Source of the DNA: a virus
DNA: 64,000 nt
IMG/VR virus record: IMGVR_UViG_3300034107_000725
Span: 1 to 64,000 of that record
Direction: 5' to 3' (one strand)
In this document: one piece after another, positions 1 to 64,000 of the stretch
How positions within the stretch are numbered: the stretch's first letter is position 1
Layout of the letters: the number at the start of each line of letters is the position of its first letter
Made by a program: the position numbers and the translations under genes
Notes under the pieces: model-generated
What the model saw: only the letters and a program-made list of their open reading frames with translations
Databases searched by the model: none
Told to the model about the DNA's origin: nothing

Positions 1-60
1 CACAAAACAACAGCGATAACCACAAGTTTTACTAGCTGCCTATCTTGCCCTGTATATCTA

Positions 61-145
61 AAATCAAGGGCTTTATGGCCCTGATTTATATATCTCTGTA
101 AGAGATATAATAACATAAAGTTCCTAATTTTAGGAACTTTATGTT
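61..145. other. Three consecutive inverted repeats, terminator-like
   Basis: Three hairpins lie back to back in the leader before the first gene. The first pairs AAATCA/TGATTT and GGGC/GCCC (61-87, one bulged A). The second pairs TATATCTC with GAGATATA (89-109). The third is a 16-base perfect inverted repeat (112-127 with 130-145). They probably terminate transcription from upstream or stabilise the following mRNA. No ORF of note is present in 1-187. Confidence 0.5.
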
Positions 146-172
146 GTAACAATCCACGCCCTTTAGTACCCT
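144..172 (+). promoter_or_regulatory. Possible sigma70-type promoter
   Basis: TTGTAA (144-149) and TACCCT (167-172) are separated by 17 bases, just after the hairpin cluster and about 20 bases before the first gene. The -10 match is only moderate, so this is a suggestion based on position and spacing. Confidence 0.3.
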
Positions 173-193
173 ATTGCTAACGGAGCAATGACC

Positions 194-811
194 ATGCTTG
201 ATAGCTGGACAGTCAAACTGACTCAGGATATGACAGTCGAAGAGTTCTACGACTGGCACACGCGACATTCCTGCTGTAACGAGAATCATCGCGACTGGGC
301 AGTTGAGAATTGTCAAACCATGCAAGAGTGCTGGCATAAGCTATCGCCGCTGCGGCTGATCTGGGTGGCGACACGTCCAGGAGTTCTAAAACCTAAGGAG
401 TGTCGACTCTTTGCGATTTTCTGTTGTCGTGTCTTCTGGCATCTTTTGCAGGATGATCACAGTCGTAATGCTGTTGAAGTTGCGGAACGCTATGCTTTTG
501 ACACGTCAATTCAGGAAGAGTTAAAAGCAGCACATACTGCGGCAAACAAGACGATATACAGGATGAAGCTACCTGCTGACAGAGATTTGGCAAAAAAGAT
601 GATTACGGCAGCAAGAGCTGCTTGGTGGACTTCTTCAGTTAATGCAAGACTTTCAGCAACTGTCGCGTCCCGACTTACGCTGGAGATTGCTAACACTGCG
701 GAAGCCAGAGATGCGTTAAGGTTAAAATACGCAAACTGGCTCAGGAAGCATACAAAACCTAGCTTCTGGTTTACTCCACTCTCGATTTTGCAGGAATCCA
801 ACGATGGATGA
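194..811 (+). CDS. Protein with planctomycete-type Cys/Trp segment, function unknown
   Basis: A 205-residue protein of unknown function. Residues about 72-108 contain a segment with CCRVFWHLL followed by a run around AVEVAERYA. I recognise this style from hypothetical proteins that are abundant in Planctomycetota such as Gemmata relatives, where the usual form is close to LFACCCRRIWHLL. That recognition is from memory. ATG codons occur at 188 and 194; GGAG at 182-185 is too close to the first, so 194 is chosen. The 3' end overlaps the next gene by 8 bases, suggesting coupled translation. This gene is one of the main clues to the host. Confidence 0.7.
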   Translation: MLDSWTVKLTQDMTVEEFYDWHTRHSCCNENHRDWAVENCQTMQECWHKLSPLRLIWVATRPGVLKPKECRLFAIFCCRVFWHLLQDDHSRNAVEVAERYAFDTSIQEELKAAHTAANKTIYRMKLPADRDLAKKMITAARAAWWTSSVNARLSATVASRLTLEIANTAEARDALRLKYANWLRKHTKPSFWFTPLSILQESNDG

Positions 812-1598
812 CGTCACTGATACAGAAGAAAACCCAAAAAGCACAGTAGCTCACACGCTCAAACGTACGGGTAAAAATCCGGAATTTGATTTGCTGTTGC
901 GTTCTGTGTTGTCTCCGTTGTTGTCTCCGGAGACTTCTCCAACCACTACGGCAAGCTACCTTCAAAGAGCTGCTCGCTTTCAGTACTATCGGGCCATCAC
1001 AGCTGACCCGGATAACAGATATGCGTTGACGTACTGTCTAAACTGTAACCCCGCCGGATTCACCGTATCCCCGGTAACCCGGTCTTGCAACAACCCTAAG
1101 GTTTGTCCCTGGTGTTTTGTGCGGCGACGTCTAGTCCCGGCATACAAGGCACTGATGGACGTACCTGACCACGATCAGCTCCAGTTGCTTTATTGGCGTC
1201 GAAGTCTGCCCGGTAACATATCGGAGCTGCCCTTCTTCTCTGCTAAACTTGGACCGCATCAGTGGAATCATGCCAAAGCCACTATTCAGATGGCCTTGCC
1301 TGGCATCGACGAAAAGTCAGGCGAGCTTCGGCTTTTTCAGGTAGGCATGCAGGTCATTCCCGACCGTGTGTTTGCCTGGAAACAAATGACAAAACGAACG
1401 GTAGAGTTTCCGTTCAGTTTCAAGGGCTACAACGCTGCAACCTCAAATAATATCATTGAGTGCATCGGCGAAGTCACACAGCTACCTTGGTTGACTCTGT
1501 TCACGACAGAGCAACTCCCAAACTTTCAATCACTGCTGGCACCTACTGGAAAATCTCGACTGATTCGGATAAACCAGTACAAACCCAAAGGAATCTAA
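804..1598 (+). CDS. Hypothetical protein with Cys cluster
   Basis: Unrecognised 264-residue protein. Residues about 78-108 hold four or more cysteines, including CNNPKVCPWC followed by a basic stretch RRR. This looks like a small zinc site and resembles the zinc segment of some rolling-circle replication proteins, but no catalytic HUH or Tyr motif is visible, so I do not assign that function. AGGAA eight bases before the ATG supports the start. The gene begins inside the stop region of the preceding gene and is followed after one base by the next. Confidence 0.7.
   Translation: MDDVTDTEENPKSTVAHTLKRTGKNPEFDLLLRSVLSPLLSPETSPTTTASYLQRAARFQYYRAITADPDNRYALTYCLNCNPAGFTVSPVTRSCNNPKVCPWCFVRRRLVPAYKALMDVPDHDQLQLLYWRRSLPGNISELPFFSAKLGPHQWNHAKATIQMALPGIDEKSGELRLFQVGMQVIPDRVFAWKQMTKRTVEFPFSFKGYNAATSNNIIECIGEVTQLPWLTLFTTEQLPNFQSLLAPTGKSRLIRINQYKPKGI
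875..887 (+). repeat. 13-bp palindromic element, coding copy
   Basis: AAATCCGGAATTT is inside the second gene of the window and encodes NPEF with its neighbours. Identical to the intergenic copy at 28339-28351. Confidence 0.5.
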
Positions 1599-1599
1599 C

Positions 1600-2133
1600 A
1601 TGGAAATCAGCAGCCCGCCGTATCCCCGTCAGAGTGTTAACCCGCGAGAGCTTTGCCAGTCCATAGGTGAGCTTTACCACTGGGTTGAAGAACAACGCCA
1701 GTGGGCTGAAGATGTGGCCATTCGGCTACAGGCTCCACAGCTGCCCTACCTGCCGCCTAAAGTTCCGATGGCTATCACAAAAGACTACGACCGCTTTGCT
1801 ATGCTTGCCGTTACCGACATGCATACTTCCTGGACCATCTTGCGACATATTCGAGAGCACTACGACGAGATCCTTCGAAACTACGAGTCTGAAGACGATT
1901 GGAATTCAGACACATGTAGCTTTCAACGGTTGGCAGTGATCAAGGCCGGAGCGTTCCTGCTCGCGGTCGCCTATCTACCTCACGAGCATCGCGAAGCTAA
2001 GCAACAGGACTTCATGATGCAGACAGAGAAAACCATAGCAGAGACGCTCGAAAAGCTCATGCAAAAGCTACAAAAAAGAAAGTCCTCGGAAACCATGGAC
2101 TTTGATCAGTTCTTTCACGGCGACGACAACTAA
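1600..2133 (+). CDS. Hypothetical protein, helical
   Basis: A 177-residue protein I do not recognise. The sequence is rich in predicted helix, with an aromatic N-terminal part (YHWVEEQRQWAED near residue 26) and a Lys/Glu-rich, probably coiled, C-terminal third. AAAGGA lies just before the ATG, overlapping the previous stop. Early, small and unknown phage genes such as this often act on the host, but nothing in the sequence shows a role. Confidence 0.7.
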   Translation: MEISSPPYPRQSVNPRELCQSIGELYHWVEEQRQWAEDVAIRLQAPQLPYLPPKVPMAITKDYDRFAMLAVTDMHTSWTILRHIREHYDEILRNYESEDDWNSDTCSFQRLAVIKAGAFLLAVAYLPHEHREAKQQDFMMQTEKTIAETLEKLMQKLQKRKSSETMDFDQFFHGDDN

Positions 2134-2153
2134 CTCAAAAAAGAGGTGATGTA

Positions 2154-2582
2154 ATGCCAAAAGCAAAGTCTAAGAAAGCCAAACGCACAAAAGTTGTTTG
2201 GCAGGACTGCGAAGAAGAGACGGGGGATGAATACTTATGGAAATGGCAACCCAGCCGTCTTCTCGGGCGTAAGGAATACGCAGCCATAGCGGTGCATACC
2301 TATATATCACTATCACGAGGATACTGTGCAGATTACTTGACCGCCGAAGACTGTAACCTAATAGTGATTATGCTGCGTGCTATGGGATATGTTCTTAAGG
2401 ATCCGTCGGAGAGAGCTGTCAAGCGATTCATGCTAAATGCTCGTAAGGGTAAGACGGCCTTTTTTCCACCAGTTCTCAACGCTGGCAGGGCTCGTGAAGG
2501 TAAACTTGTGTCGTCTAAAACTCAACCCTTAGATAACTCTTTAGAGGAGTCTCCCAGTGCCAGCAAATGCTACACCACTTGA
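2154..2582 (+). CDS. Hypothetical basic protein
   Basis: A 142-residue protein beginning with a very lysine-rich tail (PKAKSKKAKRTK), followed by a compact region with Trp and Tyr residues. The start has AGAGGTGA immediately upstream. The C-terminal 26 bases overlap the next gene. A basic tail suggests nucleic acid contact, which is inference only. Confidence 0.65.
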   Translation: MPKAKSKKAKRTKVVWQDCEEETGDEYLWKWQPSRLLGRKEYAAIAVHTYISLSRGYCADYLTAEDCNLIVIMLRAMGYVLKDPSERAVKRFMLNARKGKTAFFPPVLNAGRAREGKLVSSKTQPLDNSLEESPSASKCYTT

Positions 2583-2958
2583 GATATTGCCTGAGGGTAA
2601 GTATCGTGCTGTGCTCGGTGATGGAGCTACGCTGGATTTTGGGTCTATGACTCAAGATCCGGTGTCGGGCAACGTCACGTTTTTTGCAAGACAGGCACCT
2701 CCGGTAGGGCTTACGTACAATCCTTACTACTTCATTGGGTTTGGTGCGTACTGGCCCTTGCCGGAAATCTTGCCAGCCACGCCAGTGGATCCCGCCAATT
2801 TAACTATGCACCCATCTGCGGTGAGTACGTTTGAACGGATCCGATCTCCAATCATACCAATCTGTAACGCAGTTACAGTCGATCCTATAGGTGACGACGG
2901 AGTCGTTTATCCGCCGGGTCGTATTGGATTCATTGAAGGTGCTGGAAACGGAAGTTGA
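2557..2958 (+). CDS. Hypothetical protein, paralogue of next gene
   Basis: A 133-residue protein starting with GTG, supported by GAGGAG about eight bases upstream, inside the end of the preceding gene. Residues 10-45 follow the pattern LPEGKYRAVLGDGATLDFG, which reappears in the downstream gene as LPGYYRATLIDGRTIDFG. The two therefore come from a tandem duplication. The rest is rich in Pro and aromatic residues and looks like a small beta-rich domain. Function unknown. Confidence 0.7.
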   Translation: MPANATPLEILPEGKYRAVLGDGATLDFGSMTQDPVSGNVTFFARQAPPVGLTYNPYYFIGFGAYWPLPEILPATPVDPANLTMHPSAVSTFERIRSPIIPICNAVTVDPIGDDGVVYPPGRIGFIEGAGNGS

Positions 2959-2968
2959 GGTAACTGCT

Positions 2969-3241
2969 ATGGTCGTATCGACACTACTACCAGGGTACTA
3001 TCGTGCAACACTGATTGACGGTAGGACCATTGATTTTGGAGCCATGACGCCCGGTCCTTTGGACTGGTTTGTTACGCTGGCTTCTCACCATAACCCTGTA
3101 TCCGCGTCTCAGTACCAGGCGTTTACAGCCCCTGCAGCCGCACCAAAATACCATACCGATATGTATGATCCTGGTGTGGGGAATGTCATCATGATGCCTG
3201 CAGAGCACATCGATTCCGTAGAGACGGGAATCCCTTTGTAA
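2969..3241 (+). CDS. Hypothetical protein, paralogue of previous gene
   Basis: A 90-residue protein sharing the YRA-x-DG-x-DFG-MT block of the gene upstream. The ATG at 2969 is chosen because TGAGGTAA, which includes the previous stop codon, sits at a suitable distance. An in-frame upstream extension exists from 2891 but would overlap the previous gene by 68 bases and lies outside the shared homology. It ends three bases before the 3' end of the convergent reverse-strand gene. Confidence 0.7.
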   Translation: MVVSTLLPGYYRATLIDGRTIDFGAMTPGPLDWFVTLASHHNPVSASQYQAFTAPAAAPKYHTDMYDPGVGNVIMMPAEHIDSVETGIPL

Positions 3242-3243
3242 GC

Positions 3244-3636
3244 TCAGCAGCTGACATGATTCATTTTGCAATCCGTAAACTCCGGCTGGTTTGCCAGCTC
3301 GGTGATTGCGTTTTTGATGCCAACTCGAATTCGGTTTAAATTCCGGATTTTTAAAGCTCTACGACCGATTTCTTCCAGACCGAGTTCATCGTCTAGCCCT
3401 TTGCGGATGTCGTATTCGGCATCCCAGATCTGTCCGTTGATTAATTTCAAATCAACGAGCAGGCAAGACAGTCTCGGTATGGTGTGATCAACTCCCGTTT
3501 CGTAGTAAGCAATCTGACGGGCCAAACCGTCCTTGTCCAGCTCGTGGTTGGACAAGCGTTCCATCTTGAGATAAGCAATCGTTAAACGATCGCACAATTC
3601 ACAGATGGGCATAGCAACAGGTTGAATCTGAGACAT
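3244..3636 (-). CDS. Small helical protein resembling DUF6165/DUF4254-type families
   Basis: One of only two reverse-strand genes. The 130-residue product has ELCDRLTIAYLKMERL near the N-terminus, LKLINGQIWDAEYDIRKG in the middle and a conserved-looking IRNLNRIRVGIKN helix. This pattern resembles small helical families (DUF6165 or DUF4254 type) often seen next to glycan genes; the match is from memory and moderate. A GGGAAGA ribosome site lies before the ATG. The gene sits convergent to the preceding gene and back to back with the SbcD gene, only 25 bases between the two starts, so its promoter must lie inside the SbcD coding region. Confidence 0.65.
   Translation of the reverse strand: MSQIQPVAMPICELCDRLTIAYLKMERLSNHELDKDGLARQIAYYETGVDHTIPRLSCLLVDLKLINGQIWDAEYDIRKGLDDELGLEEIGRRALKIRNLNRIRVGIKNAITELANQPEFTDCKMNHVSC
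3338..3350 (-). repeat. 13-bp palindromic element, coding copy (reverse)
   Basis: AAATTCCGGATTT on the + strand, within the lone reverse-strand gene at its C-terminal part. Reverse complement is the standard form. Confidence 0.5.
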
Positions 3637-3661
3637 CTTATCTTCCCTGAAGGAGAGCGTG

Positions 3662-4783
3662 ATGAAGTTACTGGTAACCAGCGATCTGCACTTGAGTGAC
3701 CGTATCTGGAAGCATCGCCCAATTGAGGGTGACAGTTACCACTCTTGGCAACAAGTAGTTGATCTGGCGATTGATCATAACGTGGATGCCGTCATTCTGG
3801 CAGGGGACATCTTGGATAAGCAGGCTAATCTGGCAACGCCAGTGCAGCGGCTCGCCCAAGGTTTATCCCGGTTGAATGAACAAGGCATAAAAGTATTCTA
3901 CAACCAAGGACAACACGAATATCAGGCACAACCCTGGGTTTCGTTAAGTGAGACGGCAGTCTGGCTACACGAAAACCATATCCAGACACGCGAAGGTTGG
4001 AAGATATCCGGCTGCGATTATCAAAACGAAGAGAAGCTACAGGCTTTTCTAAAGCACCCAAGTCTTGAGGAAACCGACATCCTGGTCTGTCATCAGGTGT
4101 GGCTGGAGTTCATGGGTGAGATGGGTAAACCGCAGGGTGCGTTTACAGACATACCCGCCAACATCCAGTACCTAATTACAGGTGACTATCACGAGCACAT
4201 CTGTAAGAAATTTGGAGAGCTGGTCGTACTTAGTCCAGGAAGCACACACTTGAGGAGTATCGCGGAGCCCGAGGACAAGTTTGTATTCCTGATGGAGTTG
4301 GAAGACAAAGACAAAACACCAAAGATACAGTCGCTACCGTTGTACACGCGACGGGTTATCGACGTATCAACTAAACAAAATCCGAGCTTTGCAAAGCTCA
4401 AAGAACATACTCAATGTCTGGTTGATTCGGCAATTGAGTATGCTGACGAACACGGACTGCCGATACCACTCTACATGCCGTTGATACGGTTGACACATGA
4501 GAGTGAACAGACAGACCTCGTTAACGAGTTCCAGAAGACATTTGCGGCAACTGGTCACTTGTTTTACAAGCAATACCGCACAACCGAAACGGTTAACGAT
4601 GGACTGGAGATGCTAAAACATCTTGATGCGTCAGACCGTGTTGGTATGCTGAACTGCCTGGACAACTATGTGGATCAGAAAGAGAAGCCAAAAAACTACG
4701 GCCTAGCCCTAGCCCTGCTTCAAAGCCCTGACCCGGAACAGGCTCTACACCGCTGGATTCAGGAGCAGTTAAATGTTGGATGA
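3662..4783 (+). CDS. SbcD/Mre11-like nuclease subunit (T4 gp47 type)
   Basis: Calcineurin-like metallophosphoesterase that would pair with the SbcC-like ATPase downstream to process DNA ends for recombination. Metal-binding motifs are visible: SDLHLSD (Asp8, His10), LAGDILD (Asp49), GQHEY (residues 83-87, where GNHD/E is usual, Gln replacing the catalytic-region Asn), a CHQVW motif and GDYHEH. The length of 373 residues is typical of phage gp47. AGGAG precedes the ATG at 3662; a GTG immediately before (3659) is an alternative. The Asn-to-Gln change in the third motif is unusual and could lower nuclease activity. The last 11 bases overlap the methyltransferase-like gene. Confidence 0.9.
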   Translation: MKLLVTSDLHLSDRIWKHRPIEGDSYHSWQQVVDLAIDHNVDAVILAGDILDKQANLATPVQRLAQGLSRLNEQGIKVFYNQGQHEYQAQPWVSLSETAVWLHENHIQTREGWKISGCDYQNEEKLQAFLKHPSLEETDILVCHQVWLEFMGEMGKPQGAFTDIPANIQYLITGDYHEHICKKFGELVVLSPGSTHLRSIAEPEDKFVFLMELEDKDKTPKIQSLPLYTRRVIDVSTKQNPSFAKLKEHTQCLVDSAIEYADEHGLPIPLYMPLIRLTHESEQTDLVNEFQKTFAATGHLFYKQYRTTETVNDGLEMLKHLDASDRVGMLNCLDNYVDQKEKPKNYGLALALLQSPDPEQALHRWIQEQLNVG

Positions 4784-5471
4784 TTTTGACGTTGTTGATC
4801 TCGGCACTAAGCACGGAAATGCGATTGAGGCATTTTTGAAACGAGCAGGATCCACAGTGTTGGATCCTGAAACCATTGCCAAGTTCAAGCCCGAACGCTG
4901 TGTCGGGTACGAGCGGGAGTGGTGTCGAGATTACGCCAAAATTGTCCAAGCAAAAGGTTTTCAGTTTAGGCTGACAGACCTTGCACACGATGCCGGAATA
5001 GAGCGATTGCCAGTCGGTCAAGTGTATCTGGCTTGGCATTTGTTGGAGCATTTGCCGGATAAGATCTGGGGACAGAAGGTGATGATCGCAGCCTTGTCTC
5101 GCACAACCAAATTAGCCTGGTTTAGACTACCCAGTTTTCAACCGGACTCTAAAAACGGCGAAGGCGTTCTGAGGGAGATGGGATTGCGGTTTACGTGGAC
5201 TACGTGGTCAGGACATACATCGGCGTGGTTGGTTGAAGATTGCCTTAAGGCGATCAATTTGTGGAAAACGCAGCAACCTGGACGAGAGTTTGAATGTATC
5301 GTCAAACCGGCGGATTACATTCGCTCAGTCCGGGATGTTCGCGTCGTACCAATCAACTCACCTATTGATGCTACCGCGTATAACTTTAGGTTTGGCCCAA
5401 AGCCAAAAGACCACAAGTTGAAGACCCCGATCGTGGCTGCATGGGAAGTCATAGTCAAATTCAAGACATAG
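4773..5471 (+). CDS. SAM-dependent methyltransferase-like protein
   Basis: A 232-residue protein with a Rossmann-like start (VVDLGTKHGNAIEAF, corresponding to motif I), an acidic turn after beta 2 (CVGYERE) and WHLLEHLPD at residues 87-95, which matches the H-x-LEH-x-P motif of class I methyltransferases. The substrate cannot be told. It is placed exactly between the SbcD and SbcC genes, overlapping the first by 11 bases and ending 8 bases before the second, so it is co-expressed with a DNA-end-processing complex. A DNA or base target is possible, but motif I is weak (DLGTKHG rather than DLGCGxG). Confidence 0.65.
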   Translation: MLDDFDVVDLGTKHGNAIEAFLKRAGSTVLDPETIAKFKPERCVGYEREWCRDYAKIVQAKGFQFRLTDLAHDAGIERLPVGQVYLAWHLLEHLPDKIWGQKVMIAALSRTTKLAWFRLPSFQPDSKNGEGVLREMGLRFTWTTWSGHTSAWLVEDCLKAINLWKTQQPGREFECIVKPADYIRSVRDVRVVPINSPIDATAYNFRFGPKPKDHKLKTPIVAAWEVIVKFKT

Positions 5472-5479
5472 GAAACACG

Positions 5480-7627
5480 ATGAGAATTGAACACGTTGAG
5501 CTCAAGAACATTGGCCCGCACCGTCAACTTAGTGTTGAACTTGGTCGCGGGCTAATTGGTTTAACAGGACCAAACGGTGCCGGTAAGTCTACCTTGGTCA
5601 ATGCGATCTATGCTGCACTGACAAATGACTTTAGCCGGTTCTCCAATGTCAAATCTGACATCATCACAAACGGCTCAGGCAAGGAAGCAAGTTATATCCG
5701 ATTGACTGGAGAGCATCGTAATCAGTCGTTCGAGTTAACTCGCTGGTTACGCCCAAACAAGACTGAGTTCACTATTGGCGGTGTCAGCTACGCCAAGGCA
5801 AACGAAGTCAACGAAGCTGTCGCTGCCCAGTTAAACATCTCCAAGCTGGTGATCGACAAATATGTCTTTGTAGATCAGTGGGAGATGTTCGGGTTCTTGA
5901 ACCAAACGGGCAGTGAGCGGGCTAAGACGTTTCAGTATCTTTGCGGTACTGAGTCTGCCACGTTGATTCACAAAGTCTGTAACGACTATGTGACCAAAAA
6001 GAAGAACACCGAGATCATAGACAACAGTCTTGAGCTCGAAACCGAATGCACCGAATTGGAAGAGACTGTAGCCGGGTATCAAGACAAGTTGCAGGAATGT
6101 GAAGACGATATCTTGTCCGACGATGCGGTTGAAACCTTCAAAGAGATCATTAGTCGACAAGTCCAGGTAGAGGCAAACCGCGAAACTTTGGCCGAAACCG
6201 TAGCTACAATTGCTCGCCACAAAGTCAACCTTGATGCTTTCAAATCAACCTACGACGAATGCTTGGAAAAGTATGACAGGCTTGCGGGTTGGTTGGCAAA
6301 GCGGGGACTGAGAATAGCGGCAGCAACCGCTCTAATCAGCAATTACGAACGCTGGAAGAAGCTCAAAACGGCACAGACGCAAGGGCAGAAGCAGTTAGAC
6401 TTACTTAACAAAGAGGCAAGTCAACTTGCAGAATCTGCGGCAACCTACGCACCCAAGGACAAAAAACGGTATGTACCGTTAAGCAAAAGGAATACTTTGA
6501 TAGAGAGTCTCGGTATCCTGCGGGAAGAGCTAAAACAGGCAAAACGCGTAATTTCTTCCGAAGACAAGCACTGTTCAACATGCGGGCAAGCTGTTCAAGC
6601 GGAGTATGTACAAGAGCTGCGTGTTCTCTGTGAAGAGAATAAACTAACACTGGAAAAACTACAGGCTACCCTAAGCTATTCGGAGGAGCATGACAGACTT
6701 CTAAAAGTCTATAACGAGAGGCTGGACGATTTAGAAGTGCGAATGCAAAAAGCAACGGAACGTAAAACCAGCTGCGACGAACAGCTGGCAGAACTCAGCC
6801 TAGACTTCCAAGAAGAGTCAGGATACGAAGACGCCTTGCAGTTGATAGAATCCCGGGACAAAGCTGTACGGCAGCAACTGGACGTGCTGAACCGTAAGAA
6901 TGAGTTGGGAGAAAAAATAGCCAGGCTGGAAGGTCTAATCAAGGGACTAACAGCTTCGCGTAATCGGCTGCAAGAAGCCCAAGAATCTGGCCCCGGGCCA
7001 GGAGAATACGAAGTGGCTTTACAGTTACTGGATGAGCACGTAACGGCCAAGGCCTTACATCAAGAAATTTCGGGTGCTCAAAGCGAGGCAACTCGAAATT
7101 TGCAACGAAACAAATCCTTACTCAATAAACTCAGAGAACGCCAAAGCAGGCATGCCGAAGCTCAAAAACTGCTGAGTGTTATTGAAGAGGTTGCGGAGAT
7201 TTTCCACTGGAACAATCTACCCAAAAGTGTCTCTCAGGCAAACCTGGAACTGCTGGTCGAGGACATCAACGCAAATCTGGAGTTGTTCAACAACCCGTTT
7301 TATATTGATGCAGACGAAGACCTTACGTTTCAAGTTTATCTGCCAGGTAAACTGCCGGTTAAGGCCAAACAACTCAGTGGCGGACAAAAGGTGATTCTAG
7401 CAATCGCTTTTCGTGCCGCACTGGATCGTGTATTTGGCCATGATGTTGGTATGATGTTTTTGGACGAACCTACATCAGGGCTGGACGCAGACAACGTGAA
7501 TTACTTTCACGACGCTTTGCAACAGTTGGCCAGCAAAGTCGGTAACGATCGACAGCTGGTTGTAATCACACACGTTCAAGAGTTGAGCGGTGTGTTTGAC
7601 CAGGTGATCGAGATACGCAAGGACTGA
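5480..7627 (+). CDS. SbcC/Rad50-like ATPase (T4 gp46 type)
   Basis: SMC-like ATPase subunit of the recombination nuclease. The 715-residue product has Walker A GPNGAGKST (residues 30-38), a long coiled coil, a zinc hook CSTCGQ (Cys365 and Cys368), a second coiled arm, the ABC signature LSGGQK and Walker B MMFLDEPTSGLD. Length matches phage gp46-type proteins rather than the longer bacterial SbcC. The ATG at 5480 is chosen because it starts the conserved MRIEHVELKNIGPH segment, with GGAAA upstream; the in-frame extension to 5441 would overlap the previous gene. It forms the second half of the split SbcD-SbcC cassette. Confidence 0.93.
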   Translation: MRIEHVELKNIGPHRQLSVELGRGLIGLTGPNGAGKSTLVNAIYAALTNDFSRFSNVKSDIITNGSGKEASYIRLTGEHRNQSFELTRWLRPNKTEFTIGGVSYAKANEVNEAVAAQLNISKLVIDKYVFVDQWEMFGFLNQTGSERAKTFQYLCGTESATLIHKVCNDYVTKKKNTEIIDNSLELETECTELEETVAGYQDKLQECEDDILSDDAVETFKEIISRQVQVEANRETLAETVATIARHKVNLDAFKSTYDECLEKYDRLAGWLAKRGLRIAAATALISNYERWKKLKTAQTQGQKQLDLLNKEASQLAESAATYAPKDKKRYVPLSKRNTLIESLGILREELKQAKRVISSEDKHCSTCGQAVQAEYVQELRVLCEENKLTLEKLQATLSYSEEHDRLLKVYNERLDDLEVRMQKATERKTSCDEQLAELSLDFQEESGYEDALQLIESRDKAVRQQLDVLNRKNELGEKIARLEGLIKGLTASRNRLQEAQESGPGPGEYEVALQLLDEHVTAKALHQEISGAQSEATRNLQRNKSLLNKLRERQSRHAEAQKLLSVIEEVAEIFHWNNLPKSVSQANLELLVEDINANLELFNNPFYIDADEDLTFQVYLPGKLPVKAKQLSGGQKVILAIAFRAALDRVFGHDVGMMFLDEPTSGLDADNVNYFHDALQQLASKVGNDRQLVVITHVQELSGVFDQVIEIRKD

Positions 7628-7629
7628 CT

Positions 7630-8493
7630 GTGAAACGACAGGAGTTGACTTGTCTTCACACGGATCAAGCCGGAACACTCTGGTGTGTGACTGCTCAAGG
7701 AATCACTCGACCGCTACCGGGTCCCCTGCCACCAATTCCGTTGAGGGCAGGGGTCTATCGGGTCATCGCAGTTCCTGAGAACTACAGGCTCATAACTGAG
7801 TTGTACTCTAGCTTGATCGGTAAGGAGACAAATGCCACGTTACTTGTCGGATCTCCAGATATTTGTCCCCGTCAGGGACAAGATGCAGCTCAAATCTTGA
7901 GTGGACTTACCGTGTTGTCTGTACACAACAGTCTGTGTAACACTTGGCATGCCATGAACAGCCATAGTTATAACAACTTCTTGTTACTCAGAGCACAGCA
8001 CGAACGACAAACCGCCGATCAACTGGAGGTCGTCTACTCTAACCACCATCTTCGATCTGTATTCCAATTCCTGGGATTACATCAGATCGAACTGGCGGCT
8101 AGGTTGACGGCGTTGATCGGTGATCCGCGATGGTACATCAACCCACAATGTCCTTACAGCATGGATCGGTTAGAAAGCTATTTCGGGTTAAAGCCGAGCC
8201 AATTCAGGGCAACCTGGAATCTGCTCACAAACATATCTATTGATAGCCGGGCTGAACGTACTTTGTTTCTCTGGAGAGTGCTGAACACACTACCTGAAAA
8301 CAACTACATTGAACGGGAACTGCCGAAGGGTGGCACGTCGTTTGACCGCAAAAGACGAGCTTGTCGCCTACTACTTGGTTTTGTGGCCAGAAACTGGTTG
8401 GCTGAAGTACTCCACTCGGGGTACTTTGACCCTTACAAGTTCTTCCAGCGAGCAGATGCTCGAGATAGCTATATAAGTCAATTTCGAGACTAA
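7630..8493 (+). CDS. Hypothetical protein
   Basis: An unrecognised 287-residue protein with a GTG start directly after the SbcC stop codon, so it is probably translated by coupling. It has an N-terminal beta-rich part with scattered cysteines and a basic, aromatic C-terminal helical part (FDRKRRACRLLLGFVARNW). Co-transcription with sbcCD suggests a role in DNA metabolism, but nothing in the sequence proves this. Confidence 0.7.
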   Translation: MKRQELTCLHTDQAGTLWCVTAQGITRPLPGPLPPIPLRAGVYRVIAVPENYRLITELYSSLIGKETNATLLVGSPDICPRQGQDAAQILSGLTVLSVHNSLCNTWHAMNSHSYNNFLLLRAQHERQTADQLEVVYSNHHLRSVFQFLGLHQIELAARLTALIGDPRWYINPQCPYSMDRLESYFGLKPSQFRATWNLLTNISIDSRAERTLFLWRVLNTLPENNYIERELPKGGTSFDRKRRACRLLLGFVARNWLAEVLHSGYFDPYKFFQRADARDSYISQFRD

Positions 8494-8495
8494 CC

Positions 8496-8993
8496 ATGCG
8501 AGAACTGTCTGTACGAATTCGTTTCACCAATCCAAGCCTGGGAAACGAGAAGGACCAAAAAACAGGTCGGTTCAAGTTCCAGCGAAGCCCGGGGCGAGAG
8601 GGTAAAATCCTCTTCTTGGCGACGTGGCACCACGCTAACATGAAACTTGCTGCCGAGATGCTTGGCAGACACCAAGAGGCTGTCAATAAAATTTGCTGGG
8701 ACATCGGTGTTGATGCAGAACTACGTGAAAAATGTTTAACACGTTGTTTCTATACCAAGTCACCGGGCGGGCGAGAGCGATGGTCTTTGCATGAATCACT
8801 CATGCAAGGTCAAACCATCTGTATCAATTGTGTGGTTCCGCAGGACATTGATGACCAGGACTTCTGGGCACTAATGCAGATTGCCGGTAAGTATCGTGGG
8901 TTATCCCCGTGGCAACCAGGCAAATACGGACAATACGAGATAGTCAGCATCCACCAGCGAAGACAGTCACAGCAGGTAGATGACGACAGTTAA
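8496..8993 (+). CDS. Hypothetical protein, possibly shared with planctomycetes
   Basis: A 165-residue protein starting with MRELSVRIRFTNPSLGN and containing RSPGREGKILFLATWHHAN, GRHQEAVNKICWD and a C-terminal block AGKYRGLSPWQPGKYG. I recall similar hypothetical proteins in planctomycete genomes and prophages, which needs a search to confirm. The function is not known. Three bases separate it from the preceding gene. A strong hairpin follows directly after its stop codon, ending this transcription unit. Confidence 0.7.
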   Translation: MRELSVRIRFTNPSLGNEKDQKTGRFKFQRSPGREGKILFLATWHHANMKLAAEMLGRHQEAVNKICWDIGVDAELREKCLTRCFYTKSPGGRERWSLHESLMQGQTICINCVVPQDIDDQDFWALMQIAGKYRGLSPWQPGKYGQYEIVSIHQRRQSQQVDDDS

Positions 8994-9030
8994 AAAACAC
9001 ACCGCTCAGGTGGCGAAGCCTGAGCGGTGT
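8992..9030. terminator. 12-bp hairpin with T-run on the reverse strand
   Basis: A perfect 12-base inverted repeat (8999-9010 with 9019-9030, loop of eight) follows the stop codon. Read on the + strand it is preceded by A6 and has no following T-run. Read on the - strand it is a textbook intrinsic terminator ending in GTTTTTTA. It can therefore stop reverse-strand transcription and act as a 3' stability hairpin, or weak terminator, for the + strand operon. Confidence 0.7.
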
Positions 9031-9048
9031 AGCGTGTAGCGGGATGTC

Positions 9049-9062
9049 GTGTATTTCACGCG
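9049..9062 (+). repeat. 14-bp repeat, copy 1 (GTGTATTTCACGCG)
   Basis: Identical to 11400-11413. This copy is in the intergenic stretch before the SF2 helicase gene; the other lies in front of the DnaB-like helicase gene. The 8-base core TTTCACGC recurs at 20195-20202 just after a terminator. A shared regulatory element is likely but unproven. Confidence 0.55.
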
Positions 9063-9120
9063 GCCCTGTTGCACATTTTAAGCACAACTCATAACAAAAG
9101 CAATGAGGAGAGATCCGGTA

Positions 9121-10617
9121 ATGCCCAAGAAAATTACCGTGACGATATACAAGTCAGGCAACATGATATTCCTTGATCCTACAACAGATCGAATATTCAA
9201 CCTGATAAAGCCAGCACTGAGTTTCGTGGAACGCCAAATGACACGAGGGGCAGAGGCTAGACGTAGAAGTGGTTCTGGACAGAGTGCGATGAATGTCATT
9301 CACCACACTTTGCTTGAGATTGACCACAAGGAACGAATAGCCACAACTTTTGGCTTTTGGAAGTTAATCCGGGACACACTTCGAGCGGAGGGTTATGAAG
9401 TCAAATTCAAAGACTTGTCGCCTCCGGACCCAAAGAAGTTTGAACCCCGCTGGCAAAACATCGAGCAATACGCTCTGAGAGAAAATCAACCAGAGTTTCT
9501 CCAAAAGGTACTAACCCACCGCTGCGGTCGCTTTGATTGTCCGCCCGGGTTTGGTAAGTCATTCATGATCGGGCTAGTTGCGGCTTTGCTGCCCAAGGCT
9601 ACGATCGACGTCGTCACACGCAGAGTTTCGGTACTCCGAGACCGAATCTATCCAGAACTTTGTCAAATGGTAGGTGATGTTGGAATCGTGGGCGGAGGTA
9701 AAAATGTTCGAGGTAAGCGAGTCATGTGTTACACGGTAGGTTCTATGAGCCACAGCCCGGCAACCGCAGACATACTTATCGGGGATGAAGTGCACGAGCT
9801 CGCAGCTGACGTCTCTGCAGAACAGCTGGTTCGCTGGCAAAATAGTCGTAACTACGGTCTGTCTGCCAGTCACGACTTGCGGTTTGATGGTAAGGATCTT
9901 CGTGTGCATGGTATCTTTGGACCTATCATCTTCAGCATTGACTACCAGAAAGCTCAAGAGGCAAATATGGTAGTCCCTATCAAGGTGATGTGGCAGTCGG
10001 TTGTCATGGATTACGATCCTTGCGGAGATCGCAAAGACGTGGAAAAGAAACGGCATGGTATCTGGACTAACGACTTTCGCAATTTGACGATTGCGGATGA
10101 TGCCAGACAATATGATGATGACACTCAAGTGTTGATCACCGTAGAAACGATAGAGCATGCCATGAACTTAAAGCGGTATTTACCAGAATACACGCTGGTA
10201 TACATGGAAAACGGATTAACGCCAAGGGCTCGGGCACAGTATGCTCGTGAAGGGTTTTGTCCTGCTGACGAACCTTTAATGGATTTAGACCGAAGACAAA
10301 AACTGACAAAAGACTTCGAGAAAGGGAAGTTGAAGAAAGTCATCTGTACCACGGTCTGGAACGTCGGGGTGTCGTTTAACTCTTTGGCTGTGTTGATTCG
10401 GGCGGACGGAGGTGGGAGTGCCATCAACGATATTCAAATCCCAGGTCGCGTAAGTCGCGTCGCTGCAGATAAGGAGCATGGGGTAGTTCACGATTATCTG
10501 GATCAGTTCAATAAAGGGTATCGAATACGGGCAGCAGGTCGAGCAAAGTCATACGCAGCAAACCGCTGGGAACAGACATTTCCTCGACCAGGCATGCTAA
10601 AGGAGCTGTTGAGCTAA
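9121..10617 (+). CDS. SF2 DNA helicase (UvsW-like)
   Basis: A 498-residue superfamily 2 helicase. Walker A is CPPGFGKS (residues 140-147), the DEAD/H-box is DEVH (about residue 222), motif III is GLSAS, and motif VI is IPGRVSR. Size and layout resemble T4 UvsW, which remodels branched recombination and replication intermediates. The ATG at 9121 is chosen because GAGGAG (about 9105-9110) is well spaced; an upstream in-frame ATG at 9103 overlaps that site. It opens the replication gene block after a hairpin and a 14-bp repeat. The stop overlaps the start of the next gene. Confidence 0.88.
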   Translation: MPKKITVTIYKSGNMIFLDPTTDRIFNLIKPALSFVERQMTRGAEARRRSGSGQSAMNVIHHTLLEIDHKERIATTFGFWKLIRDTLRAEGYEVKFKDLSPPDPKKFEPRWQNIEQYALRENQPEFLQKVLTHRCGRFDCPPGFGKSFMIGLVAALLPKATIDVVTRRVSVLRDRIYPELCQMVGDVGIVGGGKNVRGKRVMCYTVGSMSHSPATADILIGDEVHELAADVSAEQLVRWQNSRNYGLSASHDLRFDGKDLRVHGIFGPIIFSIDYQKAQEANMVVPIKVMWQSVVMDYDPCGDRKDVEKKRHGIWTNDFRNLTIADDARQYDDDTQVLITVETIEHAMNLKRYLPEYTLVYMENGLTPRARAQYAREGFCPADEPLMDLDRRQKLTKDFEKGKLKKVICTTVWNVGVSFNSLAVLIRADGGGSAINDIQIPGRVSRVAADKEHGVVHDYLDQFNKGYRIRAAGRAKSYAANRWEQTFPRPGMLKELLS

Positions 10618-11396
10618 TGACTGAGCGTCGGCGATTTGGTCCACAACTTCGACCCGGTGCAAATTCGCGACCGACAGAGCGAGCAATCTCAGGCGGGTTG
10701 CCTGCGGATGTTCAAAGGTTCAAAAACACGTACGTCCACGAACGACGATTTCTGGAGCGATTTCGATGGGGAAGTTCGGTACTTCCTTATCATCCTGCGA
10801 GCAGTCTGGACGGCAAGTCACGGTTTGATACACCAGAAGAAAAAGACGGGGAAAACCAATGGAAAGCGGTTTACAAAAAACTTGTTAAAGCTCAGGAGTT
10901 TAATCCAACGCACTTTGTACGTATCCTGTTCAAAGTGTTGCGGGGATCTTCCTTGGCGGTACCAACTCTAATACAACTGGCTTCTCCCGGTGTATTGGAG
11001 TTGGTTACGGCACATCAGAAAGAACTAAAGTTCACTCTGATGGAAGAATTTGTTGCAGAGAGCCAGCGGGCAAGGTCCTCTGTCACAATTAGTCAAAAAG
11101 GGGTTGGCCATCCACTGTCTTTGGCGGTATATTACGCGATCGTAGACAGCAGGTTGGAACTCTCACCGTTGTTCAAGTATTGCTTGGCAACTATGACCAG
11201 CCGACAACTACGGCAGATTGGCGAAGCGGATTCACACTGCGAAAAACTGGATCTATTGGCGAAGCAGTTTGAATTCATGGCAGCGATGGACTACACCCTG
11301 TTTCCGGATCTCTACGATTCAATATGGGGACCAATGATTCCATCTGGATTTCGTGTAGCGGCGTCTTCTCTGCTTGAGACTTGTATCGAGCAGTAA
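10617..11396 (+). CDS. Hypothetical replication-block protein
   Basis: A 259-residue protein with no family I recognise. It has a basic N-terminus and a largely helical body. It starts at ATG overlapping the TAA of the helicase gene and lies between two helicases, so a helper role such as helicase loader is conceivable. The sequence has no Walker A motif, so it is not a DnaC-type ATPase. Confidence 0.7.
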   Translation: MTERRRFGPQLRPGANSRPTERAISGGLPADVQRFKNTYVHERRFLERFRWGSSVLPYHPASSLDGKSRFDTPEEKDGENQWKAVYKKLVKAQEFNPTHFVRILFKVLRGSSLAVPTLIQLASPGVLELVTAHQKELKFTLMEEFVAESQRARSSVTISQKGVGHPLSLAVYYAIVDSRLELSPLFKYCLATMTSRQLRQIGEADSHCEKLDLLAKQFEFMAAMDYTLFPDLYDSIWGPMIPSGFRVAASSLLETCIEQ

Positions 11397-11399
11397 AGA

Positions 11400-11413
11400 G
11401 TGTATTTCACGCG
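11400..11413 (+). repeat. 14-bp repeat, copy 2 (GTGTATTTCACGCG)
   Basis: Exact copy of 9049-9062, placed 12 bases upstream of the DnaB-like helicase start and followed by its AAAGGA ribosome site. Confidence 0.55.
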
Positions 11414-11424
11414 AAAGGATGCTA

Positions 11425-13119
11425 ATGCAGACTAACCGGCAGTCCAGCAGACTGTCAGGTGCCCACTTGCGGTTGTTCGTAGCGATTCTGTTGCAAAACG
11501 AAACAGTCTTTACACACTTCAAGGGTCAACTGACGGTCGACTCGTTTGCGGAAGAGGGGTATCAACTTCTTTACCGCACACTGATCGACTTTCATACCAA
11601 CTACCAAACGCTACCCAGTTTTGCAGAACTGTGGGCAGATCTGGAAACTCACTTCGAGAATGATTACGAGATCATCTCCGAAGATGGTCGTGTTGAGCTT
11701 GAAGAATTTCTAGAATACGCAGCAGATCCCGATCTGTTTCAGGACTACTCACCTACGCATCCAAAAATGGAGAAGTTTGCGTACAAGGCGGGTGAGCGTA
11801 TTTTGATGCATTTTCATAGCAGTCAGCTGCAATCCACGTTGCAGAAAGGATTGGACTATGATCAACTTCCATTTGTGTTACAGCAGTACCAGATGCAGCT
11901 TGAGCTCATCAAGATGCATTCCAAAGAAGAACAAGACGGCGTCGCACTGACGTTCTTCGAAAACTGGGATAAAACGAATCCAAAAATCATACGATCTACT
12001 GGACTAGGTTTCCTGGATAAATATCTAGGAGGCGGTACAGCAGCATTCGAGGCTTATGGTTTGATGGCTCCGTACGGTACTTGTAAGACAACGCTAGCTG
12101 TGATGCTTTGGTGCACAGCGGCACAGCAATGTTATGAAGAATCGCTATCAGACGACTGGGATGGGCGTAAAGGCTTATCCGTGTTGGTCACCTATGAGGC
12201 GGCGTTATCCCCGGAAATACAGCACCGGGCTGCGATGTATGCTGCAAGCGTTAACCGATACAGTCTGGACAAAATGGGTTTAGCCGGGTTAGACGCATTG
12301 TCAAACGACCCAGACAACCCACTTCCATACGAAAAGTCCAAATTCTCGCAAGAGATTTCGGATGGCGTTTTTCGACCCGAACGGGCTCGAGTTGATGCGA
12401 TCATCCCTGTCTTGAATAACCATACGATCTGTCTGGATTTCTCTGGAGCTGATCCAAGGTTTCCAACCGCAGGAAGTGGTGGTGTTGGAGAAATCGTACA
12501 ACGGATCAATCGTGAGCTTAAAAAGCGTGGTCCCGAATACTACATACGTAACGTGATCATTGACTATTTGGGGTTAATGGTCGATCGGGATGTCAACTTA
12601 AAGGGAGCTAAACAGAAGGAAGATCACAAGACCTACCAAGAACAAGTTTACCGTGTCAGCTGTGAGATCAGTAAACCGTTTGCCTGCCACGCATGGATTC
12701 TCCACCAGTTGAGCGGACAAGCCAACGCAATTCTGAGCCCGACCAAAACTCTACACCACACCGATGCCAAAGGTAGTAAGAGCTTTGCGGAAAATCTGGA
12801 TTTTGCAATCGTGATTGGCAACTTGAATGGCGATTCTATGGGCCAGATTGCCTGTACCAAAGCTCGTCGTTTTAGAAGGATGCCACCCAGCGTGATTCAG
12901 GTGGATGGTGAATTCAATCTGGTGCGGGCACCTGATAACTACCACATTGACGGTAGAGGTCAAATTGTCGATAAGTCGACGTTAACGGCAGCTGGTGCCA
13001 ACGTAGATAGTCCTAGTTACGCTGGAATTGTAGACACCAGTCAGCTTGACGCAGGCACAGATGACCAGGGTCAATTAGCTGACAACGCATATAGCGAAGC
13101 GGGGTCCACTGATGACTAA
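11425..13119 (+). CDS. DnaB-like replicative helicase with variant Walker A
   Basis: A 564-residue RecA-fold ATPase. The N-terminal ~170 residues are helical, as in DnaB N-domains. The ATPase part has GLGFLDKYLGGG, the Walker A APYGTCKTT (Cys220-Lys221 here, where Gly-Lys is usual), a Walker B-like hydrophobic strand NVIIDYLGLMV and LHQLSGQANA, which matches the DnaB sensor region. The C-terminus is acidic. Start 11425 is placed five bases after AGGA; ATG 11419 is an alternative. It lies between an unknown gene and the primase gene, which it overlaps by 8 bases, as expected for a helicase-primase pair. Confidence 0.83.
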   Translation: MQTNRQSSRLSGAHLRLFVAILLQNETVFTHFKGQLTVDSFAEEGYQLLYRTLIDFHTNYQTLPSFAELWADLETHFENDYEIISEDGRVELEEFLEYAADPDLFQDYSPTHPKMEKFAYKAGERILMHFHSSQLQSTLQKGLDYDQLPFVLQQYQMQLELIKMHSKEEQDGVALTFFENWDKTNPKIIRSTGLGFLDKYLGGGTAAFEAYGLMAPYGTCKTTLAVMLWCTAAQQCYEESLSDDWDGRKGLSVLVTYEAALSPEIQHRAAMYAASVNRYSLDKMGLAGLDALSNDPDNPLPYEKSKFSQEISDGVFRPERARVDAIIPVLNNHTICLDFSGADPRFPTAGSGGVGEIVQRINRELKKRGPEYYIRNVIIDYLGLMVDRDVNLKGAKQKEDHKTYQEQVYRVSCEISKPFACHAWILHQLSGQANAILSPTKTLHHTDAKGSKSFAENLDFAIVIGNLNGDSMGQIACTKARRFRRMPPSVIQVDGEFNLVRAPDNYHIDGRGQIVDKSTLTAAGANVDSPSYAGIVDTSQLDAGTDDQGQLADNAYSEAGSTDD

Positions 13120-14206
13120 GGATGAACAAAAAGTCCTTAACGGTACTCTATTTCGTAGATGCAAAGCGACGTTTCATCATGTCAAAGTCAAAAACGCGGG
13201 AGAGAAGCAAATTCGCAGGATGAGTCTAGATCTGGTTACGGGTAAGCCGAAACCAGTCATTGACCACCCAGGTGAATACTATGCTGTCTGCTGCCCGTTC
13301 TGCAATGACACAAGATTTCGCTGCTACATCAACCATAGATACGGACAGGATGACGAGTTGGGTAGACCGCAAACGTATCTGGCAACCTGTTTTAATGCAG
13401 GGTGTCAGCTGGCGATGCGTTCTGCCGCAGCTTATCAAAAACTCGAGATTATGTTGACCGGACATAAGCTATATGAGTTACGCAAAGCCCATGTGGCCGA
13501 AGGTCACAAAATAGATGTGGACGCTGTCCGGATGAACTGGCCTGGAAAGGTCACTCGGATTGATAAGCTGCCCGCAAATCATGAGTCTAATGTTTACCTG
13601 GCTGGCCGAGGATTCGATCCTGAGGTCATCGGTCGGTTTTACAACGTACACTGGTGCCACGAAAGCCCCCGGTTCGTTTGTGAGAACAGACTGATTATTC
13701 CGATCTACCACAAAAAGAAAATGGTAGGTTGGCAGGCTCGGGCGGCATACGACACAGACTGGAAATTGTCTAACACACCTAAATACTACACAGCACCTGG
13801 CACGCCTAAACGTCAGTTACTTTACAACTTCGGCAACGCCCAACACTATCAAGTTGGGATCATTGTCGAGGGTGTAACAGACGTCTGGAAGATAGGCCCA
13901 CAGGCGGTATGTACGTTAGGAGCGACCTTGACGGATCAACAGCAATCGCTGTTTCGTCGCGGTTTCAAAGACTACGCAGGCGTTCTTCTGTTCGACCCGG
14001 ACGTCAAAGAGAAGATCGCAGATAAGACAACCATAATCGAATCTAACCTAAATTCAGTTTTAAATTCTGGATTTTGCGTGGTTCAATTACCGGAGGGTAC
14101 AGATCCAGGTTCACTCTCCCGAGAGTTCCTGCGACCGTACATAACGCAGAAAGCCTCCGAAAAAGGGGTAAACATTTCTTGGGGTCGTAGACATGGGTCG
14201 TCGTAA
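13112..14206 (+). CDS. DNA primase (zinc-binding plus TOPRIM)
   Basis: A 364-residue DnaG-type primase that makes RNA primers for lagging-strand synthesis. A zinc site is visible with CCPFC (residues 60-64) and Cys93/Cys98. The catalytic TOPRIM domain has IIVEGVTDVW (Glu about residue 253) and LLFDPDV (about 295). It is shorter than bacterial DnaG and lacks a helicase domain, since the helicase is the separate upstream gene. It overlaps both neighbours by a few bases. A degenerate copy of the 13-bp palindrome lies within its 3' part (14062-14074). Confidence 0.87.
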   Translation: MTKDEQKVLNGTLFRRCKATFHHVKVKNAGEKQIRRMSLDLVTGKPKPVIDHPGEYYAVCCPFCNDTRFRCYINHRYGQDDELGRPQTYLATCFNAGCQLAMRSAAAYQKLEIMLTGHKLYELRKAHVAEGHKIDVDAVRMNWPGKVTRIDKLPANHESNVYLAGRGFDPEVIGRFYNVHWCHESPRFVCENRLIIPIYHKKKMVGWQARAAYDTDWKLSNTPKYYTAPGTPKRQLLYNFGNAQHYQVGIIVEGVTDVWKIGPQAVCTLGATLTDQQQSLFRRGFKDYAGVLLFDPDVKEKIADKTTIIESNLNSVLNSGFCVVQLPEGTDPGSLSREFLRPYITQKASEKGVNISWGRRHGSS

Positions 14207-17200
14207 GGTTTCTGGACTTAGTGGCATGGCAAAACCAGCTTCTAAGTCTTCGTTGTCGTCGGAAGCAGTCTATCGAGCTCGTCTGACCGAAATGCGGCAG
14301 GGTACTGCAATCTTTCCGCTGGATGCTCCTGGGCTACCAGCACTTCCAGGCAATTCTGCATTCTTAAGCCATGCCACGGCATTAGGAGATACGGGCTCAA
14401 AAGTCGTGAAGAAGGTAAGCAAAGGTGCGGACGGTAAGCAGATAACCGAGCAGACATTGGTATACAGCTCGATGCTGACGAAGTTGATACAGGAAGCACT
14501 GCGGCTTCCAAATTTCACTTTGCCAGTAGAGGTGGGACCGCACCAGGAAAAGGAAGCTACCTTTGTTCCTGGCCACTTGTGGGGTGATGTTAAAAAACCA
14601 GGGCCAAAAGCCGCTGACGTTATGATCATCAACAAAAACCCATGGTCTCCCGAGTTGACGGCAAAGTGCTGCTTTGCGGGAGAAGACGGAAAGTTGCTAA
14701 TACAACTGTTCCGCAAGTTGAAGGTGGAAGCAACTGAGTTTTATGTGACTCACCTGGTAAAGTTTTGCCCACCTGACTTCAAGCCAGTGCTTCGTGCTTC
14801 CTGGGTTAAGGACGCCATGCACTTGCTGTATCAGGAGATTAAAATTGTCCAACCCAAGTACATTCTTTGTCTTGGATCGGACACCAGTAAAGCTCTGCTG
14901 GGAAGCTCAGCCAGTGTGAGTGACATGGAAGGGCGAGTTGAAACACTGAGGTACAACGTAGCGTATAGCAGTAAGGATGTAGAGAGTCACTGGCGTGAAG
15001 CTCAGGTCATGACTGTTGTGCATCCTAAATCTGTGATTCGCGACCAGTCAGCAGAGCGACAGCTGGAAAATGGATTGGCTCGGTTTGCGGCACTACTCAA
15101 AGGAGTAGACGTAGGCAAACGCGAAACGGTAGACCATAGGATAGTCGACAACCTCGCTCAACTTCTTGAGCAACTACTGGAGATCGAACATGACCCGGAT
15201 AAAGAAGATGACGTGATCGCAGTGGACGCCGAGTGGCATGGTCAGCACCCGATTAACGCGGGAGCTTACATGCGAACAATCCAGTTGTCGCATGCTCCAA
15301 AAAAGGCACTGGGCATCAAACTGCACGAGGCAGGCGGTAACACCGTGTTGGGTTTCAAGGACGAGAGAACAAACCATCGCTGGAAGATATCTCCAGAGAC
15401 TTTGGATCTGCTAAACACCTTCTTCAAGGGTGGTGTTTATCAACTTGGTGAAGAGACGTACGCATTCCGACGTAAGCGAGTGGTGGGGCACTTCTTCAAC
15501 GCAGACTTGGAATGGCTGGTCGAGTATGGCATAAACATTCAAGAGTGTTTTTCCTGTCCATTACGCGACTATCAGATGCGACCGGAAAACGCTAAAAAGA
15601 AACTGTTTCAGCTTTACAGGGCTGAAGGGTTTAAGCCAAACGACACGGTACCAGCGTGGTATCGTACTAATTTTGAAGGCGGAGCAGACACGGGTTTGAT
15701 GACTCACGCCGTAGAAGAAACAGCCAGCTACAAACTGGAAACCCTGGCTATGCGGTATACAACTGCACCCAGGTATGACAAAGAGCTACAGAACTGGAAG
15801 TTGAAGTATTGTCAGACCAACAACCTGACAAACAGTGCCTTGGAGGGCTATGGAGAATGCCCCGATGACGTACTCTTGCCTTACGGCATGTATGATGCCG
15901 ACGTAACCATTCGGTTGTTCTACAAGCTAGGACTACTGCTTGACGAGGACTACGAAGGAAACAACTGTAGGGAAGCCTTCTGGGAATCTCAGATAGCTAC
16001 TGCGTCTGTGTTAGAAATTCATCGTAGCGGTATTTTGGTGGACCGTGGCCGCGTGGATTTTCTGACAGCTCGATTCATGGCAGCTCGATCCAAGATGGAG
16101 ACAGAGCTTCGAAACGCAATCTCTTGGCCGGAATTCAACATTCGGTCAACACAGCATGTCCGTGAGTTTCTGTTTGGGCATGCACTCAACGGCAAACTGG
16201 ACAAGAGCACAGGCAAGCCTGTTCGGATACGCCCGGCGGATGCCATTAGTCTGCACTTGACGCCTCTGTTTGATACAGGAAAGCCACCTAAACAGTGGCG
16301 AGATATCAAAAGAGCCAACAAGGAGCAGGAACATGCACCGGCTACAAACAAACAAGTGCTTTCCTTGTTAGCTCAAGGGGCAACACAACCACGGCAGTCG
16401 CAGTTGATCAATCAACTGAGGGACTATCGCTTTTTGGACCAAGTCTTAAAAACAGTACTCCGGCCTCCAACTGTTGATGAGGAAACAGATGAAACAATGT
16501 ACGACGCAGCAGGCAACATGGAATACGAAGACGGTTTGGCATCTATGTGTTGCGACGACGGTAAGGTTCGTACACACATTTATCAAACTAAGGAGACCGG
16601 GCGTTGGTCTAGTGCCCGTCCCAACCTGCAAAACATTTCAAAGCAACGTGATCCAGACTACAAGCGATTGCTGGGTTCGGAATACAAGTATAGCCTACGA
16701 AGTATTCTGAAAGCCTCGCCCGGTCACGTACTGGTTGAGGCAGATTACGTCGGTGCTGAGCTGTTTGGTATGGCGGTCATGTCAGGCGATCCTGCGATGA
16801 TCAGTCATGCTACTCGAAACCAATTACCAGAAAGTCATCCAGACTTTTATGACATCCACAGCAATGTGGCGTGTTTTGCTTTCAAGCTGACTTGTCCGCC
16901 CACTAAAACAGGGTTGGAAGCAATCGGTAAGAAGCACATTCGGATCGTTGCCAAGTCGGTAATCTTTGGTATCGCCTACGGGCGAGGAGCTAAGGCAATT
17001 GCCGTGGCAGCCAAGGAGCAGGGTATTGATGTATCTGTCGATGAAGCTCAGGCGGTAATCGATGCGATTTTTCAAATGTATCCAAGGTTAAGACCGTTTT
17101 TTGACGAGTGTCAAAAACGAGCGACCGGACAATACATAGACCCTGAAACCCAAGAGAGTGTGGCGGGTCGTTATCTGTGCAACTGCTACGGTAGATTCCG

Positions 17201-17678
17201 CAGATTCCCAGACTCAGATAAAGACGAGTCTCTGGCGGCTGAGTTTGGACGGCAAGCCATGAATTTTCCAATCCAGTCCATGATTGCTTCAGCGGTCAGC
17301 CGAGCCTTGGCTTATGTCTACGACTACAAACAGCGTCAGCTGGCAAAAGGTCATGACATGTTCAAGGTACTGCTACAGATCCACGATGCGATCTTGCTGG
17401 AAGTACCACATAAGTATGTCAAGCATGTGTGTGAACATGTGCTTCCTGCCTATATGCGAAATGCGGTACCTATTTACCCAAGTACCCTGGATGGCATTCC
17501 AACAGGAGATGGCCCCTATCATCTGGGTATTGAAGTCGAAGTCATGAACCACTGGGGCGAAACTCTGACTTACGCGGAAGCGTTAGAACGTAACTTGCCT
17601 ACAGGCCATGGTGGTGCAGAGGGTTGTGTGGTGAATTACAGCAAAGAAGATCCGGAGAAATCTAAAAAGTGTTCATAG
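14193..17678 (+). CDS. DNA polymerase A with N-terminal UDG-like domain
   Basis: A 1161-residue replicative polymerase. Residues about 70-310 look like a uracil-DNA-glycosylase domain (family 4/5 style): VMIINKNPWSPE, a GEDGKLL segment, FYVTHLVKFCPP and the late VVHPKSV. A DnaQ-like 3'-5' exonuclease follows, with VDAEWHG (Asp345, Glu347). The polymerase domain has motif A VEADYVGAELF (Asp851), motif B KSVIFGIAYG (Lys921, Phe925, Tyr929) and motif C LLQIHDAIL (His1064, Asp1065). The domain order is like SPO1 phage polymerase, whose genome contains hydroxymethyluracil, so this phage may also use a modified thymine or uracil. Catalytic residues of the UDG part cannot be judged without alignment. 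Confidence 0.92.
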   Translation: MGRRKVSGLSGMAKPASKSSLSSEAVYRARLTEMRQGTAIFPLDAPGLPALPGNSAFLSHATALGDTGSKVVKKVSKGADGKQITEQTLVYSSMLTKLIQEALRLPNFTLPVEVGPHQEKEATFVPGHLWGDVKKPGPKAADVMIINKNPWSPELTAKCCFAGEDGKLLIQLFRKLKVEATEFYVTHLVKFCPPDFKPVLRASWVKDAMHLLYQEIKIVQPKYILCLGSDTSKALLGSSASVSDMEGRVETLRYNVAYSSKDVESHWREAQVMTVVHPKSVIRDQSAERQLENGLARFAALLKGVDVGKRETVDHRIVDNLAQLLEQLLEIEHDPDKEDDVIAVDAEWHGQHPINAGAYMRTIQLSHAPKKALGIKLHEAGGNTVLGFKDERTNHRWKISPETLDLLNTFFKGGVYQLGEETYAFRRKRVVGHFFNADLEWLVEYGINIQECFSCPLRDYQMRPENAKKKLFQLYRAEGFKPNDTVPAWYRTNFEGGADTGLMTHAVEETASYKLETLAMRYTTAPRYDKELQNWKLKYCQTNNLTNSALEGYGECPDDVLLPYGMYDADVTIRLFYKLGLLLDEDYEGNNCREAFWESQIATASVLEIHRSGILVDRGRVDFLTARFMAARSKMETELRNAISWPEFNIRSTQHVREFLFGHALNGKLDKSTGKPVRIRPADAISLHLTPLFDTGKPPKQWRDIKRANKEQEHAPATNKQVLSLLAQGATQPRQSQLINQLRDYRFLDQVLKTVLRPPTVDEETDETMYDAAGNMEYEDGLASMCCDDGKVRTHIYQTKETGRWSSARPNLQNISKQRDPDYKRLLGSEYKYSLRSILKASPGHVLVEADYVGAELFGMAVMSGDPAMISHATRNQLPESHPDFYDIHSNVACFAFKLTCPPTKTGLEAIGKKHIRIVAKSVIFGIAYGRGAKAIAVAAKEQGIDVSVDEAQAVIDAIFQMYPRLRPFFDECQKRATGQYIDPETQESVAGRYLCNCYGRFRRFPDSDKDESLAAEFGRQAMNFPIQSMIASAVSRALAYVYDYKQRQLAKGHDMFKVLLQIHDAILLEVPHKYVKHVCEHVLPAYMRNAVPIYPSTLDGIPTGDGPYHLGIEVEVMNHWGETLTYAEALERNLPTGHGGAEGCVVNYSKEDPEKSKKCS

Positions 17679-18340
17679 TCATAGAAGGAATCGATGGTTC
17701 CGGTAAAGGAACGATCACGAAGGAGCTGCATGCTCGGCTTGCGATGCGTTCAATAGTTCGCAGCGTCAGCTTTCCAAAGTATGCGGAGACGCTTTACGGC
17801 AAGCTGATTGGCAGATATTTGAATGGGGAGTTTGGTACAGACACTCACCCCTATTTGCATGGCACGTTGTACTCGATGGACCGGTTTGAGTACAAACCGA
17901 TACTGACAAGCCTGCTGACCACAGTAGACTTCGTGCTGTCTGACCGGTACATCCCGTCAAACCTTTGCTACTCTGCTATGAAGGCAAAACCAGAGGAACG
18001 ACAAGAAGTTGTTCAGCACTTCGTCGACCTTGAATACGGCGTCCTAAAGATGCCAGTGCCTGACGTCATCATCTTCTTAGATGTACCCGTAAAGTTTGCG
18101 GTACAAAATATTGCTAAGAAGGCGGCCCGAGATTACACTGACAAACCCGCCGACCTCCACGAGGCCGACGAGCAGTATCTGGACCAGGTAAGGTCGTTCT
18201 ATATGAATGAGTTGATGAAGTACCATCCAGAGACTCAGTTCATCCCTGTGCAGTGTGTAGAGAATGATCAGCTGCTCCCAATCGACGTGATTGTTGAGCG
18301 AATCCTTGTTGAACTACTTCATGTCCACGAAGGCGAGTAA
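17669..18340 (+). CDS. Thymidylate kinase
   Basis: A 223-residue dTMP kinase that phosphorylates dTMP to dTDP for DNA synthesis. Walker A GIDGSGKGT (residues 7-15) follows the typical MFIVIEG start, and SDRYIPSN matches the DRY/DRF motif that binds the nucleotide. The lid region around KKAARDYTDKPAD is typical for the family. GTG is the start codon, overlapping the polymerase stop by 10 bases. Phage TMKs often accept modified dNMPs, so it may also serve base modification; that is inference. Confidence 0.9.
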   Translation: MFIVIEGIDGSGKGTITKELHARLAMRSIVRSVSFPKYAETLYGKLIGRYLNGEFGTDTHPYLHGTLYSMDRFEYKPILTSLLTTVDFVLSDRYIPSNLCYSAMKAKPEERQEVVQHFVDLEYGVLKMPVPDVIIFLDVPVKFAVQNIAKKAARDYTDKPADLHEADEQYLDQVRSFYMNELMKYHPETQFIPVQCVENDQLLPIDVIVERILVELLHVHEGE

Positions 18341-18341
18341 C

Positions 18342-20144
18342 ATGCAAAAGAAGAGAACACTAGTCCCACGTTCCCGTGATTCAATCTTCCGACAGCTTGA
18401 GTCCGACAACGAAGTCAAAACATACACCTCAATGCGAGGTGACATGTCTATCAACCCAGCCTTGAAGGATGTTCGACATCTTAAGTTGAACAGCTACAAG
18501 AAGGGCAAAACGGTTATCCGTATTTGGCCCATGATGGCTCCAGAACAGCCCAGAGAGCGTTTGTTGAACGGACGACTGACGGACGAGGACGTCACTGGTC
18601 TAAGCGGCATGTCAATTTCAGAACCCGTTTTCTGCGTGCAGTACGCGGGTATAACAAAAAATCACGGCAACTTTTTGACAGATCCGAAGAAGGCGGAACC
18701 TTGCAGCTATATCATCGCTCGAAACAAGGACCATGTTGTGGAAGGTGTGGGCTTCTGGCAAGAGCCTTATGTCTTGCTGCAAGTCACGGCCAAACGAGCC
18801 ATGATGGCTGGAGAGTTTGCGGACGGACGGGCTTGGGATCCTCGTTGGAACAAGCTGCTGCCGCCCAATAACAATCCTGCAATCTCACCATTCAAGCAGA
18901 TGTATTTCGTAGTCTGCTCGGTCTACAACAACGGACCTAATCTGGACCTGGTTCGAGAGCACGAAGAGTATACGTCAGGCAGCAAAACGGTTAACAAGGA
19001 TCATCCAAGAGACGGTATCCCGCTAGGGGAAGCTCCGGGAGACCCGATGATTGTGATGCAAATTCCGATTTCAGCAGGAAAGTCCATACTCAAACTGGCC
19101 TGCACTAGAAAAGAAGACTGGGTAACAAACTCGAAAAATCCATCGGCAACTTTCAAGTATGGAGATCCTACTGGTATCTTCGATCCGACCACTAACACGG
19201 TTAAGGGTGGATTGTTTTTCACCCTGTTCAACCCGGAAGTGTGTAAGGAAAAATTTAAACACTGCACTAACAGTGAATCTCCTAGCGATAAGGGATTCCC
19301 TGGCTATGAGGCCGCAGTTACGACTATCTATGAAGGGCCAAACGGAAACCTGTCTGCCAATCTTGCAGAAGATCAGGTGAAGCACATACTAGAAAAACAT
19401 CTGTTTTTCTGGAAAGAAAGTGAGCAGGATCCGGCGGATTCTTATCTGCTGCATGAACCCAGCATTGAAGAGCGTTGTGTGATGCTGGCTAAAGCCTTTC
19501 ATCCTGTACCTAAACTGTTGGAGTTTGCCTGGCTTAGCAATCCAGAGTACTTAGACTTCGAATCGGTTCGTGGTATTCTCCGCAGCCGCACAACAGTTGC
19601 CGTAACAAAGCCAACACGGTTGGACGAACCTGAGGATGCATTTGAGGATGAAGACGATGATCAAGTTCTTCACCAGCAAAAGCGATTAGAATCTGCTGCG
19701 AAAGCCAAGCCCGCTGCTCCAATCAAACCTACCGCGAGTAACAAGTCTGCGGCGAGTCTGGTAGATGACTTTGACGAAGACGACGACGAGTTGGACGAGG
19801 ATGAGTTGGAAGATGATTTTGAGGAAGAAGAAGTCAAACCTAAAAGCAAAGCCAAGGCGGCACCAGCCAAGGCTAAACCAGCAAAGTCCAAACCAGTAGT
19901 CGAAGAAGAAGACGACGACGATCTGGAAGACGACGACCTGGAAGAAGACGACGATGATTTGGACGATGCGGACGAAGCAGTCGCATCTGAAGATTTTGAC
20001 GCGTTTGACGACGAAGTCGATAACTCTGACGCAGAAGACCAGCTCAACAACAGCTTGTCTAAGGCCAAGGCAATCTCTCGCAGTAGCAAGCGAGTGATTA
20101 CTCCCGAGCCGGTTAAACCTCCAACCAAGAGAAAAGCCAGATAA
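18342..20144 (+). CDS. Candidate ssDNA-binding protein with long acidic tail
   Basis: A 600-residue protein placed between thymidylate kinase and the RecA-like gene. The N-terminal ~440 residues are a globular domain with many aromatic and basic residues. The last ~150 residues are extremely rich in Asp and Glu, broken by Ala/Lys/Pro linkers. Acidic C-terminal tails are the hallmark of phage SSBs (T4 gp32, T7 gp2.5), where they recruit partners, but this protein is about twice as long and I see no clear OB-fold motif. ATG 18342 directly follows the previous stop; an in-frame upstream extension is not needed. A terminator follows. Confidence 0.6.
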   Translation: MQKKRTLVPRSRDSIFRQLESDNEVKTYTSMRGDMSINPALKDVRHLKLNSYKKGKTVIRIWPMMAPEQPRERLLNGRLTDEDVTGLSGMSISEPVFCVQYAGITKNHGNFLTDPKKAEPCSYIIARNKDHVVEGVGFWQEPYVLLQVTAKRAMMAGEFADGRAWDPRWNKLLPPNNNPAISPFKQMYFVVCSVYNNGPNLDLVREHEEYTSGSKTVNKDHPRDGIPLGEAPGDPMIVMQIPISAGKSILKLACTRKEDWVTNSKNPSATFKYGDPTGIFDPTTNTVKGGLFFTLFNPEVCKEKFKHCTNSESPSDKGFPGYEAAVTTIYEGPNGNLSANLAEDQVKHILEKHLFFWKESEQDPADSYLLHEPSIEERCVMLAKAFHPVPKLLEFAWLSNPEYLDFESVRGILRSRTTVAVTKPTRLDEPEDAFEDEDDDQVLHQQKRLESAAKAKPAAPIKPTASNKSAASLVDDFDEDDDELDEDELEDDFEEEEVKPKSKAKAAPAKAKPAKSKPVVEEEDDDDLEDDDLEEDDDDLDDADEAVASEDFDAFDDEVDNSDAEDQLNNSLSKAKAISRSSKRVITPEPVKPPTKRKAR

Positions 20145-20165
20145 GGCAATTCAACAAGTTGTACG

Positions 20166-20197
20166 AACGAAGCTGGGTAGTTCCAGCTTCGTTTTTT
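20166..20197 (+). terminator. Intrinsic terminator
   Basis: An 11-bp perfect stem (20166-20176 with 20183-20193), a six-base loop and TTTTTT follow the acidic-tailed protein gene. It separates the replication operon from the small gene and recombinase gene downstream. Confidence 0.9.
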
Positions 20198-20223
20198 CAC
20201 GCACATCTAAGCAAGGTGAATTA

Positions 20224-20370
20224 ATGGCTAAAGTCAAAGATAAACCCAGGCTACGTGTATACTTGTGCAAAGAAGGCCGCGAAGAATTTACGCTGGAGGC
20301 GGTAGATTTAACGCAGGCAAAAGAGTACGCTGCACTGTACAATGCAGTCGTAATCTGTGAACTAAAGTAA
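20224..20370 (+). CDS. Small hypothetical protein, 48 residues
   Basis: A short ORF (MAKVKDKPRLRVYLCKEGRE at the start) with AAGGTGA upstream of its ATG. It fills the space between a terminator and the recombinase gene with no better explanation. It looks like a small beta-beta-alpha fold. No function is evident. Confidence 0.6.
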   Translation: MAKVKDKPRLRVYLCKEGREEFTLEAVDLTQAKEYAALYNAVVICELK

Positions 20371-20380
20371 GGAAGCCCGC

Positions 20381-21922
20381 ATGACTGATGAGCAACTTGA
20401 CGATACGACAAGAGAACTGATAGATCTGCTGAATTCTGCTCCAAAGCAGATTAAAGCACCTGTTCCGCCTAAGCCTAGTAAGCCAAAACCTCCGGCTAAG
20501 GCCAAGGGGAAAACTGAGACCAAACCTTCCGGCAAACCGGCAGCTAAGGTTCCTAAAAAACCCGTGGCAGTTAGCCCAAAAAAACCAGTTAACTCAGCTG
20601 AGCCAGTCAAGGCTTCAGCTGATTTCAAGCCTGGAGTGATGATTGATGACCGTAAGCTGACCAACAAAGGTAAGGAGTCACTGAGGTCTCGTTGGTCCGC
20701 AGAGGCCAGCGGAGAAAGCCGCGACGGTCTGATGACAGGATTGCGTGCTATTGCCCGGGATAAGTTTGGGGCTGAACGCGTGTTTGGTTCTCGGGCGGAT
20801 CTTGAGCAGCTTGCTATCGGTATTCCTATGCCGTCGCTGGCCTTGGAATACTTACTGGCTAACAACATATTTCCAGTCAACAGTTTGGTGATGCTGGCTG
20901 GAAGTTGGGGTTGTTGCAAGTCGGCACTGTCTTATGAGATCTTCCGCTGGTTTTACGAGCAAAGCGGTATGATCACACATATCGACACCGAAGATAAATT
21001 CGACGCTGACTTTGCTTGCGACATCATGCAGGTGCCGAGAAACTCTAATCCTTTCATGTCCAACCGGGCAAAATCTATTGAGCTGATGCAGGACATGCTT
21101 ACGTTCTATATCGGCGAAGCCAAGAAGGTGTTGAAAGGAACGAAAGAGGAACCAGGTCCTGGCAACTCTGTGCCTTGCTGCTTCTGTATCGACAGTTTGG
21201 CCGGTGCTTCATCTGAAGAGGTACAAGAGAAAATCTTGAAAGAAGGGCACGCCGGTAGATCCCACCCCGTTGGTGTGTTGAAAAACACCACGTATTTGAC
21301 GGGCATCAAGCCGATGTTTGAAAATTGGCCTTTTACTTTGTTGGTGGTAAACCACCTCAAAGAGAAGACCGACGACATGGGTAACACTCGTCAGTACACA
21401 CTTGGCGGGCAGAGCTACAATTTCCACGAGAGTTTTGAGCTGCGGAACTCTGTGTTCAAGCAGAGTTTCAAAAATACCGAGTGGGAAGGTATCGGGATTA
21501 GGATACAGTGTGCCAAGAATTCGTTCGGACCTACGGGTCGAGTGATCAAGACTCGATTCCTGTGGTGGTGTGAGGATGATCCGGAAACCGGAGAACCTAG
21601 AGATAGGTTTATGTGGGACTGGAATTGGTCTCTTATCACACTGCTACACGAGCTGGACGGTATGGCAAAGCAGCGATTGCTGGCAAGGGGTGTGAGGGTT
21701 GAGGTCAGATCGGCTAAAGCTGAGCTCGAGTGCTTGGCTAACGTGCGAGCGTTGGGCATGGGTAAAGATGAGTACCTACCTTTTCAGCAGGTAGGTCAGA
21801 TGATTCAGGATGACGAAGAAGTCAGTAAGCTGATTCGTGACGCTCTGAACATCAAACAACGTAGACAGCTGATCCGTCCGTATGACGAAATTGTCAACGA
21901 TTACCTAAAATCTGCGGAGTGA
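20381..21922 (+). CDS. RecA/UvsX-like recombinase with variant Walker A
   Basis: A 513-residue RecA-fold ATPase. The first ~80 residues are a disordered Pro/Lys-rich tail. The core has Walker A GSWGCCKS (Gly174 to Ser181, Cys179 replacing the usual Gly before Lys180), a Walker B-like FCIDSLAGASS and LLVVNHLKEK, which corresponds to the RecA strand before loop 2. It would load on ssDNA for strand exchange, together with the SbcCD pair and the resolvase. T4 UvsX also has a non-Gly residue at this Walker A position, giving precedent. Distinction from a DnaB-type ATPase rests on order of motifs and context. Confidence 0.78.
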   Translation: MTDEQLDDTTRELIDLLNSAPKQIKAPVPPKPSKPKPPAKAKGKTETKPSGKPAAKVPKKPVAVSPKKPVNSAEPVKASADFKPGVMIDDRKLTNKGKESLRSRWSAEASGESRDGLMTGLRAIARDKFGAERVFGSRADLEQLAIGIPMPSLALEYLLANNIFPVNSLVMLAGSWGCCKSALSYEIFRWFYEQSGMITHIDTEDKFDADFACDIMQVPRNSNPFMSNRAKSIELMQDMLTFYIGEAKKVLKGTKEEPGPGNSVPCCFCIDSLAGASSEEVQEKILKEGHAGRSHPVGVLKNTTYLTGIKPMFENWPFTLLVVNHLKEKTDDMGNTRQYTLGGQSYNFHESFELRNSVFKQSFKNTEWEGIGIRIQCAKNSFGPTGRVIKTRFLWWCEDDPETGEPRDRFMWDWNWSLITLLHELDGMAKQRLLARGVRVEVRSAKAELECLANVRALGMGKDEYLPFQQVGQMIQDDEEVSKLIRDALNIKQRRQLIRPYDEIVNDYLKSAE

Positions 21923-21925
21923 TGC

Positions 21926-22486
21926 ATGGATCGTGTAAATCCGCTAAATCCGCTACTGGGTAAAATTGAAAAATTTGAACAGTCGGATTTTCAGCTCAAG
22001 CAGTGGGAGTCCAGTCGTGTTGAATGGACACTACGACGACTAAAACTGGAACGACAGCGTAAAGAAATACTGTCCGAGTCGGTCGGCGGCAAGTATACTT
22101 TTGCTGAGTTCAACAGAGTAGTAGACTTCCCGATGTACCTGGCAGCAGAGCCGATGATTGGAACACCTCCAATACATCGAGATCCGCACTCAATTCACCC
22201 CATGTGGTTCAAGTCGTTTTGTAGCTTGCCATTCGTCAAGCTCTACGAAGAGAAACTTGAAGCCTGGTTCAGCGGTAAGCGAGATCGTCCGCTGGGAATG
22301 GTCTTTCCAAGGAAAGGCTTTTTGCACGGGTTGATTCTACACAACGGTGATTTGGAGAGGTTCATAGCTCCACAATCCAGCTGTCATGTGTTTAAAGGCG
22401 GCAAGAAGCACATGATGAACTTGATCGTACAACCCTATACGGGGTTTATCGATAACTTGAAGGGTGACTTTTCGGAAAGTCACTGA
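21926..22486 (+). CDS. Hypothetical protein
   Basis: A 186-residue protein with no recognised family. It has a charged helical N-terminal region (residues 30-50 rich in Arg/Lys/Glu) and a C-terminal part with several His and Phe residues. It starts three bases after the recombinase stop, so it belongs to the same operon. Confidence 0.68.
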   Translation: MDRVNPLNPLLGKIEKFEQSDFQLKQWESSRVEWTLRRLKLERQRKEILSESVGGKYTFAEFNRVVDFPMYLAAEPMIGTPPIHRDPHSIHPMWFKSFCSLPFVKLYEEKLEAWFSGKRDRPLGMVFPRKGFLHGLILHNGDLERFIAPQSSCHVFKGGKKHMMNLIVQPYTGFIDNLKGDFSESH

Positions 22487-22491
22487 GTCTA

Positions 22492-22504
22492 AAATACGGA
22501 ATTG
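22492..22504 (+). repeat. 13-bp palindromic element, 5' UTR copy
   Basis: AAATACGGAATTG lies directly before the AAGAAGG ribosome site of the next gene. It is one of about ten copies of the imperfect palindrome AAATNCGGAATTT in this window. Confidence 0.6.
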
Positions 22505-22517
22505 AAAGAAGGTAGTG

Positions 22518-23465
22518 ATGTCCACAACAACTGAATTGGATATAAAGGCACGGGAAATCATCTTTAAAGAGATGGACCCAGTCACGCAGGTTGCAGCTGA
22601 ACAGGGTATTGCAAAAGTTGGGCTGGGTCAAAAGGCAGCCATAATGGTGCTCTATGACCTGGGTCTGTTGGTAGACTCCGTGCTTAAGACAACACACTTG
22701 AGCGAAGCTCAGAAGGCTCAGGAGATCAAGAAACTTTCAGCGTATTGGGGTCAGTCCGAGTGGGACTCCAGCACACTGTACAATCTGCGGAATGTGTCTG
22801 TAGCATTTGACCGCGACTTCCTGAAAGATCAGATGGAAGAGCGGATGACCAACGGGCGGTACTTGAGTTGGTCTCACTTCAAGGAACTTCAAAAGTTACC
22901 TGTGAAGGCTCAGATGGCAAAACTTAAGCAGATTCGCCAGCACTGTTGGAGTGCTAAAGAATTGGCTCAAGATATTCAAGGACGGCAGGAGTCAGAGATT
23001 CGCAGGACAGGCGGACGAAAGCCCGCACTTCCAAAGACACCAACAGCGATGTTGCAGAAGATCTTCACCTCGGTGCAGATGACGGACAACTACCTCATGG
23101 CAATTTCTGAGCCCTTAGGTGGGCTGTTCCTGGAGATGTCTCCACAGGATTTGAATGAGCAGTTTGTTGAGCACATCGATAGTACGCTGGCTCGGATGGC
23201 AGAGACGCAAAAACACATCACAGAAACGACTGAGAGTCTCGAGAAGGTTAGAACGCGAGCTCAATCTGTGTTACAGCAGGGCGGCAAGGCGGTGGCGGCC
23301 AAGCGATCACCCGACGCGTTGATTGCGGAAGTGCTGGACGAGGTAGACGAGGTAGACGAGGTAGAAGACGACGACGTGGACGAGGTGATTGAAGCGGCTC
23401 TAGCCAAGTCGACAGTCGAAGTCGGACGCAAGTTTACTAAAAGAACAACAAAAACAATTGCCTGA
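22518..23465 (+). CDS. Hypothetical DNA-binding-like protein with acidic repeat
   Basis: A 315-residue protein. The central part, LSWSHFKELQKL followed by ARQHCWSAKEL-like sequence, recalls helix-turn-helix-containing DUF1016 or plasmid partition-type proteins, but the match is weak. A coiled-coil segment follows (residues ~225-260). The C-terminus has a low-complexity acidic run built from Asp-Glu-Val repeats. ATG 22518 is preferred over GTG 22515 because of the AAGAAGG spacing. A strong terminator lies just downstream. Confidence 0.68.
   Translation: MSTTTELDIKAREIIFKEMDPVTQVAAEQGIAKVGLGQKAAIMVLYDLGLLVDSVLKTTHLSEAQKAQEIKKLSAYWGQSEWDSSTLYNLRNVSVAFDRDFLKDQMEERMTNGRYLSWSHFKELQKLPVKAQMAKLKQIRQHCWSAKELAQDIQGRQESEIRRTGGRKPALPKTPTAMLQKIFTSVQMTDNYLMAISEPLGGLFLEMSPQDLNEQFVEHIDSTLARMAETQKHITETTESLEKVRTRAQSVLQQGGKAVAAKRSPDALIAEVLDEVDEVDEVEDDDVDEVIEAALAKSTVEVGRKFTKRTTKTIA
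23337..23363 (+). repeat. Three tandem 9-bp repeats in coding sequence
   Basis: GACGAGGTA is repeated three times without change, encoding Asp-Glu-Val units in the acidic tail of the preceding protein. Copy number may vary between strains. Confidence 0.85.
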
Positions 23466-23497
23466 TACCGGCTGGGTTTGCGGTACCGGGTAACTAG

Positions 23498-23537
23498 GCT
23501 GTAATCGGTTCTCACGAACTGATTACAGCTTTTTTTT
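23498..23537 (+). terminator. Intrinsic terminator
   Basis: A 14-bp stem (23498-23511 with 23516-23529, one G-U pair) with the loop TCAC and an eight-base T-run. It closes the recombinase operon. Confidence 0.93.
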
Positions 23538-23561
23538 ACCTGTCACGTGAAAGGTGAAACC

Positions 23562-24374
23562 ATGTTCTCAGTATGTGCGATGTTCTACGGCGACTACCCG
23601 GCATTGGCTAACCGACTGCTGCTCTCGTTGGAGCAGCATGATTACGTTCAAGACTTTCGTTTTGGGCTTAATCAGGTAAGTGATGACACACGAAAATGTG
23701 TTGAAGACTGGGCGGTACGAAATATGACGCGACAGCCCGTCTATCTATACGAAGACTCAAAAGGTACAAACCTGGGCAAGTACCCGCTCATGCGGGCAAT
23801 GTTCAGGGATAGACCTTTGGGTCGAGACATCATGTGGTTTGATGACGATAGTTATCTTGACGCCTGTGTGACCGGCGACTGGTGGCTCAAGGTACGGGAA
23901 TTGATGGAGTCATTTACGCAGGTTGGGGCTTTGCATCGGATAAACCAACAAGGCAAGCAGCACAACGCAATACGGCAACAAAGCTGGTTCAACGATAAAC
24001 CAGTGCATGAACGCCACACGTATTTGTTTGCCACTGGCGGTTGGTGGGCAGCCAACTCTGCCTTCTTGCTGGAATGGGACTATCCGTTTCCAGCGTTGTA
24101 TCACAACGGTGGTGACTCCATTCTGGGAGAATTGCTACGACAACAGGACAAAAAAATCCACAACTTTGCAGAGGGTATTCAGTGCCACTGCGAAAGTTGT
24201 CAAAGGCGGGGCATTGCACAGGACAAGCCAGTGGTTCATATTAATGTCGGCGGTCGAGCAGGTCGCCGCGGCATTGGTGTGACAGGTGAAAACTATGTCT
24301 GGCGAGACGGTAATCCGCAACCGGCGTTACAGCATCAACGATTTGAATTGAAGGTGTGTCGCTATGCAGTTTAA
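23562..24374 (+). CDS. Glycosyltransferase-like protein (GT-A fold)
   Basis: A 270-residue protein that begins with a hydrophobic beta strand (MFSVCAMFYGDYPALANRL), contains IMWFDDDSYLD (a DXD-type metal and nucleotide-sugar motif) and ends with Trp-rich acceptor-site sequence. The pattern matches family 2-type glycosyltransferases. The acceptor is unknown. ATG 23562 follows AAAGGTGA; an in-frame GTG at 23547 is less likely. It stands apart from the main glycosyltransferase cluster and follows a terminator, so it needs its own promoter. The last 11 bases overlap the next gene. Confidence 0.72.
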   Translation: MFSVCAMFYGDYPALANRLLLSLEQHDYVQDFRFGLNQVSDDTRKCVEDWAVRNMTRQPVYLYEDSKGTNLGKYPLMRAMFRDRPLGRDIMWFDDDSYLDACVTGDWWLKVRELMESFTQVGALHRINQQGKQHNAIRQQSWFNDKPVHERHTYLFATGGWWAANSAFLLEWDYPFPALYHNGGDSILGELLRQQDKKIHNFAEGIQCHCESCQRRGIAQDKPVVHINVGGRAGRRGIGVTGENYVWRDGNPQPALQHQRFELKVCRYAV

Positions 24375-24756
24375 GTACGAGCCGTTTGACGTAGAATTTT
24401 ACCTGAAACAGAAGGTTCAACCGATCTTTCTGATTTCAGAACTAAAACCGGCTACCAACTACTACACGTTACAAAATCCGTATACCGGAGAGTTCGCAGT
24501 TACTACAAGTAACAGTGAAGCAGTTCGCGTGCCTGTTTTTGGTGTCACAGCAAGGTCTGACGACCTTACCATGACGCACGGTAGTTTACTGACAATTATG
24601 GGTGTAGAATCGGCGGCCAAGTTCATAAGTCAACTACCGTTACGAACAACATCGATTACGTGTTTGCGTATGTTCGTATCTAAAACTTGCCACGAACTAC
24701 CTGACGGTAGTTTTCGAGCCTACTTCGGGCTTGTGGTTGAAGCAGATTCTAGATAA
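24364..24756 (+). CDS. Hypothetical protein
   Basis: A 130-residue protein of unknown function with a likely beta-rich fold. It overlaps the preceding glycosyltransferase gene by 11 bases and probably is co-translated with it. Confidence 0.65.
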   Translation: MQFKYEPFDVEFYLKQKVQPIFLISELKPATNYYTLQNPYTGEFAVTTSNSEAVRVPVFGVTARSDDLTMTHGSLLTIMGVESAAKFISQLPLRTTSITCLRMFVSKTCHELPDGSFRAYFGLVVEADSR

Positions 24757-24774
24757 CTATTCAAGGAGAGCAGT

Positions 24775-25326
24775 ATGAGTGCACCTAACTGGAGCGAGAT
24801 GCAACCTGATGACGGATACTTCGCAAAACTTCACGTGATTGGCGAAGTCCGAGCTTGGTTGGTTTTGGGTGTATCCGAAGGCGGAAAAATACGCCAGATC
24901 AAAGATGTTGCCGTAGTACATTGGCCATCTCTTGAGCAGATTGGCGATCTACGTAGACAACTGATCGTGTTAAAGGCTGTGGCTGAATATCTAAATGCAG
25001 GCGGCAATCCGGACGAACTGCAAAAAATGGTCATAGGTATCGACGAAACGCTGTGGTTACACGGTTGGAGCTACTTCAACAGTGGAATCACGTCAGACGG
25101 TTCTCAGGTGCACGAATACGTCGATGTGTCAGGGAAACGCTTTGTCCGCTGGGTTCGTAACGAATTTATCGACATCGATTTGACACTGGAGCAGATTGCA
25201 GATGACAACACCGCCTACACCAGAGCATCCGCCGATACCGTCGATAAACATCGAATCGGTATTGGCTCGGAGGGACAAGATGGTGACGGCCCTGGCGGAG
25301 TATCTGGGGCAGGATTTGCAGGGTGA
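24775..25326 (+). CDS. Hypothetical protein
   Basis: A 183-residue protein with AAGGAGAG in front of its ATG. The N-terminal ~120 residues look folded (several Trp). The C-terminal ~50 residues are Gly/Asp-rich and coincide with the 125-base overlap with the next gene, so this tail may be shaped by the other frame. Confidence 0.65.
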   Translation: MSAPNWSEMQPDDGYFAKLHVIGEVRAWLVLGVSEGGKIRQIKDVAVVHWPSLEQIGDLRRQLIVLKAVAEYLNAGGNPDELQKMVIGIDETLWLHGWSYFNSGITSDGSQVHEYVDVSGKRFVRWVRNEFIDIDLTLEQIADDNTAYTRASADTVDKHRIGIGSEGQDGDGPGGVSGAGFAG

Positions 25327-26122
25327 CACGTTTTTCTTGTTTGTTGACGCACTTCAAAGGGCGTTGCCAAATGGGATTTCCAGGATTACCGTGCACAACA
25401 GTGTTAAACATTTACTCAAAAAGGAACTGACTCATCAGTTGCTTTCTGATACTTGTTGGAGACTGGCTGGCAATATCAATAGTCTTGTTGCGGCTAAACC
25501 TGTAGCCAAGTGGACGCGACAAGACCACTTTGAATGGATTCCAGTGCAAGTCTCTGAAATCCAGACAATCAAAAAGCATGGTCAACTCATGCATGACATC
25601 ACAGTCCGTGGCTTGGCGGGTTCAGTAGCTCCGGGTTATCTGACTCAGACCTGGTCTTTGAAAAAAACAAGCTATCTGGCTGTGTACCGCAACGAAAAAG
25701 GCTTGGGGTTTGGTTTTGGACGTTCCCGCATCAACGGTAGGGGCGAACAAACGGGCCGCAGTCTTTTTAACGACATCCGACAATTTTACGGTTTGAGGTT
25801 CTACCTCTTACTGGACCCGAAGCGATCGCAGACAGATCCTGTAGCGATAGAGGTAGGTCACACAACAGCCACAATGAACTATAATAAACGGCTCATTGTG
25901 GCTCGAGATCGTACTCGAACATCCTGCCTAAGGGGTTTACCTGATACGCAGGAATGTTATCATTGCCCCTACGGTACGGATAAATGTGTGCTAGCAACGC
26001 ACCCTAAGACGTATACAATTGCTAAATGCTCTCGCTGCTGTAAGCCAGGATTCTTTGATCCAACAGAGCAAGAGTATTCCAAGATGTGCGTCAACTGTGT
26101 GTTCGCGGAAAGGAAAAAATGA
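25202..26122 (+). CDS. Hypothetical protein with C-terminal Cys pairs
   Basis: A 306-residue protein. The C-terminal ~60 residues hold CYHCPYGTDKC, CSRCC and CVNC, which suggests one or two zinc ribbons. The central part is basic (GFGRSRINGRGEQTGRS), so nucleic acid binding is plausible. The ATG at 25202 lies inside the previous gene, giving a 125-base overlap; a later start at 25280 (MVTALAEYL) would reduce it to about 47 bases. I cannot decide between them from the sequence. Confidence 0.68.
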   Translation: MTTPPTPEHPPIPSINIESVLARRDKMVTALAEYLGQDLQGDTFFLFVDALQRALPNGISRITVHNSVKHLLKKELTHQLLSDTCWRLAGNINSLVAAKPVAKWTRQDHFEWIPVQVSEIQTIKKHGQLMHDITVRGLAGSVAPGYLTQTWSLKKTSYLAVYRNEKGLGFGFGRSRINGRGEQTGRSLFNDIRQFYGLRFYLLLDPKRSQTDPVAIEVGHTTATMNYNKRLIVARDRTRTSCLRGLPDTQECYHCPYGTDKCVLATHPKTYTIAKCSRCCKPGFFDPTEQEYSKMCVNCVFAERKK

Positions 26123-26637
26123 CTATACAAGCTCGCATGGCCGCGGAGGATCCACGGCTATATAACCCAAGTCGAGACGTAGCCCATAACTTTCAAAAAG
26201 TGATGGAGCTAGTTGCCGGGCGTCTGGAAGATAACGCCTGGCCGGAGCTTGACGAGATACTAAAGAGAGAAGGTGTCACCCTAGACGATTTAGGTGAGGC
26301 TTGCGGAGCATACTGCAAGTACTTAACGGTTGCGGTCACAGCTCCAGAAATGTCTATGCATGCAGGTATGGAGCTATCCGGATTTTTTGACTGCAAACCG
26401 GCAGCACAGGTTGCTATTCTGGCTATGATTGGCACTTGCTATGCCGGGATACAGTTTGGTGGAATCCGAGAAGCGACCATAGGTGGAAAAGGGCCAATGG
26501 AAACTGTCGGGGACGTAATCAAACACGCGGAACAGTTTCAAGCCTACGTGGGAATACCCCGCTGGCGACGCAGACTTATTCGCACAAAAGCCCGGATAAT
26601 AAAGGCCGTTCAGATTTTACGAAATTCGTCAAACTGA
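26119..26637 (+). CDS. Hypothetical protein
   Basis: A 172-residue protein whose start overlaps the previous stop (ATGA) with AAAGGA upstream. The middle is helical and partly hydrophobic, and the C-terminus is basic (RWRRRLIRTKARI). No family recognised. Confidence 0.68.
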   Translation: MTIQARMAAEDPRLYNPSRDVAHNFQKVMELVAGRLEDNAWPELDEILKREGVTLDDLGEACGAYCKYLTVAVTAPEMSMHAGMELSGFFDCKPAAQVAILAMIGTCYAGIQFGGIREATIGGKGPMETVGDVIKHAEQFQAYVGIPRWRRRLIRTKARIIKAVQILRNSSN

Positions 26638-26650
26638 GGCTGGAGTGAAT

Positions 26651-26890
26651 ATGGAAAGCGAGCAATCAAGTCTGGACGTGGTGTTATCAGCTCTAAAGGA
26701 GTTTATACCCAACTACGTCGGACCGGGAGCTGTCTGTTTCTATAGAGATTCACCGTCTGGAAGTTGGAAGGAAGCCATCTTCCACAAGTGGATTGAACCC
26801 GGCTATTCGCCAAAGGCAATAGTGCACGATAAAATCACAGGAAAATGCTTCCTGCACATGATGCCCGACCTGAGATTTAGAAAGCCTTAA
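26651..26890 (+). CDS. Small hypothetical protein
   Basis: A 79-residue protein with CFYRDSPSGSWKEAIFHKW near the middle. ATG 26651 follows GGAG; a GTG at 26645 is an alternative. It lies one base before the exonuclease gene. Confidence 0.6.
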   Translation: MESEQSSLDVVLSALKEFIPNYVGPGAVCFYRDSPSGSWKEAIFHKWIEPGYSPKAIVHDKITGKCFLHMMPDLRFRKP

Positions 26891-26891
26891 C

Positions 26892-27863
26892 GTGATCATC
26901 AATGATTGGGATCCGGCGTTTACCTCAAAATACGGACATCAGTTTCCGGATTCCTATCTTTGCTTTGACACGGAATTCACAGGAAGTGACGAACGTAACG
27001 ACTTGATTGTCGAGATCGGCCACACGATGGTCGAGAACGGCAAGGTTGTTGATAAACTTAACCTGGTGCTCAACTGGTATGCCCACCCGGACATCCAGGA
27101 CACCTGGCTAACCTATAAGCTCAACAACATGCGGTCAATTGTTGGGCCTAACTGGCGACTGACTCCTGAGGTAGTTGCCAAGGAAGGTATGGACCCGTTG
27201 CAGGCCTTACGGTTTTACCAAAAACTGTTTGCCGTGTGGAAGAAACGGGATTTACCTTTTGTAGCTCAAAATGGTCAGACCGCAGATGAACGGCTCTTGC
27301 GGGGAAACTTTGACAGGTTTCTCCACAAGAGTTTTGAGCTACCGCCGAACGGGTATTTTGATACGGGTGGCATCTTTAAGGCAACACAGATATGGGAAGC
27401 CACAGATGGAAATCTGGCGAACTTTCGAGTTGTCATGATGCCTCACCGTACGGATACGCTAAAAAGCTACTTTCATAGGGTAATTCATACCAGGATTGCG
27501 GGGGTAAAGTGGTCTTTACCTGCGATCCTGGAACATTACAACTTGATTGAAAAGCACAACGCAGACATGTCTCAGCACCACAACGCGGGCTTCGATTCCA
27601 TGTGCCTTCACTGGATTATGGAAGAGTATCGTAGCCACATACGCCCAAGGCCTGAGACAGATCTGGCTTCGACGGAAGACTACTTGTCTCCGGCGATGTT
27701 CCAACGAGTCTTTGAAAAAGAAATGGCAGATTACGAGCAGGAGAAAGAACAAGCCAAGCAACACAAGTTGCAAGGTAATCCGACTGCTCCGGTTCCTGCT
27801 ACTCGAACTAAACCTGCTTTGTCGCAGTCCAACCGACCACGACGAAGACAACGCCCTATCTAA
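26892..27863 (+). CDS. DnaQ-like 3'-5' exonuclease (DEDDh)
   Basis: A 323-residue exonuclease. CFDTEFTGSD (Asp26, Glu28) is the ExoI motif, the AQNGQTADERLL block fits ExoII and HHNAGFDS (His230, Asp235) fits ExoIII of the DEDDh class. A basic Gln/Lys/Arg-rich tail follows. It would trim 3' ends in replication or repair; since the polymerase carries its own proofreading domain, this is more likely a recombination or RNA-processing enzyme. The start codon is GTG. The resolvase-like gene follows after nine bases. Confidence 0.82.
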   Translation: MIINDWDPAFTSKYGHQFPDSYLCFDTEFTGSDERNDLIVEIGHTMVENGKVVDKLNLVLNWYAHPDIQDTWLTYKLNNMRSIVGPNWRLTPEVVAKEGMDPLQALRFYQKLFAVWKKRDLPFVAQNGQTADERLLRGNFDRFLHKSFELPPNGYFDTGGIFKATQIWEATDGNLANFRVVMMPHRTDTLKSYFHRVIHTRIAGVKWSLPAILEHYNLIEKHNADMSQHHNAGFDSMCLHWIMEEYRSHIRPRPETDLASTEDYLSPAMFQRVFEKEMADYEQEKEQAKQHKLQGNPTAPVPATRTKPALSQSNRPRRRQRPI

Positions 27864-27872
27864 AGGAAGTAC

Positions 27873-28325
27873 ATGGAGAAGAAGCGTAAGAATTCTCGAA
27901 ACAAGGGAGCCGTTGGCGAGCGTGAGCTTGCTGGTGAGCTCAACCGGTTGTTTGGCACAGAAGCTCGACGAGGACAGCAATACAGCGGGCTTGAGGGGGA
28001 GGACGTGGTAGGGCTGGACGGTATCCACGTCGAGAGCAAACGCGTAGAGAGCTTGAATCTGGGCAACGCGATGGAGCAGTCAATCCGAGATGCTGCCGGT
28101 AAAAAGGTTCCCGCGGTGTTCCACCGTAAAAACCGTAAACCTTGGCTTGTGACTTTGAGGCTGGATGATGTCGAAGACTTCGTCAAAGCCATGAATGGGG
28201 TGCTGGAGCGTCGCGACTCTCCGGAAGAACAACCAGAAGTCCACAAGGCGGAGATAGAAATTGCCACGGTACAGCCCAAGGCACGACTGCGGGCTAAACC
28301 CAGGGCTCGAGCGATAACTGAGTGA
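27873..28325 (+). CDS. Holliday junction resolvase-like nuclease
   Basis: A 150-residue protein with the order of PDDEXK resolvases: basic N-terminus, KGAVGERELAGELNRLFG, Asp44 in GLEGEDVVG, and VESKR (Glu54, Lys56), followed by an amphipathic helix and strand (PWLVTLRL). It would cut four-way junctions made by the recombinase, helping resolve concatemers before packaging. Length matches phage members. The C-terminal ~40 residues are a charged tail. Confidence 0.8.
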   Translation: MEKKRKNSRNKGAVGERELAGELNRLFGTEARRGQQYSGLEGEDVVGLDGIHVESKRVESLNLGNAMEQSIRDAAGKKVPAVFHRKNRKPWLVTLRLDDVEDFVKAMNGVLERRDSPEEQPEVHKAEIEIATVQPKARLRAKPRARAITE

Positions 28326-28338
28326 GTGTACCAGTCTT

Positions 28339-28351
28339 AAATCCGGAATTT
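28339..28351 (+). repeat. 13-bp palindromic element, intergenic copy
   Basis: AAATCCGGAATTT lies between the resolvase gene and the next gene, immediately before the AGAAGGAG ribosome site. It is an imperfect palindrome and the cleanest copy of the family. Confidence 0.65.
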
Positions 28352-28365
28352 AGAAGGAGTAGCTG

Positions 28366-29436
28366 ATGTCTGAAGAAGAACGAGTTCGCGTGGCAGAGCA
28401 GATGACAGAGATGGCCGAATTAGCGAACAAGCTAATGCCGGAGAGGTCTGAGTTTAAAAAACTGGTTGGCAGCATGCTGGCCTCTCGTCAGATGTATTCA
28501 GTGTGTCTGTACGAACTTGAAAGACTTACAGATGAATACGACTTCAGTGCCCACTTGCCGGAAGGCGTAGAGCAGCTCACTGACGAACAGAAGATGATGT
28601 TTCGTGAGGTGTTGATCAGTGCCGCTGCGGCTACAGCTCAACGACCTTTCGAGGAAGCTGTGCTTTTCCAAGGCATGGTTGAAACTGTGTTCCCTTGGTT
28701 GCGAGAAGTTGTGGTCAAGCATGCAGCCAAGCAGGAGGCAGACCGCCAACGCCTGACGGAAGAAAAAACGCAGGCAAGGCTTACGACTAAAATCGATCTG
28801 GGTATTCCAATTTTTCCTGAGAATATTGGAGAGAGTACCTACGAGCTGGATCGCACCAGTTCAGTCCTGTTTGTAGGTGAAGAGGCTCCGCTGAGGTGGT
28901 TGACGAATCACATTCTAAAACACCTTACAGGGGGAATTCAGCAACTGGAGCAGATACTCAACCTGACGGAACGTGAGTCGGATTTCACGGACTCTAAAGT
29001 GCAGAGTGTAAGCAAAGCAGCTTGGGCAGGTTGTGCAAACACAATCAATAACACAAACAAGCAAAACATCGTGCGGCTGAAGCTGGAAAGCGATGTCGTA
29101 GATGTGGTGCTTGTAAGTGATGTCTGTACAGCTTATCGTGAAATGTTGTCTGCACCTCGTACTTCGGTTGCCAACGAAGCACAGAGAAAGCTAAAACCTT
29201 GGACAGACAAAGCAGGGGCGTTGCTTGTATCAAGTCTGCCATTCACTCGGTCACTACGTCCAAATGAGTTGAACATGCCTGAGTATGAGCTACTGCGTAC
29301 TCACAACATTTTGCGGGGTGTTTCTGCGGTACCTACAGACGATGGTTATCAGATCATGGTGGGTACCCAATTGGTGGCCAAGATTCCAAAACAAGAATTG
29401 GAGTCATATAAGGTTTCCAATATCATTGTGCCGTAG
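28366..29436 (+). CDS. Hypothetical protein, virion-block leader
   Basis: A 356-residue protein with an acidic helical N-terminal half and a C-terminal alpha/beta half (TSSVLFVGEEAPLRWL, VRLKLESDVVDVVLV). The hydrophobic strand spacing recalls a RecA-type core, but there is no Walker A motif, so it would not be an ATPase. It begins a run of unknown genes leading up to the portal gene, so a virion or assembly role is possible. Confidence 0.68.
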   Translation: MSEEERVRVAEQMTEMAELANKLMPERSEFKKLVGSMLASRQMYSVCLYELERLTDEYDFSAHLPEGVEQLTDEQKMMFREVLISAAAATAQRPFEEAVLFQGMVETVFPWLREVVVKHAAKQEADRQRLTEEKTQARLTTKIDLGIPIFPENIGESTYELDRTSSVLFVGEEAPLRWLTNHILKHLTGGIQQLEQILNLTERESDFTDSKVQSVSKAAWAGCANTINNTNKQNIVRLKLESDVVDVVLVSDVCTAYREMLSAPRTSVANEAQRKLKPWTDKAGALLVSSLPFTRSLRPNELNMPEYELLRTHNILRGVSAVPTDDGYQIMVGTQLVAKIPKQELESYKVSNIIVP

Positions 29437-29444
29437 GAGATGCT

Positions 29445-30146
29445 ATGTACGTTTTTGTCAGCTGGGCCTACACGGAAGTTGCGGAAGAGGCGGATGCCAC
29501 TCGAAAGCTACAAGTCAACCAGGCCAAGAAGTCCAAATCTTCAGAAGATAAGGAATTAGTCGCAACCTTGTCGCAGGAGAACTGTCTTCCGGAATACGCG
29601 GAGTATGTAAAAATGCTCAAGCAGTCCGACAAGATGCCTTCTGAACTGGAAATGGACGTACTTAACCGCAACCTGCTTGCAGTACGATTCGTGATACCGG
29701 CTTTGGGTAAGACCGTAACTTACCAACTGTCTCGCAGGGCACCTGCTGACGGTAAACTACCAGTCAGTCTGGCAGCAAGAGCATTCTTGCTTACGACATT
29801 TTATGGCGAATGGACTGGAGACTTACAAGCTCCAGGTGTCAGTCGTGCAATTTTTGTCGGGCTGCCAGGAGTCAAAAGGTTTTTGCAGCAGCTAGCACTG
29901 TGCTGCGGGGCGTTGGGTCAACCCTTACCGGTGGATCTCTATGTCAATTCAAAGCAATACGAGTTGCTGCCCGAAACGGATCTTTGTCAATTGCTGGAGG
30001 CTTGTGCCTTCTATCAAGAGTCAGAGGACGACGCACAGCAATACAGAAATTTGACAGCCAGCTGGTGTGGAACTGCGGCAAGTGCGGAGCGAGATAGCAC
30101 GTTGCTACTGGCCGCAGCTTTCAAGCTGGGCTTCAAAGGAGTTTGA
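29445..30146 (+). CDS. Hypothetical protein
   Basis: A 233-residue protein with no recognised family. After a short hydrophobic N-terminus it has a Lys/Glu/Ser-rich linker, then a globular C-terminal part. It shares the operon with the genes before the portal. Confidence 0.66.
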   Translation: MYVFVSWAYTEVAEEADATRKLQVNQAKKSKSSEDKELVATLSQENCLPEYAEYVKMLKQSDKMPSELEMDVLNRNLLAVRFVIPALGKTVTYQLSRRAPADGKLPVSLAARAFLLTTFYGEWTGDLQAPGVSRAIFVGLPGVKRFLQQLALCCGALGQPLPVDLYVNSKQYELLPETDLCQLLEACAFYQESEDDAQQYRNLTASWCGTAASAERDSTLLLAAAFKLGFKGV

Positions 30147-30148
30147 CG

Positions 30149-30847
30149 ATGAGCACAGGATTGCCTGAAAAGCAGGAAGATAAATCTTATGTATTCCGAC
30201 CATTTCAGGTCCCTAAGCATCGTGTAGAGTTTCAGCGGGCGGGGAAGCTGGCTGACATTCCTGGGTATGTTTGGTACACACCTGCCCCACTTTACCTGTG
30301 GGGCAGGTATACCGAAACCAATCTGTCCGACATGGTACAGAATCGAAATGTACAAATTGCTTGGTATCAGTTCGACAAGCCAGTGTTTCAAGGATTTCAA
30401 ATCAACGGTGATGCGAGCTGGAACCACATTTTGTGGGCAGCGAAGACGGAAGATTGGAAAAAGATTGTTGACGGGATTCTGGAGACAGTCCAGTTCGACA
30501 TACCTAACTCAAGGCTGTATCAGTATGCGATGCAAAATCTTAAGATATATGATCCACTGGCTCTCGACATAAGCAGGGTACTAACACAGAATGTACCGAC
30601 CACAACTATTCACGCGTTTGCGGTACTGACCAACGAACGACAATACGCTTTCGATGTAAGGAATCCTGATGTCAGAGTACAACCAAGCGTAATGAGCTTC
30701 AAGCCTAGCGATCTGCATGTAAATGCGGCTCGTAAGTTGTTTGCACGTAAAAACATGACACAGGATGGAGCGGTTGAGCGATACAAAGAAATCTTGCTTT
30801 CCCAGCAGGATTTGAATTACCAACAGTCCGTTAAAGACAGGAAGTGA
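30149..30847 (+). CDS. Hypothetical protein
   Basis: A 232-residue protein rich in aromatic residues (YVWYTPAPLYLWGRY), possibly a beta-rich virion or assembly factor. ATG 30149 follows AAAGGAG; a TTG six bases upstream is less likely. No family recognised. Confidence 0.66.
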   Translation: MSTGLPEKQEDKSYVFRPFQVPKHRVEFQRAGKLADIPGYVWYTPAPLYLWGRYTETNLSDMVQNRNVQIAWYQFDKPVFQGFQINGDASWNHILWAAKTEDWKKIVDGILETVQFDIPNSRLYQYAMQNLKIYDPLALDISRVLTQNVPTTTIHAFAVLTNERQYAFDVRNPDVRVQPSVMSFKPSDLHVNAARKLFARKNMTQDGAVERYKEILLSQQDLNYQQSVKDRK

Positions 30848-30856
30848 GTCACGTAT

Positions 30857-31477
30857 ATGGCAAAGCCTGATCCAAAATGGGAAGCCTACAAGGCAAAAGT
30901 ACCAGGGCTTGAAGATATGTTGCAGCAAGCTGCCCCCATTCTGGACGATTCCGATCTGGAATTTCAGGGGCTGCTTAAGCAGTTGCCAGCAGAAATTGGT
31001 AGCCAGTTGAAAGCGGAAAGGCGTGCGGTTGTCCCTAGTACTCAACTGAAGCCTGCGGAGCACCAATGGTGTCTATGCGAAATGGCGGAAGGTGAGTTTC
31101 CTCGTATGCAGGTATACGCCAACATACAAGGAGCGGCAGAAGCCATAGCACGTAAAGAAGGACAAGAAACCGCAGTGTGGTTGGTGTATGGTCTTCCGAT
31201 TCGTCTTACCGAGACGATCAGTATCGACGATACAACTAAGATTCGTTATCTCATGTTGCCTAACCACAAAGCCGTTGTGGTCAGTCTTACGGAACCATTT
31301 CAGGTGGTTGAGCAGGACTCGTTGCCTGCAAACATTGAAATATCCGACGACGGTTGGTTAGGTGATCCGATTTATCGCCAGACTCAGCAGTTTTATACTC
31401 CAGGTTTTGCGGAGAATGAGGAATCATTCAACGCAAAACTTGAGGAGAGTGAAGACGAAGACACAGAAGAGGTTTAA
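30857..31477 (+). CDS. Hypothetical protein with acidic tail
   Basis: A 206-residue protein. The C-terminal 20 residues are nearly all Glu/Asp. It lies between other unknown genes before the portal, with nine bases to the preceding gene. Acidic tails can block DNA or partner sites during assembly, but no function is shown. Confidence 0.66.
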   Translation: MAKPDPKWEAYKAKVPGLEDMLQQAAPILDDSDLEFQGLLKQLPAEIGSQLKAERRAVVPSTQLKPAEHQWCLCEMAEGEFPRMQVYANIQGAAEAIARKEGQETAVWLVYGLPIRLTETISIDDTTKIRYLMLPNHKAVVVSLTEPFQVVEQDSLPANIEISDDGWLGDPIYRQTQQFYTPGFAENEESFNAKLEESEDEDTEEV

Positions 31478-31506
31478 CCTTTTCTTTAGCTATCAGGAAT
31501 TCAGAC

Positions 31507-32535
31507 ATGGCAGATACATCGATTCGCACGAACTCACCTGACCCAACCAAGTACCATCCAAATGTTGGAGGTATGCCGGGTACAATGCTGCCCCGATCCG
31601 GATCCGACGGACAGTCTTTGGGCTTTGATCACAATCGCCCGCAGATCGTGATTGTGGACCCTGGAGAGCTTGGCGGTGGATTTACCCTGGATATGTCTTC
31701 GCTCTCCAAGTTGAAACAAAACTTCAACTCCGCAGCTATCCGAAAAGAAGTTGCAAGTGACGTCAGTTCGTTTTATCGTGAGATCAGTCAACGTATGATA
31801 AACGAACCAAAAGTCCCCGCAGCTCCAACCATACCATCAATTCAGAAAGTCCAAGTCGTGCCAGAACCACTGAAGCCATTAAGTAGCTTACCACCTGTGT
31901 CAGTAGTCCAGGAAATTGAGTCACCTGAATCAATTTCACTGCAGATTGATACGCTGTTGCAAGAAGAATTCAACAAGGCATCTGCGTTACGCCAGCAGTT
32001 CAATAATCCAACTGCTCCCGTACAGCCGCAACCTTCGTCTCCGTCATTAGAGGCACAACAGCTCAGATTACAGGTAGCCCAGCAGACTGCTATGATCAAC
32101 TCGATGGTTTCTCGACTCAACATGCTGACAGATAAAGCTGTAGTACCCGAGACAAAACCCGTTGAGCCTGTGACACCGCCAGTTGACGTAGACGCCATTC
32201 TGTCAAAAGCGTTTCAAGGGCTTCAAATTCCGTTTTTTAACAGCGACAAGCCGGAACGCCCACAGTATGAAACCTATTTTGAGATGGCGAAAATGGGTAC
32301 AATGGCGGCTCGCTACCATGCTGTGATACTGGGCCAAGACTGTTTGGCTCTTGTCTATGACACACGCTTTGCTGACGGTTTTCAGTATCTACCGCCAAAC
32401 TTGGGCGAAGAGTTGATCACAGTCTCGGTTCCGAAGCTCAAAGAAGCAAACTGTGTATGCTCTTCGTTGGGGCTACACTGGACGCTCGGTTGTCTGGATG
32501 TTGTCATCCTCATTCGACACAAGGGAGAAGTTTGA
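31507..32535 (+). CDS. Hypothetical protein with Pro-rich linker and coiled coil
   Basis: A 342-residue protein. An extended N-terminus (residues 1-60), a helical segment, a Pro/Ser/Val-rich linker and a coiled coil with Gln-rich heptads near residues 180-205 are followed by a compact C-terminal domain with several Cys. This mosaic is common in phage scaffolding or tail-assembly proteins. No family is recognised. Its stop overlaps the start of the next small gene. Confidence 0.66.
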   Translation: MADTSIRTNSPDPTKYHPNVGGMPGTMLPRSGSDGQSLGFDHNRPQIVIVDPGELGGGFTLDMSSLSKLKQNFNSAAIRKEVASDVSSFYREISQRMINEPKVPAAPTIPSIQKVQVVPEPLKPLSSLPPVSVVQEIESPESISLQIDTLLQEEFNKASALRQQFNNPTAPVQPQPSSPSLEAQQLRLQVAQQTAMINSMVSRLNMLTDKAVVPETKPVEPVTPPVDVDAILSKAFQGLQIPFFNSDKPERPQYETYFEMAKMGTMAARYHAVILGQDCLALVYDTRFADGFQYLPPNLGEELITVSVPKLKEANCVCSSLGLHWTLGCLDVVILIRHKGEV

Positions 32536-32744
32536 TGGCTATGGAAAAGAACGGTGCGATCAGTAACGAAACTCCAAACTGCGGCAACAACTGTGGCTGC
32601 TCCAAGCAGGCCAGTGCACGGCAGCAAAATTTGACTCCGGGATCTCTGTTCCCGGATACGATTAAAGAAGCCAACGCAATGGACGACGATATCACTAAAA
32701 GAGCTGTAGAAGCCGTTCGTGCTTCCACAAAAGTCACACAGTAA
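32535..32744 (+). CDS. Small Cys-containing protein
   Basis: A 69-residue protein with PNCGNNCGCSKQ near the N-terminus, a possible metal site, and a charged helical C-terminus. The ATG at 32535 overlaps the previous TGA, and AAGGGAGAAG upstream supports it. It sits just before the portal gene. Confidence 0.65.
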   Translation: MAMEKNGAISNETPNCGNNCGCSKQASARQQNLTPGSLFPDTIKEANAMDDDITKRAVEAVRASTKVTQ

Positions 32745-32768
32745 TTGTAGCTCACGGAGGATCGGCGA

Positions 32769-34685
32769 ATGTCATCGCTTGTTTCTAGCGGTAGTCCTTA
32801 CTTCAGCCGCGGTGCTGGTGCATCCTACGGTGAAACAGGATTTGCCGATCCTTGGAATGATCTAGCAACTACCCAGATGCCGACGACCATGAAGTCGGCA
32901 CTGTGGTGGTCTGAGTATATCTGGACGGTGCATGGTACCTACCGGATGGCTATGGAGCGGATTGTAAGCTACTTCCTAACCGACGTAGAGATTGGCGGCG
33001 AAGCCAGCGACGAAGAGAAGAAGAAGTACGAAGGCTTTCTTAACGATCAGCTACAGATCATGCCGTTTCTGGGCATGGCGATGAGAGACAGATTATGTTA
33101 CGGAAATGCCTTCGTCAGCGTGGTCGTGCCTTTTCGTCGTTTTCTACAGTGTCCCAAGACGGGTGATATGTATCCGCTCAAGGTCGCGTACAACAACTTT
33201 GATTTCAAACTCAACGATGAGTTTGAATTCATAGCTACCTGTCCTAAGACTGGCTGGCGTGGAGCTTGGCAGGTTGTGGACAAGCCGCGAGAAGAAGCAG
33301 AGCACATCATTCTCAAACGCTGGAATCCACACGAAATCGAAATCCTGCACGATCCTTATACAGATGAGGCTGCTTATCTGTGGCGGATCCCTGAGTACTA
33401 CAAGCGGATGGTAAAAGAAGGTAATCTGTTTCACCTAGAACGCTGTAGCCGTCAAGTGATGGAAGCGATCCGGCACAACAAGCTGTTTAGGTTCAACCAA
33501 GATGCCATCTTCCACCTGAAGGAACCAACTCTGGCCGGTATTCGAAACATGGGTTGGGGCTTACCTCGCAGTCTGACAAACTATCGTCAAATCTGGTACG
33601 TACAAGTGCTGCGACGATACAACGAAGCAATTGCTCTGGATTACGTGATTCCTTTTAGGTTAATCACACCGGGTAACAGTGGTGGTGCAGGTGCGGGCGG
33701 CATCTCAACACAAGACCCGATGTCGATCTACGCTGCTGGAGACTTCAGGTCTCAGGTGCGGAACATGATCAACAAGCGTCGCCGAGATCCTGCCAGCTGG
33801 CAGATGTTACCGTTTCCAGTGAACTATCAGATGCTGGGTGGCGACGCCAAACAGCTGGCACCTACAGAAATGATTCAACAAGGCACGGAAACCCTGCTGA
33901 ATGAAACCGGTGTACCGGTGGAGTTCTATCAAGGGTCGCTGTCTTTGCAGGCTGCCCCAGTGGCTCTACGGCTGTTTGAAAGTACACACCGCAGTCTTGT
34001 CTCCGATGCCAACATGCTACTGCGTTGGATCTGCGAATCCATCGGACGGATCATGTCTTGGGAGAAAGTGGACTGCCATCTTCAACGTGTCACAATCGCT
34101 GATGACATGCAGAAGCAAATGTCGGCTCTCCAGCTGATGATGGGCCAACAACTCTCTGGGCATTCCGGACTCAAAGCAATCGGATACGACTGGGAGACAG
34201 AACAAAATCTTATTGCAGCCGAAGCTCGCAAGCAGCAAGAGCTTCAGGCCCGACAACAAGAAGAAATGGAACAAGCCGGTTTTGCCGCCGAAGTGGCCAA
34301 GGGAAACAACCCAAACGCAGCGATGGCACAACCCGGCGGTGGGGCTCCGCAGCCAGGTGGAGGTGCTCCTCAACAGGGTGGAGCTCCGCCGCAAAGTGGT
34401 CCAGATATGGCGGCAGCTGGTGGGTCTCCCGTTACCAACTATATTCAAACCATGGGTGCAAATGCTGCGGTTACGCCAAACGATCTGCAATCCGCAGCAG
34501 GGCAACTGGCTCAAGAACTGCTTGGATTGCCAGAAGGCGTGAAAGACTCGCAGTTAAGACAGTTGAAGCAGTTCAATCCGACGTTGCACTCGTTGACACG
34601 TACTAAAATGGATGAAATGCGACAACAGTTTCGCACTCAAGGCGGAGCCATGCTACAACAACAACAGATGGGCGGAGGCCAGTAA
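32769..34685 (+). CDS. Portal protein
   Basis: A 638-residue portal that would form the ring through which DNA enters and leaves the capsid. The N-terminal domain has the hydrophobic helix and conserved Trp pattern of portals (SALWWSEYIWTVHGTYRMAM), the clip region lies in the middle, and PVEFYQGSLSLQAAPVALR matches the part that many phage portals share. Residues ~510-580 are a Gly/Pro/Gln-rich low-complexity stretch with repeated PGGGAPQ units, followed by a short helix. Terminase and major capsid genes are not in this window, so they must lie nearby outside it or be too divergent to see. Confidence 0.8.
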   Translation: MSSLVSSGSPYFSRGAGASYGETGFADPWNDLATTQMPTTMKSALWWSEYIWTVHGTYRMAMERIVSYFLTDVEIGGEASDEEKKKYEGFLNDQLQIMPFLGMAMRDRLCYGNAFVSVVVPFRRFLQCPKTGDMYPLKVAYNNFDFKLNDEFEFIATCPKTGWRGAWQVVDKPREEAEHIILKRWNPHEIEILHDPYTDEAAYLWRIPEYYKRMVKEGNLFHLERCSRQVMEAIRHNKLFRFNQDAIFHLKEPTLAGIRNMGWGLPRSLTNYRQIWYVQVLRRYNEAIALDYVIPFRLITPGNSGGAGAGGISTQDPMSIYAAGDFRSQVRNMINKRRRDPASWQMLPFPVNYQMLGGDAKQLAPTEMIQQGTETLLNETGVPVEFYQGSLSLQAAPVALRLFESTHRSLVSDANMLLRWICESIGRIMSWEKVDCHLQRVTIADDMQKQMSALQLMMGQQLSGHSGLKAIGYDWETEQNLIAAEARKQQELQARQQEEMEQAGFAAEVAKGNNPNAAMAQPGGGAPQPGGGAPQQGGAPPQSGPDMAAAGGSPVTNYIQTMGANAAVTPNDLQSAAGQLAQELLGLPEGVKDSQLRQLKQFNPTLHSLTRTKMDEMRQQFRTQGGAMLQQQQMGGGQ

Positions 34686-34776
34686 TGTGTGATAGGCTTG
34701 TAGCCTGCTAGAATACTACGATTGCCAAATCGATATCCTGGCGGGCACCAACACGCACAAAAGGCAGGCTCACAAT

Positions 34777-35574
34777 ATGATTAGGATTGGATTTATCTGC
34801 CCAACATATGACGCTCTGTCGTTGGCCAGCTACACTCATAAGGCGTTGGAGTCGTTCTTCGACACAACGCCTTCAGGTGTTGCTATTGTCGTAGACGACG
34901 GTTCAAAAGGTTGGACGAAGGAATACGCGGATTCTTTGTACGAGATAGGAAACCAACAAGCAGGAACAGAGACACATATTATTAGGTTTAAAGAAAAAGG
35001 AGGTTTGACTAGAAGCTGGAATGCCGGGCTAAGAGAGGCAGATGAGTTAGGGTTGGACTACGCGATAGCCGGTAACAACGATGTGATATTCTCGTACCGC
35101 TGGTACGAGGGTTTACTTCATGCCTTGACTAATGGCTATGATTTGGTGGGTCCGCTATCCAACGCCCCTGGAGTGACAGCACAGGGTTTGCAGGAAATTC
35201 AGCGGTATATCCCTACGTATGAAGCTACAGACGACTTGGTAGCGATAGATAAAGTCGCAGCTGAGTTAAAACGTAAAAACACTGGAAAGGTGGCAAAGTG
35301 TACTGTCAACGGATTTTTTCTGATGGCAGCTTTGTCAACGTGGCGGGTGGGCAAATATGACGATGCAAACTACTTTTGCCCGGTAAACGAGAAGATGCCT
35401 TCGGGTCGACCCAATCTTACACCGCTCATGACTGGTAATGAGGACGAACTACAGCACAGATGGCGGGCCAAGGGTTTGAAATCGGCTGTAGCTTTGAGCA
35501 GCTTTATTTTCCACTACAGAGCGGTTTCACGTGGCGAACGATACAAGAAAGGTCTTTGGTATCGACAATCATGA
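34777..35574 (+). CDS. Glycosyltransferase family 2-like
   Basis: A 265-residue GT-A enzyme. The start MIRIGFICPTYDALSLAS, a VVDDGSKGW motif (nucleotide-sugar binding) and a GGLTRSWNAGL segment are typical for GT2. The metal-binding triad is replaced by NNDV near residue 103, which is a usual variant. It opens a run of five glycan-related genes after the portal. The stop overlaps the next start. Confidence 0.85.
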   Translation: MIRIGFICPTYDALSLASYTHKALESFFDTTPSGVAIVVDDGSKGWTKEYADSLYEIGNQQAGTETHIIRFKEKGGLTRSWNAGLREADELGLDYAIAGNNDVIFSYRWYEGLLHALTNGYDLVGPLSNAPGVTAQGLQEIQRYIPTYEATDDLVAIDKVAAELKRKNTGKVAKCTVNGFFLMAALSTWRVGKYDDANYFCPVNEKMPSGRPNLTPLMTGNEDELQHRWRAKGLKSAVALSSFIFHYRAVSRGERYKKGLWYRQS

Positions 35575-36311
35575 GTAAAACATTAGTTTACAGCTGTGTT
35601 ACAGGTAACTACGACGACCTGCTTTCCGCAATCCTTGCTTCAACAGGTGTGGCGGAGAAAGACGTGCGTTATGTGCTATACACGGATAAAGTGCAACCAG
35701 ATTCTAATATTTTCATCTACACCGCAAAACATTCAGACATCACCTGGGAACTTCACCCGTTACTTTGGCAGCACCCGTCCTGTCCGAGACGAACAGCCCG
35801 ATGGCATAAAATTAACAGTCATCTGCTACCAGGAAGACATAAATACACGATATGGCTTGACGGGTCTCAAAAGATAAAGAAAATTCCGCTGGCCTCTCGC
35901 GTGCTGGCAAGCGTGCCCAATAATACGTTGCTGGCTGCCTTTAAACATCCGCAAAGAAGCTGCGTATACGAAGAAACCTCGGCATGCATGAACCAGAAAA
36001 AAGATGACCCAGCTCTGCTAAGAAGTCAGGCAGGTCATTATCGGAAGGAGGGCTACCCGGAAAATAATGGCATGGTTGAGACTGGTTGTGTACTCCGTAA
36101 AAACTGTACTCAGGTTGCAAACTTTAACAAAAATTGGTGGCAGCAGTTGGAGAAATTCAGTTCGCGAGATCAGATGGGATTTAACTATGCAGCCTGGCAG
36201 ACTGGTATTTCGTATCATCTTCTACCGGGCAGCGGCACTAAATCGGAATTCTTCGATTATGTGAAGCACAAAAGGCGGGGAAGTAAAAGCAACAAAGGCG
36301 ACAGTCAATGA
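35571..36311 (+). CDS. DUF616-type glycosyltransferase, copy 1
   Basis: A 246-residue protein with the marks of the DUF616/TOD1 glycosyltransferase family: a YSCVTGNYDD start, YVLYTD, WHKINSHLLPG, IWLDGS (the D-x-D position) and SSRDQMGFNYAAW. The ATG overlaps the previous stop (ATGA), so translation is coupled. The adjacent gene is a clear paralogue. Family members act on glycans or glycoproteins in bacteria and plants. Confidence 0.8.
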   Translation: MSKTLVYSCVTGNYDDLLSAILASTGVAEKDVRYVLYTDKVQPDSNIFIYTAKHSDITWELHPLLWQHPSCPRRTARWHKINSHLLPGRHKYTIWLDGSQKIKKIPLASRVLASVPNNTLLAAFKHPQRSCVYEETSACMNQKKDDPALLRSQAGHYRKEGYPENNGMVETGCVLRKNCTQVANFNKNWWQQLEKFSSRDQMGFNYAAWQTGISYHLLPGSGTKSEFFDYVKHKRRGSKSNKGDSQ

Positions 36312-37021
36312 GTAAGCTCTTGGTCTACAGTTGTGTCACAGGCGGTTATGACGACATCTACGCTGGAATACTGGCTTCAACGGGTGCCGAGAGTCCTGAC
36401 GTTCGTTACGTGCTTTACACAGATCAGCTAGCTCAAAATGCTCCACCCAGACAGTTCAAACTCAAAGAATCTGCAATCAGTTGGGAGTTGAGACCACTGA
36501 TCTGGAGTCACCCTCTGTGCAAGATCCGAACAGCTCGATGGCACAAAGCGAACAGCCACCTGCTACCTGACGACGTGGATCATGTCTTGTGGCTTGACGG
36601 CACACAGCGGATTAAAAACATATCGCTATCAACCCAGCTGACAACTCCGCTGCAGACTGTCTGCGAGCTTGCCGCGTTCAAACACCCTGACCGCATATGT
36701 GTCTATCAAGAACTCATGGCCTGTCGCAAATGGAAAAAAGACAACTTTGAATTGATGCAGCGGCAGCTGGAAGGCTACAAAGCAGAAGGCTATCCAGCAT
36801 ACAACGGTCTAGTCGAAACTACTTGCGTATTCAGAGCTCACCGCAGTCCAAAAATCATAGCGTTCAACAGACTTTGGTGGCAGCAGATGGATCAACACAG
36901 CTTCCGAGACCAGCTGAGCTTTAACTATGCCGCTTGGAAGTTGAGTCTCCCTTTTGGTATTATCCCAGGCAACCGAACAAACTCTCCATTCTTTGACTAC
37001 GTACATCACAAGCACGGTTGA
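36308..37021 (+). CDS. DUF616-type glycosyltransferase, copy 2
   Basis: A 237-residue paralogue of the upstream gene: LVYSCVTGGYDD, YVLYTD, WHKANSHLLP, LWLDGTQRIKN and SFRDQLSFNYAAW follow the same order. The two are tandem duplicates that have diverged, so they probably transfer different sugars or link to different acceptors. The start overlaps the upstream stop by four bases. Confidence 0.8.
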   Translation: MSKLLVYSCVTGGYDDIYAGILASTGAESPDVRYVLYTDQLAQNAPPRQFKLKESAISWELRPLIWSHPLCKIRTARWHKANSHLLPDDVDHVLWLDGTQRIKNISLSTQLTTPLQTVCELAAFKHPDRICVYQELMACRKWKKDNFELMQRQLEGYKAEGYPAYNGLVETTCVFRAHRSPKIIAFNRLWWQQMDQHSFRDQLSFNYAAWKLSLPFGIIPGNRTNSPFFDYVHHKHG

Positions 37022-37042
37022 GTTTCACCTCAGGAGCATCCC

Positions 37043-38110
37043 GTGCTTAAAGTCGGTATCTTCACTCCCTACGTCCGCGGCGAGACTACGTTGGCGGCGG
37101 TACAGTTAGCCGACTGGTTGTTGCGGTGTGGCATCGAAGTTACGATCTTGGCCGAAGGTCGTATTGATTCCGGTATCCACCCAGTATGGGATAACAAAGT
37201 AAAACGAGCTACTCGCAAGACAGTCTATGCCTGGGCATATGGCTGTACGCATCTTTGCTGGTTCAGTGCCAACTTTGCAGCTGTGCGTGCAGCTCGACTG
37301 GTTGCACCGGACAGTCCTAAACGACGTACGCAAAACTTCTTCTTCCCCAGTTGGAATGGTTGGGGTCGAGAGCAGGAAGCGATGGTTTTGTTGTGCCAGC
37401 AGACCATATGCCTGAGCCAGGACATGGCATACTGGATAGATAAAAAATACTTTCAAACTGCGGTGATTCGCACGTGGGTCAATCTAGTCTCTCCAGCGTC
37501 TTTACTCTTTCCCAGAGTTGGTAGGCTGGACGTGACTGCAACACGGCTACTGGCAGTGATCACCAAGTCTGTTGAACTGGACATCGGTAACCAGTTGTTC
37601 AGCGTGTTTGACACCCTCTTAGACGGACACTCTGGACTACATGTGACCTTCCTGCTGGAACATTCGCTTCCCAAGGACTATCGAAAACAACTTGCAAATA
37701 TTAAACAAAAGCACGAAGACCGCGTAACTATTGTTACCGGACCACCATACTACGAGTACGTACAGTTAGCCAGACAACACGACTGGGTTTACCTGGCTAG
37801 CACAAGGCACACTTATGGTTCAATACTATCAACACTGATGAGTAGTTCTGTGCCCATCATCTGCCACGACGTCCCACCTGTGAGGAGTTACGTGGCAAAC
37901 AATTTCTCAGGAAAACTGATCAACTGTGACTTGATAGAAAGCCCGGGACCTGTGGCGGTAGTCGAGCTTGACGATGTGAGTCATACATTGGATAGCCTGC
38001 TTATCAGTCCTGACACAGTGATGAGAGCGATACAGACAAATATGGCTATATCACTGCAAAACAAACAAAGAGTCTTTGAACAGTTCATCTTTAGCGAGTT
38101 CATGAAGTGA
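37043..38110 (+). CDS. GT-B fold glycosyltransferase (GT4-like)
   Basis: A 355-residue protein with the GT-B layout: N-terminal VGIFTPYVRGETTLAAVQLA, a middle linker and a C-terminal donor-binding half with STRHTYGSILSTLMSSSVPI, which fits the E/G-x7-E-type motif of GT4 loosely. GTG is the start codon, preceded by CAGGAGCA. It follows the DUF616 pair in the glycan cluster. Confidence 0.75.
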   Translation: MLKVGIFTPYVRGETTLAAVQLADWLLRCGIEVTILAEGRIDSGIHPVWDNKVKRATRKTVYAWAYGCTHLCWFSANFAAVRAARLVAPDSPKRRTQNFFFPSWNGWGREQEAMVLLCQQTICLSQDMAYWIDKKYFQTAVIRTWVNLVSPASLLFPRVGRLDVTATRLLAVITKSVELDIGNQLFSVFDTLLDGHSGLHVTFLLEHSLPKDYRKQLANIKQKHEDRVTIVTGPPYYEYVQLARQHDWVYLASTRHTYGSILSTLMSSSVPIICHDVPPVRSYVANNFSGKLINCDLIESPGPVAVVELDDVSHTLDSLLISPDTVMRAIQTNMAISLQNKQRVFEQFIFSEFMK

Positions 38111-38685
38111 TTGGACATCCACACAACATTATCGTGGCCGGAACTCCAGGAGCCTGGACAAACACAGTAGCTACTGCGATAGCAAGCCAAGGCTGGGCCG
38201 TTACATGGCCCGGACAAGACCTGAGTAATCCGGAGGTTCAGAAGTTTCTGAACAACAATGCCCAGAATATTGAGATGCACAATATCCACCAGCAGATATG
38301 CGAGTGGCACAATGTTTCTCTTTTCAGCCCCAAGCTGCCTGACTATTACCATCCACCATACCCAGGACCCGCGGAGTACCTTTCCAAGTTTGAAGGCCCG
38401 GTAGTTCTCTCAAGTATCTCACTACCTCCGTTCTTGGACTTATGGGCGAATGCCAGTAACGTGGTGATTCACATCGAGGCCACTGAAGCGGAAGACCTTG
38501 CCATGCTCAACCAGTGGTCGCAAAACAAGTTTGCCCTAGACCACGTCAAAGCAGTTCGTGACAATTACATCAACCGATACCATAGACACCTGAAGTTGTT
38601 TCCAAAGGTGTTTACCATGACCAATGCGGAAGCTAAAGATCGAAAGCTAACCGAGCTGGCTCGATTTTTAAATTCCGCATTTTAG
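38107..38685 (+). CDS. Unknown protein with P-loop-like start, glycan cluster
   Basis: A 192-residue protein beginning HNIIVAGTPGAWTNTVATAI, which loosely resembles the phosphosulfate loop of sulfotransferases (GTPRSGTT) but lacks the key Arg/Ser. It could be a divergent nucleotide-binding enzyme that modifies the glycan. GTG start, overlapping the GT4 gene. The last 16 bases before its stop include a copy of the 13-bp palindrome (38670-38682), encoding its final residues. Confidence 0.6.
   Translation: MIGHPHNIIVAGTPGAWTNTVATAIASQGWAVTWPGQDLSNPEVQKFLNNNAQNIEMHNIHQQICEWHNVSLFSPKLPDYYHPPYPGPAEYLSKFEGPVVLSSISLPPFLDLWANASNVVIHIEATEAEDLAMLNQWSQNKFALDHVKAVRDNYINRYHRHLKLFPKVFTMTNAEAKDRKLTELARFLNSAF
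38670..38682 (-). repeat. 13-bp palindromic element, end of coding sequence
   Basis: AAATTCCGCATTT, the reverse orientation of the element, ends one base before the TAG stop codon of the preceding gene and lies about 40 bases upstream of the tubulin-like gene. Confidence 0.55.
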
Positions 38686-38724
38686 CCCGTAGAACCCTTC
38701 TTCCAAGAAAGCAGAAATCGACTC

Positions 38725-40002
38725 ATGCCAGACGAATCACTAGAACAACAGATGAACGCGTCCTTGAGTAAGGCCGTAGGTCAACCCGTTGCAAGCATTG
38801 CTCCAGCACCTCCGGTAGCTGTGTCAGCACCTACACCACTGGCTCCACCAGTTGGTGCAGTCAACCTGGGGAACATCGCAGCAGCTTTGCACCCCACAGC
38901 ACACCGACAGGCGGCAACGCAAGTCGTCGTCAACGACACGTTCCCATACGATGTTGCTTTCAACATGGCATTCCTGGGTTCAGGCCAAGGCGGAGCCAGG
39001 CTGGCTTCCAGCTTCTACGGTCTGGGCTACAGACGTGTAGGGTTGTTCAACACAGCAGAAAGCGATTTCCAAGGCCTGCCTGAAGAGATTCAACGACACA
39101 CGCTGCCGTTGGGCGGTGCAGCCAAAGATGCTCGGTTCGCCGAGCAGGCACTGGTAGGACACGAAGAGGAAATCTGGGATTTGCTACAGAGGTCCTGGGG
39201 CAACGACACAGACTACGGTTTGATCTGTGTAGGGCTTGGCGGCGGCACGGGCTCAGGCACAAGCGGCAGGCTTGTACAGATCGCTCGAGAATACATGGAG
39301 AGCAAGGGCAAACAACCTCGTGTTGGTGTGATTGCTTCAATTCCTTCCCCTACAGAAGGACAACAAGTCTGTCGTAACGCGATCACAGCATTCCAGCATC
39401 TGCTGGAGTTGAAGGTCAGCCCGCTGATTCTGATCGATAACGCTCGGATCAATCAACTGTACCGTCCAGGCATGTCACAGTTGTACACCGTGGCTAACAA
39501 CACGGTCAGTCAACTGTTTCACCTGTTCAACCAATTAGCAGCTGTACACAGTCCGCTAATTACCTTTGACCGAAGCGAACTGGCTCAGTTGCTGGACAAC
39601 GGCATCTGTGTCATGGGGGCAGCCAGCCTCCAGAACGTCACGAGTCCAGCAGACATCTCTGCGGCCATTCGGGATCAGCTCACCAACAATGTGTTGGCTG
39701 AAGTGGATCTCAAGCAAGGCACAAAGGGAGCCTGCCTCTTTGTCGGGGATCAGAATCACCTGGACAACCTAAGCATGGATTTCTTCGATGCCGGATTCGT
39801 TCAGATGAATCGCACGCTCAAAGGCGGCGACAGTGTGGTTCACCGTGGTGTCTATCTTGGAGCAGCTCCGGGACTTCAAGCCTATGCCATGATAAGTGAT
39901 TTAAAACCCCCAATTGCCACGTTGGCAAAGTTGGCCAAAGAGGCCAATATTACAAAGAATCAACTCGGTGGAATCGCCAAATTCTTGGGCGTAAATGACT
40001 GA
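38725..40002 (+). CDS. Tubulin/FtsZ-like GTPase (phage tubulin)
   Basis: A 425-residue member of the tubulin superfamily. After a Pro/Ala-rich tail (residues 1-70), the N-terminal GTPase core shows MAFLGSGQGGARLASSFY (T1-like loop), the tubulin signature GGGTGSG (residues 172-178) and the T7 loop SPLITFDRSELAQLL (Asp282, Glu285). At the position of FtsZ Asp212 it has Glu, as alpha-tubulin does. Phage homologues (TubZ, PhuZ) build dynamic filaments that centre phage DNA or carry capsids. It lies after the portal and glycan genes, with no ParR or TubR-like gene visible beside it. A similar chaperone or bacterial FtsZ copy is unlikely because of the low similarity to FtsZ. Confidence 0.9.
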   Translation: MPDESLEQQMNASLSKAVGQPVASIAPAPPVAVSAPTPLAPPVGAVNLGNIAAALHPTAHRQAATQVVVNDTFPYDVAFNMAFLGSGQGGARLASSFYGLGYRRVGLFNTAESDFQGLPEEIQRHTLPLGGAAKDARFAEQALVGHEEEIWDLLQRSWGNDTDYGLICVGLGGGTGSGTSGRLVQIAREYMESKGKQPRVGVIASIPSPTEGQQVCRNAITAFQHLLELKVSPLILIDNARINQLYRPGMSQLYTVANNTVSQLFHLFNQLAAVHSPLITFDRSELAQLLDNGICVMGAASLQNVTSPADISAAIRDQLTNNVLAEVDLKQGTKGACLFVGDQNHLDNLSMDFFDAGFVQMNRTLKGGDSVVHRGVYLGAAPGLQAYAMISDLKPPIATLAKLAKEANITKNQLGGIAKFLGVND

Positions 40003-40054
40003 GTTGTCCTATATCTTTTTTCGACCTGACTACATCCTTGGGAGGAGTTGACCC

Positions 40055-40366
40055 GTGTTTACCAATACAACTGCGTCGTTATCCGGCGAGTTAGCGGACC
40101 TTTTGACACACTTAGAGTCGGCTTACCGGGCCAAACTTGACGTGAAGCCTGGTGTTGTTTGCGATTCTGACGCGTTCTGTCGATGGGCTCACGACTACCT
40201 GACGGACAATCGTCCTTCAGAAGTCTTCCCCGTAGCTAATAACTACGGGGTATTGCTCACAAACGGCCAACGAGTAAAACTGTGTCCAGACGTTCCAGGT
40301 ATTTCCTATACAACAGGAGATATGGCGAATCCGGACACATCAATCTCGATAAGTCGAAAGGTTTGA
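40055..40366 (+). CDS. Hypothetical protein
   Basis: A 103-residue protein with a GTG start and an excellent GGGAGGAG site upstream. Two cysteines near residue 36 and 42. No family recognised; it follows the tubulin gene after 52 bases and could be a partner, which is only inferred from position. Confidence 0.62.
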   Translation: MFTNTTASLSGELADLLTHLESAYRAKLDVKPGVVCDSDAFCRWAHDYLTDNRPSEVFPVANNYGVLLTNGQRVKLCPDVPGISYTTGDMANPDTSISISRKV

Positions 40367-40373
40367 GACACAG

Positions 40374-41090
40374 GTGATTCATCCACTCTTCACCGGATTT
40401 GTCGCGTTTATCATGCAAGAGTTGTCTGACTACTCTTTGGAACATTTCCAAAGTGCTATGCTCGAACGACTTACAGAGTTTCAAGAAGCTGAAACGCCAC
40501 AACTCCTTGACTGGTATGCAGATCTGGAAAGCTACTGGCGAGAGCATCTCGCGGACGAGATGATTGACGAAGACCTTGAATCGTTCAACGTGTTGCTATC
40601 CGCCATAGACCTTGAAGAGTTAATGCAGCTGTCGTTGATCATCCGCCGAGAACTATCGGCGGAGGATTTACCAGATTTAGTGCACACAATCAAAGCCTTT
40701 TCGGCCACCTACACCCTTGAATGGGAAGACGGGCGAAGGCTGGAGTACAACTGCAAACCGATCAAGTTGCAAAATAAGCTGCGATTTGAGACTCCCATGC
40801 TGTTGGATCTAGCCGTTGTGTTTGATCGACAGATTGCAGAGACGCTCATCTCTCCAGGACCGGACACGCTGTACGAGCAAGCGGCCAGGCCTTATGACGT
40901 GGCCAAGTATGACGAGTTGATGAATGTCTTACAGAACCACATCGCTCAAAAGCCTGGCGGCGAGCGTGATCCCTACATTGATGTCTTGGCCCGCATCATG
41001 CATCAGTTTGGGCCCGCTCCCAAATTGGAAGTGGTACTATCGTCCGAAGACGATACCATTGAGTGGTTGGACAACGGAGGCGGTTTCTAA
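40374..41090 (+). CDS. Hypothetical acidic protein
   Basis: A 238-residue protein rich in Leu, Glu and Asp and likely helical in its first half (FQSAMLERLTEFQEAE), with a beta-rich middle segment. The GTG start is weakly supported; ATG 40413 is an alternative. Its stop codon touches the next copy of the 13-bp palindrome. Function unknown. Confidence 0.62.
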   Translation: MIHPLFTGFVAFIMQELSDYSLEHFQSAMLERLTEFQEAETPQLLDWYADLESYWREHLADEMIDEDLESFNVLLSAIDLEELMQLSLIIRRELSAEDLPDLVHTIKAFSATYTLEWEDGRRLEYNCKPIKLQNKLRFETPMLLDLAVVFDRQIAETLISPGPDTLYEQAARPYDVAKYDELMNVLQNHIAQKPGGERDPYIDVLARIMHQFGPAPKLEVVLSSEDDTIEWLDNGGGF

Positions 41091-41102
41091 AATACGGAAT
41101 TT
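41090..41102 (+). repeat. 13-bp palindromic element, 5' UTR copy
   Basis: AAATACGGAATTT begins on the last base of the preceding TAA and ends four bases before the AGGAG site of the small membrane gene. It shares 18 identical bases (41089-41106) with the copy at 58475-58492. Confidence 0.65.
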
Positions 41103-41116
41103 GCCAGGAGAATTAC

Positions 41117-41224
41117 ATGGACGTTATTCACAGTATCCTGCTTGTTCTATTGATTTTATGTGGCTTATCCACCGCGAGACTCCTGCATACTTTGTGGGTG
41201 TTTCTCTGGGACGATAAGGATTGA
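41117..41224 (+). CDS. 35-residue membrane protein
   Basis: A short ORF with AGGAG seven bases before its ATG. The product is one hydrophobic helix (HSILLVLLILCGLS) followed by a Trp-rich amphipathic end (LWVFLWDDKD). It is too short for the usual ORF cutoff, but the ribosome site and the absence of another gene in the 160-base gap support it. Single-helix phage proteins often act on the host envelope; no specific role is shown. Confidence 0.6.
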   Translation: MDVIHSILLVLLILCGLSTARLLHTLWVFLWDDKD

Positions 41225-41250
41225 TCTACACCTAACATAAGGGGCTGAGT

Positions 41251-41820
41251 GTGACAGGCGACGAACTGAAGTATGAGATGAGCTACTGGGGCAACTGCTG
41301 CAACACGTTCGACGAAGAACAGAAGCAATATGTCTATGCCCGGTTCATGGGATTGGAGGTCAATCACTACAAGATCCAGTTACCAGCTTCAGACATTATG
41401 GACGTAGGTGGAGGACCTGCGAGCATGTTGCTCAAGGTTCCAAACCTTATCCACGGCTTGGTAGTAGATCCGATCGAATACCCTGATTGGACCGTACAAC
41501 GCTATAAGACAAACAACATTACGGTACGCAAAGCGTATGGCGAGAATATACTAATCGACCGTAACTGGGATGAGGTCTGGCTCTACAACTGTTTGCAGCA
41601 CGTTAACGATCCAGAAAAGATCGTAAATAACTGCATGCGGTCTGGTAAGGTTTTTCGAATCTTTGAGTGGATCAACACTCCAGTGTATGAAGGGCATCCA
41701 CACTCTTTGACGAAAGAGATGCTTGATCGCTGGATCGGGCAATCAGGTGGAACTGTGTTGCTGAATGAAAGTGGCTGTGATGGCTGGGCATACTATGGCT
41801 GCTTCAAGACAGGGAATTAA
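41251..41820 (+). CDS. Class I SAM-dependent methyltransferase
   Basis: A 189-residue methyltransferase. Motif I is IMDVGGGPASMLLKV, the acidic residue ending beta 2 is in VVDPIEYP, and NCLQHVNDPEKIVNNC matches the motif after strand 4. The size is near the minimum for the fold. It could modify a glycan or small molecule rather than DNA, since no DNA-methylase DPPY motif is present. GTG start with AAGGGG upstream. Confidence 0.78.
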   Translation: MTGDELKYEMSYWGNCCNTFDEEQKQYVYARFMGLEVNHYKIQLPASDIMDVGGGPASMLLKVPNLIHGLVVDPIEYPDWTVQRYKTNNITVRKAYGENILIDRNWDEVWLYNCLQHVNDPEKIVNNCMRSGKVFRIFEWINTPVYEGHPHSLTKEMLDRWIGQSGGTVLLNESGCDGWAYYGCFKTGN

Positions 41821-41822
41821 CC

Positions 41823-42182
41823 ATGTGGGTTGTCATGTCCAGTGATGGTCAGATGTCAAAAGCGGAGATGATGAAAGAGCTTAATGAGCTCAGCATCTAT
41901 CCGCTTTTGGTTTACAAGAAGGATGGACGAACAACCGTGCCACTGTTCCCGACGTTGGGACTGGCACTGTCGTTTGCAAAGCGAAATACCCATCGCACGT
42001 GGCCAATTGCTACGATGGAGATAGACGACGACGTGCAAGAGAAACTGGATCAGGAAAACTTGGCCACTGAAGTTTTAACATGGCCTAGTCGCAGGGATAC
42101 GTCAGTTCATGTGCTGTATACAGATCATGAAGTTGTAACGCATTCTTACGGTAACCGCAGTACGGTCATGAAAGGGCTCTGA
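41823..42182 (+). CDS. Hypothetical protein
   Basis: A 119-residue protein with no recognised family, starting two bases after the methyltransferase stop. The N-terminal half has a mixed alpha/beta look (LNELSIYPLLVYKKDGRTTVPLF). Confidence 0.62.
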   Translation: MWVVMSSDGQMSKAEMMKELNELSIYPLLVYKKDGRTTVPLFPTLGLALSFAKRNTHRTWPIATMEIDDDVQEKLDQENLATEVLTWPSRRDTSVHVLYTDHEVVTHSYGNRSTVMKGL

Positions 42183-42221
42183 CGGCGGATTTGAACTAGT
42201 TCCATCAGGCGAGGGATAGCC

Positions 42222-42452
42222 ATGGGAATAGATAAGGCGAGTCAGCACGGCAAGCATTTTCGCAAGGTCGCGAAACTTGAGGCCATCAGACAGAAAAAGG
42301 GAGGACGATCACGTTACCGGGACACTCGGTTCTACAGTGAGCGTATGGTAAAGCGGCGAGCCAAGCAGGTAGCCGAAGAATTACACCACAAACGTCAGGA
42401 AGACCTAGAAAATGATGCAGCTGATTCGCGAGATAAGTCAATTCTTCGTTGA
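42222..42452 (+). CDS. Small basic protein
   Basis: A 76-residue, strongly basic protein (RQKKGGRSRYRDTRFYSERMVKRR) with a charged helix at the C-terminus. Probably binds nucleic acid. Its last 41 bases overlap the next gene. Confidence 0.6.
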   Translation: MGIDKASQHGKHFRKVAKLEAIRQKKGGRSRYRDTRFYSERMVKRRAKQVAEELHHKRQEDLENDAADSRDKSILR

Positions 42453-42837
42453 GATCTGGTTGGGCATTGCCTTCTGGTACACCACGATAGGTGTACGCAC
42501 AGGACAAAGGCTGGCAGGTCAAAAGATGGGTGAGATCAGGACAACCGGTGTGAAAACCGTTTGTCGCCGAGTCAACTTGCCTGCCAAGTTTGTTGTGACG
42601 GCGATGATCGAACCGGGCGATGGTACGCTGACTCTGTGTTGTCTTCCTGAGCCAGGCACTCACGGTGATATCACCTGGCTCAATCCTACTCAGATACAGA
42701 TTGGACCAGACGTCCGTGAGTTGATAGACTCTCCCAGCAGTCAGGTCATTGCGGACAAGTCACAAAGGCACCCAGCGGGTGAAACACTTTATCCTGCATG
42801 GCAGGAGAGAATCCAGTTTACAGTTAGGCTAAAATGA
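42412..42837 (+). CDS. Hypothetical membrane-anchored protein
   Basis: A 141-residue protein beginning with a hydrophobic helix (FFVEIWLGIAFWYTT, residues ~11-25), then a beta-rich domain. Two adjacent ATG codons (42412, 42415) could serve as start, both inside the previous gene. Likely one transmembrane anchor with a soluble domain. Confidence 0.6.
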   Translation: MMQLIREISQFFVEIWLGIAFWYTTIGVRTGQRLAGQKMGEIRTTGVKTVCRRVNLPAKFVVTAMIEPGDGTLTLCCLPEPGTHGDITWLNPTQIQIGPDVRELIDSPSSQVIADKSQRHPAGETLYPAWQERIQFTVRLK

Positions 42838-43037
42838 CTATCTTTGAACCAGTTAACCAGCTAGAAGTTGATACGCCTAAAGGTCGTGCGTCAGTGTGGT
42901 TGGTAACGGAGTACGGAACGGAGACAGAAAAGGTTTTTACCTGTATCCTCAAAGAAACGGGTGAGATCTGGGAGTTCACCAACCACGATATCAAAGCAGT
43001 GATAAACATCACTTTTGGGCGAGGAACTGTTAAATGA
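42834..43037 (+). CDS. Small hypothetical protein
   Basis: A 67-residue, beta-rich protein (VDTPKGRASVWLVTEYG) that overlaps both neighbours by four bases (ATGA junctions). Function unknown. Confidence 0.62.
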   Translation: MTIFEPVNQLEVDTPKGRASVWLVTEYGTETEKVFTCILKETGEIWEFTNHDIKAVINITFGRGTVK

Positions 43038-44296
43038 TTGCAGGGCAGAAGATCCGGCTGGCCGGGTTTCGAGTTAGCGGTTTCGCTGCTCGGGATCTGG
43101 CCACGTTCCTTACCTGGCCTGATGTTGAGTTAGTTGCTGTTGCAGATGTAGACCAGCTGGCTGTTGATGCATTCTGTGGCCGGTATCCTGAAACGGTTGG
43201 TTTTCAGGACTATCGTCAGTTACTGGCTGAGTACGGTTCTGCACTGGATGCTGTGATTATTGCGACACCAGATCACATGCATGCACCGATGGCAGCAGCA
43301 GCAATGCAGCACGATTTAGCGGTTTATCTGCAAAAGCCTTTAACCCACACTGTGTATGAAGCAAGGCAGTTAAGCCAGATTGCAAAAGAGCGTAATCTGG
43401 TGACTCAAATGGGTATTCAGATACAGGCTTCCAGCGAGTATCGTACGGCTGTGCACTGGATTCGATCGGGAGTGATTGGGCAGGTTAAAGAGGTGCATAT
43501 CTGGAGCGGCGATAACTGGGGCGACGAGGCAGAAAAACCCATGGCAAATGATCCCGTACCCCAGACGCTTGATTGGGATGGCTGGCTGGGCGTGGCAGAG
43601 TATCGCCCGTATATTGACAGATATTACACGCCGTATGAGTGGCGACGCCGTGTTGATTTTGGAACAGGTGCGATCGGGGATAAAGGTTGTCACTTATTCG
43701 ATCCGCTGTTTTGTGCTTTGGATCTAACTGCTCCAATCTCTGTTTGCAGCAAAGCCAAGCCACCAGGATATAACTGGCGACCACACAATCAAATCAACTA
43801 CACCTTTCCTGAGACAGACCAAACTAAAGGCCCGCTGCCCGTATATTGGTACGACGGTAACAACAAACCACCAAAGCACTTCAATCGCTTGTTTAACAAA
43901 CAGTGGTTTCCAGCTCACGGCTCAATTTGCGTAGGCACAGAAGGCTCGCTGTTTTTGGGTCATCTTTTTGAACCCGTAGTTGTAGGTGGACGACCCGGAC
44001 CAAGGCCTGTGCTGCCTGCGGGAAATCACTACCGCCAGTTTCTTGATGCCGTCAGGGGGCAGGGTAAAACCACAGCAGATTTTGAGTTCTCAGGACCGCT
44101 GACAGAGGCGGTCTTGTTAGGCTGTATTGCGTTGCGGTTTCCCGGAGTTGAGCTGCACTGGGATGCAAAAACGATGACGTTTCCAAACCACCCGGAGGCG
44201 AATGCATTCGTGCATAAAACTTACCGAAAGGGCTGGGAAGTTTCAGGAATCCTTGGCATAATACCTGAGACTTTTAACCACCAACACGGCTTCTAA
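43034..44296 (+). CDS. Gfo/Idh/MocA-type oxidoreductase
   Basis: A 420-residue oxidoreductase with an N-terminal Rossmann half (VELVAVADVD, IIATPDHMH, LQKPLTHTVYEAR) and a C-terminal alpha/beta half (GHFYDP-like GCHLFDPLFCALDL, GNHYRQFLDAV, GPLTEAVLLG, FVHKTYRKGWEV). These blocks match sugar-acting family members common in Planctomycetota and lacking in most phages, so the gene was probably acquired from a host. The usual GxGxxG of the cofactor loop reads GFRVSG, with Arg at the second Gly. That may change cofactor choice. It is flanked by phage small genes, overlapping the previous one, so it is now part of the phage operon. A sugar-oxidation role in nucleotide-sugar or glycan synthesis fits the many glycosyltransferases. 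Confidence 0.85.
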   Translation: MIAGQKIRLAGFRVSGFAARDLATFLTWPDVELVAVADVDQLAVDAFCGRYPETVGFQDYRQLLAEYGSALDAVIIATPDHMHAPMAAAAMQHDLAVYLQKPLTHTVYEARQLSQIAKERNLVTQMGIQIQASSEYRTAVHWIRSGVIGQVKEVHIWSGDNWGDEAEKPMANDPVPQTLDWDGWLGVAEYRPYIDRYYTPYEWRRRVDFGTGAIGDKGCHLFDPLFCALDLTAPISVCSKAKPPGYNWRPHNQINYTFPETDQTKGPLPVYWYDGNNKPPKHFNRLFNKQWFPAHGSICVGTEGSLFLGHLFEPVVVGGRPGPRPVLPAGNHYRQFLDAVRGQGKTTADFEFSGPLTEAVLLGCIALRFPGVELHWDAKTMTFPNHPEANAFVHKTYRKGWEVSGILGIIPETFNHQHGF

Positions 44297-44311
44297 CCAA
44301 AAGAAGTTCTC

Positions 44312-44542
44312 ATGGCAACGAAGTACGTACAATTCACAAGCGTAGAGATTCGCCATCTCCAGGAAGTCTTGCAAGAATGTAAGTTGGTTGGCAATTATAG
44401 TGGCGAACGGGAACAATATTGGAAGCGGCATGATCGGATTGTCAATAAACTGTCAAACGGAACAACGGATAACCCAAACAGTATTCAAGAACACCGAGAG
44501 CGTGCGATTCAGAAACTAATCGAAGCCAATCGAGGACGTTGA
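44312..44542 (+). CDS. Small charged protein
   Basis: A 76-residue helical protein with many Glu, Lys and Arg residues. It follows the oxidoreductase gene and precedes the Cys-repeat gene by one base. Unknown function. Confidence 0.62.
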   Translation: MATKYVQFTSVEIRHLQEVLQECKLVGNYSGEREQYWKRHDRIVNKLSNGTTDNPNSIQEHRERAIQKLIEANRGR

Positions 44543-44543
44543 A

Positions 44544-44780
44544 ATGAGCAATGCCGAAGTGCCAGACAGCGAACTGCTTTGTGAAGAATGCGGTGATACG
44601 CTGGAAGACTGTGAGTGCGATGACGAGTTCTGTGACATTTGCGGCGGTCTGATTGGGGACTGCGACTGCGACGAAATCGACGACAGTGATTTCGACGACT
44701 ATGACTATTGTGTCGCCTGTGGTGATGAGATTGATAACTGTCAATGCTCCGAAGAGGAAGAGGAAGACGAAGAGGAGTGA
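44544..44780 (+). CDS. Three-fold C-x2-C-x6-C-x-C repeat protein
   Basis: A 78-residue acidic protein made of three repeats of one metal-site pattern: Cys13/16/23/25, Cys30/33/40/42 and Cys56/59/66/68, each C-x2-C-G-x5-C-x-C. Each unit has four Cys, enough for one zinc or iron ion. The rest is almost all Asp/Glu, ending in a run of Glu. I do not know a family with this exact layout. The acidity argues against DNA binding and for metal storage, a protein partner or a DNA-mimic role. The 3' end of the gene is part of a small hairpin. Confidence 0.7.
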   Translation: MSNAEVPDSELLCEECGDTLEDCECDDEFCDICGGLIGDCDCDEIDDSDFDDYDYCVACGDEIDNCQCSEEEEEDEEE

Positions 44781-44797
44781 TCCGTCACTCCTGATTG
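44773..44797 (+). terminator. Weak hairpin terminator candidate
   Basis: AGGAGTGA and TCACTCCT (44773-44780, 44785-44792) pair around a four-base loop, followed by a short T-poor tail (GATTG). It overlaps the stop codon of the Cys-repeat gene. Weak as a terminator. Confidence 0.35.
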
Positions 44798-44867
44798 TTT
44801 GACGAATGCAGCTTGTTGCTCATTCATGGTTGGTGCAATCTCCGTTGCGTTTTGAGGAAGGATAGTA

Positions 44868-45077
44868 GTGTTTATGATCACGCTAGCAGACATCGCAGGT
44901 ATTCGTGACCAGTACGAAGGCAAGGCAGTGGCTTTGGCTTTGTGGAACGAACGTAACAAAGAAGTGACTGGCATGGTTTGCCACGTTGAGGGTGATGTAG
45001 AAACCTCAAGGCAGCTGTGGCAGGACATCCCTGGCACCGTCTTCATGACGGAAAGCAATGAAGGGGGAGCAGAATGA
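44868..45077 (+). CDS. Small hypothetical protein
   Basis: A 69-residue protein; GTG 44868 is preferred because AGGAAGGA is five to six bases upstream, with ATG 44874 as an alternative. The preceding 87 bases hold no gene. Its stop overlaps the next start. Confidence 0.58.
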   Translation: MFMITLADIAGIRDQYEGKAVALALWNERNKEVTGMVCHVEGDVETSRQLWQDIPGTVFMTESNEGGAE

Positions 45078-45457
45078 ACAGCATTTTCGCTGCCCGCAGA
45101 CAGTACTTCAAACACAAGAGAATTTCGATGGATCTCAAAGACCACACGCCTACAACAGAAATTCTACGGTTAACAGTAGATCGTCTGGTAGACGCGTACA
45201 ACAAATATGGTAAGGCACAGGATCCCAACTGGCAGCCAGCCACTGCCGAAGAGTGGATCAGGACTTCAAGGCAGTTCTTCGTGTACGATCAGCTGAGAAA
45301 GATAAATATCGTACCAGGCGAAGTCAACCTGAGTTCAGCCTATGGTGAACCTGTCTGTAGCGGTTCTCCCTTGCTGGGTACAGCCTGCGGCAAGTGCGAA
45401 CGCTGTGCAATTGCAAACCGTAAGAACATACGACGACGTAAGCACAAGTCAACTTGA
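45074..45457 (+). CDS. Hypothetical protein with C-terminal Cys pair motif
   Basis: A 127-residue protein. The C-terminus has CGKCERC followed by a basic tail (RKNIRRRKHK), which may be half of a zinc site and a nucleic acid contact. The gene ends inside a hairpin. Confidence 0.63.
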   Translation: MNSIFAARRQYFKHKRISMDLKDHTPTTEILRLTVDRLVDAYNKYGKAQDPNWQPATAEEWIRTSRQFFVYDQLRKINIVPGEVNLSSAYGEPVCSGSPLLGTACGKCERCAIANRKNIRRRKHKST

Positions 45458-45488
45458 TTTAAAGCCACTGATCAAGTTGACTTTACTT
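45446..45488 (+). terminator. 13-bp hairpin over the stop codon
   Basis: AAGTCAACTTGAT (45446-45458) pairs with ATCAAGTTGACTT (45471-45483), followed by TACTTTT. The stem includes the stop codon. With the next hairpin this forms a two-step terminator. Confidence 0.7.
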
Positions 45489-45523
45489 TTGCCACCACTC
45501 CTCCCAGTGGTGGCAATTTAATT
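45489..45523 (+). terminator. Intrinsic terminator
   Basis: TTGCCACCAC (45489-45498) and GTGGTGGCAA (45507-45516) form a 10-bp stem with an eight-base loop, followed by TTTAATT. It ends the transcription unit shared by the small genes upstream. Confidence 0.75.
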
Positions 45524-45538
45524 ACTACAGGAGAGAAA

Positions 45539-45772
45539 ATGACTGAGACACTTGAGAAGAAGATTCGTAAAGCAGTTGCCAAGCACTACGAGCCTGTGCA
45601 GGTATGTTATCCAGCTGATCGACAGAACGACGCGGGATATCAGTTGATTGGTGGGCAGTGGTGTTATCCGCTGGATGGGTGCGATGCGGTTGAGAACATG
45701 ATTGATACGCTTGTGCTGGTTTTAACGAACTCGAGGGTTATACTCACAGGAACAGAGGAGGAAGTGCGATGA
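45539..45772 (+). CDS. Small hypothetical protein
   Basis: A 77-residue protein with CAGGAGAG before its ATG, placed after the double hairpin. It looks like a small alpha/beta domain with a Cys-Trp centre (GGQWCYPLDGC). Function unknown. Confidence 0.63.
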   Translation: MTETLEKKIRKAVAKHYEPVQVCYPADRQNDAGYQLIGGQWCYPLDGCDAVENMIDTLVLVLTNSRVILTGTEEEVR

Positions 45773-46086
45773 ACGATGCAATCTCTATCATGCTGGTAAC
45801 ACTGAGTGTGTCAGCGGTATGGGCAGCTTATCTGGCTCCGTGGATACGTAGATGTTCAGTGAACACGGATGAGTTGAACATCGACTTGGCACGGGCAAAG
45901 AGAGACCTACGTGAGTTGCAGTTGAAGCTGTGCATCTCACGACTCAAGTTTCGGTTGGTGACAGCAGAGCTTAATAGACAACGAAGGGATTCAGATGTCA
46001 TACAAGCCGAGATACCAAGTGAAACCGAAACAGTTGAACTCACGGTTTCTGACGTTGGTGGAGACGGAGACGATAAGGGGATCTGA
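45769..46086 (+). CDS. Membrane-anchored coiled-coil protein
   Basis: A 105-residue protein: residues 5-25 form a transmembrane helix (ISIMLVTLSVSAVWAAYLA), residues ~35-75 a charged coiled coil, and the end is acidic. This is the layout of inner-membrane spanins (Rz), but the overlapping downstream gene has no lipobox, so an Rz/Rz1 pair is not shown. GAGGAAG supports the start. Confidence 0.65.
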   Translation: MNDAISIMLVTLSVSAVWAAYLAPWIRRCSVNTDELNIDLARAKRDLRELQLKLCISRLKFRLVTAELNRQRRDSDVIQAEIPSETETVELTVSDVGGDGDDKGI

Positions 46087-46279
46087 GGTATCGCTGGAAG
46101 ACTTGGCAGACATCCTGACAGCTGCGATTGATAGTGGTGTAGTGAGTCCACCTGTAGAGGCGTTGGTCACACCGCTGGGAGCGTATGCCAAGGACAAGTG
46201 GGGCAATCTCCTACTCAAGCCTCGTGGCGACAAGGTGCCGGGATACACGGACAAAGACTGGGTACACTACAGGAAGTAA
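45995..46279 (+). CDS. Hypothetical protein overlapping the previous gene
   Basis: A 94-residue protein starting inside the previous gene (92-base overlap) with AAGGGA at a good distance. Basic N-terminal end and C-terminal end with a helical middle (LEDLADILTAAID). No signal peptide, no Cys at the start. Confidence 0.6.
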   Translation: MSYKPRYQVKPKQLNSRFLTLVETETIRGSEVSLEDLADILTAAIDSGVVSPPVEALVTPLGAYAKDKWGNLLLKPRGDKVPGYTDKDWVHYRK

Positions 46280-46308
46280 ACTGGGTTTATTCTCAACTGG
46301 GCAGGACG

Positions 46309-46722
46309 ATGAAAACTCGAAAACAGTTTAACAAACAAACTCAGTCAGGGCCGAATGCCGCCTCACAGCCTCGCGTCCTCGAGCTGCTTGAGTGGCCTGC
46401 TGTACACCACTCAAGCAGACGCTATGAGGTCTGTAGGCTCTACGACACGAGTCCGGACGCCCTCCCAAGTTTAATTTGCGAACAGTGGGAGCAGGTTTCA
46501 AACCCGGAATTTAACCATCTTATTCTTCAACCCATACCCAGCATGCAGTCATTGGCTCGACGTTGGGCAGATCGCTTCAGCAGACTTGGACACAGCCGAA
46601 ATGTTCTGGCATACTTGACCGGGCCAGAGATTAAAGAAACGGTTGTCACGCTCTACCGGCCAGTGTGCACAGAGATTGACAAGGCTTTTCTCTGCTTCTA
46701 CTACCTTCACTACAGAGACTAA
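46309..46722 (+). CDS. Hypothetical protein
   Basis: A 137-residue protein. ATG 46309 follows GGCAGGAC; an upstream in-frame start at 46198 would overlap the previous gene. One copy of the 13-bp palindrome (46500-46512) is inside the coding sequence and encodes SNPEF. Function unknown. Confidence 0.62.
   Translation: MKTRKQFNKQTQSGPNAASQPRVLELLEWPAVHHSSRRYEVCRLYDTSPDALPSLICEQWEQVSNPEFNHLILQPIPSMQSLARRWADRFSRLGHSRNVLAYLTGPEIKETVVTLYRPVCTEIDKAFLCFYYLHYRD
46500..46512 (+). repeat. 13-bp palindromic element, coding copy
   Basis: AAACCCGGAATTT, one mismatch to the standard form, inside the gene at 46309-46722. Confidence 0.4.
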
Positions 46723-46724
46723 AG

Positions 46725-47480
46725 ATGCCTATACGCACTGACTCGGTTTCAAGCCTACCCAAGTTTGAACTCCCGATCGTGATACCGGTGTTCAACGGTG
46801 TGACCTACCTCTCAAATACGATCGACTTCTTCAAGGCTCGCGGCTTTGACGAGTACTTGATCTTGAACAACGGGTCAGCGTATCCACCGTTGGAAGAGTA
46901 TCTCAGCAAAGTGCCGGACGGTGTCACTGTGCTGGACCTGCCACACAACCCAGGACCGCGAGTTTTCAACGATCCTGGAATCTACAGCAGACTGCCAGAG
47001 CAGTTTATCCTGACAGACCCTGACTTGGGATTTAAGCCTGAGCTGGATAGGGAATCTGTCCTGCACCTGTTCGAACTGTGCGAGCAGTACAAGCGGTATA
47101 AGCTGGGTTGTGCTCTAAATATCTGGACCGAGGAACCGAGCTGCGTCGATACAGACATAACTACAAAGAAAGGTGAGACCACGATACGCAATATCGAGGA
47201 CAAGTATTACAGACAGTTCCTCGGGGTTACGAAGTACGGCGATACAATCTACGACGCTCCCATCGACACTACGTTCGCGGCTTACGATAAAAGATACTCT
47301 GCAGGTAAGGCTTCCGGAACAAGTGGACGTATCGTTGGTCGCTACTCGGCAGAACACTACGGCTGGTATGACGTGCCACCCATTCCGGCAGACGAATACG
47401 AATACTACAAGGTAGCCGTTAGTACGACTCAGTTTGCTTCCACAGAGTGGGTCAAGAGCGGTAAGAAGTACACATACTGA
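46725..47480 (+). CDS. Glycosyltransferase family 2-like
   Basis: A 251-residue GT-A-like protein. FELPIVIPVFNGVTYLSN is the typical N-terminal strand, LILNNGS is a weak nucleotide-binding match and ILTDPDLGFK carries the D-x-D motif. The C-terminal part has many aromatic residues. It starts three bases after the preceding gene and is followed by another glycosyltransferase gene. Confidence 0.75.
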   Translation: MPIRTDSVSSLPKFELPIVIPVFNGVTYLSNTIDFFKARGFDEYLILNNGSAYPPLEEYLSKVPDGVTVLDLPHNPGPRVFNDPGIYSRLPEQFILTDPDLGFKPELDRESVLHLFELCEQYKRYKLGCALNIWTEEPSCVDTDITTKKGETTIRNIEDKYYRQFLGVTKYGDTIYDAPIDTTFAAYDKRYSAGKASGTSGRIVGRYSAEHYGWYDVPPIPADEYEYYKVAVSTTQFASTEWVKSGKKYTY

Positions 47481-47487
47481 GGTGCTC

Positions 47488-48096
47488 ATGCCGCACAAAA
47501 CGTCGATCAATCAGTTGGTGGAACATGTCTATTGTCTCAACCTGACAAGACGACCTGATCGATGGGCTATGGCTGAAGCCGAGTTTGGGAAAGCCGGTAT
47601 CACAGGCGTTGAAAAGTTTGTTGCAACAGATGGACAAAAAATGCACGCCAGCAAGCTCAAGCCAGGAGCGATGGGACTGACACACACGGTCATGCGAGTG
47701 TTTCACGACGCTGTGCAGAAGGATTATTCAAGCATCCTGATCTTGGAAGACGATGTTGAATTTGCCACAGATCTAAATGAGTCGTTGAGCTGGGCACCTG
47801 ATGACTGGGAAATATTACACTTTGGCGGCAACCACTCACGAGGCAAGCCGAAAAGGCTCAACAATAAGATTGCAGTACCTCACCAGACTTTGGCCTCGCA
47901 TGCCATTGCATTCAAAAGCTGCACGTATGCAAAACTGTTAAGTTTGCTGAACTACGAGAAACAGGTGGTGGATGTCACTTACTCTCGCAACTTGCATCAA
48001 TTCAAGAGCTACGTCTTCGTGCCGTCCATAGCGTGGCAGAAACCATCTTACAGTGATCTTGCAGAGGCGTTTGCCGACTACCCGTTCCTTAGGTAA
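47488..48096 (+). CDS. LPS-type glycosyltransferase family 25
   Basis: A 202-residue member of GT25. VYCLNLTRRPDRWAMAEAEF is the conserved start of the family and ILILEDDVEFA the metal-binding site (EDD). The length is on the short side for GT25. It would add a hexose to a glycan chain. Together with the GT2-like gene before it, it forms a second small glycan cluster. Confidence 0.85.
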   Translation: MPHKTSINQLVEHVYCLNLTRRPDRWAMAEAEFGKAGITGVEKFVATDGQKMHASKLKPGAMGLTHTVMRVFHDAVQKDYSSILILEDDVEFATDLNESLSWAPDDWEILHFGGNHSRGKPKRLNNKIAVPHQTLASHAIAFKSCTYAKLLSLLNYEKQVVDVTYSRNLHQFKSYVFVPSIAWQKPSYSDLAEAFADYPFLR

Positions 48097-48173
48097 CAGC
48101 TGGGCTTGAGTGCAAGCCAAACGATTGTCACAATAAGAATCTAAGGTCAGTTGCCAACACAAGGAGGTGTGCG

Positions 48174-48818
48174 TTGCCATACAAATCAGAAGCTCAACGA
48201 CGCTACTTCAACGCTAATCGCGATAAGTTGGAAGCTGAAGGTGTTGACGTCGACGAATGGAACCAATCCAGTAAGGGTAAAAAAATGCCAGAAAAGACTG
48301 CAATCGAGAAGTTGGCTCGCTGTTGGAAAGGGTACGAACCAGTACCAGGCAAAGCACCCTACAGCGACGATAGCTGTCGCCCTAAAGGGTCAAAGGCTAA
48401 AAAAAAGGATGAGAAGCAGGCTTCTTTAATTCCGGATTTTAACAGTGTCCGAGGACTGGCCAAGCTAGCGGCTACCAGTGTGGCTTACAGCCTTGGAATG
48501 CCTGCGGCGTCATCGGCAATTGGTGCGGGCATGGGTTATCTTGGACATAAATTGTCTGATGCCATCCATCCTTATGAAGATGAGGATGATCGGAGACAAG
48601 CTCGTAATACCTCAATGCTGATGGGAGCGGGTGGAGGTTTGGGGCGAGGCATGTTACACGTAGCTATGCGAAATGCTAACCAAGCGTCCATGGATCCCGG
48701 AGCGTCGACATCCAAAGAGCGTCAGGCTGCGTTTGAGTTTAAGATGAGTCAGCGGGCAAAGGAAAACGCGGCAAAGGTTAATGCCGTGATGGAACGCATA
48801 AAAGCAACCGGCAAATAA
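48174..48818 (+). CDS. Virion-type protein with glycine-zipper module
   Basis: A 214-residue protein with a start of the form MPYKSEAQRRYFNAN (a motif common in phage and bacterial DUF3008-like proteins), a CWKGYEPVPGKAPYSDDSC block and a C-terminal hydrophobic segment. Residues ~116-165 are a glycine-zipper hairpin: IGAGMGYLGHKL, a charged turn DEDDRRQARN, then MLMGAGGGLGRGM. The same module is found twice in the next gene. TTG is the start, supported by AGGAGGTG. A role in DNA ejection or membrane insertion is inferred. Confidence 0.72.
   Translation: MPYKSEAQRRYFNANRDKLEAEGVDVDEWNQSSKGKKMPEKTAIEKLARCWKGYEPVPGKAPYSDDSCRPKGSKAKKKDEKQASLIPDFNSVRGLAKLAATSVAYSLGMPAASSAIGAGMGYLGHKLSDAIHPYEDEDDRRQARNTSMLMGAGGGLGRGMLHVAMRNANQASMDPGASTSKERQAAFEFKMSQRAKENAAKVNAVMERIKATGK
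48427..48439 (-). repeat. 13-bp palindromic element, coding copy (reverse)
   Basis: TAATTCCGGATTT lies inside the glycine-zipper protein gene that starts at 48174 and encodes IPDF. Confidence 0.4.
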
Positions 48819-48842
48819 GTAGTTACACACAAGGATCAGATC

Positions 48843-50477
48843 ATGCCAACAGGTGAATTCTTAAAAAAGTTGCTCTTGACTGCGGGGGCACAAGCAAAGC
48901 CTCTTGCGTCAAGTGCCGCCAAGAATATCCTGCCGTCTGCTGTAGCAGGTACGGCAGGATATGCTGCAGCTCCTTCCCTGAGTGACTGGGCGGGTATTGA
49001 TACAGATATGGGCAGGAAAGTCAATCAGGCAGGTACGGCAGCAGCTTGGGCCTTGGCGGCATCACCGCAAGGGCGTATGCACATATTGACGAAAAGCAAC
49101 GTGCGGGGGTTGAACGATCTCAGTAAGTCTACTGGTAGATCTGTTAAAGAATTACTGGAGCAGGATCCAAACCTTGCTCGTAAGTTTGCTCCGATAAGGG
49201 GTCCGTTGCAAGCAGGGTTGGTAGGATCGTTACCAACAACAGCAGCCCACTACGGGGACTCATTTAGAGGATTAAAGAAAAAATTGGACTTGGCGGTTAA
49301 GACACACGCGGACGACCCAAACCTGTTTAACCCGGATTACCACGTTAATAAGCTATTTGACAAAGGTGTCAACAAGCTGCACGGTTACTTGCCGGGAGCA
49401 GGTACAGTGGCAGGCAGTGCTATCGGTAGTGGCTTAGGCGGTGGGATGGGGCGAATTATATCTAACATGCTCTTACCAGTGGGTCACGGTAATCATGATC
49501 CAATGGACGAAAAAGAATACTACCAACGACGGCGGCGTGAACGTATTCACAGTTTGGCAGGCCTGGCTGGCATGGTCGCAGGCGGTGGGCTGGGGGCACA
49601 CTTTGGTTCGCTGTATGCTCCAAATCTAGGCGAACGTATGCTTGCTAAAGCTCGACCGCTCATAGATCAGGCATACAAAACTCCGTTGCGTGATTTTGTT
49701 AGCGAGCAGACAAGTATGCCAAAGCTCCCGGACATGTCTCGGCTTGCTGGTTTAAGCAAGGCTAGCTCAATACGGGAACTGGCAGTTAAAGCCGCTTTCG
49801 ACACTGCGACAATCAAGGATAAGGCGACTCGCCTGGGAAAATCTGTATGGGGCCACACCAAGGATACGGGCAGATATCTTGCTGATATGCCCACACCGCA
49901 AGCTATGGTGGTTGGCTCCGGATTAGGTAGTGGTTTAGGTTACCTGCGACACTCGGTGCGAGAGTTGATAGACCCTGCGGAGAAAGAAGAGGATCGAAAG
50001 ATTCGGCGTAATGCCGCAATGATCAACGGTGCTATGTTTGGCGGCGGTGCTGTGTTAGCCCGCACCGGGATCAATCGATTTAGGGATTATAATAGTGAAA
50101 TGAGTAAGCTCAATGAGCAAGAAGCTAAGCTGGACAGCAGTTTGGCTGATTCAAACGCAAAAAGCATAGCAAAGCAAAAAGCCATGAAGTATCTTGAATC
50201 ACGCAGAGGTCAGCGGGAGTTGGCGGAGCACGAACGACCTTGGTCAATTAATTTTAATCGAGTTAAGCCAACAGCTTGGCCAAAAGAGGCTCTCAAAGCT
50301 ATAGCACCTTACAGCCCAGAGGCACAAGGATATGCCAATTGGTTGCAGGAACACTGGTGGAACGAGTCTGATCCAAACAAGTCCAAACTTGCGTTAGCTC
50401 TACAGGCCCTCGGCAGCGACAAACCAAAATCACCCGGGGCAAAGACAGAACCAGTCATGACCATGGGTGCAAAGTAA
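48843..50477 (+). CDS. Large glycine-zipper membrane/virion protein
   Basis: A 544-residue protein with three glycine-rich hydrophobic hairpins: residues ~30-72, ~189-255 (GSAIGSGLGGGMGR, charged turn QRRRRERIH, MVAGGGLGAHFG) and ~355-410 (GSGLGSGLGYLRHS, EKEEDRKIRRN, GAMFGGGAVLAR). The third matches the module in the upstream gene closely. Glycine zippers span membranes, so this may be an internal virion or ejection protein. No enzyme motif is visible. It starts 24 bases after the upstream paralogue. Confidence 0.75.
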   Translation: MPTGEFLKKLLLTAGAQAKPLASSAAKNILPSAVAGTAGYAAAPSLSDWAGIDTDMGRKVNQAGTAAAWALAASPQGRMHILTKSNVRGLNDLSKSTGRSVKELLEQDPNLARKFAPIRGPLQAGLVGSLPTTAAHYGDSFRGLKKKLDLAVKTHADDPNLFNPDYHVNKLFDKGVNKLHGYLPGAGTVAGSAIGSGLGGGMGRIISNMLLPVGHGNHDPMDEKEYYQRRRRERIHSLAGLAGMVAGGGLGAHFGSLYAPNLGERMLAKARPLIDQAYKTPLRDFVSEQTSMPKLPDMSRLAGLSKASSIRELAVKAAFDTATIKDKATRLGKSVWGHTKDTGRYLADMPTPQAMVVGSGLGSGLGYLRHSVRELIDPAEKEEDRKIRRNAAMINGAMFGGGAVLARTGINRFRDYNSEMSKLNEQEAKLDSSLADSNAKSIAKQKAMKYLESRRGQRELAEHERPWSINFNRVKPTAWPKEALKAIAPYSPEAQGYANWLQEHWWNESDPNKSKLALALQALGSDKPKSPGAKTEPVMTMGAK

Positions 50478-50482
50478 CACTG

Positions 50483-50800
50483 TTGAAGTACTTTGAGTTC
50501 AAACCCATATCGATTCTGATGCTCGCCTTGTTTTCAAGCCCGTGTGGGCTGATTCTCCGAGCTTATCTACCGATTACCGCCTGGGTGTTGATCATGGGCG
50601 GTGTTTTCTTTGGTACATGGATTTCTGTGGTGGGTGATGGCTGGTTGCAGTATGTGTTATGCTCCGGCTGGTTCTGTCTGGGTTACGCTCTTTCAACCAA
50701 TGCTCCGGAGATTCACTATGCTAAGACCAACGCTTCACGAGCTGGGTATCCATCACCACACCGACAAAGCCGTTTATCACCTGTTCACCGTGATCTATGA
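50483..50800 (+). CDS. Hypothetical membrane protein
   Basis: A 105-residue protein with three likely transmembrane helices in its first ~70 residues (ISILMLALFSSPCGLIL, AWVLIMGGVFFGTWI, YVLCSGWFCLGYAL). The start is TTG and the last 83 bases overlap the methyltransferase gene, so the C-terminal end is uncertain. It fills a gap that has no other gene. Confidence 0.5.
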   Translation: MKYFEFKPISILMLALFSSPCGLILRAYLPITAWVLIMGGVFFGTWISVVGDGWLQYVLCSGWFCLGYALSTNAPEIHYAKTNASRAGYPSPHRQSRLSPVHRDL

Positions 50801-51356
50801 CACGTGGTTTTCAAAGATAAGAGACGAGCAGATTCGTTTGTTGGAGATAGGTGTTTTGATCGGCGGCTCGCTACGCATGTGGGAAGAGTACTTTCCAGGT
50901 GCTGAGATTCACGGAGTAGATATTGACGACAGGACAGAACATGCAACCTCCCGCATCTCTGTTTACCGTGCGGATCAAACCAAGATAGAAGATCTAGAGG
51001 CACTACCTCGAGATTGTCACATCATCGTTGACGACGGTGGCCATACGATGCTGCAACAGCAGATAACACTCAACACGTTGTTTGACAGTCATCTCCTACC
51101 GGGCGGCACCTACGTTCTTGAAGATCTGCACACCTCTGACGTGGAACACTATCCGAAGTGGGCAGCCTACGGTTCAAACATGAGAAACAACACACTAAAG
51201 CTGCTGGAAGATTTGCAACGAGGCGTACTTTCAGAGAATAATGAGTATTACATCAGTGGTGCTGATTTCTGTCGATTAAGGGATCAGATCGCTTTTATTG
51301 AGATCGTAAGGGTCAAAGCGGACTCAGTCACGTCACGCATCGTCAAGAAGACATGA
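50718..51356 (+). CDS. SAM-dependent methyltransferase (MycE/TylF-like)
   Basis: A 212-residue enzyme. The N-terminal HTDKAVYHLFTVIYD, motif I LLEIGVLIGGSLRMWEEYFP and HGVDIDD (beta 2 acid) match the macrocin O-methyltransferase-like family, which methylates sugars in natural products and glycans. IIVDDGGHTM is the motif IV region and holds the likely metal ligands. ATG 50718 follows GGAG by seven bases; the in-frame extension to 50601 is out of the conserved region. A sugar O-methyltransferase fits the many glycosyltransferases. Confidence 0.82.
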   Translation: MLRPTLHELGIHHHTDKAVYHLFTVIYDTWFSKIRDEQIRLLEIGVLIGGSLRMWEEYFPGAEIHGVDIDDRTEHATSRISVYRADQTKIEDLEALPRDCHIIVDDGGHTMLQQQITLNTLFDSHLLPGGTYVLEDLHTSDVEHYPKWAAYGSNMRNNTLKLLEDLQRGVLSENNEYYISGADFCRLRDQIAFIEIVRVKADSVTSRIVKKT

Positions 51357-53428
51357 ACCCTATGCCCACACTGCAAGACTTAGCCAAGGTAGCCGCACTC
51401 CGAAGTGAGGTGACGCTGCAACCACACCAGCAGAAGGTAGTCGACCGCATCAACAGCGGCGATAAACGCCTTCTGCTTTATCACGGACTGGGAAGTGGTA
51501 AGAGTCTTTCGTCATTGGCTGCCGCTGAGGCTGCTGGTGACGATTACGACGTTGTGGTCCCTGCAGCTCTGCGGCCAAACTACCAGAAGGAAGTTGCCAA
51601 GTTTACAGAAGGCTCAAACCCAGAGGTTCTGAGCTACACCGGGATTGGTGCAGGCAAGACATTCCAGACATCACCCAAGACAATCATCTTTGACGAAGCC
51701 CACAGACTTCGTAACCCGGGCACAGCGAGCACACAGGCTGCGACAGAGTTGGCCAATGAAGCGGAGAACCTTCTGCTCCTGACAGGCACACCGATCACCA
51801 ACTCACCGACAGATCTGGCACCACTGCTCTCGATGCTTCGCAAAGAGAAGATCACACCAGAGCAGTTTGAGCGAAACTACATTGGACACCGCAAGGTCTA
51901 TCCAACCTGGCTCAGTCGTCTGACAGGACGAGGCGTAGGTGAAGAAGCCTATGTCAAGAATGAAGACAATTTGCGGGAACAGCTCAAAGGCCTGATCGAC
52001 TATCAGCCCAGCAAGACACCGGAAGGCGTAAACGTCAACGAAGAAACGGTACGGGTGCCGCTGAGTCGAGGACAGTCACGCATACAGCAGGCGGTGAGGG
52101 ATAAGATCCCGCCAGAGTATGCCTGGAAGTTGGACAAAGAGTATCCGCTCACTCGAGAAGAGTTGAGTCGGATGAACTCGTTTCTGACGGGACTACGGCA
52201 GTCAAGCCTCTCGACTCAACCCTTTCGCGGTGATCGTGACCCACTCAACGCGTTTGACGAATCAAGCAAACTCCAAAAGGCGTTTGGAGATTTGCAAGAA
52301 ACACTGAAGACAGATCCACGTAAAAAAGCCTTGGTGTATTCCAACTACATCGACGCAGGCCTGGGTCCATATGCAGCAGCTCTTCAGCGAGCCAAGATCC
52401 CGTATGGCATGTATCACGGCAGCATGCCAGTTGAGGAACGTAAAAAAGCTCTTCAAGACTATAACGAAGGAACACTGAAAGCTCTGCTGCTTGGCCCAGC
52501 CGCTGCGGAAGGCATCAGCACACAAGGCACAAGTTTGATTCAGCTGCTTGATCCTCACTGGCATGAGTCACGAGGACGACAAGCCGAAGGACGTGGGCTG
52601 CGATTCGACTCACACGAAGGCTTACCATCTGAGCTGAAAAACGTAGCGATAAAGCGTTATCTATCGGAAAGTCAGGATCCGTCCTTTATAATGTCACTTC
52701 TTGGTGCACGAAGACAACGCACAGGTGACGAGATCTTAGAACGGCTGGCTGCTAATAAAGAGCAGCTCAATAATCAGTTTCGTAAGATCCTTCAGGAGGA
52801 AGGCAGTTCGATGAATAAGCAATCGTCCCACCGCAGGAATGTTCCAATCGGTATTGCCTATGACCCAGAGATGCACGCGGCGTTGATTCGCTGGGAAAAT
52901 GCCAAAAGCAAGCGGTTGTCACCCGGATTGCAGCGACAAGTGCAGGCAAACCTGGGTTGGACAGGCAAACAAGTGGCGGACGACCTGGATCTTGTTGAGT
53001 TGTTGATGGAGCAGGAAGACGCCAAAGAACAAAGCATGAAAGCCACTGGCCCGATACAGGCGTTGGCCAAGATGGCTGCATGCGGCGACACATGCAGATG
53101 CGGGCAGACTGAGAACGAATGCACCTGCTCTGACGTTGAGAAGCTGGCACGCCTGGTCGCCAAACAGGCTTCCGGTGGAGCCTGGACACGAGCGGAGGGT
53201 AAGAGCGAGTCAGGCGGTCTCAACGCCAAAGGACGAGCCAGCCTCAAAGCTCAGGGACAGAACATCAAACCACCAGTGACCGAAGACAAACCTACGGGCG
53301 AGCGAGCTGGGCGTAAGTCCAGCTTTTGTGCTCGTATGGGTGGCATGAAGAAAAAGCTGACCAGCTCAGAGACTGCCAATGATCCAGATAGCCGTATCAA
53401 CAAAGCACTGAGAAAATGGAATTGCTGA
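51353..53428 (+). CDS. SNF2-like helicase with DUF6321-type tail
   Basis: A 691-residue protein. The N-terminal ~450 residues are an SNF2/NPH-I-type helicase: HGLGSGKSL (Lys50), IIFDEAHRLRNP, LLTGTPITN and QAEGRGLRFDSH (motif VI). After a linker, residues ~577-594 hold six Cys (CGDTCRCGQTENECTC), a possible zinc site, and the last ~85 residues match DUF6321, a basic domain known from phage proteins: AWTRAEGKSESGG, LKAQGQNIKPP, SFCARMGGMKKKLTS. This fusion among virion genes suggests the helicase is packaged or acts in genome ejection or packaging. ATG overlaps the previous stop. Confidence 0.85.
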   Translation: MNPMPTLQDLAKVAALRSEVTLQPHQQKVVDRINSGDKRLLLYHGLGSGKSLSSLAAAEAAGDDYDVVVPAALRPNYQKEVAKFTEGSNPEVLSYTGIGAGKTFQTSPKTIIFDEAHRLRNPGTASTQAATELANEAENLLLLTGTPITNSPTDLAPLLSMLRKEKITPEQFERNYIGHRKVYPTWLSRLTGRGVGEEAYVKNEDNLREQLKGLIDYQPSKTPEGVNVNEETVRVPLSRGQSRIQQAVRDKIPPEYAWKLDKEYPLTREELSRMNSFLTGLRQSSLSTQPFRGDRDPLNAFDESSKLQKAFGDLQETLKTDPRKKALVYSNYIDAGLGPYAAALQRAKIPYGMYHGSMPVEERKKALQDYNEGTLKALLLGPAAAEGISTQGTSLIQLLDPHWHESRGRQAEGRGLRFDSHEGLPSELKNVAIKRYLSESQDPSFIMSLLGARRQRTGDEILERLAANKEQLNNQFRKILQEEGSSMNKQSSHRRNVPIGIAYDPEMHAALIRWENAKSKRLSPGLQRQVQANLGWTGKQVADDLDLVELLMEQEDAKEQSMKATGPIQALAKMAACGDTCRCGQTENECTCSDVEKLARLVAKQASGGAWTRAEGKSESGGLNAKGRASLKAQGQNIKPPVTEDKPTGERAGRKSSFCARMGGMKKKLTSSETANDPDSRINKALRKWNC

Positions 53429-53466
53429 GTGCTTTTTCTCAACCCTCAACTCGTTAGGAGACTCTT

Positions 53467-53967
53467 GTGAAGCAAGCCGCTGACACTGGCCCACAAAGCA
53501 TGCTGCAAAATCTGGTTTTTAACTGCATCGACCTGAGCTTGCTGTTCAAGCATTGCCACTGGAATGTCAGAGGCGTGATGTTTAAACCACTACACGACTT
53601 TCTTCAAACGGTCTACGAAACTCTGTCTGACATCACTGATGACGTGGCCGAGCGTCAGGTGATTATGGGTACTCCGTCCAGCGGCCTGATAGCTGGAGTT
53701 GTAGCCCAGACAGCCATGGATCCTTTACCGGTCAAATTCCTCTCTCCTGAGGAAATTGTTAACGAATTGACCGACCGGCTTACTCAGCTGGTTGAGCAGT
53801 TCAACGACGCGATACGTACTGAACAGAATCCAGTCACCGGCAATATGCTTCAGGACATGACTGCAAGACTTGAGAAACATTTATGGATGCTTCGAAGTCA
53901 AAAGGCAGAGGTTGAGTATGCCACCAAGGTGGCCCTAGCTCGAGCTGCAGTCCATTTACGAGGTTAA
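53467..53967 (+). CDS. Dps-like ferritin
   Basis: A 166-residue Dps-type protein. LLFKHCHWNVRG and HDFLQTVYETLSDITDDVAERQ line up with the ferroxidase residues of E. coli Dps: His51 (here His31), His63 (His43), Asp78 (Asp58) and Glu82 (Glu62) are kept, but Asp67 is Gln47. The family forms 12-mers that store iron, detoxify peroxide and coat DNA. GTG start with TAGGAG upstream. Placed among virion genes, it may protect packaged or replicating DNA or affect host stress. Confidence 0.85.
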   Translation: MKQAADTGPQSMLQNLVFNCIDLSLLFKHCHWNVRGVMFKPLHDFLQTVYETLSDITDDVAERQVIMGTPSSGLIAGVVAQTAMDPLPVKFLSPEEIVNELTDRLTQLVEQFNDAIRTEQNPVTGNMLQDMTARLEKHLWMLRSQKAEVEYATKVALARAAVHLRG

Positions 53968-53981
53968 ATTCCGTTGACAAT

Positions 53982-54009
53982 TCCCCAGGAGGGAACGCCA
54001 TAATGCCAC
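53982..54009 (+). repeat. Leader/start-site repeat, copy 1
   Basis: A 28-base stretch with the ribosome site AGGAGGG and the start codon of the metalloprotease-module gene. It recurs with two mismatches at 54873-54900 inside the same gene. Confidence 0.8.
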
Positions 54010-56594
54010 CGCCAACCAAATATGGACCAAACACTCCGGCAAGTCCAGTTGCACCGGCTCCCACACCAGTCGCACCCATTCCGGCAAGTCCAGTTGCACC
54101 AGCAGCCACACGTGTTGCACCAGCAGCCACACCAGTCGCACCCATTCAGCACCGGCCAGCCATAGTACGTAGCACGCCGCAAGGTCTGGTTGCTTCGTTG
54201 GCGGATCAACTGCCTTTAGGGTATAAAAATGAAGCTCAGGCGGCGGCCTCCGCTTATCGGAAGCTCAACCCAAAATTAAATTGGCCTTCGGATATCTCAC
54301 ATCGGGCACTCAATCGGCAAGTTCCGGTGAATTACGTGTCAGAGTTTGATGATCCAAGTACTAACGGACAATACCAACCGGCCACAGATCAAATATCTTT
54401 GCGGGCAGGGCTTAAGCCAAAAGCCATGGGAACGACATTGCAGCACGAGTTGACACACGCAACGCAGTTCCAGGGCAATATACCTGTACAACGCAGTTCG
54501 ACTACGCAGCCTATGCTTCAAAAGACGATGGAGAGCCAAAACTACGATCCTGCTACGGCTAGATCGTATTCAAGCTATATGACGGATCCAACAGAACAAG
54601 AGGCTTTCTTGGCGGGGCTTAAGCGAAATCACTATGTACAAACGGGTAAGCATATACGAACTAAAGATGAAGCTCGAAAAATGCTAATGGACTTGCCAAA
54701 CACACCCGAAAATAAGGATCAAGAGGCGTCTATGGGTACTTTGCTTAGGGCTCCGCAACTAAACAATACACCCGAAGGTGCAGCGGCCAAGGCTCAGTGG
54801 ATTGAGTCGCTCAGTAAAATGCTACCCGGACTGGTCCAAGGTAACTCACTAACTCTCGGCAAGACCGCAAACTTCCCAGGAGGGAACGCCATGATGCCAC
54901 AAGCAGCTCCAAACGGTTTCAACCCAAATGTCTTTAGTCACAACAACTTCTCCGGGACTTTCCCGATGAGTCAGGCTTTGCCCGCTAAACCGAACCCACT
55001 GTCCGCAGCACCACAAATGGGTGGTGTGAAAGCTGATGCCAATGGCATTCAGGCTGCGATGGCCAAGCGAGGCTCGCAGGATAACAGTGCTCCTCGTTGT
55101 TCATCCGCTGGTGAGAGTAAGGGTGTTGGTTACAAGATGGATGATGAAGGTCACACGACTGGTGGCAGTGCGTTTAGCACACTTGACAAATACATGAAGA
55201 AAGCTGGGCTTAATAGCTTTCAAACTCAGTTTTTCGGGCGTCTAATTCAGTCTGGCATGAATGAAGCTCAGCTACATCATGCGGTTAAACAAGCTCAAAT
55301 TCAGTTTGGCGAAAAGGTTGCCAGCGAACTGGTTGACGGATTGGAAAAGCTGGCGGTTACACCTTTCTCAGGTGCGGGTCGTCTGGCAAGAGAATTTGGC
55401 ACTGATTTGCTTAACACAGGAACGCGATATGCCGGTAATGCGATTAACGGTATTGGCGGGTTTGCCAGAGGTTTAGTGGGCAAGAAAGTTGCTCCCGGAG
55501 CGTCCGAGATAGGAGCCATGGCACAGCAGGCAGGACGTAAAGCAAAAACGCTCGGTCGTAAGTATGTGATAAATCAGGACGTGGGTACAGGCATGGCAAC
55601 CGGTGCCTTTAACCCGTACACCAGTACGCTATACGACGAACAGGGAAATCTGGACTTAGCCACTACGGCTCGCAATGCAGCCCTTGGTGGATTGGCTGGC
55701 GGTGTTGTGAAGCAAACTCCACTAAGGTGGAACGCAAGACAACGCCAGGAGCAGCTGATGGCAGGCAGCGGTATTGGGCTTGCTGGAGGACATTTGGCAA
55801 ACGCGTTAGGTGCCGATGTTGATCCGACGCGAGCGGCTCAAATTGGAGGTGCTGCGGGTTTACTTCCTCGCAACATCAGAGGCAGGAACATGTCAAAAGT
55901 TATGCCAAAATTTGATCCTACGGACATCGGTGCCCAGGCAAAGAATGTAAGGGCAGCTGGCCGTTACGCTCGTGACGCAGCTAAAAACGCTCCGGAAGGT
56001 AGTTTGGCAAAGGCTACAATGATTGGCGGCGGTTTGGGGCTGGGCGTAGGTATGCCTATGGCAACTTATGCAGGGCTTTCCCAGATGGGGACCAACGCAG
56101 GAAATGCAGCCATGCAGCAGCCTGAAGTGCAATCAACTCTAAAAAGGTTAAATGCTACACAACAACAGGTGCAGCAAGTTGCAGACAAGGTAAACCGGTT
56201 TGCCGCCCCGTTTCAGGATGACAAAGGCCAGTTCGATCTCATGGGCGGGCTTAGACGCCAGCTCGGTTTAGGCGAAGGCGGCACTGGGTTGGGTGCTGTG
56301 GGTGACTACTTGCGACAAAATCCACAGCTGGCCTCTGCCGGTTTGTTGAGCTTGTTGGGCATGGGTACTGGTTACATGGCTGGCGGTGGGCGTGGTGCGG
56401 CTTTGGGCGGCCTGTCTGCTCCTTTGCTAAACTACTTGGTGCAGTCACAACTTGGCGGAAATACCGCACCTGACATAGCTGGTACAAACCAAGCCGCAGC
56501 TCCTGCGGCTTCAGCAACTCCCGGCGTAGGTGAGTTTGACAGGAATCGGGAGAATGAAATCGTACAGCAACAACTCGGCTATAGTCCTAACTAA
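54003..56594 (+). CDS. Metalloprotease-module glycine-rich virion protein
   Basis: An 863-residue protein. Residues ~10-50 are Pro/Ala/Val tandem repeats. Residues ~55-290 carry LQHELTHATQF (HExxH; His148, Glu149, His152) and TDPTEQEAF (Glu198 or Glu200 as third ligand), as in gluzincins. From residue 297 a second part begins at an in-frame ATG with its own ribosome site, which copies the leader of the whole gene. This C-terminal part has SF-FGRLIQ-type helices and Gly-rich hydrophobic stretches (IGGGLGLGVGM, LLGMGTGYMAGGG) as in the other glycine-zipper proteins. It may cut host wall or virion proteins during entry. The internal start could give a ~567-residue isoform. Confidence 0.78.
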   Translation: MPPPTKYGPNTPASPVAPAPTPVAPIPASPVAPAATRVAPAATPVAPIQHRPAIVRSTPQGLVASLADQLPLGYKNEAQAAASAYRKLNPKLNWPSDISHRALNRQVPVNYVSEFDDPSTNGQYQPATDQISLRAGLKPKAMGTTLQHELTHATQFQGNIPVQRSSTTQPMLQKTMESQNYDPATARSYSSYMTDPTEQEAFLAGLKRNHYVQTGKHIRTKDEARKMLMDLPNTPENKDQEASMGTLLRAPQLNNTPEGAAAKAQWIESLSKMLPGLVQGNSLTLGKTANFPGGNAMMPQAAPNGFNPNVFSHNNFSGTFPMSQALPAKPNPLSAAPQMGGVKADANGIQAAMAKRGSQDNSAPRCSSAGESKGVGYKMDDEGHTTGGSAFSTLDKYMKKAGLNSFQTQFFGRLIQSGMNEAQLHHAVKQAQIQFGEKVASELVDGLEKLAVTPFSGAGRLAREFGTDLLNTGTRYAGNAINGIGGFARGLVGKKVAPGASEIGAMAQQAGRKAKTLGRKYVINQDVGTGMATGAFNPYTSTLYDEQGNLDLATTARNAALGGLAGGVVKQTPLRWNARQRQEQLMAGSGIGLAGGHLANALGADVDPTRAAQIGGAAGLLPRNIRGRNMSKVMPKFDPTDIGAQAKNVRAAGRYARDAAKNAPEGSLAKATMIGGGLGLGVGMPMATYAGLSQMGTNAGNAAMQQPEVQSTLKRLNATQQQVQQVADKVNRFAAPFQDDKGQFDLMGGLRRQLGLGEGGTGLGAVGDYLRQNPQLASAGLLSLLGMGTGYMAGGGRGAALGGLSAPLLNYLVQSQLGGNTAPDIAGTNQAAAPAASATPGVGEFDRNRENEIVQQQLGYSPN
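54036..54146 (+). repeat. Tandem repeat, Pro/Ala/Val coding
   Basis: A 45-base unit is followed by a 66-base version with an internal 21-base expansion; both start CCGGCAAGTCCAGTTGCACC and end CCAGTCGCACCCATT. They encode PASPVAP and TPVAPI units in the N-terminal linker. Such repeats vary by slippage. Confidence 0.85.
54873..54900 (+). promoter_or_regulatory. Internal ribosome site and start (leader repeat, copy 2)
   Basis: AGGAGGGAACGCC and ATG 54891 repeat the gene's own leader at 53982-54009 with two changes. The ATG is in frame with the full gene (residue 297), so translation from here would yield a protein without the metalloprotease module. Confidence 0.7.
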
Positions 56595-56617
56595 AGAAGT
56601 ATCCAGGAGACACAACG

Positions 56618-57295
56618 ATGCTTGAGCTACCAACCGTCACAGCAATCTGCTACGAAGGCAGTCGGCTGAGTCCTGACCAGATTAAGTACTATGAATTAAT
56701 GCTGCGGCATGTGAATAGGACTGTCCGGTTCAACTCTATCAAGTTTTTTGCTCACACTCCCCACCAGTTTGAAGGAGTTGAGCAGATTGCCGTGCCGCAT
56801 ACTAGCCGAGCCGACTACAGTCAATGGTGCATTCATAACTTGGGAACATACTTTGACACGGAACACGTGTTAATTTTTCAGTGGGATGGTTATCCGCTGA
56901 ACCCACACCTGTGGACTGATGAATTTTTACAGTATGACTACATTGGAGCCCCTTGGTCCTGGAAGCAGCACCATAGATTTCGCCGATCAAACCCAGAGCA
57001 CCTGGTTGGTAACGGGGGTTTCAGTCTTCGCAGCCGTAAGCTATATCAAGAGCTTTTAAAGCACCCTGTAAGCAAAGAAAACGAGGATCTCTACATCTGC
57101 TGCGATTTGCGACCAAAACTAGAGGCCAACGGAGTCAAGTTTGCACCGATGGACGTAGCCAAGCGGTTTGCCGTTGAGGTGCAGCTTTCCCCTGAGCACA
57201 CGATAACAAATACTTTTGGGTTTCACGGTGGGCATAAAAGCTGGGTCGAAGCCATACCATCATACCCACAGTATGCGAACAACTTCCTGCCGTGA
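56618..57295 (+). CDS. DUF5672 glycosyltransferase-like
   Basis: A 225-residue protein of the DUF5672 family: VLIFQWDGYPLNP, FLQYDYIGAPWSWK, VGNGGFSLRSRKLYQ and the C-terminal FGFHGGHKSW are its hallmark blocks. The family is widespread in bacterial glycan loci and in phages and is thought to be GT-A glycosyltransferases. AGGAGA precedes the ATG. A decayed copy of its C-terminal end follows at 57292-57363. Confidence 0.83.
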   Translation: MLELPTVTAICYEGSRLSPDQIKYYELMLRHVNRTVRFNSIKFFAHTPHQFEGVEQIAVPHTSRADYSQWCIHNLGTYFDTEHVLIFQWDGYPLNPHLWTDEFLQYDYIGAPWSWKQHHRFRRSNPEHLVGNGGFSLRSRKLYQELLKHPVSKENEDLYICCDLRPKLEANGVKFAPMDVAKRFAVEVQLSPEHTITNTFGFHGGHKSWVEAIPSYPQYANNFLP

Positions 57296-57363
57296 GTAAA
57301 ATCGCAGCTTATTTCAGATTTCATGGTGGACATGGAAGTCGGATTGAGGCTATAAATACGTAG
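57292..57363 (+). pseudogene. Decayed duplicate of DUF5672 C-terminus
   Basis: Directly after the DUF5672 stop, one frame reads YFRFHGGHGSRIEAINT and then TAG, matching the end of the gene before it (TFGFHGGHKSWVEAIPSY). So this 72-base piece is the remnant of a second copy of the gene's 3' end, the rest of which is gone. Confidence 0.7.
57327..57356 (+). promoter_or_regulatory. Candidate promoter of the non-coding RNA
   Basis: TGGACA (57327-57332) and TATAAA (57351-57356) are five-of-six matches to the sigma70 consensus with an 18-base spacer. It lies in the decayed gene remnant, so it may also be a chance match. Confidence 0.45.
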
Positions 57364-57743
57364 TCGCAATACACGGGAAGAGTCTTCCACTATGACCTTG
57401 ACCTGCGAAGATGAGTGAGTAGCCAGCTGGGGTGAGGCGGGTCTCTCAATTACCGGACTACACCAGCTGGTAGGTTGTTTGTCTTATCTTCAGGACAAAT
57501 AACAGGACGTTGCCGGAGGGAACACCTCGCTAACGACGTCTCGGGCAACTGTAACGTGATGGATCCATGGAAGTTTTGACTCCTCCGGGTCTCCTTTTGC
57601 TTCCCCGTCACAAACTTGGAGCCGCTATCGCTCGCAGACGATATGCTTCGACTGAGGTAAAGCCCAAAAGGCCGATGCCAGGTGTGGTTGCCTAGCTCAT
57701 CTTTTCTTCTTCAGCTGCAGCTTCGGCTGCAGCTTTTTCTTTT
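57363..57743 (+). ncRNA. Candidate structured RNA, about 380 nt
   Basis: This gap of ~330 bases without a gene has many paired segments: a CCAGCTGG/CCAGCTGG stem (57433-57483), TTTGTC/GACAAA, GTTGCC/GGCAAC and a nested three-part stem of GTGATGG/CCGTCAC, GGAAG/CTTCC and GACTC/GGGTC at about 57557-57610. Upstream is a promoter-like site and the unit ends at a UUCG terminator, 57713-57743. I cannot match it to tmRNA, RNase P or 6S RNA by eye. GOLLD- or ROOL-like large phage RNAs are candidates for a search. The signals are independent, but no alignment supports the fold. Confidence 0.5.
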
Positions 57744-58414
57744 AAGCGGTGCTTGTGAGCAACACCCAGTAGACCCGATAGCCCTGAGTATCTTGTGCCT
57801 TCGAACTGACGGGCGTTGACGCAAACAAACCAGTCCACGATGACGGATTCCAGGCTGGTCTGACGCAAGTGCCGGGATGGCTCGATCACTTCAGTGACAA
57901 CCACGCGATCGCCGTAGTGTTCCATAAACTTACGTTGAGTATCGAGGTTGTCTGTGGCGAGAAAGAGCTTCTCGTCGGGACGCAGTTCAGCATCAAGCCA
58001 CTCAAAGAACTCTTCGTCACGCGTGACACCATCGTGGCCCGTTGCCGGTATCTTGTCGGTTCTACGAGCATGGATAGCCAGATAAGACGGAGTCAGGCGA
58101 CTCATCACTTCATCGATACGAGCCTGAGTGCGAGGTCGGGGAATCATATCGTGGAAGTAATAGTTGCTAAACGGATCGTAAGGAGGAAGAAAATCGTAGC
58201 CTTTGTAGTGTGGTTTTTTTGTATCGTCGGTGAACTCTACCCCAGGAATTGGTTCTAAGTGATCCAGATAGCGTCCAGGACAGTCGGCGTTGGGAACCCA
58301 GCAGACGACCAGGATGTTATTGTTGGCTCGGGAGCGTTGCAGGAAGCTGAAAAGAACACGTATACGGTCGGCAAAACCTGTAGAGGTCTGGACCTTGAAT
58401 CGTTGACCTGCCAT
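57692..58414 (-). CDS. Fucosyltransferase-like glycosyltransferase
   Basis: The second reverse-strand gene, 240 residues. TGFADRIRVLFSFLQRSR recalls the GLGNRL start of NodZ/FUT8-type fucosyltransferases, YLAIHARRTDK the HxRRTD GDP-fucose site, and FLATDN the later motif, followed by ARQFEGTRYSGLSGL. The ATG at 58414 has AGGAGA upstream and starts after a good promoter, so the in-frame TTG at 58465 is rejected. The C-terminal tail (KEKAAAEAAAEEE) is encoded across the UUCG terminator of the + strand RNA. It would transfer fucose or a related sugar from a GDP donor. Confidence 0.78.
   Translation of the reverse strand: MAGQRFKVQTSTGFADRIRVLFSFLQRSRANNNILVVCWVPNADCPGRYLDHLEPIPGVEFTDDTKKPHYKGYDFLPPYDPFSNYYFHDMIPRPRTQARIDEVMSRLTPSYLAIHARRTDKIPATGHDGVTRDEEFFEWLDAELRPDEKLFLATDNLDTQRKFMEHYGDRVVVTEVIEPSRHLRQTSLESVIVDWFVCVNARQFEGTRYSGLSGLLGVAHKHRLKEKAAAEAAAEEEKMS
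57713..57743 (+). terminator. UUCG-loop intrinsic terminator inside a convergent gene
   Basis: AGCTGCAGC and GCTGCAGCT (57713-57721, 57726-57734) form a perfect 9-bp stem around TTCG, followed by TTTTCTTTT. It ends + strand transcription of the non-coding region while the same bases encode the C-terminus of the reverse-strand glycosyltransferase. Confidence 0.88.
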
Positions 58415-58448
58415 GATATCGGGGTCTCCTGTGACATGAATAGGGTGT

Positions 58449-58476
58449 ATTATAGTCCAGCTCAAGTCTTCTGCAA
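58449..58476 (-). promoter_or_regulatory. Sigma70-type promoter for reverse-strand gene
   Basis: On the - strand TTGCAG (58476-58471) and TATAAT (58454-58449) are separated by 16 bases. The expected start lies about 27 bases before the ATG at 58414. The -35 box touches a copy of the 13-bp palindrome. Confidence 0.7.
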
Positions 58477-58488
58477 AATACGGAATTT
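58476..58488 (+). repeat. 13-bp palindromic element, 5' UTR copy
   Basis: AAATACGGAATTT lies four bases before the dioxygenase ATG and abuts the reverse promoter. An operator role at this divergent promoter is plausible. It is identical over 18 bases to the copy at 41089-41106. Confidence 0.65.
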
Positions 58489-58491
58489 GCC

Positions 58492-59283
58492 ATGAAATCT
58501 GTGCATGCTTACAGCTTCGAAACCACTGGGATGGCGATTATCCCAAAAGCCCTGAGTCTTGAGAAGGTAGCTGAGGCCAAGCAGCTGATACAGAATAACT
58601 GGCCGAGCGGTGCTCCCTGGAAGTTTCCTGTGTTGCACCTGGGCCGAGTCTTCTGGGAGATGATGACGCAGCCTGTGATGCTTGAGCTGTGTCAGCAGTT
58701 CGCCGGAGATCACTTCAGAATGGATCACGCCTTCGGTCTGACAAGTAACGGGGCTCACGCTCAACTCCACGGTGGACCGCAATCCAGCCAGTACTCCTGC
58801 TTCTACTTGCCGCTAAGCGGTGCTCAACATCCTGGAATTGCCGGGCAGTTGAACTTTGGGTTTTGCCTGGAAGGACAAAGCTCGTACACAGGTGGATTTT
58901 GCTATATACCGGGCAGTCATAAGTCTGTTGATCCGAGAGCGGGTCGTGAGGTCCTGGCTGAGGTTTACCGTAACGATTTTACTCATCATTCGATCGTAGT
59001 ACCACGCCTGGCAGCCGGAGACATGATTCTGTTCACAGAGGCTCTGATTCATGGTGATACGGGTTGGCGGAACCTCACACCCGGTAGTTGTCGAATGCAG
59101 GTCTATTACAAGATGACACCCGGGTTCATGTGCTGGCGTGACCCTGCGGAAAATGCTCACCTGTTGCAGTATGCCAAGACAGATTTAGAACGACGAATGA
59201 TGGCAGCACCTTGGACAGGGCGGTATAGTGAGACGGCCACGGCCATGGGCATCACCAACTCAAGACGGGAACCAACAGTATGA
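58492..59283 (+). CDS. Phytanoyl-CoA dioxygenase-like (Fe/2OG)
   Basis: A 263-residue 2-oxoglutarate-dependent dioxygenase of the PhyH superfamily. QLHGGPQ, QLNFGFCLEG, GGFCYIPGSHKS and FTEALIHGD follow the layout of the LHGG-type subgroup that I recall as common in planctomycetes and marine bacteria. The usual HxD iron motif is not evident in that form, so iron ligands need a model. It lacks a clear ribosome site because the palindrome occupies the upstream bases. It could hydroxylate a sugar, lipid or other metabolite; the substrate is unknown. Confidence 0.78.
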   Translation: MKSVHAYSFETTGMAIIPKALSLEKVAEAKQLIQNNWPSGAPWKFPVLHLGRVFWEMMTQPVMLELCQQFAGDHFRMDHAFGLTSNGAHAQLHGGPQSSQYSCFYLPLSGAQHPGIAGQLNFGFCLEGQSSYTGGFCYIPGSHKSVDPRAGREVLAEVYRNDFTHHSIVVPRLAAGDMILFTEALIHGDTGWRNLTPGSCRMQVYYKMTPGFMCWRDPAENAHLLQYAKTDLERRMMAAPWTGRYSETATAMGITNSRREPTV

Positions 59284-60209
59284 AGCTAGCCGTAATCATC
59301 CGCATCCTTGGTAACGAAAATCCACCACGAGACATCCCCGGTGAACGCGTCAAGGTGTTAAAACACATTTTGGAAAACGAACCGCAGCCTCCTGAAGTCG
59401 TACGGTTCTTCATCCTTAACCGAATCGTTTCAGACGAGTACCGTAAAGAGCTTCAGACTTTGCTGGAGTCTTACCAGCTTCCAGTGGTGATAATTCCGTT
59501 TAACTGGCGGATAAAAACCACTGTGGAATCGGTGGCTATCCACGGAATTGCGATCAACCATGCCCGTAATGTTGCCATTGCCTGTGGGGCAAACGTCGCT
59601 CGTTACACGATCGTGCTTGACGGTGACTGTGGGTTCACGGAAGAAGGTCTGTCTCCAGTGTTAGAAGAGATGAGACGAGACAGGTACAAGTATCTCAGCA
59701 TCCCACACCGAAGAGACGGGCAGGAGCGGCAAGGCGAACCCATGCTGGCGTTTCGTAACGACTCAGAGCTTAGGTTTGACGAGCTCTTGGCGTTTGGGCA
59801 AAAGGATAAATTAGAGCTGCTGTTCCAGCTGGGCCATGATCCAACACCATACTCTGGACACCTTAAGATTGAAGGAGACCAGACCAAGTTGGTAGGCGAA
59901 GTCATACACTACGCGACAGGCGAACCGGAGATTGAAGCGGACAACAAAGCCAGAGAAGCCGCTCGTCGTGCGTCTTTACAGGGGCTTGCAAGACAAATAG
60001 TAAAGCAAAAAGCCGAACGACTGCAGGAACAACGAAGACTCAGATACGAGATAGTCAGGCGGGAATGGGAAAAAAAAACTACAGGCTCTTCCATTCAGCG
60101 ATTTGATGGACACGGCAAACTAGACACTGTTACAATGATTTGCAGCTGTGGTTTGCCACAGTGTAGCTCTTTCAGGGACGAAGGAGGTTCGCCATGCAAG
60201 TATCTTTGA
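59280..60209 (+). CDS. Glycosyltransferase-like protein with Cys tail
   Basis: A 309-residue GT-A-like protein. The N-terminal alpha/beta part has VRFFILNRIVSDEY and INHARNVAI, and IVLDGDCGFTEEG carries the D-x-D. The middle has SIPHRRDGQER. The last ~60 residues are a basic coiled segment and then a tail with four Cys (CSCGLPQC and CKYL end). ATGA overlap with the dioxygenase gene links them in one operon. Confidence 0.72.
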   Translation: MKLAVIIRILGNENPPRDIPGERVKVLKHILENEPQPPEVVRFFILNRIVSDEYRKELQTLLESYQLPVVIIPFNWRIKTTVESVAIHGIAINHARNVAIACGANVARYTIVLDGDCGFTEEGLSPVLEEMRRDRYKYLSIPHRRDGQERQGEPMLAFRNDSELRFDELLAFGQKDKLELLFQLGHDPTPYSGHLKIEGDQTKLVGEVIHYATGEPEIEADNKAREAARRASLQGLARQIVKQKAERLQEQRRLRYEIVRREWEKKTTGSSIQRFDGHGKLDTVTMICSCGLPQCSSFRDEGGSPCKYL

Positions 60210-60231
60210 AAGGCAGGTGATCGTATCTCGG

Positions 60232-60270
60232 TCGTGCCCGCCCCAGAAAATACTGTTAGGACGGGCACGA
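60232..60270. other. Hairpin with 21-base loop
   Basis: TCGTGCCCG and CGGGCACGA pair around a 21-base loop, followed by TTCGTTCT. Weak terminator or mRNA 3' structure between the glycosyltransferase gene and the next gene. Confidence 0.5.
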
Positions 60271-60305
60271 TTCGTTCTCTGTGAATTCCAGGCAAGGATA
60301 TCTCT

Positions 60306-60932
60306 GTGCTAAAGTGGCTTCCGAAGATGTACGACACAGGCTTCGACAAACTTGAACAGATTCTGGCCCAACAGGCACAGATTCTGAAAAATCAAGAAAC
60401 CCTGGGGCAAGAGCTTAAAGCCCAGGTTGTCAAATTGATTGACTTGGTTCAAAAAAACGGAACCAAGAAGAAACCAGGTCCGCTACTCGTAATCATTGCA
60501 GGAGAAGACCAAATGGCTGACAAAATTCTGTTCCGCGTCGTGCTTCCAGCACCATCCGCAGCTGACGTTGTAACACGTGAGCTTACTGTTGACATCAACG
60601 GCACCGTACAGGTGCTGACATTGGCTGTTGAAGATTCCAACCCGCTGGAGTTCAGCGGTGATCAAGGTGCACAGGTTTCTGTCTCCTTGGTAGACATTGA
60701 CGATTTCGGCAATCGTTCAGCAGCAACATCGACGATGCCGCAGCAACTGGCAGATAACTTTGCTCCACCTGCTCCAGGTGATCTTGGTTTTGAACTTGTT
60801 GGTGAGATTCTTGACGACACAATCGAGATCTCAGAAGAAGCAGCTGAACCAGAGATCTCCGCAGTTGATACCGCGGACGACCTGGATGCAGATACGATTG
60901 ATGACTCGGAAGACGAGTTTTTGATTGGCTAA
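60306..60932 (+). CDS. Two-part protein: coiled coil plus beta-rich virion-like domain
   Basis: A 208-residue protein. Residues 1-60 are a coiled coil (FDKLEQILAQQAQILKNQ). From residue 70 (ATG 60513, with AGGAG eight bases upstream) a beta-rich domain begins: MADKILFRVVLPAPSAADVV, LVDIDDFGNRS and NFAPPAPGDLGFEL, followed by an acidic tail. I recall such domains as separate proteins in planctomycete-related phages. Both starts look functional, giving a long form and a short form. GTG is the first start, with AAGGA upstream. Confidence 0.7.
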   Translation: MLKWLPKMYDTGFDKLEQILAQQAQILKNQETLGQELKAQVVKLIDLVQKNGTKKKPGPLLVIIAGEDQMADKILFRVVLPAPSAADVVTRELTVDINGTVQVLTLAVEDSNPLEFSGDQGAQVSVSLVDIDDFGNRSAATSTMPQQLADNFAPPAPGDLGFELVGEILDDTIEISEEAAEPEISAVDTADDLDADTIDDSEDEFLIG

Positions 60933-60947
60933 GTTCGGATAATACTG

Positions 60948-60982
60948 GGACCTGAAGCTGTGGCCACAATTTCAGGTCCTTT
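60948..60982 (+). terminator. Intrinsic terminator
   Basis: GGACCTGAA (60948-60956) and TTCAGGTCC (60971-60979) form a 9-bp stem, the loop itself includes the palindrome TGTGGCCACA, and TTTCTCT follows. Confidence 0.7.
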
Positions 60983-61006
60983 CTCTAGATCTCAAGGATG
61001 ACCCTC

Positions 61007-61849
61007 ATGACCGCGATCAGTGATAAAAACCGTGCCCTTGTTTTCAGGGCTTTGCAGGAAAAGAAGGCTTCGAGCAACTTACGTGTCAAGGTAGCTCGAC
61101 ACGTAATCAACATGAAGCTGCTTGAGCGTGAAATCGCAACTTACAATCTCGACAGGCTACAAAAAGCTGCGTCGGACGGACACTCTAAAATTGCTCGTAT
61201 GAAGTTTGCTGCTTTAGTTCTGCAACACCAGGTTGAGAAGCAAGCGTTAGGTCGAGCTCTTCTTGGCGGATTAGCAAGTGGAGCTATTGGCCTGGGTAGA
61301 AGAGCGATTGGCCGTGCTGCGGGCCTAGGTGCTCAGGCGTTAGGTACAGGTGCTAGTGCTATCGGTGCCGGGTTGCGAGCAGGAGTAACAAGAGCTCCTT
61401 TGATGGCAACTGGAGCGGCGGGCCTTGGAGGCGTTTACGCCGGTTCACAGATGCCAAGCAGAGAAGAGATGGGCAACACGTTTCAGAAAAGGGTTATAGA
61501 CCCAGTGTATTACGGAGGAGCTCGTAGGTATAACGATGCTACGTTGCCGTTCCGTAAAGCTCGTGCAGCCGCTGGTGGTGCTATTGAAGGTGCGGGCCAA
61601 GGTGCCCGCAATCTAGTTTCAATGCCAGGTCGCGGACTCAGTGCAGTCAATGACATGCTGCCTGCTAGACAAGACGTCAGTCAGTCATTGGGTACGGGAA
61701 TTGGTGACGCAATGCGGTTTGTAGGGCGACAGTTCACGCCATCGGCAAGACCAAGTCAGCCTCAAGCCAGACCTAATCCGCCTGCTCCATTTGCTGACCC
61801 AGTGAGCAGACTTCCGGAAGGCGTACCGCAGAACGACGAACCAGCGTGA
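61007..61849 (+). CDS. Glycine/alanine-rich helical virion-type protein
   Basis: A 280-residue protein. The N-terminal ~80 residues are charged and helical. Residues ~85-155 are Gly/Ala/Arg-rich, with GGLASGAIGLGRRAIGRAAGLG and a repeated GA-type pattern, and the C-terminus is Pro-rich. This is the fourth glycine-rich protein of the region and probably also belongs to the virion or injection set. ATG 61007 is preferred over 60998 by ribosome-site spacing (AAGGA). Confidence 0.68.
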   Translation: MTAISDKNRALVFRALQEKKASSNLRVKVARHVINMKLLEREIATYNLDRLQKAASDGHSKIARMKFAALVLQHQVEKQALGRALLGGLASGAIGLGRRAIGRAAGLGAQALGTGASAIGAGLRAGVTRAPLMATGAAGLGGVYAGSQMPSREEMGNTFQKRVIDPVYYGGARRYNDATLPFRKARAAAGGAIEGAGQGARNLVSMPGRGLSAVNDMLPARQDVSQSLGTGIGDAMRFVGRQFTPSARPSQPQARPNPPAPFADPVSRLPEGVPQNDEPA

Positions 61850-61905
61850 TGACAAGTTCGTGATTGATACAAAGTAGAGTCATGGGTCTCGCTACCCCAG
61901 GAGAG

Positions 61906-61939
61906 TGGCAGTCTGGTTTCGACCGGACTGCCATTTTTT
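61906..61939 (+). terminator. UUCG-loop intrinsic terminator
   Basis: A 12-bp stem (61906-61917 with 61922-61933, one G-U pair) around TTCG, followed by TTTTTT. It ends the transcription of the glycine-rich protein gene. The gap 61850-61988 otherwise holds no gene. Confidence 0.93.
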
Positions 61940-61988
61940 ATTGATTATTGGTTAGAATAGCGACTCGATATTCATCCTGGAGCCACGC

Positions 61989-62756
61989 ATGCGAAAAGCG
62001 ATTCTCGTCACCTCTGTTATTGCACCTGAAATGGAGTTGCCGTTAAATCTGGGCAACCGCAGATCCGCATTCACAATTCGTGAGCGACTGATTCAAACCG
62101 TCAGCACACTACACTCGCTAACCGTACAGCAGGGTGATGCTCAGATCTATTTCTGCGATGCCTCAGAGCCTGACTACAGTGAGTTCTTTGATCAGTACTA
62201 CCCCAACGTAAAATATCTGCACTTACAGGCAACAGATCCCACATTGGCTGCTGAAGTCAGAACTGTGGCAAACAAGAGTATTGGCGAAGCTCATATGGTT
62301 CTGTCCCTGTGGGACGTCTATCGCAAGGAACTACTGGAGGCGGATTTTATCATCAAGGCCACAGGTCGGTATTTTTACGAGAACCTGCACAACGAGTACT
62401 TCACCGCAGAGAATCTTGACAAGTTTTTGTTTACCTACCACTCCACTGATCAGCGACCTTGGATTGACCATGAGGGCTTCGACTGGTCGCTGGCCAAGAA
62501 TTTACTCAACCCAACAGAGTATCGGCACGTCTTGAAGACGACTCTCTACGGATTTGGACGGAAACAGACGCTGCGATACTTTAAAGCAGTCAAAGAACTC
62601 ATGTTCAAGCTCTATCGTCCGCAGTACACGTTGTACGATGTCGAAAACTTATTGGCTTGCGAATTAGGTTACGAACTGGCCAGCAATCAGTTTGTTCGCG
62701 TGAATTGGCAGTACTTAGGCTGGAACAGTGTCAGTGGAGAATTTATTAAAATATAG
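61989..62756 (+). CDS. Putative glycosyltransferase-like protein
   Basis: A 255-residue protein with a GT-A-like start (ILVTSVIAPEM) and DFIIKATGRYFYENL, a motif I have seen in capsule or LPS sugar enzymes. There is no clear DXD, so the family is uncertain. TAGAATA, 30 bases upstream, may be its -10 box. AGGAGAG-like sites lie before the ATG (TGGAG). It is the last of the glycan-like genes in the window. Confidence 0.6.
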   Translation: MRKAILVTSVIAPEMELPLNLGNRRSAFTIRERLIQTVSTLHSLTVQQGDAQIYFCDASEPDYSEFFDQYYPNVKYLHLQATDPTLAAEVRTVANKSIGEAHMVLSLWDVYRKELLEADFIIKATGRYFYENLHNEYFTAENLDKFLFTYHSTDQRPWIDHEGFDWSLAKNLLNPTEYRHVLKTTLYGFGRKQTLRYFKAVKELMFKLYRPQYTLYDVENLLACELGYELASNQFVRVNWQYLGWNSVSGEFIKI

Positions 62757-62785
62757 TTGTACTCTTTAGGGGGACTCGTTATAGT
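62757..62785 (+). promoter_or_regulatory. Sigma70-type promoter
   Basis: TTGTAC (62757-62762) and TATAGT (62780-62785) with a 17-base spacer lie directly after the preceding stop codon and 32 bases before the next start. Good match to host housekeeping consensus. Confidence 0.72.
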
Positions 62786-62816
62786 TTCAAAACCAATCAC
62801 CCCTGGAGTCAATCAC

Positions 62817-63020
62817 ATGACTGATGACTATCCCGTGTCTGATGTTTGCTTCGTGGCTTGGCGGGTTCTGTTCGATCCGCCCGTCCCTTCTGAGTTGTCT
62901 CGCTCTTTGGCTTTCTGGCACTTGGAGCTACAGGCAGGAAATCAGACAGCACAACAAGCCGGGTATGTTACGGACTACACGAAGTTACGTAGCTACTCTC
63001 GCAAGGCTAAACAAAAATGA
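62817..63020 (+). CDS. Small hypothetical protein
   Basis: A 67-residue protein. ATG 62817 lies 32 bases after a good promoter, with CTGGAG upstream; an in-frame ORF extends to 62757, but this lies within the promoter. The C-terminal half is basic. Probably expressed early, from its own promoter. Confidence 0.63.
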   Translation: MTDDYPVSDVCFVAWRVLFDPPVPSELSRSLAFWHLELQAGNQTAQQAGYVTDYTKLRSYSRKAKQK

Positions 63021-63313
63021 ATGAAGAGATACACCCAAAGCGGGCAGCCATCCTGGAGCACATCGAAGCTCAGGAGCTGGAAGACGTAGTCTTGTTGGAT
63101 GGGCTCGACACGGCCATTCTTGGTCTGGTCAAGCTGCACCCCAACGGAGCTACCGTCGTGGCCTATAGCATCAAAAAGATTTTGACTAGCTTGGTCGCTG
63201 ACGGCATGGACGAGGACGAAGCATATGAGTACTTCAATTTCAACATTGAGTGCCTGTATGTGGGTCTAAATACTCCAGTCTTTGTTCAGGATGAGCAGGA
63301 CTTCACTCTTTAG
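63017..63313 (+). CDS. Hypothetical phage/bacterial protein
   Basis: A 98-residue protein with VLLDGLDTAILGLV and AYEYFNFNIECLYVGLNTPVF. I recall small proteins of this pattern, with a FNIEC/YVG-xNTP end, in many phages and bacterial genomes, but no function. ATGA overlap with the previous gene. Confidence 0.68.
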   Translation: MNEEIHPKRAAILEHIEAQELEDVVLLDGLDTAILGLVKLHPNGATVVAYSIKKILTSLVADGMDEDEAYEYFNFNIECLYVGLNTPVFVQDEQDFTL

Positions 63314-63355
63314 TCGTATAGGAGACACTATATGCGACATCAGAAAGGTTTCAAC

Positions 63356-63820
63356 ATGCGGAAACTCGTGCTGGCAACAGGTATTTTCTTCGGCGGTATG
63401 GCAACAGCTCAGGCTGTTCAGCCTTTACATGCTGATTTGAATCCCGCGAACTACACGCCATATGTTGACTACTACGACACCGGGTCGCAGCAGACGTTTT
63501 ATTACGACAGTGCTGCTGGCTCATTCTTTGTACGACTTGCACCGGCGACGCAGCCTTTGGCTACAACGACGGTACCAGCAGGTTATGAGCTGGTCTATGG
63601 TGGCAATGACCAGTCGGCTTGTCAGGCCAAAGCAAACTACTTGGCAGCCACCGGCGTGCTTAGCCACGGAAACTACACCATTGGTGCCTTTGAAGGAATC
63701 GGTGTAGGTGGCAATTCGCTATGCAACACATGCGTACCCGGCGGAGCCATGTCTCTGTCAGGTGATGCTTCGGCTCTGTCTGCCACCGGTATGTGGTACA
63801 GGGTGCGGGCGTGGAGATAA
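63356..63820 (+). CDS. Secreted protein with signal peptide
   Basis: A 154-residue protein. MRKLVLATGIFFGGMATAQA is a classical Sec signal peptide with cleavage after AQA. The mature part is Tyr/Ser/Gly-rich and has Cys residues in CNTC and in CQAKANYLA, possibly for disulphides in the periplasm or outside. ATG 63356 is chosen because it starts the signal peptide; ATG 63332 with AGGAG upstream would add eight residues. A secreted phage protein could act on the host surface or be a moron gene. Confidence 0.72.
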   Translation: MRKLVLATGIFFGGMATAQAVQPLHADLNPANYTPYVDYYDTGSQQTFYYDSAAGSFFVRLAPATQPLATTTVPAGYELVYGGNDQSACQAKANYLAATGVLSHGNYTIGAFEGIGVGGNSLCNTCVPGGAMSLSGDASALSATGMWYRVRAWR

Positions 63821-63831
63821 GGAAACAGCTA

Positions 63832-63898
63832 CCACTCAACAATTCTCTCTTCATTCTAGTACCGTCAAATTTGATGGGTTTAGAATAAGGTTGAGTGG
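63832..63898. other. Nested inverted repeat in the 3' intergenic region
   Basis: CCACTCAAC (63832-63840) pairs with GTTGAGTGG (63890-63898), and inside it ATTCTA (63853-63858) with TAGAAT (63881-63886), and TCAAATTTGA (63865-63874) is a palindrome. No T-run follows. The rest of 63899-64000 has no recognisable gene. Confidence 0.55.
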
Positions 63899-64000
63899 CA
63901 GTTAAAGAAGAGTCGCGTGCGGGTAGGAACCGCAACCTAGCTTTGTTTTGTATTTCAAAGCCAGGTCTTCATCAGCTCAATCACGTCAAGCACCTTCGTG

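Follow-up and report, generated by a model that had tools for sequence, protein, structure and literature searches.

Glycosyltransferase genes in the portal and capsid operons of a large uncultured phage suggest glycosylation of its own virions

The large, uncultured tailed phage studied here, which encodes its own RNA polymerase, carries about 17 glycosyltransferase (GT) genes on a contig of 193,990 bases (IMGVR_UViG_3300034107_000725). Ten of them, supported at varying strength, lie in the window we analysed, i.e., bases 1–64000 of the contig, and about seven lie outside it. A few GTs are fixed in virion gene clusters, two belong to families associated with collagen-like genes, and the remainder behave as interchangeable extras. 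Such a distribution suggests that the phage glycosylates its own particles, and we see an even chance that it does so with two conserved GT groups while carrying a third, variable one. The earlier note on this DNA had described about eleven GT-like genes as a single multi-step glycan pathway. This is confirmed in part: the set is real, yet it is not one system, and falls into three layers. The one-pathway reading is not supported, as relatives divide these genes into a core set and a set largely confined to this virus. A chance model was not needed for the set, since the matches are homologies and the core ones are conserved across relatives.

Homologues of the portal, the capsid protein and the multisubunit RNA polymerase link the phage to the lineage of Salmonella phage Arash and Vibrio phage D181 (against Arash: portal 4e-111 with an ortholog profile, RNAP beta E=0, beta' 8e-101, capsid 2e-73). 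In a DNA-level search against cultured phages, this contig gave 0 matches, and a photosystem gene, sought as a host marker, was not found. Nor was a nucleotide-sugar synthesis pathway identified, so the sugar donors would come from the host.

The first layer is an operon behind the portal gene, together with a GT gene encoded farther upstream:

32769..34685, + strand: portal gene, heading the core GT operon (25–26% identity to the annotated Arash portal and a D181 protein)
34777..35574, + strand: core GT2 (PF00535, 4.5e-9; 11/11 close relatives, 51–63% identity)
35571..36311, + strand: TOD1/MUCI70-like GT (former DUF616), tandem copy 1 (PF04765, 2.3e-18)
36308..37021, + strand: TOD1/MUCI70-like GT, tandem copy 2 (PF04765, 2.8e-16)
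37043..38110, + strand: core GT-like protein of GT-B fold (AlphaFold pLDDT 85; 9/11 close relatives)
38107..38685, + strand: conserved operon protein with a P-loop-like GTPGAW start (same position in most relatives)
38725..40002, + strand: tubulin/FtsZ-like GTPase closing the operon on its 3' side (PF00091, 1.4e-8; 87% identity in G002)
23547..24374, + strand: core GT-A with a DDD motif and no Pfam family (AlphaFold pLDDT 78; PDB matches overwhelmingly GT-A transferases)

The operon thus runs portal, GT2, TOD1/MUCI70-like GT, GT-B, P-loop-like protein, tubulin, with some neighbouring genes overlapping by 4 bases (e.g., 34777/35571). Portal, GT2 and TOD1 follow in this order in all 26 IMG/VR loci carrying the 34777-type GT2, some of which are near-duplicates; GT-B is present in 23 of them, two lack it and one locus is truncated where its contig stops. 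Every close relative carries at least one TOD1/MUCI70-like copy, and the two copies here are paralogues (phmmer 3e-84). Comparison with relatives delimits the core window group as 23547, 34777, 35571/36308 and 37043. In Arash this GT operon is missing behind the portal, where a small gene and then RNAP beta follow and no GT is annotated. The conserved portal–GT–tubulin operon also marks an uncultured phage clade.

Within this group, 34777 and the TOD1/MUCI70-like pair exceed the Pfam curated cut-off, by which we separate confirmed GT calls from weak ones. Profiles of 23547, 34777, 37043 and 104570 (see below) found nothing useful when run against PDB sequences; the structure-based classification proposed in the earlier note resolved two of these four through AlphaFold models. 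23547, previously called a GT from position 23562, has no Pfam match but is a GT-A by its model; its orthologues occur in 11/11 close relatives (48–57% identity). 37043 had been called GT4-like: its model supports a GT-B fold, with BshA (best TM 0.72), PimA and MshA among its PDB matches, yet it has no intact EX7E motif of the GT4 kind. 23547 is also homologous to the C-terminal domain of 159511–161508 (blastp 1.6e-16), which adjoins a second collagen-like tail gene. Group 1 (GT2, TOD1-like, GT-B) is encoded in the portal operon and would be expressed late, and its acceptor might be an abundant virion protein, which is a guess. Collagen as the sole acceptor of this operon was not upheld: G021, a 208-kb record with the operon, has no collagen match at 1e-8.

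The portal is the sole virion gene identified in the window, where the earlier description of GTs interleaved with virion genes is only partly right. The virion operon itself lies outside, at about 94–160 kb, and holds further GT genes; its major capsid gene (102422) and structural genes 98409, 120396, 121388 and 123323 were identified via Arash. Shortly after the capsid gene comes a GT2-methyltransferase (104570), and then a collagen-like tail-fibre gene, a GT4-methyltransferase (its GT4 domain belonging to gene 117113) and a two-domain GT. The second layer comprises the GT2-methyltransferase, the GT4-methyltransferase, a GT2/HtrL_YibB protein and a GT9/GT-A protein, all near two collagen-like tail proteins, one giant and one smaller. 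The seven relatives that show the GT2-methyltransferase all have it behind the capsid gene; here 104570 ends 52 bases before the giant fibre gene, collagen-1 (105906–114998). Collagen-1, of 3030 aa, contains 536 counted Gly-X-Y triplets with Ser (36%) or Thr (33%) in 69% of Y positions. Lys makes up just 1.1% of the whole protein, and the C-terminus is that of a tail fibre (phrog_9017, 1.5e-16). A Thr/Ser-rich Gly-X-Y protein and a directly adjacent GT gene, as in the BclA/SgtA type, are thus both present; a GT also stands directly beside collagen-1 in G012 and G013. Collagen-1 and GT4 occur together in G000, G012 and G013 and are both missing from G005 and G007, where opposite-strand repeat frames, with mostly Cys at Y, were treated as antisense artefacts.

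The association extends to other viruses. Among viral relatives of the 104570-type GT2, collagen-like repeats lie within 10 kb in 21/42 clusters, compared with 0/26, 0/43 and 0/78 control loci drawn from other genome modules; these clusters are not phylogenetically independent, and repeat thresholds vary between our analyses. An early reading that GT4 always neighbours collagen was refuted, this being so in 10/36 clusters only. Collagens near the GT4 family have a median of 53% Thr at Y, and those near the GT2 family a median of 19% (p 4e-5). However, three relatives (L228, L230 and L237) have no collagen at the GT2-methyltransferase site, yet keep this gene after the capsid gene; the acceptors of the enzyme are therefore not limited to collagen.

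Based on homologies, predicted folds, gene order, repeat composition and statistical linkage, collagen-like fibres are likely one acceptor of virion glycosylation by layers 1 and 2. Group 2 enzymes would O-glycosylate the fibre, with GT4 acting on Thr/Ser at Y of the Gly-X-Y triplets in the way that SgtA modifies BclA3 of Clostridioides difficile, and methyl transfer may cap the sugar. The coating of virions proposed in the earlier note gains support from GTs inside the capsid/tail operon and around the giant fibre gene. A more specific version is possible but somewhat doubtful: a mobile module of GT4 and a Gly-X-Thr collagen fibre would travel across unrelated phage backbones, Thr-at-Y glycosylation stabilising or masking the giant fibre, while the portal–GT2–TOD1–GT-B–tubulin operon would glycosylate a further virion component.

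The third layer spans 46725–62756 and consists mostly of genes found only in this virus; group 3 also includes 68752 and 188738. These window genes are listed together with two enzymes encoded upstream of them:

41251..41820, + strand: accessory methyltransferase-like protein (phrog_3603, unknown function, 2.9e-73; PF08241 0.002, below cut-off)
43034..44296, + strand: GFO/IDH/MocA sugar oxidoreductase, glycoside 3-dehydrogenase-like, seen in no other compared virus (PF01408, 2.3e-14; NF058561 5.9e-82, below its cut-off)
46725..47480, + strand: possible GT2-like protein, only this virus among those compared (PF00535 0.0042, below cut-off)
47434..48096, + strand: GT25, only this virus among those compared (PF01755, 4.1e-6; phrog_2835 glucosyltransferase, 6.7e-10)
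50601..51356, + strand: methyltransferase, only this virus among those compared (phrog_21658, 1.6e-24)
56618..57295, + strand: DUF5672 protein, putative GT, only this virus among those compared (PF18922, 4.3e-22)
57692..58465, − strand: possible fucosyltransferase-like protein with an HxRRxD-like motif, HARRTD, only this virus among those compared (PF10250, O-FucT, 0.0022, below cut-off)
58492..59283, + strand: PhyH-type 2-oxoglutarate dioxygenase (PF05721, 1.3e-6; PDB 4xc9 oxidase/hydroxylase, 1.5e-6)
59280..60209, + strand: GT2-like protein common to G005 and G007 (PF00535 0.027, below cut-off)

In the comparison with relatives, 46725, 47434, 56618, 57692 and 61989 formed the mostly virus-specific group, while 59280 and 58492 each have a counterpart in one or two relatives (for 58492, a 29% relative in G005). 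The earlier calls of GT25, DUF5672, oxidoreductase and dioxygenase are above the Pfam curated cut-off, and those of 46725, 59280 and 57692 have matches below it. 61989, once a possible GT, has no GT match in Pfam, PHROGs or NCBIfam. As for the "two clear sugar-type methyltransferases", 50601 is borne out as a methyltransferase and 41251 is methyltransferase-like. The best PDB match of 47434 is putative glycosyltransferase R655 (9crz, 5e-4); its identification with the mimivirus collagen glucosyltransferase was dropped, the published name of the latter being R699. Group 3 appears to swap between viruses, and would either vary the glycan or modify the host surface.

Host-surface modification is the usual reading of GTs close to tail-fibre regions (PMC7029224), and the GTs might alter an infected cell's LPS, O-antigen or capsule, blocking superinfection as proposed for pelagimyophages. 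The high variability of the accessory GTs between relatives is what surface antigens would predict, and LPS enzymes occur in the GT9 and GT25 families. We nevertheless regard this as unlikely: groups 1 and 2 are fixed in the portal and capsid/tail operons in conserved order, unlike serotype-conversion cargo, and GtrA flippase was not found in G000, G005, G007, G012 and G013 (the control was positive in 7 genomes). The pairing of GtrA with membrane-anchored GtrB, typical of Gtr-type O-antigen conversion, is thus missing, a GtrB-like PHROG appearing only at 0.0097. Rather unlikely, too, is that each GT is independent cargo with its own target, the link to collagen-like genes reflecting only that the two gene types accumulate in hypervariable tail-fibre islands. 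Phage host-recognition islands do contain both kinds of genes (PMC10202952, PMC7029224), and no collagen lies close to half of the GT2 clusters or to 26/36 GT4 clusters. However, GT2 lies within 500 bases of collagen in 12/21 cases versus 2.5 expected within the same loci, the same GT4 accompanies GXT collagen in two unrelated backbones, and Thr enrichment at Y is specific to GT4-associated collagens.

Phage GTs are also established in DNA glycosylation, according to work cited in PMC12619734, and some GTs here could act on a modified base. 23547 sits among replication genes, and the lower-ranked GT-B matches of 37043 include T4 AGT. We find this quite improbable, as it leaves about 17 GT genes and their virion-operon placement unexplained. 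A thymidylate-synthase-type pyrimidine hydroxymethylase (PF00303) was not found in G000 whereas control genomes were positive, and searches for Tet_JBP, AGT and T4-Gluco-transf, run without a positive control, gave 0 matches. The earlier remark that these enzymes exceed the needs of base glycosylation is supported, and our searches did not find the expected partners.

Glycosylation of the phage's own virions, which we favour, has several counterparts. In work on mycobacteriophages (Freeman et al. 2023, as cited in PMC12619734), phage-encoded GTs are likewise linked to glycans on the phages' own capsid and tail tube; as described there, the hosts differ, and it is the C-termini of the subunits of capsid and tail tube that are modified rather than collagen repeats. 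Mimiviruses also combine collagen-like proteins with their own GTs, L230 being a lysyl hydroxylase/glucosyltransferase that modifies collagen (PMC9614988), and our phage has GT25 and 2OG dioxygenase genes. There, however, hydroxylysine is modified, while collagen-1 carries mostly Thr/Ser at Y. A mimivirus-like lysine pathway was rejected because collagen-1 is Lys-poor and because GT25 and PhyH, both accessory, are encoded some 50 kb away from it. Another counterpart is the exosporium of Clostridioides difficile, where SgtA O-glycosylates Thr (and Ser) in the Gly-X-Thr repeats of BclA3 in vitro (PMC7157674). In both cases, the GT gene is immediately beside the collagen-like gene, although one concerns a bacterial spore coat and glycosylation in the phage is a prediction.

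Finally, the GT4 domain of 117113 is 75–77% identical to putative GTs of the cultured Synechococcus phages S-CAM7 and ACG-2014f, which sit in the tail module near a 2OG oxygenase and collagen genes (Thr-rich collagen-like proteins, gp014/gp015, in S-CAM7, an annotated collagen triple helix protein in ACG-2014f), but on a T4-like Kyanoviridae backbone unrelated to that of our phage. Phage GTs are usually read as modifiers of DNA or the host surface; the linkage described here offers a different acceptor, one directly testable now in these cultured phages. If the idea is true, many GTs in the tail islands of marine and freshwater phages need re-interpretation, and phages would be the third non-animal setting of glycosylated collagen-like repeats, after bacterial spore coats and mimiviruses.

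G000 (IMG/VR, 193,990 bases, of which the window covers 1–64000; window coordinates are contig coordinates) is a tailed phage, and virion glycosylation is the best reading of its glycosyltransferases (GTs). Its portal and RNA polymerase share 25–30% identity with those of Salmonella phage Arash and Vibrio phage D181, and its capsid protein has a homologue in Arash. No photosystem gene, as a host marker, was found in G000. Among the links to cultured phages found here, two are closest: one GT, with 75–77% identity to Synechococcus phages, and a helicase tail of ~90 residues common with cyanophages. Both may be transfers. That C-terminal stretch (51353–53428, residues about 600–691) recurs in hundreds of cyanophage and pelagiphage records. 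Nearby, 48174 and 48843 have one domain in common, and a single frame of the virus record G002 matches both 48174 and 51353. The 863-residue product of 54003–56594 carries a borderline domain of a putative metallopeptidase (DUF6782, just under the cut-off), and five of the viruses compared carry relatives of it.

An earlier note had called eleven GT-like genes, of which ten were supported, with unequal strength; the call at 61989 was not. Five exceed curated cut-offs, namely 34777 (GT2), 35571 and 36308 (both TOD1_MUCI70), 47434 (GT25) and 56618 (DUF5672). Predicted structure supports 23547 (GT-A) and 37043 (GT-B), and 46725, 59280 and 57692 (reverse strand) gave matches under the cut-off. The other features considered are as follows, those from 65601 to 188738 with single start positions or full coordinates lying on the contig beyond the window:

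3.6–28 kb, replication and recombination genes (SbcCD, helicases, DnaB-like helicase, primase, PolI-type polymerase, UvsX-like recombinase)
65601, weak GT-B
68752, GT2
69631, possible sulfotransferase, just under the cut-off
82–91 kb, multisubunit RNA polymerase
82004–86443 and 88153–91335, two RNA polymerase large-subunit genes with homologues in Arash
104570, GT2 with a C-terminus read, from sequence alone, as methyltransferase-like (GT2-MT)
117113, GT4 and methyltransferase
118746, GT2 and HtrL_YibB
159511–161508, a single protein that joins a GT9 domain to a GT-A domain, the latter a paralogue of 23547
188738, GT2

The first layer of GTs forms a core operon on one strand, in the order portal (32769), GT2, TOD1, TOD1, GT-B, 38107 and a tubulin-like gene (38725), with 4-base overlaps at three junctions. 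Thirteen relatives, 11 of them close, were compared gene by gene; all 11 close ones had the core GT2 together with one or more TOD1 copies, and nine had the GT-B. An independent scan for GT2 retrieved 26 loci, some of them near-duplicates of a single virus; a portal lay upstream and a TOD1 downstream in all 26, a figure conditional on GT2 being found and not a survey of all portals. The GT-B was present in 23 of these loci and the tubulin-like gene in 17. The latter (38725–40002) encodes a tubulin/FtsZ-like GTPase with 80–87% identity across the closer relatives. Since no annotated GT follows the Arash portal, the core operon looks clade-specific. Among eight distant records having only the portal in common, six yielded no GT2 or collagen matches on searching, while G016 had both and G001 collagen only. 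The acceptor of this layer need not be collagen, because a 208-kb record carries the operon without a collagen match.

The second layer belongs to the virion operon. Ortholog profiles against Arash identified 102422 as the annotated major capsid protein (2e-73), and 98409, 120396, 121388 and 123323 matched proteins annotated as structural. In the capsid-to-tail interval, GT2-MT is followed 52 bases later by a collagen-like gene (105906–114998) and then by 117113 and 118746. GT2-MT, at 34–71% identity, comes after the capsid gene in every one of the seven relatives where the latter was found; most of these also show tail genes, and some have no collagen between. The collagen-like gene has 536 Gly-X-Y triplets by the counting rule used, and Ser or Thr occupies 69% of their Y positions; the C-terminus of its product matches tail-fibre families. 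Further along, 156602 is a second gene for a collagen-like tail protein; it comes before 159511, with one small gene between them, and the GT9/GT-A protein of 159511 is kept in most relatives covering that region. The G005 and G007 records end inside this second gene, the repeats of which probably broke their assembly.

Collagen-like repeats accompanied relatives of 104570 at 46 of 80 loci, and at 21 of 42 after clustering at 80% identity, the clusters not being independent of each other. They were absent from 26 core GT2, 43 portal and 78 helicase loci (Fisher p against 21/42 of 3e-6, 1e-8 and 4e-12, respectively), controls that were drawn from other genome modules and left unclustered, the portal and core GT2 loci coming partly from the same viruses. 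In 12 of the 21 loci no more than 500 bases separated the GT from the collagen frame, against 2.5 expected under random placement.

The cyanophage-like GT is the GT4 domain of 117113; GTs from S-CAM7 and ACG-2014f match it at 75–77% identity, and these two phages are Kyanoviridae with a backbone unlike that of G000. In S-CAM7 the order is the collagen-like gp015, the GT directly after it, one further gene, the gene for a 2OG-Fe(II) oxygenase and then a tail fibre. In ACG-2014f two small genes separate the GT from an upstream gene annotated as a collagen triple helix protein, and PiuC comes directly downstream of the GT. This oxygenase (PiuC; 19814–20410 in S-CAM7, 13073–13666 in ACG-2014f) is a possible collagen hydroxylase. 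Among IMG/VR clusters of the GT4 family, a collagen frame was nearby in 10 of 36 (within 500 bases in five); the other 26 are located elsewhere, and collagen is therefore not the exclusive partner of this family. Collagens near the GT4 family are Thr-rich at Y (median 53%), whereas those near the GT2 family are Gln-rich (Thr 19%; p = 4e-5), in a comparison prompted by the data between loci of common ancestry.

The third layer looks like exchangeable cargo. Among the 13 relatives, 43034, 46725, 47434, 50601, 56618, 57692 and 61989 had no orthologue; 41251 had one in G012, 59280 in G005 and G007, and 58492 a weak one in G005. Four close relatives are long records, and absence from several others is weak evidence because these are fragments. 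The product of 43034–44296, surprising for a phage, is a GFO/IDH/MocA oxidoreductase resembling a bacterial glycoside 3-dehydrogenase (5.9e-82, under that model's cut-off).

Phage GTs may also serve DNA glycosylation or Gtr-type conversion. Against the former, no pyrimidine hydroxymethylase (PF00303) was found in G000; against the latter, GtrA was not found in G000, G005, G007, G012 or G013. Virion glycosylation stays the best reading, with NDP-sugars of the host presumably acting as donors.

Core GTs have been reported in moraphages, another large-phage lineage (PMC12619734), and are therefore not new in themselves. No description of the core operon order, the GT–collagen linkage or the GT4 common to unlike backbones turned up in an open-access literature search. 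For the second layer, the model is SgtA, which acts on BclA3 (PMC7157674); by analogy on the phage side, the collagen-like fibres would be one likely acceptor.

Follow-up and report, generated by a model that had tools for sequence, protein, structure and literature searches.

A duplicated start region brackets a metallopeptidase-like module in front of a conserved phage core protein

The start region of an 863-residue gene in a large, uncultivated phage is present twice in one reading frame, and the two copies bracket a metallopeptidase-like module. We think it probable that this module was joined in front of an older core, that a second start region was left at the join, and that the outer start and probably also the inner one are used. 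An older phage gene would have received a metallopeptidase-like domain between its start signal and its body, the core, and the second copy of the start region would be a remnant of the join. The outer start would then give a metallopeptidase-core protein of 863 residues, and the inner start probably the core alone, with 567 or 566 residues.

The window is the whole stretch of DNA analysed, 64,000 nucleotides, and is part of a 193,990-bp virus record (IMGVR_UViG_3300034107_000725, here G000; other G numbers denote related genomes). The features of the locus are listed below.

51353-53428, + strand: gene for an SNF2-like helicase with a C-terminal DUF6321, a synteny anchor common to relatives
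53467-53967, + strand: Dps/ferritin-like gene immediately upstream; in G002 and G047 a Dps domain lies at the syntenic position ahead of the core
53979-54009, + strand: repeat copy 1, with leader, Shine-Dalgarno AGGAGG (53987-53992) and start ATG 54003 (10-nt spacing)
54003-56594, + strand: 863-aa ORF, comprising a Pro/Ala-rich lead, the metallopeptidase-like module and the core
54003-54170, + strand: Pro/Ala-rich lead, about residues 1-56, with short internal repeats
54171-54863, + strand: metallopeptidase-like module, DUF6782-like, 27-28% identical to the G002 module
54444-54458, + strand: HELTH, within the module
about 54594-54608, + strand: conserved E-x-E-A-F, a possible third metal ligand
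54870-54900, + strand: repeat copy 2, with AGGAGG (54878-54883), ATG 54891 (7-nt spacing) and ATG 54894 (10-nt spacing)
54891-56594, + strand: core, the predicted short product, conserved in clade members without the module
55209-55355, + strand: most conserved core domain, residues 403-451, FFxRLIQxG...AVKQA..QFG...EL..GL.KLA

Upstream in the window, positions 38725-40002 encode a Tubulin/FtsZ-like protein (PF00091, E 1.4e-8, above the cut-off), as in some large phages.

The repeated start region and the inner start

Pairwise comparison revealed a 31-nt direct repeat, with 28 of 31 positions identical between 53979-54009 and 54870-54900. It contains the leader, a perfect AGGAGG, the ATG and CCAC. 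The first-pass annotation had described a 28-nt leader plus ATG repeated in frame at 54873-54900 with two changes, and had placed an HExxH motif between the copies. Both descriptions are borne out: 26 of 28 positions agree with 53982-54009, and HELTH occupies residues 148-152, between the copies. The copies are 891 nt (297 codons) apart and so in frame. The frame is open throughout 54003-56594 and runs across both of them, and the second copy is translated in it as N-F-P-G-G-N-A-M-M-P. Outside the repeat, identity falls to background (23% in the 60 nt upstream and 27% in the 60 nt downstream).

It is highly improbable that the repeat has nothing to do with the fusion and arose by chance, by convergence towards a strong ribosome site or as the binding site of a regulatory protein. 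As a strong ribosome site AGGAGG is common, but the identity spans 31 nt, including the spacer and the first codons. A 25-nt pattern with up to 3 mismatches matched the two repeat sites only, with 0 matches in 100 shuffles. When the 31-nt start region of each of 171 genes of the G000 genome was matched against the gene's own ORF, the 863-aa gene gave 3 mismatches in 31 and each of the other genes at least 12. The shuffles and this control together rule out a chance origin. A search of the complete 193,990-bp record at the DNA level found no third copy; with two copies in the record, the sequence is ruled out as a general leader of the phage.

Beyond G000, the 54-kb leader was found in IMG/VR only in a second, near-identical contig, which has the same sequence. 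This contig argues against misassembly and is no independent evolutionary evidence. Compared with it, the window has a 14-nt difference (AAGTAACACTGTTG) at about 50472-50485, at the end of a 544-aa gene, which would abolish the stop of that gene in the other contig.

The inner copy has the properties of an internal in-frame start with its own ribosome site. Starting at 54891 would give 567 residues and starting at 54894 would give 566. The outer copy has an ATG only at a spacing of 10 nt, whereas the inner copy has ATGs at 7 and 10 nt; with its 7-nt spacing, the inner ATG is better placed than the outer one behind the same perfect AGGAGG. The calculated Shine-Dalgarno pairing is -10.8 kcal/mol at both copies, on the assumption of a standard anti-Shine-Dalgarno sequence, which may not be that of the host. 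Under the same assumption, an equally strong Shine-Dalgarno is found at only 3 of the 885 internal ATGs in the genome, two of which are 54891 and 54894, and at 7 of 175 gene starts. The opening energies, 9.1 and 10.4, lie in the upper part of the gene-start range (median 7.8, 90th percentile 12.3). Dual initiation, giving products of 863 and 567 or 566 residues, is therefore predicted as probable.

The core and its N-terminal parts in relatives

No relative of the 863-aa protein was found among the cultured phages of the collection, and GTDB genomes gave no match. When IMG/VR was searched directly with the whole protein or either half, the near-identical contig alone was returned. Relatives were reached through an alignment of part of the phage RNA polymerase, which led to 74 IMG/VR loci, and later through a G002 gene. 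The 863-aa protein was matched by 5 of the 40 records examined from the RNA polymerase search. In G000 itself, RNA polymerase beta/beta'-like subunits are encoded by separate genes at 84.0-91.3 kb (L007:29-2443 and L007:4153-7335); in Salmonella phage Arash, a 1,525-aa protein contains the part that corresponds to the first of them.

The core is present in G001, G002, G018 and G020, and the later search added G047 and G048. A 1,759-aa protein of G017 contains the most conserved core domain (residues 403-451) twice. In G001, G002, G018, G020 and G047/G048 there is no metallopeptidase in front of the core, which provides the comparison with module-free relatives that the first-pass annotation had proposed as a check. 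Its account of a module placed in front of an ancestral shorter gene gains support from these genomes, from the homologous core start with a GAGG-type site in G002 and G047, and from the top-ranking Shine-Dalgarno at the inner start. A free-standing core, however, was found in no relative; other N-terminal parts are attached to it. These are a NUDIX domain in G002 (E 1e-18) and G047 (E 2e-19), and Gly-rich segments of 255-300 aa, with no Pfam match above the cut-off, in G001, G018 and G020. Across these genomes the core is a conserved phage protein whose N-terminal parts are interchangeable. Helicase or DUF6321 genes lie near it in G001, G002 and G020. The fusion of the metallopeptidase-like module to the core is seen in one independent genome only, G000.

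In G002, a P-loop kinase-like domain is fused in front of Dps (L103:9335-10600), and a related kinase in G017 is part of one protein with a NUDIX-like part. The NUDIX-core genes of G048 (L187) and G047 (L186) show a 2-nt difference, with an open frame around the core of 350 versus 565 aa. A 3,030-aa protein of G000 (105906-114998; L008:1906-10998) has very many Gly-rich internal repeats.

The core start in G002 and G047 is an internal Met homologous to 54891/54894 (MFPAAGQPG / MLPAMQPG / MPQAAPNG), and it is preceded by AAAGAGG, with GAGG 5-6 nt upstream. No Met is found at the junction in G001, G018 or G020. The six codons directly before the core start are identical between G002 and G047, compared with 44% of same-residue codons overall (0.437^6, about 0.007). 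Another run of six occurs in the same gene, and we take this conservation as modest, supporting evidence only. As read from these genomes, the core exists independently of the module, and its start is kept at the join in the nearest relatives that have a Met there.

The module and its relative in a second gene

The first-pass annotation called the module a metalloprotease. HELTH supports that name, but the family match is barely above the cut-off of the DUF6782 model (PF20573): against a cut-off of 27 bits, the module alone scores 29.6, the genome search 28.6 and the whole protein 26.7. The same model did not detect the related module in G002, and at the family level the metallopeptidase call appears marginal. 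HELTH and, downstream of it, the Glu-containing E-x-E-A-F are conserved between G000 and G002; a Glu of the latter motif may be a metal ligand, and the module may have enzyme activity. An AlphaFold2 model of the module built from two sequences had a pLDDT of 43, and comparison with PDB sequences gave no meaningful match. Pfam and PHROGs searches revealed no further enzymatic domain in the 863-aa protein. At 142.45-143.37 kb (L009:18454-19368), G000 also encodes a Matrixin (Peptidase_M10, E 3e-33) with a peptidoglycan-binding domain.

The related module in G002 (27% identity, E 1e-10), in which HELTH, E-x-E-A-F and further positions are conserved, belongs to a different gene, located some 5 kb upstream from the core. 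This module, too, is bracketed by an in-frame direct repeat, of 37 nt with 36 of 37 positions identical and the copies 1,155 nt (385 codons) apart. This repeat covers the start codon and about nine codons, and it looks like a scar. The Shine-Dalgarno pairing is -6.6 at the outer start and -2.2 at the inner one, which amounts to no Shine-Dalgarno at the inner copy. A duplicate of this kind therefore need not be a working start in general.

The G002 repeat lends some weight to another explanation for G000, in which the start region was duplicated at joining, the inner copy is unused and only the full-length protein is made. The G000 repeat could be young enough for an unused site to have stayed intact. 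We nevertheless judge this explanation unlikely: in G000 the inner copy has a perfect AGGAGG, an ATG at 7 nt and a predicted accessibility within the gene-start range, and the NUDIX-core genes of G002 and G047 retain a ribosome site at the homologous place.

G047 and G048 are close to G002, with about 73-80% DNA identity in the longer shared stretches. Their counterpart of the G002 module gene has 77 aa and no module, its N-terminal stretch being joined to the C-terminal end. A deletion within a Gly-rich stretch would explain this as well as an older state would, and it favours neither direction of change at the G002 locus.

In-frame, non-tandem reuse of a start region was found twice, at G000 54003 and G002 59678, and both cases bracket the module. 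The scan covered 1,693 ORFs of at least 150 aa from seven genomes, a count that is approximate, with some genomes partly fetched and pieces overlapping. Repeat-rich genes and genes of tandem units were excluded from the count. A G017 gene that repeats its own start region was set aside as tandem related units, and a G002 match at 55853 as a repeated domain, from its match pattern. The 1,759-aa protein of G017 (L104:1803-7082) consists of units that each open with DMTPxAxxFF and looks like fused tandem units; KGG-coding, ribosome-site-like DNA precedes the inner ones.

Origin of the repeat and comparison with known systems

We infer an insertion of the module at the gene start that also duplicated the start region. 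The first-pass annotation had the module placed in front of the shorter gene 'by duplication', which holds for the start region and fails for the module, which is no duplicate of the core: a diverged core duplicate was rejected since the two show no similarity. The fusion would have been recent, as read only from the identity of the repeat copies, and the direction of the event is likewise a reading of the sequences. A module-free version of the leader, as expected from a precise loop-out between the repeats, was not found in IMG/VR. Backward template switching, staggered-break repair and shared-leader recombination are candidate mechanisms for the duplication.

Shared-leader recombination would give the repeat a different origin, whether or not the inner start is used. 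On this account the module would have arrived as a gene of its own that had the leader too; the leader would have provided the homology for the insertion, and the stop of the module would have been lost later, fusing the genes. Leaders are in fact duplicated without fusion: at 192.36-192.99 kb of G000 (L012:8358-8990), three small, unrelated genes in a row have near-identical leaders ending in GAAGGYTGAGATG, and two unrelated neighbours in G020 share one. Cluster K mycobacteriophages likewise have a conserved short sequence at the starts of unrelated genes, with many copies per genome (PMC3203893). In G000, by contrast, the leader at 54 kb occurs just twice in the record, not before many genes, and brackets one module; the genome has no further copy, and the near-identical contig is the one other IMG/VR sequence that has it. 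The G002 repeat, moreover, extends about nine codons into coding sequence, and such sharing would be unexpected of a donor gene. This favours target duplication over a donor leader, without proving it, and we regard recombination between shared leaders as possible but doubtful.

A broader reading is that in this phage group a metallopeptidase module is recurrently inserted at gene starts and duplicates the start region of the target. The recipient would thereby retain its original start and gain an optional enzyme-tagged form. It is suggested by both non-tandem duplications in the seven genomes bracketing relatives of one module in different genes. We put it forward very tentatively, as an unlikely generalization at present.

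The predicted arrangement resembles that of phage lambda C/Nu3, where protease and scaffold are made from one frame with an in-frame overlap. In both, a protease domain stands in front and the C-terminal part is made alone from an internal start, which in our case is predicted. Nu3 is a scaffold, whereas the core is compared with it by gene layout alone and a scaffold role for it is unsupported. We know of no duplicated start in C/Nu3.

In two-polypeptide phage endolysins, in-frame internal starts yield a short product that has been shown experimentally (PMC9430671). As predicted for the 863-aa gene, a full-length and a C-terminal polypeptide come from a single ORF, the latter from an internal start, and both end at the same stop. 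The short product of the 863-aa gene, unlike theirs, is predicted, its protein is no endolysin as far as tested, and its inner start region duplicates the outer. Zincin-like MPTase domains are common in polyvalent proteins of phages and conjugative elements (PMC5512222). The 863-aa protein resembles these in its putative HExxH zincin-like domain, of the kind found joined to varied domains in long phage proteins. The 863-aa protein differs in having one enzymatic domain only, rather than at least two conflict-related domains in one protein, and the analysis found nothing that links it to virions. Phage domain mosaicism also combines a conserved part with interchangeable, non-homologous N-terminal domains (PMC10684548); the core shows the same exchange of N-terminal parts, but the join in G000 has a duplicated start region.

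Domain swapping in phages is well known, yet joins that still show their traces are seldom seen. By analogy with phage genes that have in-frame internal starts (PMC9430671), the likely use of the arrangement would be to give a mixture in which some copies of the core are tagged with the enzyme and the others are plain. A duplicated start region would be a simple way of gaining a domain while keeping the old product. The presence of this one protease-like module in both clean cases suggests that it is mobile, or that an optional, tagged form of the enzyme has been selected for.

Follow-up and report, generated by a model that had tools for sequence, protein, structure and literature searches.

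The window, a 64,000-nucleotide stretch of DNA corresponding to positions 1 to 64,000 of the IMG/VR record IMGVR_UViG_3300034107_000725 (an uncultured giant phage genome of 193,990 bases), contains near its end a region without apparent coding capacity, located between a DUF5672 gene that ends at position 57295 and a convergent open reading frame whose stop lies at 57692 (57692-58465, - strand). No ORF of 60 amino acids or more was found within 57296-57691. Upstream, on the + strand, lies a large gene (54003-56594) that encodes a mosaic protein, in which the N-terminal part is DUF6782 metallopeptidase-like in the window, while one other member of the family displays a NUDIX domain, and in which a central region and a glycine-rich, hydrophobic C-terminus are shared; this protein is possibly a virion-delivered enzyme carrier. 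No relative of it was found in cultured phages, and an AlphaFold model gave a pLDDT of only 36 and was not used for a fold search. The convergent ORF displays an O-fucosyltransferase-like motif (IHARRTDK) but matches the corresponding family (PF10250, O-FucT) with an E-value of 0.0018, below the curated cut-off, and was found only in the two records of this virus; its earlier designation as a glycosyltransferase is therefore plausible but weak. Elsewhere in the genome (record positions 84029-91332; 29-2440 and 4153-7332 of the segment L033), split RNA polymerase beta/beta'-type subunits are encoded, such that the phage brings its own multisubunit RNA polymerase.

A preliminary description of this region proposed a structured RNA gene of approximately 380 nucleotides, beginning at 57292, containing a promoter-like sequence pair, and ending in a UUCG terminator that simultaneously encodes the C-terminus of the convergent gene. 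The folding of the region is in agreement with the central element of that proposal: the + strand of 57296-57743 folds with a minimum energy of -164 kcal/mol, as compared to -138.6 +/- 5.9 kcal/mol for dinucleotide-shuffled sequences (z -4.3, with 0 of 100 shuffles performing as well), while the - strand is ordinary (z -1.0). The terminator, AGCTGCAGC-TTCG-GCTGCAGCT-TTTT (57713-57734), is likewise real; it consists of a 9-bp stem with 6 GC pairs, a TTCG loop and a T-rich tail, and lies within codons for ...KAAAEAAAEEEKMS at the 3' end of the convergent ORF. In contrast, the proposed promoter is not supported. While the sequences TGGACA (57327) and TATAAA (57351) are present with an 18-nt spacer, they lie inside a remnant of a duplicated DUF5672 C-terminus (IAAYFRFHGGHGSRIEAI; 57301-57360, + strand), which directly follows the intact DUF5672 gene, ends in a stop, and matches the C-terminus of that gene at 11 of 18 residues (E 6e-7 for the pair comparison). 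No equivalent of this pair was seen in the upstream flanks of the homologues described below, and the presence of a phage-encoded polymerase indicates that a host sigma-70 consensus may not be relevant at all. The sequence TATAAATA, considered as a T4-like late promoter, occurs only 3 times in the whole record and is not supported as a general promoter.

A direct blastn comparison of the region against phages gave no match, and the DNA polymerase of this virus is only about 25% identical to those of cultured phages. An identical stretch was found in another IMG/VR record, and the DNA polymerase sequence led to a series of related uncultured viruses (designated here G002, G004 and so on). Initial blastn comparisons against whole related records gave only chance hits, including a 17-nt exact match in G004 that lies in a coding gene and was rejected. 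The convergent ORF and the DUF5672 gene failed as synteny anchors, whereas homologues of the 54003-56594 gene were found in several of these viruses (G002, G004, G008, G010, G015 and G019). Directly 3' of that gene in G002, a 277-nt blastn alignment to the window RNA was observed, and the same gap in G004, G007 and G008 was subsequently found to hold the same RNA. A degenerate motif found four related viral records, the other record of this virus, and two bacterial genes by chance, and a gapped motif scan of all IMG/VR returned only members already known.

A covariance model constructed solely from G002, G004 and G008 (R1) was then used to search 1.22 Mb of sequence, including all of the window's own record. 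In addition to its three sources, the model identified the window itself at 57410-57701 on the + strand (full length, 116.4 bits, E 1.3e-32) and G010 (44.8 bits, E 5.3e-11), and nothing else up to an E-value of 10; the RNA is present as a single copy in each genome searched whole. Further searches with this model identified G009, G007 and G015 (E about 1e-10 for the latter), and a second model (R2), built from six distinct sequences, identified an additional lineage that was not used in its construction, G019 (E 2.7e-17), again just downstream of the gene homologue. One large related virus record (IMGVR_UViG_3300008448_000001, 204794 bp) carries a divergent 245-nt version of the RNA. G018 contains the gene with only a short gap and no RNA at that place, and G020 displays no convincing hit in the short stretch that remains before its contig end. 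These analyses place the conserved RNA core at 57410-57701, a length of 292 nt (or about 325 nt including the terminator) rather than about 380 to 450, such that the conserved RNA begins near 57400 and not at 57292, although its actual 5' end is not defined.

The alignment of seven distinct sequences (the window and six other lineages) shows that the shape of this RNA, rather than its sequence, is conserved. Across that alignment 94.4% of pair cells are standard pairs, and 51 of 85 pairs change on both sides, as compared to 24.3 +/- 3.1 pairs in shuffled controls; no shuffle reached either value, and sliding the pairing partners by 1-3 columns reduced pairing to 34-44% and double changes to 8-13 pairs. 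For five sequences, the corresponding figures are 95.5% and 40 of 85. While the alignment used for these counts was fitted to the structure, the covariance models were tested on sequences that they had not seen. Furthermore, 71 of 80 consensus pairs are found in the window's own minimum-energy fold, even though the consensus owes nothing to the window; for G002 and G008, agreement with single-sequence folding is poor (about 30 of 80). G-U pairs (12-16 per sequence in four of five sequences, and 3 in G010) favor the + strand.

The RNA is organized as two nested multiway junctions. The molecule is closed by P1 (GATGAGT at 57410-57416 with GCTCATC at 57695-57701), in which 97% of cells are paired in five sequences and 94% in seven, and 3 of 7 pairs change on both sides. 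The first junction holds P2, P3, P4 and P5. The P2 arm (57422-57471; 57422-57430 with 57463-57471) is 96% paired with 10 of 12 pairs changing on both sides and is present in the window's own minimum-energy fold; the P3 hairpin (GTTGTTTGTCTT/AGGACAAATAAC, 57474-57503) is 100% paired with 7 of 10 such changes; the P4 arm (57505-57541; 57505-57512 with 57534-57541) displays 6 of 8; and P5 (57543-57693; 57543-57550 with 57686-57693) is 100% paired with 5 of 8. P5 in turn closes the second junction, which holds P6, P7 and P8. The nested three-part stem noted in the preliminary description (GTGATGG, GGAAG, GACTC and their partners; 57556-57611) corresponds exactly to P6, P6b and P6c (57556-57562 with 57605-57611, 57569-57574 with 57599-57604, and 57578-57582 with 57587-57591, respectively); P6 and P6b covary in relatives, with P6 being 97% paired and P6b 83% paired with 5 of 6 pairs changing on both sides. 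The P7/P7b hairpin (57616-57651; 57616-57622 with 57645-57651 and 57626-57630 with 57639-57643) includes a P7b that is 100% paired with 6 of 6 pairs changing on both sides. P2, P3, P4, P5, P6b and P7b are strongly supported, while the P8 hairpin (57656-57679), although present in the window's own minimum-energy fold, is weakly supported by comparison, as are the inner P2 hairpin and P4b, an inner stem of P4.

An additional loop-loop pseudoknot (PK1) is formed between the inner 5' side of P2 (GGTGAGG, 57431-57437) and the inner 3' side of P4 (CCTCGCT, 57525-57531). This pairing is present in all seven sequences, and the helix is replaced as a whole between lineages (GGUGAGG/CCUCGCU, CGCAAGG/CCUUGCG, CGAAGG/CCUUCG and UCGACGUGG/CCACGUCGA), with complementarity within a genome being generally higher than across lineages; for the two shortest cases (G010 and G015), the individual shuffle P is not significant alone. 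P4b conflicts with PK1 and displays only 71% paired cells, and PK1 is preferred. A sequence TCCTT, located in the internal loop of P6 (57592-57596), is present in all seven homologues; a possible second pseudoknot between that motif and a J7/8 RAGGR sequence was not supported in G019.

A PhyH-like gene lies downstream in both the window and G002 (29% identity), but downstream genes differ among relatives. A terminator-like hairpin was observed in G010, while G002 and G008 display no obvious terminator after the RNA. The 12-mer ATTCTGGATTTT recurs more than expected by chance, just 3' of the RNA in G002, G004 and G008, before another gene in each of them, and at five places in the record designated G000; some of these copies are coding (ILDF), while others are intergenic and perhaps regulatory.

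Taken together, these observations support the proposal of a structured RNA that ends in an intrinsic terminator within a convergent gene, and appear to be best explained, with moderate confidence, by a stand-alone gene for a compact noncoding RNA of about 300 nt, found in a clade of uncultured large phages. Transcription of the + strand is inferred rather than demonstrated, and would proceed either from an unidentified phage promoter or by read-through from the upstream gene, stopping at the UUCG terminator. The finished RNA, in which the P2-P4 contact would lock the fold, most likely acts in trans during infection as a structural or binding RNA, either as an RNP or as an RNA-only assembly as in GOLLD and ROOL, although this role is also an inference, and no ligand, protein partner or catalytic activity is known. 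It cannot be the leader of a downstream gene (as would be expected of a riboswitch), because in the window the downstream gene is convergent and a terminator intervenes.

A structured 3' UTR of the upstream mRNA, which would protect, localize or terminate that transcript in cis or be cut out of it, is a less likely but not negligible alternative. In every relative with both elements, the RNA lies on the same strand 3' of the gene, often within tens of nucleotides of its stop codon, and no conserved promoter was found upstream of the RNA, so that it could be a processed 3' UTR. However, in the window the two are separated by about 815 nt containing a DUF5672 gene and a DUF5672 remnant, and the RNA nevertheless keeps its fold and its own terminator; its complexity (two junctions and a pseudoknot) exceeds what stability hairpins need, and G018 contains the gene without the RNA at that place. 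It is unlikely, though possible, that the RNA is a translation-directed decoy, in which the TCCTT/TCTCCTT sequence shown in the P6 internal loop mimics the anti-Shine-Dalgarno of 16S rRNA and binds phage or host mRNA starts or the ribosome: the motif matches the anti-SD core, and ribosomes are reported to bind GOLLD in pull-downs (PMC12286853), but a five-base motif is short, may instead form a tertiary contact, and is paired in the predicted fold of G019. A self-cleaving or processing ribozyme, intron relic or RNase P-like catalyst, which might be suggested by the size and the compact pseudoknotted fold, appears very unlikely, because no Rfam ribozyme, intron or RNase P model matches at E-values up to 3-5 in the homologues scanned in this manner, and because the RNA is intergenic and does not interrupt a gene. 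Chance folding of a decayed intergenic region, despite the adjacent gene remnant, is refuted by the covariation and by the out-of-sample model hits.

The RNA matches no family in Rfam 15, and no hits were obtained to RNase P, tmRNA, group I or group II intron, or HEARO models; literature searches, with incomplete coverage of subscription papers, found no description of it. We therefore consider it to be a new RNA family within the broad kind of structured phage noncoding RNAs, and very probably a new class of viral RNA. A more far-reaching possibility, which remains tentative, is that it represents an RNA machine, kept across a deep clade of large phages (with DNA polymerases down to about 51% identical to that of the window), that works in trans in a way not described for any known phage RNA. 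Because the phage carries its own multisubunit RNA polymerase, the RNA could also bear on how such phages organize RNA in infected cells.

Among known systems, the noncoding RNAs of the large phage PhiKZ that were found by Grad-seq, an intergenic RNA of ~100 nt and the first 180 nt of the p40 5' UTR, are shorter (PMC8545117), and for the phi29 packaging RNA (pRNA), another phage-encoded structural RNA, there is no Rfam match and no packaging gene was identified beside the element described here. The closest kind are GOLLD and ROOL, which are large structured phage RNAs of unclear function that assemble into cages (PMC12286853). This RNA is neither of these: neither model gave a gathering match in the window, or a hit at relaxed E-values in the window or in five homologue loci. 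GOLLD, an elaborately structured RNA of phages and prophages, exceeds 800 nt and often lies near tRNA islands, whereas the core of the present RNA is 292 nt and no tRNA gene was found in the window or in the rest of the record; ROOL, a structured phage and prophage RNA with multiple pseudoknots and no known protein partner, is about twice as long, and again no tRNAs lie near the present RNA. Few large structured phage RNAs are known, and while GOLLD and ROOL turned out to form unexpected RNA-only cages, the RNA described here is an unrelated family, with a comparative secondary structure that includes a pseudoknot, an explicit covariance model, seven distinct sequences and a fixed genomic neighbor.
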